From positions 20,855,839 to 20,919,838 of the forward strand of contig CM049316.1 of assembly GCA_026874595.1 (NCBI GenBank): DNA of 64,000 bases, written 5' to 3'. Under the pieces are notes generated by a model. The model was given only the letters and a program-made list of their open reading frames with translations, searched no databases and was not told where the DNA came from. The position numbers and the translations under genes were made by a program. Origin of the DNA: Sipunculus nudus. Taxonomy: Eukaryota; Annelida; Sipuncula; Golfingiida; Sipunculidae. Positions 1 to 64,000 of the stretch are shown here, in pieces. Every line of letters starts with the position of its first letter. Within the stretch, counting starts at the first letter, position 1.

Positions 1-300
1 GCCCCCTGTGTATATTCTTTTTAGGGATCGATCCCACATAAAGTATTTTCCCCTGGGGGCGAGGCCCCCACCACGGGCCTTCCATGTAATTCCTTATGGG
101 GGCCTCGCCCCCTGTGTATATTCTTTTTAGGGATCGATCCCCCATAAAATATTATTCCCGGGGGCGAGGCCCCCACCACGGGCCCTCCATGTAATTCCTT
201 ATGGGGGCCTCGCCCCCTGTGTATATTCTTTGTAGGGATCGATCCCACATAAAGTATTCTTCCCGGGGGCGAAGCCCCCACCACGAGCCCTGTGGAGAAA
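1..300. repeat. GC-rich ~106 bp tandem repeat, cut by window start
   Basis: Three successive units start at about 1, 107 and 212. Each contains GGGATCGATCCC followed by a CCCGGGGGCGAGGCCCCCAC block. A fourth, clearly diverged unit runs on to about 360. The array is much richer in G+C than the DNA beyond 1 kb. Open frames across it on the minus strand follow from the low stop content of the repeat and are not genes. Confidence 0.85.
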
Positions 301-453
301 TTTCTATAGGGGTCTCGGCCCCAGTGGAGACCCTCTGTCGGGATCTGAACGATCCCCTAGTGCTTTGACATGCGTTGCACACCTGTGGCTTTTCCAGTAC
401 CGATGATATCCGATGAACACTCTTTAACCATTCACATGGGTCTCCGATCCCAA

Positions 454-567
454 CCAGGACTCCCCTGTTCCCCCCCGCCGGGCGATCCTACCCAGAACTC
501 CCCTGTTCCCCCCCGCCAGGCGATCCCACCCAGAACTCCCCTGGTCCCCCCCCCCCCGGTAAACCCT
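454..567. repeat. 38 bp C-rich minisatellite, three units
   Basis: Units start at 454, 492 and 530 with an exact 38 bp step. Each reads CCAGRACTCCCCTG followed by a C tract and a GGCGATCC segment. The C tracts vary in length between units, as expected from slippage. A related C-rich stretch lies near 636-655. Confidence 0.8.
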
Positions 568-814
568 ACTGACCTTTCATCTCTAACCTAGACGACCCAG
601 ACCGACCTTTCACATCCTACCGACTCTTCTTACCCCCCCCCTGCCGGCGATCCCCAAACCTACAACTGGTCTACTTCTGACTTGAACCACACAACCGACC
701 CCTGGTGGCCACAAGCCCACAACTCTACTACTTCTTGACATAAGGCAGAGGGAGGGGCCGCCCCCTCCCCCCCTCAAGTCCCCCCCTCCCCCACAGGGGA
801 GCCGTCTGGGAGCC

Positions 815-818
815 AAAA
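815..818 (-). terminator. Pol III T-tract terminator of tRNA-Asn
   Basis: On the minus strand a TTTT run lies about 19 bases past the tRNA 3' end, the usual RNA polymerase III stop signal. The duplicated flank at 1001-1040 carries a longer T run in the same place. Confidence 0.55.
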
Positions 819-836
819 GCGCCCATAGAGGTATAA

Positions 837-909
837 CGTCCCTGGGTGGGCTCGAACCACCAACCTTCCGATTAACAGCCGGACGCGCTAACCATTGCGC
901 CACAGGGAC
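837..909 (-). tRNA. tRNA-Asn (GTT)
   Basis: The reverse strand folds as a complete 73-base cloverleaf. The acceptor stem is GTCCCTG pairing with CAGGGAC. The D arm is GCGC / AATGGTTA / GCGC. The anticodon arm is TCCGG / CTGTTAA / TCGGA with anticodon GTT. The variable loop is AGGTT, and the T arm is GGTGG / TTCGAGC / CCACC. The discriminator base is G, no CCA is encoded and there is no intron. The D arm and T arm contain the A and B boxes used by Pol III, and a T tract follows. One G-U pair closes the anticodon stem. A tRNA-derived SINE head is possible, but no SINE body is seen and every stem is intact, so a functional gene is favoured. Confidence 0.85.
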
Positions 910-1392
910 TACATGCTTTGTGTACGTGAGTTTCTTATGTTATCATGAACAGGTACTGTTCCTTGATTTGATTGGCTGATGGAAAGTGTGACGTCACAGA
1001 CACAGGGGAGCCGTCTGGGACCAAAAAGCGCCCATAGAGCGCTCTCAACTGATAGTATTATAGAGCCGGCCTGCTTATATAGTAGGGTTGTGGACACATT
1101 TAATCTTTGGTGTGTGTGTTACTCGTGGAATGTTTGAGGCATATTTTTCCTAAAATTTTAGCAGGTATTTCGTAAATGTCATGTAGACCGTTGTCCGGCA
1201 AAGGGCTATTTTGTTGTGTTGACCAGTGCTGTATGAGGCAGCGCCCCCTATCGTATGTTACAGGAACTATTTTAACCATGTCCACAGAGGAGATATGTGT
1301 AACAGATTTAATATCTGAGTCAGACTTAGAATGACTGAATGCTGGCATCTTGGTGGATCGTGAAATATGTTTCGATAGCATGGAGTCTATCA

Positions 1393-1398
<6 letters not shown>

Positions 1399-1439
<41 letters not shown>
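1399..1439. repeat. (TA)n microsatellite
   Basis: A near-perfect TA dinucleotide run of about 40 bases. Open frames through it on the minus strand (IYIYIY) are artefacts. Confidence 0.95.
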
Positions 1440-1441
<2 letters not shown>

Positions 1442-2090
1442 ACATTTTTAATGATGGCATGTAAAATGGGCGTACCGAAAATATAAAGCCATATTTATTC
1501 AAGATAGGGCTGGTTCGAAATTTACCATTGTGGAACATCTGCGATTTATTAATTCATCAACCCGGTCTCGTTCTTACGTGGGATAAATGGTGAGTCTGTA
1601 TCCTGCATATATGAAATACTGTATGTTTACGTATCGAAAAGTCCCGTGCATAGTTTGTCTGTAAAAGGCCCTGTGGCGGTGTTTTCATGTTACAGACCGT
1701 TGGACTGTGGGTCACGTAACATTAGCCTAGAACAGGACGGGAAAACTGTGATCAATAGTGTTGTTTACGTTATATCACATACCATACAGACGCTGTCGTA
1801 CAATGTCCTTTTAAGAAAACAACAAGCCGTACGTTTGAGACTAATATCTATTGTTAAGCCGTATAATAATATATATATCATCATCCTTTAAACGTACCAA
1901 GTGGGGGTTTTTTTGTATGTTGTTATACTCCACTTGCCTGGTTTGTTTTTACCTTAACATAATCTTTGTCACGATCACTGGTAAACAACATGATTAATCA
2001 GTCTAAACACAACTATTTTGCGTGACTCACAGTGTAACACGACACGTTGTTGTGGGTTAGTCTAAATGTTAAGCATACTTTCAGAAGGAC
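1440..2090. other. intergenic, no gene seen
   Basis: The stretch holds only short frames without domain signatures. The longest, on the plus strand near 1646-1891, would have to start at GTG and has no recognisable motif. Confidence 0.5.
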
Positions 2091-2096
2091 AACGCA

Positions 2097-2135
2097 CATA
2101 TATAAAGCCCCAGATCGGCCGCGTTTACTGTCACA
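2097..2135 (+). promoter_or_regulatory. TATA-box core promoter
   Basis: TATATAAA at 2099-2106 is followed about 25-30 bases on by GTCACACTGTC, which could serve as an initiator. It lies about 145 bases before the first ATG of the open frame at 2245. This is the pattern expected for a TATA-driven gene, but no transcript evidence is available here. Confidence 0.45.
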
Positions 2136-2244
2136 CTGTCTCTTGTGGTCGAAACGTGAGGGATAGGCTGCACCACGCACATAGTGGTGACATGTTTCAC
2201 TTCATTCTGCGTCTTGTAAACTGCGATTGGTAGTCGTACCAATA

Positions 2245-2520
2245 ATGAACGTGGTGGTTGTCGATACAGACACTGGGCTCACGACAACACACCTGGTGAA
2301 CAGGAACAACTGCGATAGGCGGTATCTTGCCAAAGAAAACGTGTTCGGAAAGGGAGGGTGTAGAAAACTGACCGTCGGGTCCGTCGAATGGGATAACTTG
2401 TTTTTCTCTTCCGGACAGCCATATCCAACACATCACTGCCATTTCCATTTCATGGGTGTGGACTTTTGTGGTTTGGAAAAGAGACACGTTATCTCCAAAT
2501 CTGACATCAAAGACAAGTGA
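2245..2520 (+). CDS. possible small protein or first coding exon, CUB-like fragment
   Basis: A 91-codon frame starts at ATG 2245, downstream of a strong TATA box, and ends at TGA 2518-2520. It has no signal peptide. It contains four cysteines and a segment (LFFSSGQPYP, then HHCHFHF) that resembles the start of a CUB domain, where a conserved YP pair precedes the second cysteine. The frame is short for a complete CUB domain (about 110 residues), so this may be one exon or a decayed copy. An overlapping minus-strand frame of similar length is also open, which weakens the case. It lies just upstream of the two secreted Ig/FN3 genes and on the same strand. Function unknown. Confidence 0.3.
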   Translation: MNVVVVDTDTGLTTTHLVNRNNCDRRYLAKENVFGKGGCRKLTVGSVEWDNLFFSSGQPYPTHHCHFHFMGVDFCGLEKRHVISKSDIKDK

Positions 2521-2856
2521 ATAAACGACACGCACCTCAAAAGACGACAAGGGGATCTACATCGAACGTGTTATATAACATACAGGACTACAATGGCGTG
2601 TAGTGCTTGGCACAACCACACTGTCATAATATATACAATTTACACTGCTGGTGGCTTTACAAACCAGGCGGCAGAAAATGAGAAGGTTATATTTGAGTTA
2701 GAGTTCCTTGGAGCGAGCTGAGAAACACGTAGATATAACAGCATACAGACTCATCAGCCGCACATACCCGCTTACTTCAGAAACATTATAACCGCGTAAA
2801 CATAATGCAATTTAGCGAAACTGCGTCATATGACTATATTTGTTTTGGAGGGACAG

Positions 2857-2890
2857 TTATATCACGTGGCTGCCGCACTACGAGTCAGGG
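2857..2890 (+). promoter_or_regulatory. TATA/initiator core promoter of first Ig-FN3 gene
   Basis: TTATATC begins at 2857 and a TCAG initiator sits at 2885-2888, about 30 bases downstream. The spacing and the sequence around the initiator (CGAGTCAG) match those of the paralogue at 4125-4157 (CGACTCAG). A CACGTG E-box lies between them. Conservation between the paralogues is the main support. Confidence 0.5.
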
Positions 2891-2948
2891 CGTGCAATGC
2901 GGGACGCTTGTGAGCAGCAAACGTACGAATAACGCGCTTTCGGCAAAG

Positions 2949-3776
2949 ATGACACCTCTGCTGCCGATGTTGCATCTGTTCACACTGTTGGCAGGCTGCC
3001 TTTATGTGATTGAAGGCAGTCGCAAAGTCACTTTCCATGACTACGCGTCTTACACATCAGATAGAAAGATGTGCTCCAACCCTTACCAGTATCGAATCGA
3101 GGCGTACGACAACAAGACACTGGAGTTCGGCGATGGTGACACGATCACTGTGCGGTGCCGTTTCGGATGCAATGTTCACAAGGAAGACCCTTGCCCTTCG
3201 GTTATGACCATGGGGTTCGGACTGTCTACAGGAGTACTCGAGCTGTTCAATATGTCGTCGCCGAGGGTGTTCGTAGAAAATTCCACCTCTGGACGGACGA
3301 ATGCCTTGTTCAACATATCCGCCGACGAACTGCCCAACGGATTATCTGCCGTGTATTGCGGCTGTGGCTGTTTTGTTTGCTCCGCCCTGAGAAGCAGCGC
3401 CCTTTATTTGAAGGTGGTGGACACGGGCGCCCCAAAGAAACCCTCGCAGGCACCGAAGCAGGTCACGAAAACTGTCAAAACTAATTCTGTGACATGGAAC
3501 CGCCCAACCGCTCCTGGAACATACCGGTACAAAGTGATCTACCAAAAGGTCCCTGACACAGTAAATCCACCGGGCAGCTCGGTTTACGATCCAACCTACA
3601 AGTGGGTTCCTCAGGTAGAGACCCACGTCCACACCGTTACCACCACATCTGCGAAGCTCGTCCATGCCGAGCCGTCCACCAAGTATCTCGTGTACGTGTC
3701 CGCAGAAGTGAACGGCACGAACCGTTGGTCCGCGATATCGCGAGGTGGTTTCATAACTCCCGAACCATGTCCTTAA
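2949..3776 (+). CDS. secreted Ig-like + fibronectin type III protein, tandem copy 1
   Basis: A single-exon 275-residue protein. The ATG at 2949 is chosen over an in-frame ATG at 2805 because it begins a good signal peptide (MTPLLPMLHLFTLLAGCLYV, cleavage near residue 23) and lines up with the start of the downstream paralogue; 2805 also lies upstream of the proposed TATA box. Residues about 45-157 look like an Ig fold: strand B DTITVRC (C70), strand F AVYCGCGC (C137, C139, C141), then strand G ALYLKV. Residues about 170-270 look like a fibronectin type III domain, with VTW (W183), YRYKVIY and a YLVYVSAEVNG...W segment. There are N-glycosylation sequons at N55, N101, N111, N122 and N255. There is no membrane segment after the signal, so it is expected to be secreted. 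I do not recognise the family; a role in recognition or adhesion would be a guess. The stop is TAA at 3774-3776. Confidence 0.85.
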   Translation: MTPLLPMLHLFTLLAGCLYVIEGSRKVTFHDYASYTSDRKMCSNPYQYRIEAYDNKTLEFGDGDTITVRCRFGCNVHKEDPCPSVMTMGFGLSTGVLELFNMSSPRVFVENSTSGRTNALFNISADELPNGLSAVYCGCGCFVCSALRSSALYLKVVDTGAPKKPSQAPKQVTKTVKTNSVTWNRPTAPGTYRYKVIYQKVPDTVNPPGSSVYDPTYKWVPQVETHVHTVTTTSAKLVHAEPSTKYLVYVSAEVNGTNRWSAISRGGFITPEPCP

Positions 3777-4124
3777 CACTATCTGAATGTCAAACGCGAT
3801 TTCATAGTCTTTTAATGTTTTATTTCATAATGGCCAATAACATGTTTTCTGTTCTTTTGTATTTACCGTGTTTCACGTACATCTGTGTTTACATTTAACC
3901 TATGCCGAACACATTTGATTATTTCTCGTATGTGTATCTTTTTTCGTTGTGTCGTTTGTATTTATACTGGAATATAATGGAATATGATGCCGATATTGTT
4001 ACGTCGCTTGCACCAGGAACATCGCCAGATAATATGAATCAGCAAGAACACGTCGGGTGATTATTTGTTTTGTTCTATGGGGGGGGGGTTCATGTTTCCG
4101 ATGTCACGTGACGGTACTCGCATG

Positions 4125-4157
4125 TTATATATGTGGTCGCAGCACGTCGACTCAGAT
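4125..4157 (+). promoter_or_regulatory. TATA/initiator core promoter of second Ig-FN3 gene
   Basis: TTATATA at 4125 is followed by a TCAG initiator at 4152-4155, giving the same 29-30 base spacing as in the upstream paralogue. The transcribed leader after it (GGGACGCTGGTGAGAAGCAA) is also shared with copy 1, so the duplication included the promoter. Confidence 0.5.
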
Positions 4158-4255
4158 CATTTTAAACGGGACGCTGGTGAGAAGCAAGCGTGCAGCAAAC
4201 GGCCTCCAGCCCTTACCGTTGACTGTAGGTAAGACAAACCAGGAAGGGAGACAAT

Positions 4256-5092
4256 ATGAGACCGCTACTGCCGTTGTTGCAACTGTTCACACTGTTTTTC
4301 TGCTTATATCTGGTTGAGGGCCGCCGCACCGTCACGTTTTATGATTACGGCTTTTATGGCTCGGAGGACAGAATATGCTCCGACCGTTACCAGTATTTGA
4401 TAGAGCCGTACGACAACGCAAATCAGGTGTTCGGCGATGGTGACACGATCACTGTGCGGTGCCGTTTGGGATGCAAGGAAAACGCTGTTCACAAGGAAGA
4501 CCCTTGCCCTTCGGTTACGACCATGGGGTTCGGACTGTCAACAGGAGTACTCGACCTGTACAATATGTCGTCGCCCAGAGTGTTCGTTGAAAATTCCACC
4601 TCTGGGCGGGTGAATGCCTTGTTCAACATATCCGCCGACGAATTGCCCAACGGGATATCGGCCGTTTATTGCGGCTGTGGCTGTTTTGCATGTTCGAAGT
4701 TGAGAAGCCGCGCCCTCTATTTAAAAGTGAAAGACTCGGCAGCTGCAACCAAACCCTCGCGCCCGGTGCAAGGTACGAAAACCGTCAAAACAAATTATGT
4801 GACATGGAAACGTCCCGCCACCCCTGGAAGATACCGGTACAAAGTGATCTACACAAGAGTCCCTGTCAGTGCCAATTCACGAGGCAGCAGCTCTGTTTAC
4901 GATCCAACCTATAGGTGGGTGCCTCAGATCAAGAGACACGTCCACATCGTTTACACCAATTCTGCGGCCCTCGTCCATGCCGTGCCGGCTACAATGTACG
5001 TGGTGTCCGTGTATGCAGAAGTTAACGGCACGAATCGCTGGTCCCGTATATCGCGACCCGGTTTCTTCAAAACACCAGACCCTCGCCAATAA
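4256..5092 (+). CDS. secreted Ig-like + fibronectin type III protein, tandem copy 2
   Basis: A single-exon 278-residue paralogue of the gene at 2949, in the same orientation and with the same domain order. The signal peptide covers residues 1 to about 22. The Ig-like domain has C69 in strand B and the YCGCGC cluster at 138-143. The FN3 domain runs from about 175 to 270 (W184, W262). Sequons at N103, N113, N124 and N257 are shared; the first sequon of copy 1 is missing. It has a three-residue insertion (KEN) after the LGC motif and lacks the C-terminal EPCP cysteine. The protein is strongly conserved between the copies over residues 60-155. Shared promoter and leader point to local segmental duplication, not retrotransposition. 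Expected to be secreted; ligand and function unknown. Confidence 0.87.
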   Translation: MRPLLPLLQLFTLFFCLYLVEGRRTVTFYDYGFYGSEDRICSDRYQYLIEPYDNANQVFGDGDTITVRCRLGCKENAVHKEDPCPSVTTMGFGLSTGVLDLYNMSSPRVFVENSTSGRVNALFNISADELPNGISAVYCGCGCFACSKLRSRALYLKVKDSAAATKPSRPVQGTKTVKTNYVTWKRPATPGRYRYKVIYTRVPVSANSRGSSSVYDPTYRWVPQIKRHVHIVYTNSAALVHAVPATMYVVSVYAEVNGTNRWSRISRPGFFKTPDPRQ

Positions 5093-5093
5093 A
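5088..5093 (+). promoter_or_regulatory. AATAAA poly(A) signal overlapping the stop codon
   Basis: AATAAA at 5088-5093 contains the TAA stop of copy 2 (5090-5092). If used, the 3' UTR would be only about 20 bases long. Copy 1 has no AATAAA at the equivalent place. Confidence 0.4.
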
Positions 5094-5099
5094 TCTGAT

Positions 5100-6045
5100 T
5101 GAATGTCGCAGTCGTTTTTTCATAATATTCCGTGCAAGGATGGTTTTCATGGACATTACGTGGTTTTGCTTTTGATTACCTTTCACCGCATGTACTATTG
5201 TTTTTGTTGTAGTTAGTGTTTTTTCATATCAGGCCATACAATAATGTGTTTGTCCAGTTCCGTTTTAAAGTATGCGCCTATATCAATCAATATATTTGTT
5301 TTCCACATTAAAAGATGTGCTGATTATATCTACTTGTCTTCGTGGTTTTTCTTTCGGTTATGGTACACGTTTGTATGTGTGCGTGTATGTGGACTTGTAT
5401 GTCGTCCGCTTAATATGATACTGGAATATCACCATCGCCTGTATGGTTACTGTACGTAGGACAACGCCCCACACGCCTCAAAACCTTTTTGCCCTAACCT
5501 TCCACCAGCGTACATATGCAGTTATTTAATGACGGTAAGCGAAGATGATATATGAGCTTTGGACGACATAACAAAAGTAGTGCCGTAGAGCTACCAGTAT
5601 TTTAGATATACATGTGATCGTAAAAAAACTATCATATTGCCGGGAAATGATAATAACTGGCATGATATATATCAGTGTTGCGCGTGGACGATATGTCCCT
5701 GTGGACGAAAAGGCACCACAGACGTTGATCACAACCGGATCACATTTCACAATGCTGCGGATGAACCTTTAGACAAAGATCACCATGATGCATTAAAACA
5801 GCCAGCACATTAACTTGTTTAGCACATCCGACTGCCTGGTCAGTCGTGCAATATTTTATACTGGACACAGAGCGCGTGAATCTGCGGTGGACGAAAAGAA
5901 CTGTGGACGAAACGTCCGTTACAATATTCCTGTGGGCGAACCGGACCTGTGGAGAAACAGGTGGTTGGACAAAGAGGCGAGCACAAAAAGATCTGGGGAC
6001 GAAACATCTATAACCCCTTTCAGAATATAGGTCACTATGATCTAA
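5100..6045. other. intergenic with degenerate CTGTGGACGAAA repeats
   Basis: No gene is supported. From about 5680 to 6005 the motif CTGTGGACGAAA recurs in degenerate form at irregular spacing (for example near 5698, 5886, 5905, 5948 and 5990). An open frame at 5815-6030 runs through these repeats and has no recognised domain. Confidence 0.45.
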
Positions 6046-6049
6046 TTTC

Positions 6050-7985
6050 TAATTTCCCTGGATGTACAGTTAGAAGTTTCTAGGTCCAACGGTTATGGTT
6101 TGTGCCCTTTTAACAGCCAGACCACTTCATTTGAAGGTCTCAACTAGATGACACCAAAATAATTAGAAAAAAACTAATTTCGTCAGTCTCAAAAATTTCT
6201 CAGTCCAACCAATATGATTTGTCTGGTTAACAGATGACTACATCTTTGAAGGTCTCAACATAGAGAAGAAAATTGTAAGTTAAAATTTGAAAAAATACAG
6301 GTAGTGCCACCATTTCTGTAGAAACTAAAGAAAGAGTCCATGATCAATTTATATGCAAAGAATCATGCTGATCAATGCATTAGTTATTCACCTACTTGAG
6401 TTTTTGTATCAAATTTTTAATATTCTGGGGGGGGGGGGGTACTTCGGAGCCCCATAGCTCCAAGGATATGGGTAACAGAGACCTAATTTCAGGTTTTTAA
6501 GGAGAATGTTCATGGACCTCCCAGGATATTAAGTTCGAAGATTCCAGGTCCAGTGGTTACGATTTGTGCCCTGTTAACAGATGACAGTTTCATTGCATGT
6601 CTGAAAAAAGAGAAAAAAAATTCGTGAAAATTTGAAAAAAATACAGATGGCGCCACCAGTCTGCAGGAAGTGATGGAACATCCCATGATCAATATTCATG
6701 CAAAGAAGCATGGTGATCAATGCAGTAGTTATTCAGATACTTGAGCTTTAGTATCAAATTTTGCATTATTCTGGGGGTACTTCGGAGCCCCAAAGCTCAA
6801 AGGATATGGGTAACAGAGACCTAATTTCAAGTTTTTAAGGAGAATGTTCATGGACCTCCCAGGATATTAAGTTTGAAGATTCCAGGTCCAGTGGTTACGA
6901 TTTGTGCCCTGTTAACAGATGACAGTTTCATTGCATGTCTGAAAAAGAGAAAAAAAAAATCGTGAAAATTTGAAAAAAAAATTACAGATGGCGCCACCAG
7001 TCTGCAGGAAGTGATGGAACATCCCATGATCAATATTCATGCAAAGAAGCATGGTGATCAATGAAGTAGTTATTCAGATACTTGAGCTTTAGTATCAAAT
7101 TTTGCATTATTCTGGGGGGTACTTCGGAGCCCCATAGCTCAAAGGATATGGGTAACAGAGACCTAATTTCAGGTTTTCAAGGAGAATTTTCATGGACCTC
7201 CCTGGATATTAAGTTTGAAGATTTCAAGTCCAGTGGATATGATTTGTGCCCTGTTAACAGATGACAGTTTCATTGCAGGTCTGAAAAAAAAGAGAAAAAA
7301 AAATCGTAAAAATTGGAAAAAATACAGGTGGTGCCACCAGTCTGCAGGAAGTAATGGAACATCCCATGCTAATATTCATGCAAAGAATCATGGTGAGCAA
7401 TGCAGTAGTTTTTCAGATACTTGAGCTTTATTATCAAATTTTGCATTATTCTGGGGGGGTACTTCGGAGCCCATAGCTCGAAGGATATTGGTAACAGAGA
7501 CCTTATTTCAGGTTTTCAAGGGGATTTTTATGGACCTCCCTGGATATTAAGTTTGAAGAATCCAGGTCTAGTTGTTACGATTTGTTCCCTGTTAACAGAT
7601 AACAGTTTCATTGCAGGTCTGAAAAAAAGAGAAAAAAAAATCGTAAAAATTGGAAAAAATACAGGTGGTGCCACCAGTCTGCAGGAAGTGATGGAACATC
7701 CCATGATAAAAATTCATGCAAAGAATCATGGTGAGCAATGCAGTAGTTATTCAGATACTTGAGATTTTGTATCAAATTTTGATTATTCTGGGGGGTACTT
7801 TGGAGCCCCATAGCTCCAAGGATATGGGTAACAGAGACCTAATTTCAGGTTTCCAAGAAGATTTTTCATGGACCTCCCTGGATGTCAAGTGTAAAGATTT
7901 CAGGTCCAGCGGTTACGATTTTTGCCCTGTTAACGGACGGCAAGACGCCCGGACAGATCGCTATAGCTCAGCTGAGCTAAAAACA
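6050..7985. repeat. ~340 bp tandem array, five good units plus decayed leading copy
   Basis: The marker ACTTCGGAGCCC recurs at 6441, 6779, 7121, 7461 and 7797 (the last as ACTTTGG), giving periods of 338, 342, 340 and 336. Each unit contains TTCTGGGG, GGTAACAGAGACCTAATTTC, a GTTACGATTTGTGCCCTGTT segment and an A-rich tract before GCCACCAGTCTGCAGGAAGT. The part from 6050 to 6430 is a more diverged unit. A single diverged relative lies at about 59765-59985. The frames inside it are not conserved between units, so it is not coding. Confidence 0.9.
7964..7979. other. 16 bp perfect palindrome at array end
   Basis: TAGCTCAGCTGAGCTA follows a GGACGGCAAGACGCCCGGAC segment and precedes AAAAC, immediately after the last 340 bp unit. 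A terminal hairpin followed by AAAA after GACGG-rich DNA resembles the ends of very abundant molluscan repeats, as I remember them. It may mark the 3' boundary of the element that carried the array. Confidence 0.5.
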
Positions 7986-7999
7986 TTGCTCTTTCCAGT

Positions 8000-8930
8000 A
8001 CTCTAAGGAATAAACGGTTATTCGAATAGTGATATGAATAACCCGTGTATCACATGTGAGGTAACCATTAAAACTTAACAATGCCGCTCAACTAAATACT
8101 CGCCTCCTGACAAATTGATTTTAATTCTAAACTAACGGTTCATTTCGTCGTTTGCTATGCGAAATCCGTTTAACCACCACCTGGATGTGCTAGGCAAACC
8201 CTCACGGATTATGAAGCCACACATTCAGATATCTTAAACAGTGGCGAGCAAGGTGTGGGCACACGGGATATTTCCTCGTTGTTAGATATACTTGCATGAT
8301 ATTTGGTCTCCTTAAAATAACAAGAGCTTAATCAAATGATTAAGTGGGGGAAGTGATTGAGAGCCATCTAAATCAGACAGAAGGGCACACTGATGGCAGT
8401 TTAATCACATTTTCCCCAAATCGTTCCCTAAAATCTTTTTGCTGAGAGTTCTTTGTGTTACATACATCAATGATAACGACAGCGGCGAATGGGCTCACTT
8501 AGTGCACGTTATAGGAGGTCAAAGATTATCTTTTCTTTTTACATATTAAGTTAAGGTCTCTTTGAAAGGACCTAAGCTACACCAAGTAAATATATAGCTT
8601 TTCATGGGAGCTGGTAGGAGATCTCCTCGGGCTTTCGTGTTACTTGTATAATCGTAGAGTTTGATAGTTGATAGAAATTGCATGGTACTTGGACAATACT
8701 TACACACCTACACGTGTAGGTTAAATAACTATAAACTTAAGCTGTCTGATCTTTTTCTAGGATGTGGTAATCATAACTTAGTGATGACTGCCATTGGAAA
8801 AGCTCAAACCTTACACGCCCCGAGATTGAGCCTTGGGAAAATTTGCCTTGCCGCCAATGCATGTCTAGGTCCCATTCACTTCTGGATGAAGAGTACTCAC
8901 CCTTTTGTTGACACTTTGGCCGGGTATCTC
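8000..8930. other. intergenic, no gene seen
   Basis: AT-rich DNA with stops in all frames and no repeat I can define. Confidence 0.5.
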
Positions 8931-8934
8931 AACG

Positions 8935-9020
8935 AAGAACCTGGCTTGAACGGTATTCGAACTCGCTATCTTACGGTCACAAGTCCAGCACCCAAAAATT
9001 ATACAACCACGCTCCACATT
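8935..9020 (-). repeat. tRNA-derived SINE-like remnant
   Basis: The plus strand contains ATTCGAACTCGCTATCTTACGG, which on the minus strand resembles a tRNA T-arm/B-box (GTTCGAAT) followed at tRNA-like distance by a decayed acceptor and D region. In translation it gives NGIRTRYL, a signature typical of tRNA-related SINEs, which explains the 8661-9044 open frame. It is strongly decayed and no SINE family is assigned. Confidence 0.3.
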
Positions 9021-9049
9021 TTGTGTTCAACCATCGGTCAATAGTAAAT

Positions 9050-9530
9050 AGATATACTTTAAGCATACCATTGCCCCGTGTTTCGTATTTATGTGTATTT
9101 TCATTTTGAGGCACATAACTATATGTGCGTCTTTATAGATGGTTATATTGCGTTACAAATACAAAGAAAATTGATGTTAGGCTAAAAACCACGATATTTG
9201 TTTGAATCGCTTCTTATACAACTTTACAGAAATAAATGGTTAATGTCGATTTTTATTGCTGTTAACAGGATAAAGACATTGTCAATAAAGCTAACAGGTC
9301 TTTACCATTGTTTATCAATGACTAATGTATTTAATATGAAATCAATATCTGATTAACATGTAGTTACAAGACAACTGTATCATAGGGAACGCCTTTTTAT
9401 AAACATACGTATTGTATGTACATGTCGATTATATTTTTATATGCAAGTAATATATAATTGGTTTATCGTTACTTGCTGGCTCTATTGTAGGTAAACGCCT
9501 TGTGTATACAGGTTTGACATGGCAGTTGTT
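9050..9530. other. intergenic, no gene seen
   Basis: AT-rich, with stops in all frames. Confidence 0.5.
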
Positions 9531-9534
9531 CTGT

Positions 9535-9715
9535 TTTGACGGGGGCGGATCCGGAATTAAGGAAAAGGGAGGGTCCATACCAGATGGACCAATGAGAAGT
9601 CTAAAATTGTCCCCCAGTCCGGAAGGAAAAATTTGGTTAATACCCTGAAAAAAGGATTTGGGCGGCTGAAAATCTGGGGGAGGGGTGTCTTGACCCCCTG
9701 GACCTCCCATTAATT
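9535..9715. repeat. GC-rich interspersed repeat-like insert
   Basis: A 180 bp island of purine-rich GC DNA (GGGGGCGGATCCGG ... GACCCCCTGGACCTCCC) stands out from AT-rich surroundings. Its composition and the GGATCCG and GACCCCCT words resemble interspersed repeats. No terminal repeats are visible. The minus-strand proline-rich frame through it is probably not a gene. Confidence 0.3.
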
Positions 9716-10326
9716 AGTGTCTGTTTAAAATGCAGAATCGTAGCTAATCGTTGCCAGGATTTAAATTGTATCAATTCAACATATATGTCCGTTGGAATTA
9801 AGCGTACATGCAATTCTTGTAATTATTATTCGCCATCGGTTAGTTTATCTTGAAACGGATATATAAGTACAACAAGTAAAATGTGGAATTAATTTTTTAA
9901 TATTATTCACGTATCTCTGGTGAGAAAATGTTAAAGATACATGATATACCAAGAAAAGTAATAGTACAATATCTCTTTTAAGAGGGCGACCATCTAACTC
10001 GTAAATAGGTTAACATTATCACCCGATAAAAGTTATCCCTTACCGGTGCATTAGGAAAAAGTCTGCCCCTACCAAGTGAGGACCGGGTAGCCTTTGGTTT
10101 AACGCGGTAAAGTAGAGATGGTGTGGGTTTGATGACGCACTATCGGTGTCCAGCTACACAACAAAACACAAAGTGGTAGCTAAGCAAAAAGGAATATATA
10201 TTAAAATAAAATAAAAGTAAAGAATTCAAAACCACCTACCAGATAGGGTTCCAACCCTGTTACGTCTTACACCACATTAAATACGTTGTTTGCTCACTAA
10301 ATAAGACTCTAAAAATTAAAACACTG

Positions 10327-10600
10327 AGTCCGGTTAAACAGTCAATAGACACCTGAACTGGCAATACTTGACCCCAGTGGCGGCACTTGACCCCGGCAGA
10401 CAGTACTGTACCCGACAGGCAGCACTTGACCCCGACTGGTGGCACTTAACCCTGACTGGCGGCACTTGACTCAGTCCGGTTAAACGATCACAAGACGACC
10501 TGACCTGGCAATAAGTGACCCCAGTGGCGGCACTTAACCCGAAAAGGTGTTACTCTCCTCGAATTGCGGTACTTAACCCCGACTGGCGGCACTACTGCAC
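10327..10600. repeat. minisatellite, ~23 bp units in ~146 bp higher-order repeat
   Basis: Units of the type ACCCCGACTGGCGGCACTTA recur with variation. A larger block starting AGTCCGGTTAAAC occurs at 10327 and 10473, giving a 146 bp higher-order period. Minus-strand frames here (VGVKCRHWG) reflect the repeat. Confidence 0.75.
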
Positions 10601-10609
10601 TGGTTAGTA

Positions 10610-11610
10610 TAGGGGAGTATGTAGCAAATTCGTCATGAGTAAATTTTGTTTGTAAAAATGTGATACCCCATGCATTTTTGTTCTTCACCTTTCTAAGAAG
10701 CCTTACAAACATGGTGCAATTTTTTTATTCAGTTTTGTCATGTCTTTCAGATTCTTGTTTTTTATAATATTTAAAACGTTAAATTAATAAACTGTGACCG
10801 AAACATAAACAAGGTAAGCAGGGACAAGAGGATAAGAAAGGTTATCTTTTAATTGTATTTACATACTTAACACACAAACTTAGTTCTCTGACCAGTTTGG
10901 GATTGTCTAAAATTATTTTTTGTTTATATTAAATGTACCTATTTACATACCAAGTATATTTAATATACACATATGGTGTTATATGCTTTATATACATAGC
11001 TTGATTTTTTCTCCTTAAAATATGATGGTATCTGCTAATATTTCAGTGTAAACCATTTGAGTACTCCTGTACATAAGTTATGCAAGGTTTGCGAGATCAG
11101 TGATACAAATATAAACATAGCGCATACGCCAACTGGTGGCCATACCGCGCTACTTTACAAATCAAAATTTTTTCAATCATCAAAAAAGTGTTTCTTGTGT
11201 TTTATCTTTCATATAATTTTACCTATTTTGGGAATTGTTCAAGCGCAAGTTCAGAATTTAGTTATATTCTACAATCTTGTTATGGTAGACAGACACACGT
11301 GGACTGTGTTTACTCACACACAGAACCTTACCAATGAATGACACAGGTGAACTGAAGATTGTCAGTGTACAGGGATGGTTTCGCCAGAAAAATGTTGCAC
11401 TAAGCCAAACTAATGAACTAATGGCATGAGATAAAGCACATACTGTTGCAAATGTTTATGTACCTTTATTGTTTTCTCCAGGGGATGTGTTATTTTTTCT
11501 ATAAGTAATGGTAATCTCTTGTCATTAAAGTTATCCGGGAAGGTAGCTCCCTTCCGTTTAGTTTCCTAGACACTTAATTTCTTATACATCGAGGTAAACT
11601 AAATGGCACT
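10610..11610. other. intergenic, no gene seen
   Basis: AT-rich. A 94-codon frame at 11057-11341 begins at TTG and has no recognised domain. Confidence 0.5.
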
Positions 11611-11616
11611 CACACA

Positions 11617-11627
11617 GATATATATAT

Positions 11628-11668
<41 letters not shown>

Positions 11669-11676
11669 GTGTGTGT
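11617..11676. repeat. (TA)n(CA)n(TA)n(TG)n self-complementary microsatellite
   Basis: A TA run, then about 14 CA repeats, a short TA run and GTGTGTGT. The CA and TG parts can pair with each other. Confidence 0.85.
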
Positions 11677-11684
11677 AGAGAGAA

Positions 11685-11756
11685 AGTAAGAGTGACGCCT
11701 TTTAGATAGTAACATGTTTATTAATTTAAGTCTATCTAAAAGGCATCACCCTTACT
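11685..11756. repeat. 25 bp inverted repeat (stem-loop)
   Basis: AGTAAGAGTGACGCCTTTTA(GATAG) at 11685-11709 is matched by its inverted copy at 11732-11756 with two mismatches, around a 22-base AT-rich loop. It sits between two composite microsatellites. It could be a small foldback/MITE end or a simple extruded hairpin. Confidence 0.7.
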
Positions 11757-11819
11757 CCAAACCTACACTTCGACCACAGACTAACACGGCTTTAGGCCTA
11801 CAACTAATCATTATATTAG

Positions 11820-11922
<103 letters not shown>

Positions 11923-13806
11923 AATTACCTCGATAGCATTTCTTACACAATTATATTTTCTTCCAAAATCATTTAAAATAAAATAATGGTTTACAACACA
12001 CGTTTTCATATTTAATTTTAACATTTGCATAATGTACATACTAATAATGATTTAATTATTCCTACTTTTAACAATTTATTATTAAGGTGAGATCATTAAG
12101 CAGTAAGTTGGACGAGCAGTAAGAAACACAAACTAAGTTCAGATTCTTTAAAACTTAGTTACTTGAAATTTACTTGAAAATGTGCCATGTCATAAGAGTT
12201 TAATGTACTTATAAGGGAATTTGTATGTGCTGTTTAAACAACCTTATTGTTGACTATTTTTTTTAATTACAATAACTTAATATGAAAACAAAGAAATGCA
12301 AAAATCTTTATTTACATTCAAGACATTTGTATCTTGTATAAGGCACATATCATTTTTTAGCTTGTGTACGTAATAAAAATTGTTCTTAATCTTGAAATAA
12401 GGGAAACGAGCATTAGTTAAGCAAGCATACAATGCTTTAGTTTTTGTCTTGAGTTATTTGGTATAAAAATAATAAAAAAAGGGCTCCAATCAAAGATGTA
12501 CATTCCGCTGCTGCATCTGACATACTATGCATTTAATGACATAACTAATCAGATTTTATAAATATCATAATAATTCTATTCTTCATTTTTCAGTTCATAG
12601 TTTGCATTTAAAAATTTCATTTTAAAAAAGTTGTACCAGTGATCTTGTTCGGAAGAATGAAGCCTATGTTGCCATTGTGCCATCACAAGTCTTTTGAAGA
12701 TAATTAGAAAAAGGCGACTAGAATTCAATAATAACAAGCATTTAACTTTACCGTTGTTTGAGTTAAACTTTACAATTGGTTCTACCATAATGTATGTTAA
12801 GATTTGTCCGTTTTTGTAATTGTACTGGTATATCCTGAATGCCTTGGTTTTAAATTCCCATAAATGTAAAAAAAATGGCAAACCAAACAAAATCTTTCAA
12901 AAATAGACCTTCGGAGGTGGGGGGGGGGGGGTAGAGATGGGATAGAACAACATTTGTAAACACGTACGATAATATTATGACTCATGATGACACTTTTTCT
13001 ATTATGATTTGATATTCAATTTCAAATTTGTTTCCTTCAACAGGACTTTTCTTAATCTTCTACATTTTCTTAGCTCCCTTTGTTATTTTTTCGAAACTTC
13101 CTCCTTAATAAATTCTTCAGCAAAACATGCATTTCATTCAATGTTTATTATACCCTTAACATGTCTCATTCTACGGTAAATGTCTGTAAATGTTTGTTTG
13201 CTTTAAATTACCTAATGTGCCAAGGTAACGAAAGATTTGCAATGAATAGTAAAATAACTGATGAAAATAGCTACTCCAAAGAAGGTATAATTGCTCCAAA
13301 ATGATATGTTATTGGATCTTGATGCGGATCCATGTATTGGCGGAGGTATGCACTCTACGAGTGCTCTTTAGTATTGGAATAAATGTCTTGAAGCAGGCTT
13401 TGTGTGTCTAGTCTAGTTTATTGTGATTTAATATATCTTACCAACCATTTAAGGCGTTTTGTTGCTAAATTTCCCTCTGTAATAAATATATATATTGGCC
13501 CTAAATTTTTACCTGAAAATATGACAAAACCACTATAGAAAAATTGGCAACATATTTATTGTAAAGGTTATGGTCTAAGGATCACAAAAATGTAGGGTGT
13601 CCACTTTTTACAGGGAAAAATTACTCGGTGACATATGCCTCCACACTAGGTCCCCTAACTAGCGGCTGGCTGACTAGAGGTCTCCTAGACACTGATAACT
13701 CCCACACTGTCCCCACACTTAAGGCCAACTCAAATACATTTCTACCCTGGAGACTCATCTATTTTCATGAGGCTAATATAACGCCTGGAACCGCTTCGTT
13801 ACTAAA
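11923..13806. other. intergenic, no gene seen
   Basis: AT-rich DNA with a short poly(G) run near 12919. A minus-strand frame at 12576-12890 (about 100 codons, starting from ATG) has no domain I recognise and is not called. Confidence 0.5.
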
Positions 13807-14391
13807 GCCCCTTTCTCACATTCACGGATAGCCTCACGGATCATCCCGGATCATCGTACCGGGATCATCCGTGTTAACTGCGTCATCACCGAGTAAACTC
13901 CGGGCATCACCGTGTTAACACCGTGTTGCATCCATAGTGATCCTTGGCGCACCGGCATGTTCGGAGAAAAATTAAACCTGCACAATTTTTCGTCCCAGAG
14001 TACACGGATAAAAAATCATCCGGATCACTCCTTGTTGGCACCGTGCACCTCCGTGTAGCCACCGTATATATCCGGGAGTATCCGTGTAGCCACCGGGAGC
14101 TCCGTATAAAGGCCGGCACTTTCCGGGTGCAGGTTTAAGTTTTTTCTCCGATCATGCTGGTGCACCAAGGATCACTGGGGATGCAACACGGTGTTAACAC
14201 GGTGATGCCCGGTGTTTACACGGCGATACCGTAGATAACACGGAAGATTCTGGAACGATGCTCCGGGATTATCCGTGTTGCTATCCGTGATTATGTGAAA
14301 GCCCATTTACGAAATCGCGCTGCTGTCCCCGGAACACAACGGATTAAGGTCCGGGGTGATCCCTGTTGCTATCCGTGAATGTGTGAAAGGC
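13807..14391. mobile_element. foldback (long inverted repeat) element with duplicated right end
   Basis: The left arm at 13807-13983 begins CCCCTTTCTCACATTCACGG. The right arm at 14129-14304 is its inverted copy and ends CCGTGATTATGTGAAAGCCC. The arms are about 177 bp and the loop about 145 bp. Matching internal words include the ACACGGTGTTAACACGGTGA blocks and CTCCGATCATG opposite CATGTTCGGAG. The right terminus occurs a second time at about 14366-14391, after about 60 bp of other sequence. There is no transposase frame, so this is a non-autonomous DNA element. Target-site duplications are unclear and the superfamily is not assigned. Confidence 0.75.
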
Positions 14392-14399
14392 TTAGGGTT

Positions 14400-15070
14400 A
14401 TTTTTATTCATAAGCGCGCAGAATACTAAATGGGCTGGAAAGAATTCTCTACCACAATGTCATACCTCGAAAGGGCTCACGCGGTTACCGCTCTGAATTT
14501 TGCTATTGACCCACGACACGACACACTGACCCGCGACACTGGCTTACTTTAACACATTCAACGATACAGCTGACCCGATAAATAAAAATAAAACATGATT
14601 CAACAGACGACCCGATACACTTCGTGACACACTTCTTCCTTAAATAAACATGTAACAAAGTAATGTGTTTTCTATATAACGTTGGCCCGGGCTCATACCT
14701 TATTTACCTTTGAGGGGCATACTGCTCTAAATTTAATGGGCTTACTCGCTGGCAACTCTACTTAAAGATCAGGTCCATAATTTAATTTCCAACTGGATAT
14801 CAAACTGGTGCTCTTGCAGTATGAGAGCCCATGTCAACACAAGTATCTTGTTGCACCGCGAATTTCCTGCAAGCCAAATACATGTCAAAATTTTGGATCG
14901 ACCAAGCGATAGTTTTCTACCAGCGTACGCGACCGAGAGATAAGCAAGGAATTGCCGGATTTTAGTAGCGGCCTGTAGTTAAGCTTATTTAGTTAACTTT
15001 TCTGATTTTTACAGGCAGTTTATCACTAGTACCGCCGTCTGGACTGGAGATCTCAGCTGCCTTCCAGAGG
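14400..15070. other. intergenic, no gene seen
   Basis: Contains repeated ACCCGAYA/CACGACAC words near 14505-14635 but no clear array or gene. Confidence 0.45.
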
Positions 15071-15074
15071 GGGC

Positions 15075-15612
15075 CCCATTAATCGCAAGCGCAAATAGCA
15101 GCTATTTGCTACCCCCCCCCCCGACCCAAAAAAAATCGGGAGGGGGTAAGAATTATTGTAGCATGCCGGGGGAATGGACCTGAGTGCGGCTCGCCAGAGG
15201 GGCCCCCGTGAATCGCACACGCAAATAGCAGCTATTTGCTACCATAAAAAATTTGGGAAGGGGGTAGAATTTATGGTAGCATCGCATTGAGTGTTAAGAC
15301 TGCCGCCAGGGGGAGTGGACATGAGAGCGGCCAGCCAGAGAGGCCTACAAAAATCGCACGCGCAAAAAGCAGCTATTTGCCACCCTAAAAAATAGGGAAG
15401 GGGAAGGAATTATGGTAGCAACGCATTGAGTTCATGAAAACGGACTGCAAGAGGGGCCCTTATGAATCGCATGAGCAAATAGCAACTATTTGCTACCATA
15501 AAAATTGTCAAGACTGCCGCCAGGGAGACTGGATATAAGCGCGCAAATAGCAGCTATTTGCAACTATAAGAAAATCGGGAAGGGGTAGGAATTATTGTAG
15601 CATAGTATTTTT
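15075..15612. repeat. irregular tandem repeat with GCAAATAGCAGCTATTTGC palindrome
   Basis: The near-palindromic GCAAATAGCAGCTATTTGC occurs at 15091, 15221, 15362, 15474 and 15543, some copies with one or two changes. Steps are 130, 141, 112 and 69. Most units also carry GCCAGAGGGGCCCC before the palindrome and GGGAAGGGGTAGGAATTATG after it. Units are truncated toward the right end, where a different satellite begins. Confidence 0.8.
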
Positions 15613-15639
15613 GTTCCTGATAAGGGGCTAAGGAAAATC

Positions 15640-18265
15640 CAATAAGTATCTGTCAAATATGTCATACGGTAAGTCCGTTATATGGGTAACCATAAGCCTT
15701 CTTGCGTTCACAGTTCAATTAAGCGCTTTTCAATGGTCTCATTTTATTTGTCCGTGATATGGGTAAACATAAGCCTTTGGGCACGGAATACTGCGATAAG
15801 TTTTCCGAGGAAACTCCAGTAAGTGATTGCTACATGTTTCATCGTAACTCCGTTGAATTGGTAACCGTGGCAGTTCAGGCAAGGATAATCCAATAAGTTG
15901 ATTAATATTTTTTAAACGACATGTCCGTAATATGGGTAACCAATATCCTTCATGCATCGAAAACTGAAGTAAGCGCTTGTCACTGGTGTCATGTTATATT
16001 TCCTTGATATGCGTAACCCTAACCCTTTGGCCATTGAATACATCGATGAAGGCTTCCCACATTTGTCCGTTTATATGTCCGTGATATGCATAACCCTTAC
16101 CCTTCCGGCATGATATACGCCAGTAAGTGCTTGTTACAGGATTCATTTGTGTCCGTGATATAGGTAACCCTCATCCTTAAAGCACTGAATACTCAAGTAA
16201 ACGTTGTCACAGGTGTTACATTATGTGTGCGTGATATGGGTAACTAGAACCTTTCGAACATGGAATACTCCAGTGTGTGCTTGTCCAATGTTTAATTAAA
16301 TGTCCTGTTATGGGTAACCCTAGATAATTATTAAGTGATTGTCCCAGATTCCGCTTAATGTCCGTGATATGGGTATCCCTTTCCCTTCGGGCATTAAATA
16401 CTAAAGTAAGTGCGTCACACTGGTGACTTTTTAAAAGATGTACGTAAGATGGCACATGGTGAACCAAGTCCCAGTATATTTGCCATGGATACATAGGACC
16501 TCTGCAAAACATGAACTGTAAACAATGCTTTTTTACCTCAGGAACCAGGTTTGTTTTCTATAGATGTAACTATGTTGTATATGTCTTGAATTCCTTATAA
16601 AAAAATGAAACGGAACAACTCCTCGGGCATGGATTACCGATATAAGCGCCAGGCACTGGGTATATGTAACGATATGTTCGTAATATGGTTAACCCTGCAT
16701 GCAGTTAATATTGGTACCCCTATACCTTCGGGCCAGGAGAAGCAACTAAGGTAAGTGTTTTTCTCACAAGTTTAAATTTCGTCCATGGTATGGGGCCCCT
16801 TGGCCGTTCGGCCACGGGGATCCACCAAGTATCTGACACGCGTTGTAGGGAAAGTCCAATATGGGTAAATGTAACCCTTCGTGTACTGACAGCTCAAGTA
16901 GGCGCTCTTCAATAGTCTCATGTTACATGTCTGTGAATTTTGCAACCCTGACCCTTCAGGCATGAAGTATTGCAGTGGGTGTTTTTCCAAGGTTTCATTT
17001 AATGTCAGTGTTATGGGTAACGCAAACTTTACGAGCTATAGGCTTAACCGGTAAGTAGTTGTCACAGGTATTATACGATTTGGCTATTTGCCATGGATAC
17101 ATCGGACTTTTGCCAAACATCACTGTAAACAATGATTTGTTACCTCATGAACCAGTTTTTTTTCTCTTTTGATGTTACAATTTTGTATTTGTCATGAATT
17201 CCTGAGAGAAATGAGTTGGGACAACTCTGTGGGCATGGATTACCGAAAATAGGTTCAGACTATGGTGACAAGTTACATAAGTCCGTAATATGTGTAGCCG
17301 AACCCCGTCATGAACTAAATGTTGGTAACCGTTGTCTCCAGTGTGTGTTTGTCCAATGTCTCATTTAAATGTCCGTGTTATGGGTAACCCAAACCCTTTG
17401 GGCAAGGCTAAACTGATTAGTTGCTAAAGGTATTATACGATTGATCCATAATAGGCTAACTGTAACCCTTCGGGCATGGAATATTCCAGTAGGTCTGTTT
17501 CACAGGTCTCCGTTTATGTCCGTGATATGAGTTACCCTAACCCTTCGAGCATGGAATACTAAAGTAAGCGCGTGACACTGGTGACATGTTCATGATATCC
17601 GTACTATGGCACATGGTGAACCGAGTCGAAGTATATTTGCATGGATACATGGTACCTCTGCAAAACATAAGCTGTAAGCAATTATTTGTTACCTCACAAA
17701 CCAGGCTTTTTCTCTGTTGTTGTAACTATTTTGTATTTGTCTTGAATTTGTGATTGAAATAAAAACGAACAATACCTCGCATATGGATTACTGAAGTAAG
17801 CGCTAGGCACCGGTTGAATGTAAGAATATGTCCGTAATATGGGTTACCCTGCATGCAGTTAATATTGATAGCCCTATACCTTCGGGCAAGGATAAGGTAA
17901 GTGCTTCTCACAAGTTTCAATTTTTGTCCATGACATGTGGCCCACTGACCCTTCGGCCAAGGAGAATCCAGTAAGTATCTGTCACATGTGTCATACGGTA
18001 AGTCCTAATATGGGTAACTGTAACCCTTTTTGCATTGACTAATTAAGAAAGCGTTTTTTATGTTCTCATGTTATATGTCCGTGATATGGGTGACTCTAAT
18101 TTTCGAGCATGGATGATTGCAGAAAATGTATGGTATTTGTGGCATTAGATTACTCAATGTTATGGTTATTTCAAACCCTTCAGACGTGGACTGATAAATA
18201 ATAGCTGGTCACATTTTTTTATAATATGTCTGTCATAGATTACCGTAACCCTTCGAGCAAAAAAA
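15640..18265. repeat. ~77 bp satellite array with higher-order structure
   Basis: Words such as GTCCGTGATATGGGTAACCC, CCCTTCGGGCATGGAATACT and CCAGTAAGTGCTTGTCACAG recur about every 77 bp (for example 15673, 15750, 15923, 16000, 16077, 16151 and 16228) over about 2.6 kb. A distinct ~150 bp block containing TTTGCCATGGATACAT and CCTCTGCAAAACAT interrupts the array at about 16475, 17085 and 17633, giving a higher-order period of about 550-610 bp. Some units contain AACCCTAACCC, which resembles telomere repeat. The short minus-strand frames inside are not genes. Confidence 0.9.
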
Positions 18266-18282
18266 AAAAAAAAAAAAAAAAA
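18259..18282. repeat. poly(A) tract
   Basis: 24 consecutive A directly at the right end of the 77 bp satellite, after CCCTTCGAGC. It could be slippage or the tail of an old insertion. Confidence 0.8.
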
Positions 18283-19025
18283 CAGCCATAAGTGCACATC
18301 ACAGTTTTGGTTTTTAGTGCTTGTGAGAGGCACCACATGAAGAGAAGCGTTCAACGTGGGACGGTCGCGGCGTTTTCTTCAACGAATGCAAGGCATCATC
18401 AAACATAGACAGTAAGGATTAGATGTTTGAGGCATCCGGAGAAGACACAGAACCTTGTGTTGTACATTTTAAACAGTCATAATATCATGACTTCATGACA
18501 TGACAAAGTTTAATATGTGGTATGTACTATTATGTTTTCATGCATTCCTTTCAAATAAAATAAGTTTCCTGTGCACATGCTGCAATACAATGTTTTAGCG
18601 TGCATCTTGTTAAATTAAGAATAAATTACGCCATATACCTATGAACGGTTTGTTGAGTTTTCGGAGATGCAACTGAACTGAGAGTGATATTAGAGTAACA
18701 TATGTTCAATATCCATAACATATTAAAATATTTCAATAAATCATACAGGGAAAATCGATAAAACCGATAACAGCGATGTAATCATGAAAGAGAAGTGAAC
18801 AGCAAAAGCAGCTCACCTAAATCGTGACTTTATATTTTGAATATAATGATATATAATTTCTGTGAGATATAAATTATTTTAGAAATATTGCACCATTCCT
18901 TGAAATCAGGATATTGGAATAAAATCTGGACAGTTCTGTTCATGGGAGTGTTGAAGGTTCATCGGAATTAGGACTAACGCAAATCACAAAATATCAATTA
19001 TTGTAAGAAAAAGTCCATGATTTAC
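18283..19025. other. intergenic, no gene seen
   Basis: AT-rich, without repeats or frames that can be supported. Confidence 0.5.
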
Positions 19026-19029
19026 AGAC

Positions 19030-20370
19030 AATGCATGTGAACAACCCCTAAATAGATGAGCAATATTGTGTATGAACAAACGATGCTAATTCTTTAAGAG
19101 AAGGGCGACAAAGGTGTGGAACAAGTGTTTATCGAAATTAAATGTTAATATATCATTTGTGATTATTTGAAGGAATTATAATGAAGTGAAGCATATATTA
19201 TGCCAGGAATATTAATATGAATAGCCAGTAACAAGCACTTGCTACCTCGCAGATCTGTTTTGCTACCGTGCACATTGCGCTTTGCGGTTAATATAAATCT
19301 AATTAATATGGCCCGTCACACTTACTACTGCGCAGGTCAATGTGCTACTTTGCGACTATTAATTGCTTACAAGCATATTGCTAAGATTGTATCTGGCTGA
19401 TCCGGGCGACATGTGGCTACCAACATTTGCACTGAACCGATAGTAGCAAAATTTTCTATCGCAATTGATAGCCTTCATGGATACTTGTACCGCACAAATC
19501 TGATTTGCTAACGCGCATATTGCGCATTGCAATCGCAGCTAAATATCGTCCATGACACTTGCTACCTGCTACCACGCAGTACTGTGTGTTACTTTGTGAC
19601 TATAAGTTGCTACCGCGCAAATTGCTTATACCTGTCCTGTCTGAGGGACCTATGGCAACAAATACTTGCCCTTCGTCAATAGTAGCAGAAATTGCGATCG
19701 CAAAATCCTAGCCCCCATGGGTAGCAGGTGACAGCAAATCGCTACCGCGCAGGACTGTTTGCTACCACGCACATTGTGCTTTTCGATCGCAGCTTAACAG
19801 GGCCAATGGCATATGCTACCGCGCAGATCTGTTTGCTACTTTGCGACAGTCAATTGCTACCGCGAATTTTGCTTTGAGTTGTCCTGTCCGAGCAACCATA
19901 GGCAGCAAAGACTTGCACTTCGTCAATAGTAGCAGATTTTGCGATCGCAAAATCATAGTCCCAATGGATAGGAGGTGACAGCAACTTGCTACCTCGCAGG
20001 CCTGTTTGTTACCGTGCACATTGCGCATTGCGAACGCAGCTTAATATGAATCATGGCATTTGCTACGGCGCAGATCTGTTCGCTGCTTTGCGTCAGTTAA
20101 TTACTACCGCGCTTACTGTTTTGAGTGTTCCTGTCCGAGCGACCTCTGGCTGCAAAGACTTGCACTACATCTATAGTAACAGAGTTTGCGATTGCAAATT
20201 CATAGCCTCAAAGGGTTAGCAGTGACAGTCACTTGCTACCGCGCAGGTCTGATTTGCTACCGCGCACTTTACGCATATGAGCTGGTCTGTGCCTGGAAGT
20301 AGCAAGTCCAGTGGCTGCTCAGAACGCATTGTGCCGAGCTATGCGCAATGGTAGCAAAGAATCCCAGGGA
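19030..20370 (+). mobile_element. repeat-bearing element, copy 1 (unique flank + ~250 bp tandem core)
   Basis: A unique 5' part (about 19030-19238) is followed by a core of five ~250 bp units starting near 19239, 19484, 19738, 19988 and 20233, then a 3' end (GCCGGTCTGTGCCTG-like). Each unit has a CTTGCTACCGCGCAGGTCTG box, a GCGATCGCA box, a TACTTTGCGAC box and a GTCAATAGTAGCA box. The same flank-core-tail order recurs at 50220-51575, so this is a mobile unit and not just a local satellite. There is no coding capacity. The architecture recalls the tandem-core non-autonomous Helentron-type elements of bivalves; that is an analogy, not a match. Confidence 0.75.
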
Positions 20371-20769
20371 TTAGTCTGGAAAACTGACTTTATTTGCGTG
20401 ATAAAAAAATGTTAATGTTTTGTGCAATTACCATGTAACTCAGTTCGAGCTTTTGCAATACCTCTGTAACTTGAGTGACAAGTTTACTGCACTGAAAACA
20501 CATTTGTTATTGCTTGGTTCTTTTTGCATGCAATTGGAGTTACAGAGATACTGCACTAAACATACACACAATTTGAGTTGACACAGGCAAAAAGTCAGAC
20601 CTGTAGACAGGATAATTTCTACATAATATGGATATTGATCATAGTTCAAAAATATTTATACTTGGCCTTTCTCAGCTGACTGTTTCTGTTATCTTTTAAT
20701 CTGCGCCTTGGAGGCCACCAGCCCTGCTGATCAGTGCGACCAGTGAGTAAAGAGGAGTAAAAAGACTAT

Positions 20770-21016
20770 TGGGACATTCAGCTGCCCCGGGCCTGTGTGG
20801 TGGGATCATTGGCTCATCTTGCTGGTCATTACTTTCAGGTGTATGTGAATCCCCGTCACCCTATGCACCTGGGGCTTGTTGTTGTTTGCCCTACTCCTGC
20901 AGCTCCTCTGCAGTAGCTAGTTTGACATCCAAACCACCATTTCCAAACAGAACATTAATGGTATCTAGTTGCTCATTTGTGACCCACAGCGCAATTGTTT
21001 TCATTCCTTCTTCCAT
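20770..21016 (-). pseudogene. decayed minus-strand coding remnant, unknown
   Basis: From ATG at 21014-21016 the minus strand reads 41 codons (MEEGMKTIALWVTNEQLDTI..., ending ATAEELQE) before TAG at 20891-20893. The frame then continues with one more stop into an acidic, proline-rich stretch (DGDSHTPESNDQQDEP). The composition looks coding. It lies head-to-head with the transposase remnant at 21411, so it may be a second gene of the same transposon. I do not recognise the protein. Confidence 0.35.
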
Positions 21017-21410
21017 GATAATAAAGGTAATGCTGGTAATCTCTGTAAACAAGCCTGCGTGTATCTTCGATCAAATTGAGAATGTAAACCCTGCGAAACT
21101 AGGCTATAACAGCAATAACTAAACTTGATATAACCCTTATCTACAGCAGGGTCAGTGTGTGCAACCTTCCCACATCATGGTTAATATCCTTTGTCAGTCT
21201 TACAAGTTACAGGGCCAAAATATTCCCTTATATGTAATTATGGTCAAGTATGGTCCCTTAGCATCTCCTCCAGTATCACCAAGCAGCATAACAGTGTTAA
21301 TGGGTATTAATAAAGATGTTGAAAGATTTATATAAGCTGCAATTAGGTCCAATGGAAGGCAGTACAAACACATGTAGACACACATTTTAGCTAAATTCAA
21401 GTACTTGAAT

Positions 21411-22680
21411 ATGGCAGCAGAGAGAACGCGAAAGCACAGATCCCTACATAGGAGACAACCAAAATTCAAACCCGAGTGTCCTGGGGACAGAAAGGAAAAC
21501 CTACTTCAGAAATTAAGACAAGTGAAGAAAGAGTTGCAAAGCAAATCTGTGACAAACACAGGCACACTTGAACAAGCACTTGATTTCTGGCTGGAGCATA
21601 ACATCAAAATTCAGTCAGATAGACAGGGTGAAAGCAGTGGAAATAAACCTGTCCTAATCATACTTACCTGTTCCAGCCATCAGTGGCAACTAGTCTATGT
21701 TTGCCAACAGAAAATATGCTATACAGGAACTGGTGAATCAGATTGGGCACATAAATGTTCTTGTAAAGAAGACCTAGTTTGGCATGAACATTGTACACTA
21801 GGCCAAACAGCATTTATAAAATTTGTCTATAGTGCCAGGCAACAGGTTTCCTTGGGAGCATCAACATATTGACCTGATGACACCAGCCTTTCTCAACATG
21901 AGGTTTGCCTATGATTATATGCAAGTGGGATGCTACCTTCACACTATGGATGTTTTACTGAAGCTGCAGATTTTGGACAGATAGGATATACCCGTATGAC
22001 AGAGATGGTTGCCACCTTTAATGATTGTGTTAATGAGGAGGCCCAGGATTCGTGCTATACAGCTCTTTTTGAGGAGATAGGGAGTTATGAGGACTTCAAA
22101 TAAGGTATCACAATCATAATTGATGCTCATGGGGGTAGGAAAAATGCGAAAGACACAGATATTGTGTGCATCGGCTACCAATGTCAAAAAGTTTTGAGAA
22201 ATGAACATGTTACAAAATCAGATGAGAACATTACACAAAGACATGAGAATTGGTGCAGAGCGACTGTATAAATATTTTTATGAAGAAAATATAGAGATTG
22301 ATGTACATGCCCATGGCAACAGTGCAACATTCAATAAATTTATAAAAGAAGAAAGGGAATTCTCAGTATAAAGATACCTTGCATGCTGCCTGCTCAGTGA
22401 AGAAGGCCATGACAAATCTGGCCAAGGGGCGCAAACTACAAGCATTGTCTATCATTGCACTGGCAGCTCAGTGATAAATCGTGGTCAGTAAGGACACATT
22501 TTCCTTGGGCCATGAGGAACTGCCAGAATGATCCTGACCAGTTGCGGAATCAACTTGATAATATTGTTAATCATTATCTAAATGATCATGCTAGATACCA
22601 CAATTCTTCACGGTGCAAAACTGGCCCTCATTATGAACCATGCAAAATTATCCTTACAGATTTTAAAGTAGTTGAATAGT
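21411..22680 (+). pseudogene. degenerate DNA-transposon transposase
   Basis: ATG 21411 opens a basic N-terminus (MAAERTRKHRSLHRRQPKF) with a coiled-coil-like KLRQVKKELQ stretch and then a cysteine/histidine region (HKCSCKEDLVWHEH). The same frame continues past TGA 21870, another TGA near 21912 and TAA near 22104 with recognisable coding sequence (GYTRMTEMVATFNDCV, then IIIDAHGGRKNAKDTDIVCI). It shifts frame near 22250 (GAERLYKYFYEENIEIDVHA) and ends with HWQLSDKSWSVRTHFPWAMR and a downstream HYLNDHARYH segment. The spaced acidic residues (IIDAHGG, IDVHAHG) fit a DDE-type transposase. Superfamily uncertain; Kolobok-like is a low-confidence suggestion. With at least three stops and two or more frameshifts it is dead. 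Confidence 0.6.
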
Positions 22681-22689
22681 TGAGCTGAT

Positions 22690-24705
22690 GTCAAAACTGA
22701 TAAAACAATCTGCTGCATAAAGAAATGCTTCATATTATGCATTTGCACGAGATTCGTATTATGTTGAAAGCTTCAACAATGTTTTGAATATATTCCACGA
22801 TAAATTGATAGTGTTTGGAAACACTAAGTAAGAGATACGTACTAACCTCGCTATTTGTCACTGGAATGAGAATGTTGACAGGCCATGTACCACCAGGTGG
22901 TGGCAGAGGATCCAAGGAGGTAAACAGGTAAAAAAGATCTCAAGCCTGCTACTTATACTTATGGAAATAACATATGGACACGTTGGATCTCTGATTTTAT
23001 CCAACATAGCATCAGACACTTTCCAAAAAAAATTATATTTGCACAGTATAAAACAGGACATAGACTGTTATATTACTAGTTTTTCACCTAATGTTCTAAT
23101 GGATTGTAATACATACCTTTTATATATGAAGTGGGACAAAGTTACACTTGCAAATATTTGGTAAGTTACACTTTATTATAATTACATGAATCGACTAGGA
23201 TGAGTGAGAATGTGGACAAAAAAAAACAGCCATATGAGATTGTTATAAACAAAAGGGGTGACTCAGGGCTTGCTCCTGATTAGCCACTCATACTGCTTTG
23301 CACCTCCCACCCGGCAAATTTGAACTGGGGCTAGCTTGAGCAGATATATTTAATTGTATTGCATAAAAACACAACCTATGTCAAAAAAGATGTTATCAAG
23401 TCCTTTGTAGTATTAGGAACATGTCTGCTAGATTCAGCTCAGATAACATCTTTCTTCACAGCTAATATTCGGAATAGAGTCAGAGCCCAAGTTACAGATA
23501 TTATATTAACCTCCATGTTGCCCAGTAACGCCCCCTAGTTTTTATAGTGGAACCAGGTCTTTAACATGCCATTTGTGGGTGTATTTCAAAGCTATATAAA
23601 TAACAGTTACTATTGTTGAACAGGGGTTATTGTTTATAAGAAGTTCAATAATACTGGTTAACCTAATTAGCCAGTAAAACTAATTATGGATATACGTGGT
23701 TACATATTTATCATATCCATACAGCTGTCAGTATAGTTTAAGGCATGTGCTTCCCATTTAGAAGAGCAAGGGGGTAATTTTTGCGGTAACGTGCATTTTA
23801 TCTGTTTTCCCCTCTGGCTAACAAGGCCAATTCGGATCTAACGACTTCTTTCAAGTGATCTCCTAATTCCCTATAAAACTAAATGCTGTGACTTCTTAAT
23901 TGTCCCTTGGGATTTATATTGGTTGGATTCGTGGGTATATTATTTCCACGAAAATAAAAATTGCAGACGATCATTAGTTTATGTTTTACAGAGACTCCGT
24001 TGTTCCTCTGAGTAGCCACATAATTAAAATGAATTCAACCCAATAATTTATAACATTACTGAATTTAACATATTTTGTTAGAGAGGTATAAGTATTCGAT
24101 TGTAACAATATTTTATCTGTTAACATTAACGTCCATGCTAGCAAAGTCCACGCTAGCAATGCAAAATAGGAATAAATAAAATAAAAAGAAAATTGTACAA
24201 CCTAATAATTATAACAAAATGAAACTGAACATATGTTGTGAGTAAGGTACGAGTTCAACTATACCTAGGGGTAAGACCTATAACGATTCCAGTACTGTCC
24301 GACTTACGTCTTACTATTTCATTAGGTCTGCACTTTTAAACCTGAACTTGCCCAGTCGCTCTGTATCTAATATAAAAACTGTTAAAGGAGATTTTTGAGA
24401 AAAGGGATTGTCCTATTTGTTATGTTTAAACATTCGCTAGACTCATTATACAGTCACTATAAAACACCAGAATCTATGAACCCATGCATAGTTTGATTAT
24501 ATAGTAATATGGCCATGTTTGAAATGGCATAATTTTATAATAAATCATTGAAGCTGTATGTTATTATTAATCTTATTTTGGCAGATCATTATTTCTCTAA
24601 GAGTAATATATTGATTTGTCGAGCTTTTTAACCCTATGGATAATTGTTTCATATCAAAACCATGATAATTTCTTAATCCGCAGTATATTTCCTTTCCTAA
24701 CTTAG

Positions 24706-24751
<46 letters not shown>

Positions 24752-25085
24752 TTACATATATATAAACGTGTATATAATTTTCTACATAATCTAATATTTG
24801 ATATCATAATCTACATATATATATTGCTTTTGATATTATATCTAGATATGTCTTTAAATATGTTTCATTTTTACGATTTTAAAATGAATCGGCTACTTCT
24901 TTCAATTTATCCTGATATGCCTAGACAGTTTGAAGTATTATTTGACTCTAAATTATTGTAAGAGTGTCAGGAGGTTTTTTGGTGGTTAATGTCTCTGTTT
25001 AACCATACACACTTTAGAATATAAATCACCAATATAAAATTAAAATAATTTCATAAGGCTGTTTTACCTTAAATTCGGGTCAATC
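22690..25085. other. intergenic, no gene seen
   Basis: AT-rich with a (TA)n run at 24709-24748. No frame or repeat array is supported. Confidence 0.5.
24709..24748. repeat. (TA)n microsatellite
   Basis: About 40 bases of TA repeat. Confidence 0.95.
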
Positions 25086-25092
25086 TAAATTA

Positions 25093-25464
25093 TGTTAAAA
25101 CTGTATATTTGGCGCTGGTGGCTAACGCCTTGGGCGGTATCAGGCCGGTTGCTTGCTCTGGGCCGGCAGTGTATATAAGGAGGGGTCCGCGAGTGGTGAC
25201 GGCGAGTCTGTCTGTAAGTTTTACGAATGTTACATTGGGAGCTCCATTGCCATAGCCTACTATTTGCACTGGGAGTACCATTGCTATAGGAAATAATTAG
25301 TTGAAGCCAAACGTCACACCATCTCAGCGATTTCTGTGGTTTTATGTGTGAATGTGTCCAAGTATGATTTTTCTTCGTAACATCAAACCCCCCCCCCACA
25401 CACACACACCTTCCCACTGTTCCCGGGCCCGAACTGACTTCTGGCACCCTGCCAGGGTGTTACA
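25093..25464 (+). mobile_element. candidate solo LTR
   Basis: A 372 bp GC-richer island starts TGTTAAAACTG and ends CCAGGGTGTTACA, so it has TG...CA ends with short partial inversion. It carries a promoter-like GTATATAAGG at about 25171, a hairpin CCCTGCCAGGG near the right end and a C9 tract. No primer-binding site follows and no gag/pol is nearby, so it would be a solo LTR. Target-site duplication is not evident, which is the main weakness. It lies about 1.1 kb upstream of TLR copy A. Confidence 0.35.
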
Positions 25465-25641
25465 TGTGCGTCAATAACTTACAACTTAATATTACATAAA
25501 TATGTGATATAGTTAATAGTTCTGACTGACACACAATGCAGATGTCATATAACGTAAACCACATACATTTGTGCCCAATGTCAATTTCATTTTATGTGAC
25601 GTCACTGGGTGGCAACGTTAATAATAGAATCACTGCATTAA

Positions 25642-25664
25642 CAATCGGCACACAGTGCCGATTG
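25642..25664. other. perfect 9 bp stem, 5 base loop hairpin
   Basis: CAATCGGCA / CACAG / TGCCGATTG, upstream of TLR copy A and within its proposed leader exon region. Confidence 0.6.
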
Positions 25665-25830
25665 CGAAAACCACCTAACAATATTAATAACACCCAATTA
25701 TCTAAACAACCGCAAATGAGAAGAAACAAACAAATTAAGGATACATGCGAGGACCTTTCAACATTACTGCATACGTTATTGAAAACCCGTCTTCAATTCA
25801 TTCTCGCAAACTCTGAGAAACTCTGTCCGT

Positions 25831-25841
25831 AAAGGTAAGAT
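25831..25841 (+). promoter_or_regulatory. candidate 5' splice site of TLR copy A leader exon
   Basis: AAAG|GTAAGATTG matches the donor consensus 712 bases before the ATG of copy A. The same donor word, preceded by similar TTCATTCTCG / CTCTGT sequence, precedes copy B at 32631. This suggests a non-coding first exon shared by the paralogues. It is an inference, with no transcript support. Confidence 0.35.
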
Positions 25842-26546
25842 TGACATTATTATTTCACATTAAACATTTTCCATTAAAACACTTTCTACTTGATTTAAAA
25901 GTAACGTTAATACGCCATCCTTTCTCTAAGTTTTACCTATCAGTTACCCATGTTTGTTTTGGATGGATTGATGGATGGATGGACAGCTCTCAAGGCTACA
26001 GTGTTTACTTAAAAAAAACAGTCGCCTGTGAAAATAATAAACAAACTCAGTGATACATCAAGGTTCCTGCCTCCTGTAAATTGTCAGCCTTTTAGCGGAT
26101 AACAGAACACTAGAACAAGCAATGATGAGGACGTGCAGGCCGTAGTTTGCGTGATAAAATGCAAATCATCAGACTTTCTTCGATTTTATACATGTCTACA
26201 TTTTTATAAAGTCCTCGAAATGTAAGTTAAATAACCTACAGGATAAATAGTTTATACTACAATAGTTTGTTTGAATGTTAGTATCATCAAATTAATTTAT
26301 AAGGTTTATTTTCAGTGAATTGTTTGGTGAAACAGAGGAATTCAACTGTTGTTTACTAGAGCGTTCAGATATATTTATTACAACAAAATATAATCGTTTG
26401 CCTCGTATTCAGCAGAACATGTACATTGAATAAGACATAGACGGTTACATATGGCCCAATGAGATCAACAAACACCATTACGTGTACACAGAACGCACGA
26501 TCTCGGTAGTGTGATTTTCCTAGAAACCAGGGGGATAAAGAGAAAG

Positions 26547-28860
26547 ATGCGGAACATTATTGTGATCGTAGTTACTACTTTTTTAATAGGTGATATAATC
26601 TGCACTGTTACTCAGAGATATAAATGTTCAGCATGTGATTGCACAAGCAACGGTAACTCTATCACTGTATCTTGTGATGACAAGGGACTGACGGATATAC
26701 CAAACCTCTGTCAAGACAATGTGACGAAATTTATTCTCAACGATAACCAAATAACTCGAATTAAGGATTTTTCATTTGTAAAATGCTTTAATTAAGAGAC
26801 ATTATATTTGGGTGCGTGCGAAATCCGAACACTGGTTTAAAGAGCTTTTGAAGGACTGGTTCAGTTACGTTTTCTTGATCTCAGCTACAATAACATTGGT
26901 TCAGATGCTGAAACTTTTGGATGTTTTCAAACCACTGATAAATTTAGAAACTTTGGATATGTCTAACAACTTTCAACTGGGTCAAAAAAAATATCGCGTT
27001 TTGACAAATATGATGTCGTCTCTACCAAAGATACGGTTACTTTCGTTAACGTGGACAAATGTTGCATCGTCTAGTGTATTTTCCGATAATGATATCACGG
27101 TTACACTTCTAGAATCTATCAGGACGCCTTCTCTAAGGATACTGTATCTCAGTGGAAATAGGATCGCATATATTCCTAGATTTCTCACTATTTATACGCC
27201 AACTTTGGAAGAGCTTTATCTCAGCGCCAATCACCTCTATTTGTTTTCATTTCTTTTGGGCCTTGAGCGTCTCAGAACTTTAGATTTAATCTACCAAACA
27301 CCGAGCGTAATTACAAATCATATTCAAAGAAAGAAATCTTTTGATGAAAATCATACTCGGCTCAAAACTCCGAAGTATTTCTTAGGACAACATGGGGATT
27401 TTGAGATTACATTGGACTATATGGAAGTTGATAATACTAAGGAAGACGTAACTGAAACACATTACCATACCATTCCATGGCCTGCCAATCTTACTTATCT
27501 GAATGCTGCTGAAATTGCTTATTTTGGCATAATTAAAAGCTCTGTGCATTTCATTTTGTACAATAGAAAAAGTATACAAAATATAAACATAGTATTATCT
27601 TTTAAAAGTTTAATCGAGTTCTTGGGAAAACAGAGGTGTGTAATCCAGTGTCCGGTATTACCCTCGATTTATCAAACAACCAAATCCGGAATACTCCGAA
27701 AAATTCCTTGGGGCCAAAAGTGGCTTCAGCCATTGTTTCTTTAAATTTGGAAAACAACAATCGTGGAGGAATTATAACGGAAGACGGTGGACCTTTATAC
27801 CACTTTCACAATCTAAGAGACATCGATCTTACATCGAAAAACATCTTTCACATTTCGCCATTCGCTTTCAACCGTTCAAAAAAAACTACAATTGGAAAGT
27901 TTGATCCTGAGGAATAACTACTTGCATGACATTCCAACTGGCATAAACACATTGCGACATTTACATATTTTAGATCTTTCCAGAAATCACATTCAGTACC
28001 TAAAACGGAATGTGCTCTCACAAGTGACTAGTATAGTTAAAAGAGCCAAGGCAGGAGAGAAGAATTTTCGCTTGGATTTGAGTGGCAATCCTTTAGAATG
28101 TTCATGTTGTGCTTTACTTTTCCTAAGATGGTTGTCCACTATTCGACATAATCTGAAAAATATCGAGACTACAACTTGTAGTCTGCAAGGAACACATATT
28201 TCTATTTCTAAATTGCATTCAGAAATTTTGCCTCATCTAGAGAAACATTGCATCAGTTTCCAGTGGTTGTTTGTTATCGCAGGTGTTCTTGTTTGCATTG
28301 CCGTTTGTCTGACAGTATCAGTGATTGCATATAGGCACAGATGGGATATCAAGTATTTCTGCATTCGTCTTAAAATCCGGCGCGAATTGTACGCTGAATT
28401 AACCGAAGAAGACATAGCCTTTCACTATGATGCCTTCGTAGCCTACAGCGAGAGGGATTTTTCTTGGGTAGAGGATCACCTTATCCCAAATCTTGAAGAA
28501 GGAGAGCCGGCTCTTCGTCTGTGTGCCCATCACAGAGATTTTGAAATAGGGTGGCCGATTAAAGAAAATATTCTTCGAAGTATATCTTCGAGCCTCATAA
28601 CGATAATTGTGGTATCACGGCATTTATGAGAAGTGGTTGGTGCAAATTTGAAATGCACATGGCTCGGATCCCTCACGATTGACAGGGGGGCCGGAATTAT
28701 TATTTTGCTCGAGGAACTTCCAGTGGCTGAAATGCCGCGAGCACTGTTACCTATTATGAGACGTCACACTTATCTCAGGTGGCCAGGGGAGGGTATGATG
28801 GACAATGTTCTAGTATTTTGGTCACGTGTGCGGTCCGCTCTTGGTCAGCACACAAAATAA
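26547..28860 (+). pseudogene. Toll-like receptor pseudogene, copy A
   Basis: Full-length Toll-like receptor homology, heavily broken. ATG 26547 starts a signal peptide and an LRRNT (CSACDCTSNG...C). TAA codons follow at 26793 and 26838, then frameshifts near 26920, 27640, 27885, 28625 and 28680. Between them are leucine-rich repeats, an LRRCT (NPLECSC...C...C), one TM helix (ending VSVIAYRHRW) and a TIR domain with YDAFVAY, RDFEIG and a terminal FW box. The frame shift at 28625 is loss of one T in CATTTT at the HF-R-SGW segment. It is closest to copy B in domain sequence and order and lies in tandem with it. The number of lesions makes it a true pseudogene and not just sequencing error. In a working receptor the LRRs would bind ligand and TIR would signal through MyD88-type adaptors. 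Confidence 0.88.
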
Positions 28861-29781
28861 TATTTATCCATTAGAGTGTTTGATTCGGTCCCTGCAACAT
28901 ACACACGGATATATGTGTGTGTATGTCTGTGTGATTGTGTGTATGTGTGAAATGCTCTGCATATGGTCTTTTGTATGTATATTTCAAACTCTTTGTGAAT
29001 TGTGTTTTTAAATTTATTGTGGATCACTATAAGATATACCATTTTATAGACCTTGATTCAAATTTCAAAAGAAATGCTTCATCATGTTTGAAAGAGCCTG
29101 CTGAATTTTTACTTATCTCGTCTCACAGTAAAGTTGCATGGATCTGAATTTATATAAAAGAGTTGTGTACATTTGCAGGCATATTCTTTTTAATACTTAC
29201 AGGAAACGTAAAGGCGTAGATGGGTGCCGATTATAGAGATGCTGTGTGTCGCGATATAAACAAAATTGTTAGTAAATGTATTAGATAATAAAGGCATGTG
29301 CTATTCTTTCAACCAGACGTATTGGGCATTTCGGTCCTGGTCAATCGAATACGTAAAGGTATTTAACATAAACATCTGGACACCTGTGATACCAACACTA
29401 AGCATACCATTGGACTGCAGGAAAATATAAATCAATTCTGGTAGCAGACTTTAGATGAAGCTGTAAGATATCTCATAGGTCAGGTATTTTATTGAATATT
29501 GTCGAATTTATAGCCTGATGTTGTTATTACCGCAAATGCTGCTGATTTAAGCTGGAAACATCCGTGTTGGTTTGCCATCCCGGAATATGTGACACACATG
29601 TTGAAATATATATTTGACCGTGCATCGTGCTTATGCTTGGGAAATATTGCTCTAATTGTAGTACTATCACACTGCTTTTTATAAAAAAAATAAACACATT
29701 TTGTTATAAATCTCTACTCTCTTTGTGTCAACATTTGTGAATATAAAGAGTGCCCCAAACAAAGGCTTTGAATGTCTCTCA

Positions 29782-29839
<58 letters not shown>

Positions 29840-31315
29840 ATAAGCTACACCGATTTCCAGTACAGTTTGTGAACTATGTGGACGTATAGTGGAATCTAGA
29901 TGGTCGAGTTGATCAATTCATCCTTGCCAGGCCGTTCAAAATAGGAGCAGGCAGGATGTAGAGCCTTTTCACTACACTCCTTCTCTAGACCTTTGGCCTT
30001 TCGATAGCTGGGATGCATTTCTCTCAGTGCCAATGCTGTTTATCCGATGGGCATGGTACTTTAACGTGTTTCACAATGGTAGTACCACGCCTAACCTTTG
30101 AATGAAAATATTCTGCTTTTTTTCACAGGTCCTGTAGTTTTTTGTCGGCGCCTAGAGTTATCGATGAAATGCAGGACACCTAGGGTCAACCTTGTTCGGG
30201 CATTTGAAGGAAAAAGTTTCAAATTACTTTAGTGTGTATTCAAATAAAAACCGCCTTGTAATGTAGTATACATTATTTAGCCGGCTGTACAGTCTTTTCT
30301 GTTTATATACGTTTGTGCATGAAAAAGAAAATGAGTTTTAGTATATGTTAACGTGCAATAAAACTGAACTCCTTGTATCAGTAGCAACTTTATTGATGTG
30401 TATAAGTAATGACCATATTTTGGAGCAAAGGGGGTCTGAGGAAGGTAAAAACAAGTGAAGCACTTAAACGTAACACACAGCGCCTCAAATGGTAACCAAC
30501 AAAGCAGAAAATAAAGCCCTGAATAGTACAGTTAATGTACTTAAGCCTGAAAGCAATGCAATAAATCAGCAGATTACGTTATTTAAGGAATCATTATTTG
30601 ACTCAGAAAGACACAGTCGAGAATAAAACTTGTCCTCTTTGACATCCCAGTACAATAAATGATGACTGTTACGTGTCGCTAACATACCATCCGGGGTCAC
30701 CACGCAACAAACTCAAATAAAGAAAGACTCACAAAGTGACTGATAATATTTGTAATATGTACAATAATAGAAATTGTTCGTTCCAGTTGCATAAAAAAGA
30801 CTGTTCCAAGTGAGACACTCATTTTTAAATCAAACAGGAAACTTAGCGTCAAGGTGTCTCCAATCAGCGAAACACATCGTCCAAATGAAACACCTGGGGC
30901 TGCGGAGGAGCTGTTCACAAAACACAATACGTTTAACCGGTATCAGTCCATTCGAAACGAATTAAAGGATAACATCCTGAACCAGGCCTGGCAAGAAATC
31001 ATAACAGTTCGGAATATAAGTGTTGCCCACACGAGATCGGGCGCATGGTGTTTTTATACGAGAAACGTTCGGGTTCAGTACAAGATTGTTGGCTGAATAA
31101 TAAAAGTTCGGGTTCATCATCTGTGTTACAACTGTTGATATGTTGTTTTCTGCGGTTGTTCCGCTTCACTGGTCTCCGCTCGATCATACTCTTGTGTCGT
31201 TCTGGCACTGGCTGAAAAGCTTTATTGTAGGCTCCCTGCCTTAGTCTACGGAGTCACAGTGACACCAGCACATTACTGTAAACATATTGTGGCAAAATAA
31301 GGCCTACAAACGATT
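28861..31315. other. intergenic, no gene seen
   Basis: AT-rich with a (TA)n tract at 29784-29837. A short frame at 30854-31096 has no domain. The word GTTCGGGTTCA occurs twice, at about 31066 and 31108, without further structure. Confidence 0.5.
29784..29837. repeat. (TA)n microsatellite
   Basis: A TA run of about 54 bases. Confidence 0.95.
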
Positions 31316-31990
31316 TTGAAATCCACGATGCACTGGAATCTATTGAACATGCTCATAGAACAGGAAAAACAAAATATGGGGGTCATAGATATATCAAAGA
31401 CATATAGATACTCCAGAAAATGCAATACAAAATGGTTATCACAGTTCAAGATATCGATTTGTGCCAGGGATAATTCGAGACATATATTAACACAATATCA
31501 GCAGAGCTAGGTATTTTTCTATATTACATTGTAAATCACAAGTTGACCCAGCTAAGTATTTTTCTATATTATATTGTAAATCACAAGTGACCTTGAATCC
31601 ATTTCCGTACAATTTAAATATTGTTAATTTACGTAAATGTACTTTTGCAAAGAGGACGAGGAAACTTTGGTTCGTTTATTTTGGGAATGTTCATTCAAAG
31701 CCTTGCTATGGTCAAATATTCAGACAAACTCAGATTGTTAAAATATGAGCTAAACACGATAGGGAGAAGAGGTGTCCAAGGTTTGTAGCTCTTTTATGAC
31801 TTATTTAACCCTAATATGTGGGTAATTTTGAGGTAATTGGCATTTGCTAAGAATAAAGTAAAATTCCTGAACATTGGGAAACTCCATTACCCAGTTGTAA
31901 TTATGTGTATCTTTCTTAATTTATCGTCGTCCAATATAACCCATCCTGTGTCTGGAGACATATGAATAGAAAACAAAAAACAAGAACCTG
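31316..31990 (+). mobile_element. LINE 3' end remnant (reverse-transcriptase zinc-binding region)
   Basis: At about 31640-31735 the plus strand reads YFCKEDEETLVRLFWECSF and then LLWSNIQT. This is the C-x(n)-E-TL-HLF-x-C-x(n)-W pattern of the zinc-binding region at the C-terminus of non-LTR retrotransposon polymerases. The frame upstream at 31316-31510 (CNTKWLSQFKISI) fits the segment that usually precedes it. Stops and a short internal tandem duplication show it is dead. The family is not assigned. Confidence 0.55.
31503..31598. repeat. ~47 bp tandem duplication
   Basis: AGCTAGGTATTTTTCTATAT... through TGTAAATCACAAGTTGACC is followed directly by a near-identical copy ending CACAAGTGACC. It lies inside the LINE remnant. 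Confidence 0.85.
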
Positions 31991-31999
31991 TAATAGAAT

Positions 32000-33190
32000 G
32001 ACTATTTACCACCTGCTTAAATTCTAGGAGGACAAGTATTCCATTTATTTAAAAAATCAGTTAAAGTTAAGTCTTTGGTAGGAGACAGGACCGGTTGTGC
32101 TTGTGGTTTAAATCTTGCGTGTGTTCTAATTTATAAACCAATTTTCATTAAGCTACCAAGTAACCTCCTATTCATTTCCTATCAATTATACAGTCAAATC
32201 AATTATCCTTAATTAACATTCACCTATCTTAATTAAAAACAAAGGAATCGTGCATAATTTCTCTTTCCAATTATAAAGCAACCTAATTTCTACATATTAT
32301 CTATATAAATCATATAAATTAACAATTTAATACATTGGTCCTTGATATACAATGCAGAAGAACTGCTGTTACAAACAATGGTGTAAAAAAATTAGTATTT
32401 GATGTGAAATCTAATCTTGCAAAAACCACTGGCGGTTATGTACAATGCCACTTTCTTGCGATATCGGTACCCATTGGCTATATACTAATTACATAAAAAC
32501 TACATTAGCATCCGATACACAATGCAGATCACATGACGCAACACGAAAAGTTTTTTATATAACTTAGCTGCAGGAGTGACAAAACATTCATTCCTCGAAG
32601 CACACACAAACGCTTTAAAGCTCTGTTAAGGTAAGATGTTACAGACTTACATAATATCTGGCAATGACAAATGTGCCATACACGTGCTATTCCTGTATGT
32701 ATGCATGATTATTACATGAACTCTCATAGAGAAGGAGCTGTAAATCATTTGTAAAGTGTTAAAACACATATGGAGTATGGATTTTAAACATGTCGTTAAA
32801 ACATATTCCAGATACCAAAAGAAACAGACAAGCAATTAATAGCAAGGGTTACACCTTTCATGACCAAATATGGTATTTTATCAATGTGAATAGTTCCTTA
32901 TACCTACTATCTATAACTTCAGATATGATTTATTTAATATCAATAGCCAGAAGGAAAACACTTCATCTTATAAATTTAGGTATGATTAATGTGTGGACAA
33001 ATATGCATTTATATACTCATATATGCATATTTAATCTATTTTCTGTTAACAGAGGATGTCACATGATACTTTACAGGAAATTCAGCTGATCACTCTATTA
33101 ATCGCATATGGTATAACGTGAGCGATAACCTTCGAAACAGGAACCAAATAGCGAGAACAACACAAATACCATAATTGAAATACACGTAAA
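32000..33190 (+). promoter_or_regulatory. 5' region of TLR copy B with candidate TATA box and leader exon
   Basis: TTATATAAC at 32555-32563 could be a TATA box. A donor AAG|GTAAGATG follows at 32631, and a pyrimidine-rich acceptor TTTTCTGTTAACAG ends at about 33052, 140 bases before the ATG. This would give a short non-coding first exon of about 45 bases and an intron of about 420 bases. The donor and some exon words match the region upstream of copy A. No coding frame is supported here. Confidence 0.35.
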
Positions 33191-33191
33191 A

Positions 33192-35548
33192 ATGTGGAAA
33201 ATTATGATGATATTGACTGCTTTTACGGTTGCCCTGATCAGAACTAGGGCTCAATCAATTAACTGCTTAAAATGTAATTGCACAAGCGATGGCAGCTCCA
33301 TCATTGTAAACTGTAATTCTAAGGGACTAATGGATATAACTGACCTCTGCCAGGATAATGTGACGATGTTTTTACTCTCTGGAAACCAAATAGGTCAAAT
33401 TAAGAACTTCTCATTTGTTAAATGCACAAATGTAGAGGTATTAAATTTGCAAAAGTCTCAAATTTATTTTCTGGAGGATAGATCTCTCGAGGGCCTAGCT
33501 CGTTTGCGTCTCCTTTATCTTAACTACAATTACCTTGGGTCGGGTGACGAATTGATAATGTCGAACGTCTTTACACCGCTCGAGAATTTAGAAGATTTAG
33601 ACATGTCTTACAATCAACACCTGGGCGAGAATGAATATAAGATTTTAACTTCGATGCTGCTCACTTTGCCAAAAAGAAGATTAAGATCCTTAATGTTAAC
33701 ACATATTGCATCGTCGTGTGTCTTTTCAAAACATGACATTACGCTTAAACTCCTTGAATCTCTGAAGACGCCATTTCTTAGGATACTTGATCTCAGTGGA
33801 TATAGGATTGCATCCTTCTCTCGCGTTCTTGCTGTTTATACTCCACACCTCGAAGAACTTTATCTCAGGCACAACCACCTCTTTTTATATTTTTTTCTTC
33901 TAGGTCTTGAACATCTTAGGGTTTTAGATATAAGTTTCCAAACGACAACTGCACTTACAAATTATAACAAAAAGGGAAAATCTGGCAAGGAAAACGTTTC
34001 TTGGCCACCTAATCGGAGAGATATCATAGAATAACATTATTGCCATCCAAAGTTTCAGAGAAAATGGAACAAGAAGGGAACCGTTCTTGACAATACAGAA
34101 GCCTTTCCCTTAAAGTTTTTTTCTATTTTATTCCGTGGCCTAATAATCTCACAATTTTAAGTGCTGTTGAAACCGTTGACCTCGGCATAGTAATGCCGAT
34201 TGCCGGGTTATTTTTATTAAACCAACCCAATATGAATAATGTGTTTATAAACTTGTCGTTAAACCGATTGATTGATTTCATGGGCAAAATAGAGATATGT
34301 AATCCAGCTTCTGGCGTCCATTTAAATCTGTCAAATAACAAAATAAGAAATATTCCGATATATTCCTTGGGACCAAAGGCAATTTCTGCCATTGTTTTCC
34401 TATATTTGGGACACAGTAATCTTGGAGAAATGATAGCAAAAAACGGTGGTCGTCTATCCTACTTTCCAAATCTGGAAGTCATTGATCTCACTTCAAACAA
34501 CATATTTCATATTTCGCCGAGTGCTTTTAACGGCTCAAATGAGCTCCATTTAGAAAGCCTGGTCCTGAGAAACAATTACTTGGTTGATATTCCAAATAAC
34601 ATTAACACTTTGAAGAACCTGACAAGTTTGGACTTGTCGAACAACCGCATCCTGTACCTGAAACGGAATGTGTTATCACAACTAACAATTATAATCAAAA
34701 GAGCCAAGGGAAAGGGAAGGAGGTTTAGCCTGGACTTGAGTGGCAATCCTCTTGAATGTTCATGTGCTGCTTTGCATTTACTAAGATGGCTGTACATATT
34801 TCGAAATAATCTCCAAAATGTTCAGAAGACTTTTTGTGGACTTCATGGAAAACAGACACCTTTCTCTAAATTACAAACGGATATTTTGCCTCATCTTGAA
34901 AAACATTGTATTAGTTTACAATGGATGATTGTTATCGCAGGTATTCTTGTCAGCATAGTAGTTTGTTTGACGATATCTGTGATTGTGTATCGGCACAGAT
35001 GGGACATCAAGTATTTCTGCATACGTCTAAAGATTCAGCGAGAACTCTACGCGGAATTATTCGAAGAAGACGGCGCCTTTCAATATGACGCCTTTGTTGC
35101 CTTCAATGAGAGAGATTTTTCCTGGGTCGACGATCGTCTTATTCCAAACCTTGAAGAAGGAGAGCCTCAATTTCGGCTGTGTGTTCACCACAGAGATTTC
35201 GAAATTGGATGGCCGATTGAAGAAAATATTCTTCGCAGTATATCGACCAGTCGCAAAACCATAATTGTGCTATCACAGCATTTTGTTCGCAGTGGTTGGT
35301 GTAAATTTGAAATGCACATGGCTCGGATTCACATGATGGAAAGGGATGTAGATAAACTTATTGTTGTTTTGCTTGAGGAAATTACGATCGCTGACATGCC
35401 GCGCACTCTAGTGGCCATTCTGAGACGACATACATATCTCGTTTGGCCAGGGGAAGATATGATTGACAAAGTTCCTGCATTTTGGTCACTTCTGCGGTCT
35501 GCTCTGGACGAGACACCCGGATATATTCACGGAACACATGATCTTTGA
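33192..35548 (+). pseudogene. Toll-like receptor, copy B (one stop and one frameshift in ectodomain)
   Basis: ATG 33192 begins a signal peptide (MWKIMMILTAFTVALI), LRRNT cysteines (C25, C28, C30, C41, C53) and leucine-rich repeats, and runs 280 codons to TAA 34032-34034. Coding-like sequence continues in the same frame after the stop, then moves by one base near 34115-34125 beside a T7 run. It then stays open to 35548 through PWPNNLTIL, further LRRs, LRRCT (NPLECSC), a TM helix (IVIAGILVSIVVCL) and a complete TIR domain (YDAFVAF, RDFEIG, FW box). The TIR part is the best preserved of the three copies. The broken stretch falls in the least conserved part of the ectodomain. It may be a recent pseudogene, an assembly error at the homopolymer, or a gene with a small unrecognised intron; no good GT-AG pair is seen across the break. 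Confidence 0.8.
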
Positions 35549-36262
35549 TTATTTTAAAAGTAGTACCGTCTTATTTTGCAAGTGTAATATAATCTGTGAA
35601 ACCGCGTTTACCCATCGTTTGTATCGTCGTATACCCAATTTTGGAGTGATATAGCTCATGCTTGATCAAAGTAGTCAGTCGGTTAATTTCCAGTTTATCC
35701 ATGTCTTATAACGTTCCTATTGTAATTGTAATTGATTTGAATGCCGATGAATATCGTGTGTCTCATTTCTTTTATTTTTCTTACCTGTGAACTCGAGTTC
35801 GACAAAAAATGACATATCGGCATCGTACATTCTTTGCGGGTATAAGCTTACGTTCATATGGCGTCATCAATATGCTAACAAGGAAAATTCATTTTTAAAT
35901 TTTAAAATCCTTTGACCGTTTGACGGGAAAAATTATTAAGTTTACTTGTTGTATTTGCATGAACAAACGCCCTGGCGTTAATTTTTTTCAGACCTTGCTT
36001 TATCCGACGTCTGAACAAGTCCGGCTTCTATTTATTTTTAAAAATGTTTGGCTCGTCCGACAAAACAAAAAAAAAGAACACGTACATTCACTACTTGGTC
36101 GTAGGGACACAATTGAAAACATCGGCGGTACACGAAATGTGTTTAGGTAATTTAAGATGCCATAGGGATATGGGACACGCACATTCTTCACAATACGCGC
36201 CGTTATAAGAACTTACGGAATTTTACGGCCATTTTTTTCACATCAGGTGCAGTTGGTAACAT

Positions 36263-36314
36263 TTATATATATATATATATATATAAATATATACATATAT
36301 ATACGATATATATT
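36263..36314. repeat. (TA)n microsatellite, interrupted
   Basis: TA-rich run with AAATATATACATATATATACG interruptions. Confidence 0.85.
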
Positions 36315-36936
36315 CAAAATGCTCTAGGCCAGTATCGAGATGACGTTTCCCCAACATGTCTGGACCCAAAGCAGACAATACCCGCAAGAAAATGATCAAA
36401 CTCCTCTCCCATGTTTGGTTAAACATAACCATTGAAACTAACCTGACCTACACAAATTTTTTAGACAATTTCTTAACAATTGACCTCCAAAACGACATTT
36501 TCTACCCTTACAGAAAACCAAACAATGATCCGCTCTATATCCAAGCGCAATCCAATTTTAAAACCTAACATTCATACAATATTCAACGTGCCCGCTCATC
36601 CACCCCCGCGAGGATCCGCTAGACATACTTACATGATCAGGTAGTTGCTCTCTCACCCCATGGTGAGTTTGGCGAGTCGAGTCCACTTGGTATGAGTATA
36701 GTATATTTGCCTTTTTATATTGTATATTTGCTATTTGCCTTTTATATTGTGTATTTTACATAGTATATGTGTATTTTATATCATATGTGTATACTACTGA
36801 AATGTTCACTGTACCCAGGACCCAGCTCTAAAAATCAGCTTACTATGCTAAATGGGGATCCTGGTGAAATATCTTTGTATAAAATAATAAACATTAAAAC
36901 AACAACACACCTCTTTGCCCTCTTGTATTTCTTCAG

Positions 36937-36941
<5 letters not shown>

Positions 36942-37000
<59 letters not shown>
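36942..37000. repeat. (TA)n microsatellite
   Basis: About 59 bases of TA with one G interruption. Confidence 0.95.
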
Positions 37001-37971
37001 CATTTCCATCAAATATCCAGGATATCTTCATGTAAAAACCCATTATTCCATAACTATAAATGGAATATAAATTTCACATCGTGTTTAAACGATTAAAAAG
37101 GAATAATTAAATGATATGATCATCATTATTGTAATACCTTTCCTGTTGCACGACTCTATTTCTTAGTCCTTAGTGAAGTGTAAGTATGCATGCATAATAG
37201 AAGTTATTTCTATATCTTTTATTATATTTTAATATCCGTGTGACTTTCTAATGTTCAAGCTTTATATACGGAGAAAGTGATGAATAATGACGGGTGTTAT
37301 ATACACAGAGGAGTCTACATTTTTTGAGGTAAAGGAGCTACCTTTAATATAGCAATCTACCAGCGGAAACCATTATTTTAACGTATGCAATATATCATAA
37401 TTATTTCAACACAAATAAATATGTAGAGATATATGAATGGTACTTTTCGTTCTTGGTTCAAACTATTCGCTAAAAGTGAGCGGAACTAATATTCCAAAAT
37501 ACCCGCATCAATGCTGGATTCAAAACCAGCGGTTGACTCCGTGCAGACCTGAACTATGTCTATAGTCTCTGGTAAAGTTAGAAACCAGTGGTCATCATGG
37601 TGTTGCGTCCTATCATGTAGTTAAGCGTTCTTTCCATCAAACGATATTATCATCATTTACATCTTTAATCAGCCTAAGGCCTTCAGACTTAACAAATCAA
37701 TAAAGGAAGCTTTTTAATTTAAAACATGTAATATACCAGAGTACCAGTAACTTTTCCTCAGCAAGTAGCTGTATAACCAGCCATTACACTGCTTAATACA
37801 TTCGCTGCCCAGCCAAATATTCCCGCGGTGCCAGGGCCTACAACAGTCTCGGGGAGGTCCGGGTGAGTCAAGGTGTGAAATGCTGATAACGAGGGTGTGA
37901 ATTCCCCCTGGTCCAAGGGCCACAAAATCTGCCTGAGCTGTTCTGCACAGGAGGATGTCATAACCATGTTC

Positions 37972-37993
37972 GGCCTAATTAGCTAATTAGGCC
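37972..37993. other. 22 bp perfect palindrome with two TAATTA cores
   Basis: The 22-base stretch is its own reverse complement. It consists of GGCCTAATTAG and its mirror CTAATTAGGCC overlapping at AGCT. TAATTA is a homeodomain-type core, so the site holds two inverted homeodomain-like sites. It is surrounded by non-coding DNA. Confidence 0.85.
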
Positions 37994-38057
37994 TACAGCC
38001 TGTAAAGACTTCAAAGGAAACAAGCGCAAACAAACACAGATACGCGCGCTCACGTGC

Positions 38058-38061
<4 letters not shown>

Positions 38062-38111
<50 letters not shown>
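38062..38111. repeat. (TA)n microsatellite
   Basis: TA run of about 50 bases followed by CGATAGAGAGAGA. Confidence 0.95.
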
Positions 38112-38115
<4 letters not shown>

Positions 38116-41100
38116 AGAGAGAGAATATGTTCACACCAGGACCGGGAAAGTCCAGCGGCTCACGCAATAGCGGCTCCTGTACAGGCTCGGATCGGCCTTT
38201 GATATATTATTGGAAATAATAGATTGAGATTTATAAAACGTCACAGTTATAATCATGTATGAACATCTAATTTCTAATGTCACGTTATCGATCGAGGTAG
38301 AACAAGCGATGGTTTTTGTCTCGTTATGCTTTATGGTTGATATAAACAAACGTGGAAAGATGGCACAGGGGTCATGTAGGAGGTCAACAATGCGCGACTG
38401 GAAACCGCACACGTTGAATTCACTCTTTACTTTTCATTTTCCCTTCATTTTACAAACTTATATTTTTACTGCAAAAAATACTTTTTGTGCCTTTCATTAG
38501 GAACTAACTGATTCTACCAATCAATATAATTCTAAAAATTGTATTATCTTATATTACAATCAGTCATAGAGGTGATAAACCGAGGCGATAACATTTTGCA
38601 ATTGACCTCGTCATTGTCACCGTCACAAGAAGCCGGGAATTATACGAAAATTGCGAGTAATCAAAGTGTAACCTAATATGATTAACTCTACGGCTTATGA
38701 TACAATACTATATTATGAATTGTCTGAAAGTTATATGTCGGGTCTGCCTGTGGTGAATTCTAAAGTACGGTTGGGATTGCCGGAATACTAAAGGGCCAAC
38801 ATGTTCCGCAAGTGATTGTCCGAGTTAGGCAGCGAAAGTGTTAAATATTAAGAGCCGCCTAATCACAAATGACAGTCATGGGATGCACAGTACTGTGCAC
38901 TATTTGCATGTCAGACTCTGTGTTTAATACAAACAAACAAGATGATATTCAGTGTAGAATGTCAATGCTTTGTGAACACATCTGTTGCAAACTTTACTTT
39001 CACGGAGATGCGGTGCGATTTTCTGAAAGAGTGGTGCATGGTGTTATCTGTTCCGTTGCTTTATTGACTAGACGGCCAAGGTTAGATGCTGATTGTGGCG
39101 GTTTACAAGAACTCCAGGTCACAGAGTACCAGATTTGTGAGGCGTTTTAGACAAGGTAAATAATTAGAGGAGCCTTCTTAAAGAGCAGTGTCAGTATGGT
39201 AAAAACATGTAGGACCATATGCACAGAGCGCAAAATAAAATACATTTTACAAGGTCTTAAGGAACATTTGTGCTGAGAAAGAGTAACACATCGAAACAAT
39301 TGAAGCAGTGATTTATTTTTACTATAACCTTTAGATCAGAACCATGTAAAGATTCCATAGTATAATAACAAATAAAATTTTTCAGATACAACAATCTTAT
39401 GGACTATTTATCTCGTTCTTGTAATGAATGACGAGTGATTTTGATGTATCTCCTTCTACTTCACGTCTTTCAGTCTTTCATTAACGCAGAACTCAGGTGT
39501 TGTCTTACATGTCTAATCCAGATTAGCGTCATGATTCGATGCAACTTTAGGAATGGGTAAGCATGTCAACGGGCATCTACGTTGTATACAAACCTAAACG
39601 GGTCCTACGGGGATAACACACAATAACCTTAACTTGTAACACAATAATGCACATTATAGGTGACACATAATACATAAGCACATGTACATACAAGGGTACG
39701 ACACAACTTGAAATCAAGGGCGCCTAAATAGGTTATTAGGCTCACATGTTAGATTCTCTGTTGCCATGGCAAAGGTTATGTATTTTATACACTTTAACAA
39801 TACATGTAATCAAACTACCAAACTTAAAGATTGCAGAATCGATAAGCTTTGGTATGTATCATATGGGTGCACATATCCAACTTGAAAATTCACCCTTTCT
39901 CACTCATAATTTCGGAATAGTTCTGATGAGAGACCTTAACGTTTTTATATTTATTTTCCAAAATTACCTCAATTGAATGAAAACTTCAAATCAAACTACG
40001 TGCACTTTGAAATAAATACAACTTTAATCCATCATACCACTCATTTGTGAAAATGAATGAACATGGTCTAGTGTCAATATCCATAAGATTTCAAAAACCT
40101 TCCGTATTCCTCCATTTACTACCATAATAAAAATTATTGAAACACAAAACCGTGAATAGGATCGAACATGAAATCAGAAGTCCTTTGAGACAGAGCCTAA
40201 ATTAAACCATTCCTTGCTTCATGATCCATGTGCCTTGCTCTTCTTCTATCTTATCTGATCATTTCCAAAGTTTTATCTGTACTTCCGTATATGAATATCC
40301 GTAAAAACATGTTTTCTTTTAATTATTAAATCTTCAAGGAGGTGCTTAGTAGTTTTTTTTCTAGAGAAGCAATCATAGAAGAAATTTTAAAGATCCTGTT
40401 AGTTTACTTCCATGATGACAACAATCAAAGGTTTGATCTGCTACTTACAATATACTAGCATCCTGATGCAGAAGGCAAGATAAAAAAAGTATTTGTAGGT
40501 GAGCAAATATATCATTATTACTGTCATACAGGAACTGCACTCTTTGAACTAACATTATGGGTAACTATTTACTCGAAAAATTCGAATTTTGCTTGGAAAA
40601 TCAGTAATTTGTTTTGACGCACTTGCCTAGATATGTTGACTGTATTGATTAATGAAATTATTAAATAATTTAGGAATTCATTAAACATTATGTTATATAG
40701 GACTGCAGTAACTGTAACTATCGGGGACACAATGGAGAACATCAGTAGCCTAAGCTGTGTTTCCTTCTTTCAAATAGTTACATCACCCTCGGAAACATTA
40801 TTATTGAAGAGGAGCAAAACGGAAATTTATTTGGCATTTTAGCTGCTAAATATAACGGAGCAGCCATAACAGAGGAGCTGTCCGATAAAACTTCAAACTG
40901 CTGCGAAAAATATCAGAAGCCCCACTTTGACATGCCACAATTTGTCATTAATACTACAATAAATGGGAGCCTTTACTAAACATCTGTACAAAAGGCCATA
41001 CTTTTAATGTTTCATAAATAAACGAACCAAATTATAAAATTAATTATCTCTTACGATTTCTATGTTTGTTTTTCAAAGACAGAACCACATTCCCGCGGAT

Positions 41101-44100
41101 TCTTACACGAGAGGCAACAAAAAAAATGGAAGTCGTTCTTTATCGGATGTTCAAAAGTTGTCACCTGGTTGAGGTGCATGACCATGATGTGTTTAGGATG
41201 GAACGGAACTAAAATTGACTCGGTAAAACTTCATTTTAATTTATTTTATAATAACTTCAAAATCTCTACAATAGATATTTATCTGAATTAAGACAATCAT
41301 TCGTTTATCTTATCGCTTATGTACGATAATTACATTGACAAGCTGCTTATGTCATTGACCCCAAACGCATTATCAAACCATGTTATTTGAGAACCATATT
41401 TTACTGTGAATTACCGGCCCTCGCGAGCACATTTTCTATTCATATTATTCTTCCGATATAAAAATTTGACGAATCAATCTGGTACTATTCAACTCATGTA
41501 CTAAAACATACAAGGACCTGCAATATACAATAACTTATAAAATGTTATTCTCATTTTAGCGGCAAAAAGATACGACATTTACTTTTTCGTTCTAGATCAT
41601 GTTACTCGAAAACCTGATATGTCAACTCATGAACACACACATAGCTTTAAGCTTTCTTGAACATTCTGGTATTTTCATACTGGAACCGACTTTGATGCTC
41701 TTCCTTTCAGATGCAAGCACTTGCTACAGAATCAGAATAATAACTGGAACATGCGTTTTGCGATTATAACAAATGTGGAATAGAGGAAATGTGTCGCAAC
41801 ACAGAAGAACAGGGTTGTATCACGCGGCGGTTTTATGAAACAGTTTTGAGACCATGGAGAGGGTGTTGCATCATCCTGATCCTATTGAGAACCTGAGATA
41901 AAAATACGCTCATTTTCCCCAATAGATAACCGTAAGACAATTTTTGATATTTTCCTAATCTTGTCTCTAATCACGATAAATTACATAACTACCCGCAGTA
42001 TTACTGAACTTGAAAAGAGAGGCGATAAATAGATGCTAAATGAAAGACATTGCTTCTTAAATCTTCAATTAACAATACAGGGAATATTTACACAGAATTT
42101 TCTTTTTCGGAATGCTCCTATCATAGAAATCTATATATTACAAGAAATACCAAATTCTCGCATTTGCACATACTGAGATTTTACATACTAGTTCGCAAAC
42201 ACGCACTGTCTCTCCTAAATTTGCAATAGTATTGTACCTGGCATTTATAAGATTCTGGTATTTTCGTTTAACTCAGTTAAAATAATTTGAAATTTTAATC
42301 AAGTAATTTTGGATATGGTACACTGCAGTTGGCAAATTTAATTTTGTCACGCGTTTTGATTTTGGTTTGATTCAGTAAATTCATCAAGTATTTGTGTTGG
42401 TTTCATTTCAAACCAGAAATATATACATAATTAGTAACAAAGCCAACGGCATTTTGTACTTGAAACAAATAATTTGTATTCATACATACATTTGTTTTAA
42501 AGAACTTTAACATTTGGTATCATTGCAATCAGGAAGAATCTTTTAATCACTTTCTTCTTTTGGATTACAGAATGCAAATTTTGTGAAGTTGCAAAATAGT
42601 TTTAAATAGGATATTTCATCCGTTTGTTGTTTAGATAATATATTTTCATAGTAAGGACAAGAATCATTTCTGAATGTTAAGTGCTTTACAATATATCAAG
42701 AAATTCTCAAAAATATACAAGCTAGCATCCTCGATAAAGTTTTTGTAAATAGTTTTGAAAGTTGAAAATGTAGATCGGCAGCTGCTTTATTATTTTCATT
42801 GTGTCATAGATAATATTGATGCGTGTTTGATAAAAATCAAAATGCTACATTTGTCCTTCACTCATATCTTACTGTCTACCTCGCTGTCCCAAACGAACAG
42901 TTACAAGCTTGTGTGTATATGATAATAGCAGGACCGAATTAATATGTTACTCAAGCTATCGCTGTCGGTATGTTTTGCCAAAGTTAAAATATCTGAACTA
43001 GTTTGAAACAAAAATATATCCACTTCCGTTTAAATTGCATGTATCCAGATCGCGTAATCAATGGGAACGCTTTGCAAAGAAAATCTGGTATTGAATGCTC
43101 ACAGACAGATGCGTGTAAGTCTTGAACAATACCGTCGATTTCACCTACCAACCCAGAGATGTGGTTTCCATTAGTGACAACGCATCTCTTTGAAGTGACT
43201 TTAAGACTTAAGAGGAACGAGTACTTAACATACCATAGACCTTTTTCTATATTAATGCGTATATTGTTGCGAGTAGTGTCGAGTCAGTGGGTTAATGATC
43301 TACGCAACAATACCAAGACGAAAACGTTAACAGCATCATCAACATTTAAAAGAATGTATGCGGTGGGTGGGCGCCGTTGAAGCAAACATAATATCATCTG
43401 AAACCATCACAAAATTGGGACAGCACTGGACAGTGGAACAGTGATGCTTGTGCAAAAACATTTAAGCATACGACACTGATGAAAACTCTACATCTATGTA
43501 ACACACAGTGAGACCTTAGAAGAGTTGCATATCGATGCAGCACAGAAATTCATGTTGAACAAAAACATCTGAAATACATATATTGTAATATTCATGTTCA
43601 GAATATGGGGAATGCAACAGGAAGATAAAACATTGACACAATTAAGGTGCTGTCAAGCTCACAACTATGCAAATCTACACTGATTAAAGGATAATATATT
43701 TTATTCTTGACCAAAGAGAAAACACTCGAAAAGAATAGAGGAGGTCTGTACACATATCTTTATTAATAAATCTTGTGATCACAAATCTAGTACGCAAAGC
43801 TCCAGATCCAACAAAAGGTACTGATGCAACTACTGAGTAGGAAGACATGAATAAAATTCAAATTTAATGGATACGGCTCAACCGTGGTGATAACCTTCTA
43901 GTACAACTGTTTTACCATTGAGTCCATTTACTTACGGACATTATCGAATCCATATGTAGAAAAGGCAAAAAAAGCATACAAAAGTAAAGGTAAAAAATTG
44001 TAGCTACACCATATATCAGGTCAATTGGATGGCCGTTACCAAGGACATTGAAGGACAATCCTGGAAGAAATCATATGAAAGTTCTATTATCATAAAAAGA

Positions 44101-44389
44101 GGCTTGTAACGAAGTAACGAATCACGAATTACATACCAAATCATATATGAACATAACAGACATTCAGGAATAAGGCCTCAGGCCCAAAGTAATAAACATT
44201 TCAACAATAATTCAATAAAATAATTGCATTAACAAAATTATTTTTTTTTCTCAATTTATGAAAAGTTAAGTATTGTAATACCCTGTTCAAGTATTCAACA
44301 CCCTCTACAATATCATGTTGAACATAGTGTGCAATATTACATGTGTCTTCATTGTCATTAATTATCTAAAAGTTTATTAAAAGCCTTTG

Positions 44390-45126
44390 ATTTAGGTTTA
44401 AACTTGATTGATGTAGGCATGGAAAATATATTCTGGGACTTTTTTTATCAGATTCAAACTTTATAGTACACTTCACTGGATAATGATCTGCTAAATTCAA
44501 CCTTTAAACTGAAAATGTTTCTAATAGATCTGTCCTGTATGTGTTACACATATGTATTCGCCTACAAGATTTGGTGGAATTGCGCAAGTCATTATATGAA
44601 AATTAAAGGCAAAACACAACTGCTGTAATAAAACAGTTGTTAGTCTTACCATCCTTTGAATTTCTACACATTTGACATTCATCTGAAGGGTAAGCTTCAT
44701 TTAAGCCAATAAATCCTAAATGATCATTTTATATGTAATATCAAATTTTACCAATCCTAGCATTCAGATCACCCTTTAAAATTGCATGTAAATCTCCAGC
44801 TTTTTATACAGTATCTACCATAATATTTTCTAGTCTTTTTATTCCATCACTTTCATTTAAGGTTTCCTATAGTACTGAAACCTCTGGAGCAACATATGCA
44901 CATAATAATAGAACAGGTTTATCCATATCAAAAGCTACACCATCCAGGATAAAGGCAATTATATATGTATATTTTTCATGTAGACTATCTTAAAATTGCA
45001 AATCCTTTTTATACATACAATGATCTTTCCTCTGCCAACTTTCTCTCTAAACTTGCAAAGAACAGAAATTGTTCAAAGTAATATTCAATCTCTTCTTCAT
45101 AAAATTCCGAAGTTCCACAGAGCACA

Positions 45127-45166
<40 letters not shown>

Positions 45167-46311
45167 TCTAAAAGTTCATGTCAATAAATCTTTTTAGCAG
45201 ACCCCACAGTATTTCAAGAAACAAAGTTTACAGTATTATATTCAGCATTACATAAACTAAGTAATTAGTTTTAGTAATAGTGCATGAATTAGTAAGTGAC
45301 GTGCTTACCTGATCTTCTGGTGCAAGTGCGGTCTCAGTATTAGTACAGTGCTGGTATGGTGAAATTAGTTCATCAACGTCTCTGTCATCTTGTTGATCCC
45401 CATCTGAAACTGGTAATAATAAAGATTTTACAAGTGTTTTGAAACATTCGAATATTCAGATAACTATGGACGCAGGCATTACCATTATTTCTCATTCTTA
45501 GTTTTCCCAAGCATCACTTTTGGTTTCGATTCAAAATCCAATTTTAACATTTGCCCCTTAATAGAAATTTTCCTTGTTATCTTGCCTAGCCTGTATCATA
45601 AAGGGGACAAGATTACGTGTTGATAGCCTGCTATGTTCTTTAACATCATGCGATGCTCTGAGGTCTGGAACTCTCAACGTTTGCCTAGCCTGTTTCATGC
45701 CACTTACCTCCTGTTTATAGTATGCGAACTTTATAATTACAGGTCTTGGTTTTCCATCTCTAGTTTCAACAGGTAACCGAAGTGTTTTTTCAATATTCAT
45801 TTCATCTTCTACAGTTTCTGAATTTTGTCAAATTTTCTCTTTCCTTACTGATTTTACTTTCTTTTCACATTCTTTCTAGCTTTTCCTTCCATTACTTTCC
45901 GGGATATCATGGAAAATCAAGTTGTTCTTTCTAATTTGTCACATTTAGAAGTTCTGTATTTTCTGCCTCTGTCATAAACATTGTTAAGTTCGTGTTCTGC
46001 GGTCAAAAGACGGGTTTAAGGTACATAATCTGCCGTTTTAGACCCTCCGGCGTGTCCATGTCATGCTGTTTCATCGGGCGGGCCTGAGGACTGGTGGTAT
46101 CTCTGCTAGTGGGACCGAGACGGCCTGCCTCATTATGAACCGGCATAGTTGTTGCACCCGGCTGTCCTTCCCCTCTCTTTGTTACCAAGCTAAGATCTCC
46201 ACTTTCTGACCTGTTCAACTTTTCCTGTGTCTGTCGTAGGGTCCTCTGATGGGCTGGTTTGTTAAGAGTCTGCTTGGCCTTTTGACCGGTTGGGGTTAGG
46301 CCTGGGTTCAT
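44390..46311 (-). mobile_element. LINE remnant: ORF1 and endonuclease domain
   Basis: On the minus strand ATG 46309-46311 opens a polar ORF1 N-terminus to about 46003. A decayed middle follows. At 45800-45558 there is a clear LINE ORF1 core (DGKPRPVIIKFAYYKQ, then LVPFMIQARQDNK). Further on, at about 44960-44700, come pieces of an AP-type endonuclease (VLLLCAYVAPEV, then GDLNARIG), and near 44480 a DHYPVKCTIKF segment that fits its C-terminal motif. Many stops and frameshifts are present, and a (TA)n tract (45128-45162) lies inside. The reverse transcriptase is not seen. The clade is not assigned. Confidence 0.7.
45128..45162. repeat. (TA)n microsatellite
   Basis: TA run of about 35 bases within the LINE remnant. 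Confidence 0.95.
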
Positions 46312-46440
46312 GATTCATATAACATAAATCGAATCATAACGTTCACTTACTACGCCTAACCAAAAATACCTTATAGAGATAGATCGATAGACACGACCTG
46401 GACAACCCCCATGCATCAGAATATTTTCAAGTACATATAG

Positions 46441-46900
46441 ATGACAGCACAAGCAACATAACAGGCACAGCATCTCCAACATACCTTTCCCTATAGAGGG
46501 CAGCACAAGCAACACAACCAACACAAGACCTCAGCTCCAATATTAGTATGCAAGTAATGTTACGATTGCAGCACAAAAAAAAAACAATACTAGCACAGGG
46601 TTCTAGCTCCATGATCATTACACCAGTGACCTAGAGATGGCAACACAAGCAACACAAAACCCTCTATCAGACTACTCACAAGTAGAGAACAACAAGAGCA
46701 ACACAACCAGCGCAACGTCACCTCCATCAGACCATTCCCTATAGAGGGCAGCACAAGCAACACAGCATCTCACCCATCAGACTATTCTCCCGTAGAGGGC
46801 GACACAAGCAACACAACATCCCATTCATCAGACCATATACCTGTAGTTGGTAGCCCGAGAAACATTATCATTTCACCAGTGACCTAGAGATTGCAACACA
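46441..46900. repeat. ~58 bp minisatellite
   Basis: The word GGCAGCACAAGCAACACAAC recurs with variation about every 55-60 bp, together with CATCAGACCATTCCCTATAGA. About seven units, some with internal A-rich insertions. It lies directly upstream of the LINE ORF1 remnant on that element's strand. Confidence 0.75.
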
Positions 46901-47293
46901 ACTACTGCCATTCTCTATTTAATCAGTTATATCTTGTCCGACTTCGCACTTTGATGGCCATAGATGGCCTGATAACAAAACACATTTACATGCATAATTC
47001 ACCAGAACATGATTTCTAGGTATATGATATTCATATAACTGAATACAACATGAATTACATTTGATAATAATGAATAAAAAAGTTTCAAGTATTTTTTTTT
47101 ATTTCATTAATTCAAAGCTAGTTGAAAATGAACAAAATATCACACTAATCTGTCAATCATGAGTGACCAAAACATTTTTATATTATTTATATAATTCATA
47201 GAATCAATGTGGGGAATATGATAAAACATGCAAAAGCTTTCATTATTCCCATAATTTCAGGCAAGATAAAAATGTACATTAATATCACACTCA

Positions 47294-47455
47294 CCTGTCT
47301 GTGAAGACCATGTAGGCTAGCAGCAGGCTGACAGCTGTCTTTGCCATGAAGGTTTTGCAGGTGTTGCTTCCTCCCACATTGACCTCATGTTGGCACACGT
47401 TGAAAGGTTTCCATCGTCATTCCAGAGTTCCGTGCCATCACAGCAGCACCTGCGG
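47294..47455 (-). other. exon-like patch with consensus splice donor
   Basis: On the minus strand a GC-richer block ends ACAGACAG|GTGAGTGTG, a strong donor. One frame reads EVNVGGSNTCKTFMAKTAV and then SLLLAYMVFTD, a hydrophobic stretch. Another reads cysteine-rich sequence for the first half. No single frame spans the block, which suggests a decayed or transposon-derived exon. I cannot name it. Confidence 0.25.
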
Positions 47456-49246
47456 CGTAACTATGCAAATTTTATGATAAACTAATACTAACTGATTTAA
47501 AAACCAAAACAGCTGAACACTTGCACATTCCTGTTCATTGATATGATGATACTATTCATCTTTGCGAAAATACTCAAATTCCGGTATAAAAAACTATAAT
47601 GTATTTTTTTTATTAAAATCTAAAAACAAATTATTTGTTTTGAATAGATGATAAATCGAAATTTCACTTATATTTCTAATATTAAAGTATTAGAAATAGC
47701 AAATGAGTGGCAATGTCAACACTGAATTATGATAATTGTCTTACCACACATAAAAACACCAGACATGAATGTGTCACACTATGGCACATGTTGACGTGTC
47801 AGGTGAACCAGCTTTTTTATCTTCCTTCCTATTTGGTTGCCATCCATCACAACTTTTTTTGGGCTGGAACTACTTCTCTTTCGCTGTCAAGATACAGATC
47901 ACTGTAAATACAACATGACAGAGTCTGACACATTTATGGCGTTCACAAGCAGCACTACAGATGACAATGTATTTTTTAGAATTCTGATGGAATAATATTA
48001 TCATGTGGCTATATATTTTGCCGTTTGTAAAGTGTGTAGCTCAACAACGTCACCTACATTGCTTTAGCGATCCAATTGAGATAAGTAACCGGGATACATT
48101 ATGATTGTTGGAATTTTAAGGACAAAAGCTTCACACATAACTTGTATAACCAATCACACATATTGACTGATTAACAAATAAGTATCACCAGGAGGGGCTT
48201 TGGTGCAGTGAAAAAACTACCGGCGGGCTTGCCAAACAGGTCAATTTTGACAGTTGCAAAATAGTACATATATCTAACCATATTGTGGGTAATACTGATA
48301 GTGGTAATCTAAATAGATATTTAGTATATACTGAGTACATATACTTATGAGCGTTTACACATTATTTCTTTAGAGATGGGCATTTTAAACGTCCTTTTAT
48401 TTTTTAGGCCTCCTTGCCTCGCACATGCCGGTGCTAATGTTTCAATCAGGCCTTATGTGATAACAAAAACAATTTAAGACACAATGTTTGAGGTTTTGAT
48501 GCCACCCTTGACAAAGTAAAGCCTTCTTCTTTACTGGCCGATTCTATGGGGTGTGGGTTCTACATTGAAAGGAATGTCAATATCATAATGAGTGTTTTTC
48601 AAACCACTAATAATCTTATATACTGTTTGCATTTTAAGAAACAACTTGGTAACTTATATTTATTTTTATTTTTTATACATATATAATACTTAATTCACTG
48701 ATATATGGACATAGATTAAAGTTTAAAAAGGAACTGCTCAAGTGATACTCAATCAGCAACTTCTGAAATAACCTGGTTACTGGAAAGTCTATCAGTACCG
48801 TTTGGACATAAAAATTATTTATAATTATATCGTAAAAAGTATTAAAGGATAAAAGTGTAAAATCTCACCTTGTATAATATTTTATTTTTCTCTTCAATGT
48901 TCAGGGTCAAATCCCTTTCCCATATGTTTGCAGCCTCGTCTGCGCCTTCGAGTTTTTCCTTCTCAAGTTCATTTTTGTTGTTCCCGAAGGTAAAAGGTAT
49001 GAACATCTCTCTCAATATGCATTTCAATGTGTTACATGTATAACATTTCTTAATATGAAAATATGAGTAAATCTGAACATTTAATCAAACTCGCATGGAA
49101 ACTGCTCGAAGAGGTCGCACACAGCAATGTTAGAACAATCCTTTTAATTATAGTCACTTACAGCTAAGTTGATTTAAGGTATAGTATATTAAATTCTTCT
49201 GAGATCCCCATTAGTCATTGCATTTAATATATAAATATTGCATTTT

Positions 49247-49296
49247 AATATATATATATATTTTATATATATATATTTATATATATATATATATAA
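49247..49296. repeat. (TA)n tract, interrupted
   Basis: TA runs with TTTT and TTT interruptions. Confidence 0.85.
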
Positions 49297-50219
49297 ATTC
49301 TTAATAACCAGTCATTAAATGAACATTAAAAATAAAATAATTTTCTTAACTGATTTTCACTGGCTGATTTTCCAACTGTTGTAGAATTCGGACTACGACA
49401 CCATTGTCAACAGAGGACAGTGACTTAGCTATTCTATTGCATATTAAGGAGTTTAACCAGATGATTATTATTATTGTACATCAATATGGAGTATCATGTT
49501 CAGATGCCTACATGAGAACTTAGTTTAGAGAGCCCAGGTGTCTCATTTGATGTTAATTTCATTAAATTTTTTATTCCGTGGGAATCGATGTTCATGTCTA
49601 GACGGTTCCTATAGCAACAATGTTTATTGTAGACCTAAACGGAAACGCACCTGCATATTTCCTTTATCTCTTAGTTAGCTCTCTGGAGGCGTTTCCAATT
49701 TAATATTCATGCATATAATGACAAGCCGTCTAATAATGTGAGATGATTGGCCAGAAGACGGTCAGAACGTGTGAAGTCAACAGGCGTATACAAGCGGTGG
49801 ATGCTGGACAAATCTTAAGAATCGCCTAGGTCAGCGCGCCAGTTGTGTGTAGTGTGACGGTTGTCTGTGGTTCAGAGGCGGTTCGTGTTTATCAGTGTCT
49901 GATCAGCTAAATCGATGTTCCAGAGCGTAAAACGTCAATGTCTGGGGACGGCCACGTGGATACATTTCTAACGGACCTTGGAGTGTATTTTGTAATTACC
50001 GAAGGACTAGTAATCCCGCGATGTGTGTCTGACATGAGTGAGTCCGGTAACAGGCCAGTACAATAAACACGCAAAACGAGAGTTGTAATAGATATTGTCA
50101 TGCGGAGGCATGTGTGTGGAACGCCTCTCCAGAGAAAGTGTATATTTAACATATTTTGTTTTGTTTACTAATGACTTATTCGTCTTTTGGATAGAATGCA
50201 TGTTTCACAGACAAAGCAT

Positions 50220-51575
50220 GTTAACAATCTCTAAAGAGATGTGCAATATTGTGTATAGACAAAAGATGCCAATTTTGTAAGAGAAGAACGATAAAGGTGT
50301 CGGTGTCTGTCAAAATTGAATGTATAATATATCATATGTGAATCTTTGAAGAATTTTCAATGAAGTAAAAGCATATATTATACCAAAAGTATTTATATTA
50401 TTAGTCAGGTAACAAGCACTTGCTACTTCGCAGGACTGTTTTGCTACAGCGCACATTGCCCAATGCGATCGCACGTGAATATGGCCCATGGCACTTGCTA
50501 CAGCGCACTTCTATGTGTTACGTTGCGACTATTAATTGCTTCCGCGGATATTGCTTGTTACTGGCCTATCTGGACGACCTCTGGATACAAACACTTGCAC
50601 TGTTTCGTTAGTAGCAAAATTTTTGATCGCAATAGATAGCCTCAATGGGATAGTTCTGTGTGCTACTTTGCGACACGTAATTACTACCGTTCATATTCCT
50701 TGTTGCTGGCCTAGCTGGGCGACCTTTGGCTACAAAGACTTGCATTACGTCAATAGTAGCAGGATTTGCGATCGTAAATTCATAGCTCCAATTGGTAGCA
50801 GGTAACAAGCCCTTGCTACCGCGCGGTTCTGATTTGCTACCTCTCACATTGCCCAATGGGAGCGCACATGATATATGGCCCATGGCATTTGCTTCCGCGC
50901 AGATCTGTTTGCTACTCTGCGACATTTAATTACTACAGCGCATGTTTCGTGTCGCTGGTCTATCTTGGCGACCTCTGGCTACAAAGACTTGCACCAATAG
51001 TAGCTAAATTTGCGATTGCAATTGAGAGCAACCATGGGATACTTGCTACCGCGCAGGCCTGATTTGCTACCCCGCATATTGCGCAGTGCAATCGCAGCTT
51101 AATATGGCCCATGGCATTTGCTACGGCGCAGATCTATTTGCTACTCTGCGATAGCTAATTGCTACCGCGCATATTGCTTCGACTGGTCCTGTCCAAGCGA
51201 CCTCTGGCAGCAAAGGCTTGCACTACGTCAATAGGAGCAGAATTTGTGATCATAAAATCAAACCCCCAATTATTAGCAGGTGACAGCCACTTGCTATCGC
51301 GCAGGTCTGATTTCCTACAGCGCAATTTTCGCATATCAGCCGGTCTGTGCCTGAAGGTAGCAAGACCAGTGGCTGTTCAGTGCGTGATGTGGCGATCTAT
51401 GGGCATGGGTAGCAAATGCACCTGTGCGACTGCTATATGCTACCAAGCAGTTTGCCCACATCAGCCGCTGAGCGTATAACAGTAGCAAGACCAGATGATG
51501 CTAATAGCGCGTTGTGCCAGGCTATACTGAAAGGGTAACTAAGGATCCCACAGATGAGCCTAGAAACCCGACAGT
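50220..51575 (+). mobile_element. repeat-bearing element, copy 2
   Basis: Second, direct-orientation copy of the element at 19030-20370. Its unique 5' part (GTGCAATATTGTGTATAGAC ... GTAACAAGCACTTGCTAC) aligns with 19050-19240. The tandem core has unit starts near 50419, 50811, 51044 and 51289. The 3' part (CCGGTCTGTGCCTG) is longer here than in copy 1, with an extra tail to about 51575. Copies are diverged, so the insertions are old. No coding capacity. Confidence 0.75.
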
Positions 51576-51630
51576 TCCCCGCCCATATGGCAGTGAGAAC
51601 CCCCCCCCCCCCCCAACAATAAAAAAAAAG

Positions 51631-52990
51631 GACAAAAGAGCTCCGATATCTGAATAACTAATGCATTGATCGGCTTGATCCTTAATTATAATATCCTATT
51701 GAAACCCGCCACAAGTGTCCATTTTCAACTTCTTATACCGGAAAAATAAACACATTGACCCGAAAATTTTATTTCATAATTAAACAAAGTGTGCCATGTA
51801 GATATCATATGCAAAATATCTAAGAAATTCCATTGGTAGAAAAAAAATAATCGCGTTTCCCCTTAAAAGACCATACATCTTTATACGTTTCAGTACTATT
51901 GGCCACCATTGCGTTTCCTTCCCCCGCATGGTTTTTATAAATAAGCAATCCTCTAAACTCCACCTATCCCTATTTTCTTAGAACTTTTGCCTGAAGATTA
52001 CTGGGTTGTGATTCGTTTATAAAATAACATCAATGGTAAATGCATGACATCAAAATACCGCAAAGACAATATATGCAACAATATGTCTCCACTTCCATTC
52101 GCCCTGTTAACTTGTGGAATGTTAATAGTAATAAATCTCATAAATGTAAATGGTAATTAATTTTTTTCCGAAAAGGAGGCGATTACTCGATCTATTACAA
52201 CGTATGGACAATGGATTGCTCTTGAGAAAATCTCAATGCGAGGGGCGTTACAGGCAAACGTGCCGAGGTCCCCTTGTAAAATGAATTACAATCCCAGTAT
52301 CCCACAAGAGGACACAAGAGCTCCGATATCTGAATAACTAATGCATTGATCGGCTTGATCCTTAATTATAATATCCTATTGAAACCCGCCACAAGTGTCC
52401 ATTTTCAACTTCTTATACCGGAAAAATAAACACATTGACCCGAAATTTTTATTTCATAATTAAACAAAGTGTGCCATGTAGATATCATATGCAAAATATC
52501 TAAGAAATTCCATTGGTAGAAAAAAAATAATCGCGTTTCCCCTTAAAAGACCATACATCTTTATACGTTTCAGTACTATTGGCCACCATTGCGTTTCCTT
52601 CCCCCGCATGGTTTTTATAAATAAGCAATCCTCTAAACTCCACCTATCCCTATTTTCTTAGAACTTTTGCCTGAAGATTACTGGGTTGTGATTCGTTTAT
52701 AAAATAACATCAATGGTAAATGCATGACATCAAAATACCGCAAAGACAATATATGCAACAATATGTCTCCACTTCCATTCGCCCTGTTAACTTGTGGAAT
52801 GTTAATAGTAATAAATCTCTGAAATGTAAATGGTAATTAATTTTTTTCCGAAAAGGAGGCGATTACTCGATCTATTACAACGTATGGACAATGGATTGCT
52901 CTTGAGAAAATCTCAATGCGAGGGGCGTTACAGGCAAACGTGTCGAGGTCCCCTTGTAAAATGAATTACAATCCCAGTATCCCACAAGAG
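51631..52990. repeat. 680 bp near-identical tandem duplication
   Basis: 51631-52310 and 52311-52990 align end to end with only about five differences that I can see: A/C at 51634, AAAATTT/AAATTTT near 51765, CATAAATG/CTGAAATG near 52139 and C/T near 52264. It starts at GACAAAAGAGCTCC and ends at CCCACAAGAG. It is preceded by a C14 tract and an A9 tract. It contains no gene. The low divergence implies a recent event or an assembly duplication. Confidence 0.95.
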
Positions 52991-54123
52991 AGGAATTCCT
53001 TATCTGGTGTGACTGAATAGAAATATGCCGTGGAGATTTCCATTAGGAACATCTTGTAAGAACGGTCATACCAACGACTGTGTCACGCGTGCCGTGTGAA
53101 CAAACTACCAAAAAATAGGAAAGACAAGTCTGATAAGACATAGCCGTTATGCTTGGTGTGGAAGCATTCACTGTTGTGGGATACTCAGAAAAGTCAAAAT
53201 ATCCTGTGATCTAGATGTGTTGGCTGCCCAACAGTTTGATTTGAGGTATTCGACTGAAACCATGGCGACATAGGTCTATACCAGAGCCATAAAGCAAATA
53301 TCACTTTACTTCTAAATAAACAAAAATGTGTTTCAAATTGTGTTGCCCATGTATTAGGTTCGAATTACCCCTGACAACCTATGTTACCTAGGTCACATGC
53401 ACCAATGACGAACAGTCAAGCCATAATCAGTGCCATAATGTTATCACTTCGGGTGCAACTGTTGATATACTCCACACTGGCACTTGAGACTCACCAGCAA
53501 AACGCTTGTTATGTAAAAGTATTTATTATATAGAATAAATATTAGGCTTGGATTTCTTTACGCATCTCCTAATGTACAAAAATATATCATCAATATACTT
53601 ATATACATACAAAATAAACATTAATATTAAGTTGTAAATGAGATAATGTTCTTTCCAAGAAAAGCCTGATTGTAGTCTCATTGAGCCATTGTCCACCGTT
53701 TCAGAAATGTATAACAAAATATGTTACACTTTACGATAATAACCTTTATTCATGAGAGTTACTTGTCTTCCTGTTACTTTCCGAATTGTTGAAATTAACA
53801 TTAAAATACGATATCTATAAATATGTCTTACTTTTCGCTTACTATTACGTTGCACAAAGCACTAACTAGCATGTTAGGTGCTTATGTTACGCACGTTTAA
53901 TAAATTCTGAGGCTAAATTTTATCGTGGAATCTGTTTATTTTGGGGAGAGTGATCCGTAGATAGAAAAATATCCGCCTATTGATCAAAATGTAGATCTTT
54001 TTAGGTAAGAAATTATTTATTACATTTATTATTCAGTAATCTAAATTAAATTTATATATACATTAATGGATGCAAACATAAAAACTTGCTGGATATATAC
54101 ATAAATACACATTTATATACACG

Positions 54124-54173
<50 letters not shown>

Positions 54174-54378
54174 GTGTGTGAGCATGTGCGTATAGTAGCA
54201 AAGAAGTGGCAATTTAATACTCCAACATGTTGCACGGGGCAGCCATGTAAATTATCCACCGTGATTGAGACATAATTAAAGTGCTCTGTCTACCTGTTTA
54301 TGTGACTTACTTACATAAACTTATCGAAGCACTAATACATATATATATAAACTGTGTCTTACATTTTCATTCATAACA
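52991..54378. other. intergenic, no gene seen
   Basis: AT-rich, with (TA)n(TG)n at 54127-54182. This is the 3' flank of TLR copy C. Confidence 0.5.
54127..54182. repeat. (TA)n(TG)n microsatellite
   Basis: About 47 bases of TA followed by TGTGTGTG. Confidence 0.9.
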
Positions 54379-56714
54379 TCAAATATTATTTTCCGTATTA
54401 AAGTCCCCTTGCCTTTGCGAAAGCGCAGACCGAAGACGTGACCAAAACACAGGGACATCGTCAATCATATCTTCTCCTGGCCACACGAGGTAAGTGTGAC
54501 GCCTCAAAATGGTAGCGACGGTGTGCGGCATATCTGTGGTCGGGATTTCCTCGAGCAATACAACAATCACTTTATCTACTCCTCTCTCCATTATGTGGAT
54601 TCGAGCCATTTGCATTTCAAATTTACACCAACCCGACGAATAAAATGCCGTGATAACACAATAATGGTTTTGCGGCTCTTTGAGATACTTCTAAGGATAT
54701 TCTCTTCAATTGGCCAACCAATTTCAAAGTCTCTGTGGTGAAAACATAGTCTAAATGGAGTATCCCCTCCTTCTAGATTTGCAACCAGTTCATTATCCAC
54801 CCAAGCCAAGTCTCTCTCGCTGTAGGCTACGAAAGCATCATATTGATAAGCGCAATCTTCCTCGAACAGTTCAGCGTAAAGTTCCCGCCTTATTTTCAAA
54901 CGGAGGCAGAAATATTTGATGTCCCATCGGTGACGATAAGTAATCACAGATAATGACAAACATACAGAAAGGATAATAAGACAGCTTGCGGTAACATACA
55001 ACCATTGGAAGCTGATGCAATGTTTTTCCAGATGCGGTAAAATATCATTTGGTAATTGCTCTAAAGGTACATACTTTCCACGAAAACTGCACGTCAATTG
55101 CAATAATATAAGATTATGCAGGATTCTATTGATATATTTTAGAAATTTTAAAGAATTACATGAACATTCCAAAGGGTTACCCACTAGACAGAAGGAAAAA
55201 TTCTTTCCTGCTCTGTCTACTACTTTATTTATTTGTGATACAACATCAGTTTGCAAGTACACAATTCTGTTGTTGGAAAGATCCAGTAGTGTCAGAGCGT
55301 TCATAATGTTGATGGGAGCTGAGAAGCCAAGCAAAAAGTTATTTTTCAGAATAAGACTCTCCAAATGCAAAGAGTTTCTTTCGTTGAAGAATGTAGGTGA
55401 TATATAGTAGATGTTGTTATAAGAGATATCTAAGTATATCAAATTGATGAAGTTTGGTAATGGATCATGACATTTTGCAATCATTTTACCAAGTTTATTG
55501 TGACCCAAGTTGACCAAAACTATAGCTGCAGCAAAGTTTCTGCCGAAGAACTGCTTTGAAATGTTCTGTAAATTGTTGTGTGAGATGTCAAATGATTTAC
55601 CGACGGCTGGGTATTGCAGTTCTATAACACTATCAAACAACAGCATTAACTGATTGTACGAGAATTTAATAAACACTTTTACCATCTGCTCTCCATTTAA
55701 TAATAAGTATATAATCTTTTTAAAAGGCAACATGAAATCATTAACAAAAACTGGGGCATTGATATATGAGAGATTTTTAGGCCAAAGAATAGGAAAAATG
55801 TTTCTTGCTTCTTTACCACTTAATTGATTCTGCTTCCACGTTATATCAGTACCAAAAGTAATCGGATGACTCTGGTTCGGAGATAACTCACGCCGATGTA
55901 AACTATGACTGCATAATTTACTTGTGACTTCGTCTTTCTCTCCAACTGGGCATTGGTGGTTTATTACTAAACATGTTAATCGGTGTAAACCCAAGAGGAA
56001 ATAAAAGGAAAATAATTCATTAACGTCAAGGTAAAGTTCCTCAATATTTGGTATAAAATTAGCTAATATCCCTTGTATTTCTGTTATTCCGTTGTCACTG
56101 AGATCAAGATGAGTTAATGATGGTGTCCTGAAGGATTCTAATAATTCAATAGGGACAACATTACTAGGACACTCCATGTGAAGCGCAACATGTCTCAGTT
56201 TAAGTTCTCTTAAATTCGATTTTGGAAGGGAGCGCAATAAAGATATTAAAACGCGGTATTTGTTGTTCCCAGGTTTTACATTGGAGGACAAATCTAGTGA
56301 TTCTAAACATGTTAGTGGTTTAAAGACATGTGATCCCTTAAGCTGTAGGGGAACTAATCCTAGATTATTGCTATTGAGTTTGAGGGTTCGTAAATTTGAA
56401 AGTCCCTCAAAAGCTTTCTCATACAAAAGTCGGATACCTGATGCCACAAGGTCTAACATGACCAGGTTGACACACCTTACAAAGGCATAACTCCTTATTA
56501 GGGTGATGCGGTTATGATACAGAGAAAACCTGGTTACATGTTCCTTGCAAAGATTTGGTACGTCTGTTAGATTTTGGCGGATGCAGTTCACGAATATGGA
56601 GCCTCCTTCAAATATGCAAGTACAAGGAGTGCATTTGAACTTCGCTTCAGCATGGCAAATCACAAACAAGAATAAAAGAAAAAGAAAAATTGTGCTCACA
56701 GCACTACACTTCAT
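54379..56714 (-). pseudogene. Toll-like receptor, copy C (single frameshift in TIR domain)
   Basis: ATG at 56712-56714 is chosen because it opens a strong signal peptide (MKCSAVSTIFLFLLFLFVIC); the longer frame upstream has no ATG there. In order: LRRNT (C28, C31, C33, C44, C56), roughly a dozen leucine-rich repeats, LRRCT (C517, C519, C542, C566), TM helix about 570-592 and a TIR domain from about 625 (YDAFVAY) with RDFEIG at 661-666. One base is missing at about 54631-54636 compared with copy B (TTCG at the R-SGW segment). The frame then runs into a short out-of-frame tail ending near 54591, while the correct TIR C-terminus (MARIHIMERGVDK ... FW box) continues in another frame to TGA 54379-54381. 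Apart from this the 700-codon frame is clean. It could be a very young pseudogene, a truncated receptor or a sequencing/assembly error. Confidence 0.88.
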
Positions 56715-57721
56715 GATTTCTAGTAATCCTGGTATTATTGAAACCCAGGAAACAAAGCAATGTCTCTGTTTGTGGCTTATTACTCTAGCCCCGCTTATAG
56801 TTAAAAAAATAGCCAAATAATGCACGTTACTTTGACGCTAATAAGAATATATTTCATCCTCCCGTGCATTTTCTAGAGATGTCCTTTCTGTTTTCTACAA
56901 GAGAAAGAAAATATTTACTATTTGAATGTATAATTGTGTCCACTGATTTAATAACTGAGAAACATAAGGTAAAGACTGCGAAAGCCAGTATTTATTTTTG
57001 TACGGTACGAAACATAAGGAGACCAACAGTGAATGTTAATGGATATAACAACAAAATTAAACCGTAGTCTCGCCAATTATGTAGAAATATAAAGTTCTTA
57101 TATAAATTAGAAATGTTTAATTCCAAACTGAATTAAAGTATATGATTAAAGGATAATATATGTGTAACATAATTGTACAATCAGGACTAAGATTTACTTC
57201 CAAGGTGTTGCGATCATATGTTTATCTGGACAAAAAAATCATCTACAGTGATCTATAGCGGACAGAATATCATTAACTCTTTTTGGCATGTTCATATGTC
57301 CCTGTATATTGAGACATTAATACATTCATACTCGAATTTCAGATACATTCTGTGGAATGCCTGATCGCTGTTCTACAGTGCTTGACATATGGTTAATACC
57401 GAAATCAGGTGTACATTTCTTTGAACGATATCTTGCGTGATTTCCAAATCTCTGATAACATATAAACGTGACCTTTTTCTGTTATCAAAACTTTGTAGAA
57501 AAAAGTTTTTATATATGAAACAAGCGTTAATAAATAATGCCTCCTACCTGTTCAAGTAGAACTGAAAGCATCTTAGGATAACTCAAATGCGTTTATGGAA
57601 TAACAACATAGCGCGTGAATCACAACAACTGCAACTTTACAGCAGGGAGCTGTATGACACCGATCTTCATATTACCCATAATAATGTGTTTTGTTACAAA
57701 CAGAAAGCCTGTATATATATA

Positions 57722-57762
<41 letters not shown>

Positions 57763-59760
57763 CGAAGAATGGTTATATTTTTATTATCGCGCTGCTAAAT
57801 TATTACAGAAGGAAGTCTTATGTTTATCAATTTACGAGTCCATGTGTTTTAAATTTACAAGAAAATATTGTATTTTCTCATAACCATGGTGTTACACACA
57901 ACCAGATCACTTATACTTGCACAAAAGCATCGCCACTGATAATATTAAAAATTTCCTAACAGAATCTAATGCCTATTATGTTCTGATTAAAATCACTATC
58001 CAGATCGAGGATATTTTCAAAGGATAAATCCTGCTTTTCAAAACTAGATCCCGACTATTCGTATAGAATTATTCTACATCTAACAGATATTTTTTTCTAA
58101 TACAAATATTATAATTTAAACACAGACGGAAAGTACACACAGACAAGACCCGATCCGTGTATTAAACTTTTCTATTTTACCAAAGACACATAAAAAGTCT
58201 TCATGAAGAGATACGTAAATGAACAACTAAAATAAAAGGACCTCTAGGCTCCTCGTATATTCTTGATATCTCTCAAATTTATAAACAAATCTGTCCATGA
58301 TTATATTTATAATTCCTTTTTCGGGAACCACGGACCAATAACCATCATAATATTGATTCAATAGTTTATCTTTCTTACATGGAACTATACAGGAAATGCT
58401 GCTCAAAAGTATATAATGTACTATTAGGTTCAGTACCATTAACCATGGGTTAGTTTAACAGTATACCTTCTCTTCATTTACTCTATGCACTTGAGTAACA
58501 CTTTGTAGTGATTCCCTGTACAACATATGTACTTCACAATCACTCCGATCTCACCAAGGAAAAAGATGTGGCTAGCTTCAGACGGTGGTAGAACGACCTC
58601 TACCATCGACATTCGAACTCCTTTTGATTGTGCTGTTTGTTAATTTAACTGAAAAAAAACAACCTTTGACTTCTCCTGTTCAGAATGATGTCCACGATAT
58701 TACACAGAAAAAATTTACTTATCATGAAGAAGAATGTAGTTAGCTTTACTGATATCGCATACAATGCACGTCAAGTCCTGTGCTGCTGAACATAAAAAAG
58801 CCTTTATCCTTACACTATATGCTATGACATCATAATACCGGTATGGTTACAGAGCCATTATCCTGCCTGTTTTCAATAAAGACGAAAAAAAAAAAACTAA
58901 ATCTCAATCAGCATGTGGTACGCCATACTGTACAAACCACTCTATAGTGTGTTTGATGTCTCTATATATCAGACATTATAAAAATAAATGCATTGGAATT
59001 TTTAGGGAGGGAGGAACAACTGAATAACAACTTAATACATGTATTGTTCGGATTCAGTTCCGGATCCTTACTATAATTCAATGCAGAAGTTTTCAAATTG
59101 CGTACCCTTTCTTGGAGATATATACTGTTACAAAAAGAGGGAAAATGTAGCAGAGCGAAAATGAATGAGCAACAGTACACAATCACGTCATCATTTAATC
59201 GAGCGACCTTTAAGTTTTTACTCTGAGATGACTGACGTGTTGATGTGCCTATGATGGTGACCTAATTACCCAATTAGAGGCAGAGATTGGTTGGAGATAA
59301 CTGTTTGCAATATTGGTAAAATGCAAACCACCAGTAATTATGATACGTCTTAGCTTAACATTTACTCCAGCTTTATTGGTGAAAGGGATATTTTGAAGCA
59401 TCGAAAATATTGGCTCCATGAACTTATTTAAGTTTCCCCACTGAATTATCAATTTAGAATTTTCTATTCCAACAATTACAAAGTGTATCCTGCAGCACTT
59501 TAAAGTTTCAAAACTAGAGAAAATGGCACTATTGATTTAATTTGGCACTCTAAAAATATAGGTACAATGTATCAAAAACAAAATAAAGGTGTCTTCACCA
59601 GTCATAATCTCATTATTAATGTAGCCAAGTACACTCAGTAAGAAACCGACACGTGATGTCATTTGATGGTGTGAAAGATTTAGGTTAACTATCTTAATAT
59701 TTAAGAAAACATAATAGTGGTACGAATTGTACTACTGATGATATTTTCCATAATCAATAT
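56715..59760. other. intergenic, no gene seen
   Basis: AT-rich 5' flank of copy C with (TA)n at 57712-57758. A donor-like word (CAG|GTAGGAG on the minus strand) at about 57548 could end a leader exon of copy C, but nothing else supports it. Confidence 0.45.
57712..57758. repeat. (TA)n microsatellite
   Basis: TA run with one CG interruption. Confidence 0.9.
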
Positions 59761-59764
59761 GTAA

Positions 59765-59985
59765 AGAAAGAATCATGGCAATCCATGTAATTTTATTGAT
59801 ATAATAGATCTTTTATATTTTAATTATTCTGAGGCCCCCCCAAAAAAACATAACTCGTAGAATAAAGGTCGCTAGCACCTACTTCCAGGTTTCCAAGTAG
59901 CTATTCAAGGTTTTCCTTAGGTGTCAGGTTAACAGTTTTTAGGTCCCACGGTTAAGATTTGCGCCCTGTGACGTTTAACCAGACG
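59765..59985 (+). repeat. diverged single copy of the 340 bp repeat
   Basis: The order AAAGAATCATGGCAATCCATG, TTATTCTGAGG, CTACTTCCAGGTTTCCAAG, TTTTTAGGTCCCACGGTTA and GATTTGCGCCCTGT follows the order within the 6.05-7.98 kb array. It shows the unit is a dispersed element, not only a local satellite. Confidence 0.6.
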
Positions 59986-60316
59986 ACAGGAACACCAGAT
60001 GTTGGTCGGACAACGCATGGTATTCGCCATATTAAATAACTTGATAGTAACTTAGGCTAAAGCTAAAACTTTCATGGCTTAGGTGCTGTTGATCCATCGA
60101 ATCCAAACCGAGGAAACCGGAGAAAAATATCAACCGTAAGACGGGTTTATTCCAACCCGCACCATATTAGGATCATACCAGATCGCCGGGGGAAAGAGCT
60201 CTCCTCACCTCGACTGTCCAAGCCCTTAAATGAAACCATTTTCCATGTGAGGTCATTTTATATAAAGAGATATAATATAATAACGCAGGCATGTGATGAA
60301 TAATATGATACAACAC

Positions 60317-60318
<2 letters not shown>

Positions 60319-60367
<49 letters not shown>
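60319..60367. repeat. (TA)n microsatellite abutting a foldback element
   Basis: About 49 bases of TA ending exactly at the left terminus of the inverted-repeat element. Confidence 0.95.
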
Positions 60368-60370
<3 letters not shown>

Positions 60371-61515
60371 CAGCTAGCCGAAATCCAGAATACCGGAACA
60401 AATTCTTACATACCAGAAATGCCGAAGCCCATCATGCCGAAAAAGAAAATAAATAATAGGAAATAATGTGATTAATGCGCAGTAAATTGATGGGTACGTT
60501 GTCTTTTAAGGTATTTAAAAAAATTGATACCATCCTATTATATTTTCAAATAATTAATAATGATTTTATTGCCATGTCGGCTGAGGGCACTACCTTAAGG
60601 CCGTTTTGACAACCCGATCCTTCTAAATGTCCCTGGCTTTATAAGACCTCGATTTCGCAGTTATAGTTAGACTGATTTTTATGAAAAAAAATATATTTTA
60701 TGTCACACATATGCTTTTATGAAATGTTTTCTTTTTTTTTTTATTTGCACATCGTTCAACTTCATAAGCGATCTTAACCAACATGGCGGCGGTTGCGTGG
60801 GGAACTCACGGGAGCGTGATGACATTCGGAAATCGGCAAGGAAACTCGCCTGATCATCCGTAATCCCTCGAGGAAATAGCAAAGTTCCCCACAGCTTTTT
60901 TTTCTCTTACGTACCGTCCGTTCATCCACCCATTTCTCTTTCAAACTTTCTTTTCATAATGACAGGGCCATCTCTTCATCTCTCACGGGGAGATTTACTT
61001 GCTATTTCCATGGCGGATTATGGGTCCAGTGTCGTCAGATGGATTTCTTGCCGATTTCCGGGTGTCGTCAAGCTCCCGTGAGTTCTTCAAGCGACCGCCG
61101 CCATCTTGGCTAAGATTGCTAATGTAGTTGAACGATGTGCAAAATTAGTTAATAAGTTAATAAAGAGGCAAATATTGACACAAATGTACATTTCTTCATG
61201 AAAATCAGTATGTCTGACTATAACTGCAAAACGAGGATCTTATAGGCCAGGGACATTTAGCTGGACCTGCTGGTCATACCGACATTATAGGTAGTGCCGC
61301 TGCCGACACGAATTAAATTCCAATTAATTATTTGAAAATATAACAGGACGGTACCAAACTTTGTTTAAATACCTTAACAGACAACTTACTTCTCAATTTA
61401 CTGCGCATTAATCATATTAATTCTTATTATTTATTTTCTTTTTTGACAAGATGGGATTCGGCATTCTGGGTTCGGTATTCTGGGTATCGGCATTCTATGT
61501 TTCGGCCAACTGGTC
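60368..61515. mobile_element. 1148 bp foldback element with ~530 bp inverted arms
   Basis: The left end is GACCAGCTAGCCGAAAT. The right end is the inverted GACCAGTTGGCCGAAAC. The arms (60368 to about 60895 and about 60988 to 61515) match through many words, for example AATGCGCAGTAAATTGA, ATTTTCAAATAATTAAT, GTCCCTGGC and CATCGTTCAACTTCATAAGC versus its diverged partner. The loop is about 90 bp and pyrimidine-rich. Both ends carry repeated CCCAGAATRCCGAA-type subterminal words. Each arm has an ATGGCGGC motif. There is no coding frame, so it is a non-autonomous long-TIR DNA element. It lies between TA-rich tracts, consistent with a TA-type target. Confidence 0.85.
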
Positions 61516-61542
61516 AATTACGACACACACACACACATATAA

Positions 61543-61549
<7 letters not shown>

Positions 61550-61596
<47 letters not shown>
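61550..61596. repeat. (TA)n microsatellite
   Basis: TA run on the right side of the foldback element, separated from it by an ACACACAC run. Confidence 0.95.
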
Positions 61597-61599
<3 letters not shown>

Positions 61600-62070
61600 C
61601 CTGACGATATAATACAGAGGTTTAATATATGGTTAATGGTTATGTTTATTAATGGTTAACAGTTAATGTTAAATAATAAAAGCACATTAGATAGCACTCA
61701 CTGTTGTGTATATGCTTATAAAGTGCCTTGAAAAGTATGTTTTAGTAGCTTTTAATCACAGTTGAACTAAACGAATCTACAGTTATAGGGAAGAAACTTT
61801 TTTGGTCATGGTTTTAGAATATTAGCAGTTATTTGCTTTTGTACCAACGACTGAAAACAAAGCACTTGTAGGGAACCAAGTTTTCATGTAACAAATCAAA
61901 CGGTTCATTGGAAAAAGAGATTAAAATATTTAACAAAAGAAATCATCAGACGTTTAATGCTGCTATACTATCATAGATCAAATTAATGCAATTATAAATA
62001 CTGTCTATCTTGATCAATGAATGTCAGATGCACTTTTTATATCATCCATTAAACACATAATAACCACTGG

Positions 62071-62400
62071 GATGCAATAAGGAAAATAAATGAACATCAT
62101 CTAGCAATTTACTGTATACTTAAATACTCTTTTATTTCCTAATAAATATAAATAAATTCCCTGTTGAACGAATTTTCCAATGAATCCGAACAGTATTAGT
62201 AAACAGTGTAGGAAATTATTAAACAAGAAAGGCATTTTCGGGATGTAATAAGGATAATTAAGTAAATGTTATCTGGCAATTTTATATTATAAGTACATAC
62301 TTTATAGTTATACGCTCTTTATTCCCCAATAAGTATAATAGAGATATCTGTTAAACAATTTTCAAAACTCCAACCAATACCAGGCTCTTTTTCCATAAGC
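62071..62400. repeat. diverged ~171 bp tandem duplication
   Basis: GATGCAATAAGG at 62071 and GATGTAATAAGG at 62242 each begin a block containing ATCTRGCAATTT, TTTATTYCCYAATAA and CAATTTTC-like words in the same order. AT-rich and non-coding. Confidence 0.65.
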
Positions 62401-63635
62401 CATTCCCATGAGTCTCCCAGTTCCTTCAACCGTTTTATTTTTTAAGATAAATAACAAAGAAAATTATTTTTGTACAATAACATCGTATATTGAAACATAA
62501 GCTTACTTAGATTGTAGATTTTAATAGAAATCTAGAAAATGTAGATTTTTCATAAATAATGTACATATATTTCTTAACACAACTTGGATTAAATAGAAAG
62601 ACAGTTGATTGGTATGGGAGTCAAGCTTTGCAAGCCCATGTCGAGTATACATTGCTGAACCGTTCTAAATTGCAGAAGTACAAGGTAGCTGTGAAGTGTC
62701 AGTTATACATTTGTCATATGTAAGTAAAATGCAAAAGGTCCTTTCTTGTCATTTCGTTGGTTAAAGTGTAACATTTGTTAATGTCCATGAATGTTCAGAG
62801 GATACATGGCCAGGAAGGCCACTTGGACGGCCGAATTTTTCCGGCCTTTCACGAAGTCACGCCAGGGGCGGAGAACGACATGTGGTAAAAAGGAAAGAGG
62901 GTTAAGTGTGTGTAATGTTTAAAGTTATGTGTTAAATGTAACATCGCATGGAAATTATCGTTATTTAAGTGCATAAAATTGATACTCTCTGGCAAATGCC
63001 GACAAATATCACCTTGAAAAACCATGCTAATGGGGGTATTTTCAAAAACAAAGGACACTCTAGATCCAACAGCTGATGCTTATCTCTCTGCCTCTACTTA
63101 AAGCTATCTGGAAAGTTGCTATTATTATAAGTAAAACTGCAGCTAGGCTAAATGTTGTGTTATTTGCTTTCTACTGTTTTTTTTCTTTCTGTTCTTATTT
63201 CTTTCATTGCTTGTATATGGACCATGAGTCTGTAATAAAACGTTATTATTATAATAATTATTATTATTTTTACATCTATCAATACACGAGTTATAAAGTA
63301 TCTATGTATGTATGTGTCTATATTATCTGTGGGCTCGTTTGCAGATAACTTGCCCAGCACTCATATGCCGGTTTGGAAAATGGTTCACGTAAACACAGAG
63401 ATGTCAAGCGAAGGCCTAGGTTGAAGTAACATCCACTGAGCAATACTGTTGAAGTGATGTCATCTGCGGCGCATGGTTGAAAAGTGTGGTTGCAGATTAA
63501 CATGATTTAACGCTGAGCTGTTTAAGGACAAATATGTTTGTATACGTAAGCTTTATTTATTTTATATGGACAATCGGTTATGATAAAACACAATTGTTAT
63601 TCTCCATGACTGGGAAAGTAGATGTCAAGAAAATC
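62400..63635. other. intergenic, no gene seen
   Basis: AT-rich. A TTATTA-rich run lies at about 63243-63275. A frame at 63076-63348 starts at TTG or an internal ATG and is low-complexity. Confidence 0.5.
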
Positions 63636-63639
63636 AGAG

Positions 63640-63740
63640 AAAACGGAGAAAACCATCGGCCCTGGACTGGCAACAACAACCAGATCTCACGGCCACTTCT
63701 AGAATCGAACCAGTGTCGCCAGAGGAGAGGACGTTAGGCT
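63640..63740 (-). repeat. tRNA-like interspersed repeat remnant
   Basis: GAGAAAACCATCGGCCCTGG, followed by CCAGATCTCACGGCCACTTC and AGAATCGAACCAGTGTCGCC, resembles a common invertebrate tRNA-related repeat in which GAATCGAACC is an inverted B-box. It is decayed and short. The plus frame ending LLESNQCRQRRGR is produced by it. Confidence 0.35.
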
Positions 63741-64000
63741 CTATAGATGTAACGTAGTATGTTTTAACAAATAACCATCAACAGGAATCACAAACATTGA
63801 GCGTTTGTCGTATTGGATGCTGCGGTCAGGTCTTCAGGAGCAAAACAGGTTCATGAAAATTAACCTGATGCTGATGTTAGACCGCGCTTGATCTGTAGGA
63901 CATACGTATTAGAGCCCTATGCCCTGGATGCGGATCCAATTCTCAAGTAAGAATTCAATTTTACAGCGTGTCTCGTAGCCTTTCTTTTGTATTATAAACA

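Follow-up and report, generated by a model that had tools for sequence, protein, structure and literature searches.

Toll-like receptor clusters in other invertebrates

The Pacific oyster has 83 Toll-like receptor (TLR) genes, nine of them with frameshifts, according to the part of the account available to us (PMC4346834). For Biomphalaria glabrata 27 complete TLRs, 9 partial ones and 20 pseudogenes are quoted in the accessible portion of PMC10075465, and in Tridacna maxima, as far as the excerpt of PMC11700175 goes, TLR families are expanded and some are contracted. Broken TLR copies have precedents in other animals whose receptor families are large.

The locus described here lies in a 64,000-nucleotide stretch of the Sipunculus nudus genome, hereafter the window (C11:20855839-20919838, in an assembly of 1.43 Gb and 153 contigs). 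It resembles the oyster loci in being part of a large tandem invertebrate TLR cluster with frameshifted members, and the B. glabrata family in the large proportion of broken TLRs accompanying complete ones. Unlike in the available portions of both accounts (PMC4346834, PMC10075465), the lesions can be compared here across near-identical sister segments, which gives their relative age; a narrow literature search, covering titles and the openings of abstracts, found no published comparison of TLR losses across sister segments. The window is very probably one unit of a recent segmental duplication in which the TLR copies A and B were dead beforehand and copy C was lost afterwards, in a birth-and-death process. 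The locus offers a clear illustration of birth-and-death among clustered invertebrate TLRs, with one gene kept, two dead before the segment was repeated and one broken separately three times; by means of the near-identical units the losses can be put in relative order, and assembly quality has an internal control.

TLR copies of the window

Three TLR copies were recognized in the window:
26547-28856, + strand: copy A, TLR pseudogene (LRRs, TIR) with two stops and five frameshifting indels
33192-35548, + strand: copy B, TLR pseudogene with one stop and one net one-base frameshift
~54381-56708, - strand: copy C, TLR gene open apart from one frameshift inside the TIR domain

A preliminary description had reported three broken TLR copies, with many lesions in A, one stop and one frameshift in B and a one-base frameshift in C; reading of the frames and Pfam matches to LRR and TIR bear out their order, coordinates and lesion counts. 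In a six-frame reading no open frame extends from a start through the TIR domain in any of the three. LRR_8/LRR_4 matches exceed the Pfam cut-off in pieces of A, B and C, as in the open relatives L023 and L015, and so do TIR matches, scoring 58.6 bits in B, 30.3 and 36.9 bits in the frameshift-split pieces of A and C, and 63.1 and 66.5 bits in L023 and L015, respectively. Hydrophobic stretches resembling a signal peptide and a membrane span were judged by eye in the translations. The solved structures scoring best with the open L023 are those of TLR3 (E = 5.6e-39), TLR7, TLR5 and TLR2; these vertebrate receptors likewise combine an LRR ectodomain with a TIR domain but are distant from the cluster genes, and the structure match assigns no TLR subfamily. 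When the window was searched by tblastn with two open relatives (E up to 1e-3), the only TLR pieces detected were A, B and C. Judged from their sequences, A, B and, least certainly, C can be considered ordinary duplicated (unprocessed) pseudogenes of the TLR family.

The repeated segment and the cluster

The TLR cluster spans 20.2-21.8 Mb of C11, a contig of 79 Mb, and the segment containing the window was found three times in a span of 0.6 Mb on this contig. The matches in window coordinates, to which no strand is assigned, are as follows:
22998-39526: repeated segment, A/B part, 99.1-99.4% identical to C11:20342500-20359000 (L029, L009; upstream unit 1)
23268-39232: repeated segment, A/B part, 97.8-98.4% identical to C11:20503000-20519500 (L019/L010; unit 2)
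50739-59551: repeated segment, copy C with its surroundings, 98.2-99.1% identity with L014 and L016
63542-64000: right window edge, where the repeated segment continues, 98.3% identical to L015

In the DNA alignment the order A, B, C, C' is identical in all three units, the C' copy of the window's unit (L018) starting about 2.7 kb past the window edge. Another TLR gene, D, is located about 66 kb before B in each of the two upstream units; a third D copy, at 20.604 Mb, precedes the window's B by about 284 kb and is assigned to the window's unit by order alone. At the place where a further B would be expected from this third D, a 9-kb stretch (L030) showed no match to the window or to two TLR proteins. 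At 21.25 Mb there is an inverted A-B pair, L023 and L022, with genes 95.4-95.6% and aligned pieces 89-95% identical. Relatives showing 95.4-99.6% identity with A, B and C lie on the same chromosome, and further copies, perhaps open ones, may exist elsewhere in the genome.

The distances between the units are mosaic. At A/B the window differs by 0.3-0.4% from unit 1 and by 1.3-2.3% from unit 2, with 1.5-1.6% between units 1 and 2; at C the corresponding distances are 0.6-0.8%, 0.8-0.9% and 0.7%. Unit-to-unit exchange and stepwise duplication would each produce such distances. The units could also be unmerged haplotypes instead of paralogs; in that case the losses of C would be alleles, but the lesions shared in A and B would be no less real. 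A 685-base tandem duplication (99.1%) is present in the window at 51626-52310 and 52306-52990, whereas L014 and L016 have the sequence once and align on either side of it. Some 300 bases found in L010 (995-1293), L022 and L023 are absent at window position 31733 and from L009, a difference common to the window and unit 1.

A genome search for TIR domains gave at least 150 matches, a lower bound since 150 of 299 candidates were scored. Within 20.2-21.8 Mb of C11, 25 TIR matches were listed, 12 of them in frames of at least 690 aa, a threshold of our choice, and 13 in shorter frames, most of these being taken as listed. As expected from frameshifts that split the TIR domain, window copies A and C are absent from this list. 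The 13 of 25 listed matches lying in frames below 690 aa suggest that gene counts based on TIR searches overstate the number of working receptors. Twenty-four TLR copies of the cluster were examined, in the window, in 20 stretches retrieved around listed TIR matches and in two additional stretches (L005 and L007 duplicate two of these copies and were not counted). In ten of them a frame beginning at an ATG runs for 769 aa or more: L011, L012, L013, L015, L020, L021, L023, L024, L025 and L027. The other 14 have no such frame: window A, B and C, L009, L010, L014, L016, L017, L018, L019, L022, L026, L028 and L029, of which L026 and L028 were classed by their short longest frame alone. On another contig, five equal-scoring TIR matches about 10-11 kb apart lie in C9:23324739-23369610, in frames of 656, 282, 643, 636 and 329 aa; this is possibly another recent array with broken members.

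Lesions of A and B shared among the units

The relative of A in the inverted pair, L023, is open for 774 aa, shows 95.4% DNA identity and lies 0.37 Mb away. Compared with it, copy A has nonsense codons at 26793 and 26838, frameshifting indels at 26914, 27626, 27878, 28622 and 28670, and a 6-base in-frame loss at 28694. The lesions most informative across the units in A, and those of B, are:
26793-26795, + strand: nonsense codon of copy A, common to the window, L029 and L019, absent in L023
28669-28671, + strand: one-base insertion of copy A (28670), common to the window, L029 and L019 as compared with L023
34032-34034, + strand: nonsense codon of copy B, common to the window, L009 and L010, with a sense codon at this place in L022
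34105-34118, + strand: frameshift region of copy B (~34108-34117), identical in L009

The remaining lesions of window A are common to L029 only, and even these two copies differ in the length of the A run at 27878; L019 shows a 4-base insertion, and its end stop is gone. At the frameshift of B, L010 too lacks one base, with different local letters, and a common origin with the window's frameshift is likely. Both L009 and L010 bear additional lesions of their own. The closest relative of B, L022, is itself broken, having a separate stop and an insertion in an A run. L022 and the C' copy L017, which belong to two TLR families, each have a one-base insertion in the A5 run of the conserved HLEKHC stretch, at corresponding positions; recurrent slippage, conversion and homopolymer error are the alternatives.

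Since the same lesions occur in three separately placed copies, they are not independent errors. With the stop and the insertion of A and the stop of B present in 3/3 units, A and B were dead before the segment multiplied, already disabled in the common ancestor of the three units. Programmed frameshifting and introns were rejected for A and B, as the stops arose by substitution and relatives are single open frames (L023, 95%, for A; L024 and L027, ~78% over part, for B).

Separate lesions of C and C'

Copy C has a single lesion:
54630-54638, - strand: one-base frameshift of copy C (~54634), private to the window copy, with adjacent substitutions and outside a homopolymer

Its sister copy L016 is broken by one base and by a stop at codon 524, and L014 by 11 bases. 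The lesions are private in all three copies, so the test by shared descent says nothing for C. A stop at codon 752 was disregarded, as it results from a 6-base gap in the reference row; programmed frameshifting and introns were rejected on account of the sister copies without the window's lesion. Judged by eye, the products of L014 and L016 would stop short of the membrane span and that of window C would end inside the TIR domain; in all three copies most of the LRR ectodomain frame remains open.

C' is open in one of its three copies, L015 (783 aa), but this copy alone lacks 6 bases, in frame, in the TIR region, so that its working state is uncertain. In L018 one base is missing, and L017 has an early stop and an A-run insertion.

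TLR D as a control and the reality of the lesions

The D genes serve as a control of assembly quality within the same array. D is open in all three copies, with 2355 coding bases each, and has no coding indels in any of the three pairs, vs 7 per pair in ~6.5 kb of flank. Six of the nine distinct changed codons are silent (one-sided binomial p = 0.0045 vs a silent share of 0.215); by its sequence D appears constrained. The silent share of 0.215 used in this test and in those below was fixed from site counts with transition bias uncorrected, and the tests were chosen after the data had been seen.

Assembly or sequencing errors breaking otherwise working B and C genes, as entertained in the preliminary description, would account for the fact that the noncoding indels between the copies lie, in our reading, mostly in homopolymers or short-unit runs, as errors would, and they fit the weak constraint indicated by dN/dS for C. 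The frameshift of B does adjoin a T7 run, as had been pointed out, but is not clearly inside it, and all three separately placed copies of B carry the stop, which is a substitution. Error is excluded for those lesions of A and B that the units share; for C it is unlikely, as the frameshift lies outside a homopolymer with substitutions beside it and D in the same array is free of coding indels. As a whole this explanation is highly improbable, and judging from these comparisons the damage in A, B and C is almost certainly real. Some lesions in relatives (L022, L017 and the A run of A) sit in homopolymers and could be errors.

Divergence and selection

Between the three units, the divergence of A, B and C is about equal to that of their flanks or greater. 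For A the coding and flank substitutions are 9/2310 vs 22/5182 (0.39% vs 0.42%) between the window and L029, and 54/2308 vs 71/5659 (2.3% vs 1.3%) between the window and L019. The corresponding values for B are 8/2357 vs 22/6639 (0.34% vs 0.33%) with L009 and 42/2347 vs 97/6093 (1.8% vs 1.6%) with L010, and those for C are 18/2323 vs 38/6313 (0.77% vs 0.60%) with L014 and 22/2334 vs 51/6338 (0.94% vs 0.80%) with L016. In comparisons with the inverted pair the coding part lies below the flank, 99/2357 vs 194/3478 (4.2% vs 5.6%) for the B relative L022 and 85/2307 vs 191/4151 (3.7% vs 4.6%) for the A relative L023.

The comparison of dN/dS with relatives in the same genome, proposed in the preliminary description, gave values around 1 among the units for A (0.71-2.3) and B (0.98-1.9) and 0.30-0.50, from few changes, within the C trio; the A copies gave 0.56-0.80 against the open L023, and the B copies 0.82-1.05 against L022, itself broken. 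The silent share is 10/28 among the private changes of C (one stop change omitted; p = 0.06, not significant), 0/14 in the C' trio (stop omitted; p = 0.051) and 1/16 in A and B between the window and unit 1 only (p = 0.22); the excess of replacement changes that the last two values might suggest for recent copies was set aside. These values suggest that A and B drift, and that C is intermediate between D and A/B or died very recently.

Constraint on C may have ended only very recently, or an unsampled allele of C may still work. Segregation of C, and perhaps of C', as open and broken alleles, of which the assembly sampled broken ones, is in keeping with the few private lesions of C, the one open C' copy in three and the dN/dS of 0.3-0.5 in the C trio. 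It would have to be reconciled with three C copies out of three being broken, each differently, and with a coding divergence not below that of the flanks, and we regard it as a tentative and rather unlikely explanation.

Course of the losses

Loss by birth-and-death would proceed as follows. After A and B had been disabled in the ancestral segment and this had multiplied, both diverged no more slowly than the flanking sequence, and the copies gained lesions. C, by parsimony, would have been open when the segment multiplied and then been lost in each unit separately. The broken copies would make no working receptor, and the pattern would be that of birth-and-death under relaxed constraint after duplication. 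The graded decay of the preliminary description (A more than B, B more than C) is real, the sister copies placing the losses of A and B before the multiplication and, by parsimony, that of C after it. Its term TLR graveyard is overstated, with D open in all three copies, C' in one of three, and L023 in the same array or cluster: it is a mixed survival through ordinary birth-and-death rather than a uniform graveyard.

Near C, where copies are 0.6-0.8% apart, the flanks show 0.16-0.24 indels per substitution, from which about 1.5-1.7 indels per 2.3 kb per lineage were reckoned, a figure that is too high because flank indels lie mostly in repeats absent from the coding sequence. By this reckoning one or two lesions per C copy require no special cause. 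The separate knockout of C in every copy examined, with D kept in every copy examined, could also reflect selection against the C receptor, or its conversion to soluble or TIR-less decoys, which seems very unlikely. Retention of the truncated products as decoys, a soluble ectodomain from L014 and L016 and a product ending inside the TIR domain from the window copy, would agree with the ectodomain frame left mostly open by the three truncations. The private changes of C, however, show no evident difference upstream vs downstream of the lesions (few changes, by inspection) and the flank indel rates predict a similar number of lesions, which leaves such retention scarcely credible.

Other features of the window

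Positions 19016-20358 and 50199-51416 are two places of one diverged repeat family, and 6213-7937 is a separate tandem array. Two tandem open frames at 2862-3773 and 4256-5089, with 79% DNA identity, encode secreted-looking proteins, one of which has a fibronectin type III match below the cut-off.
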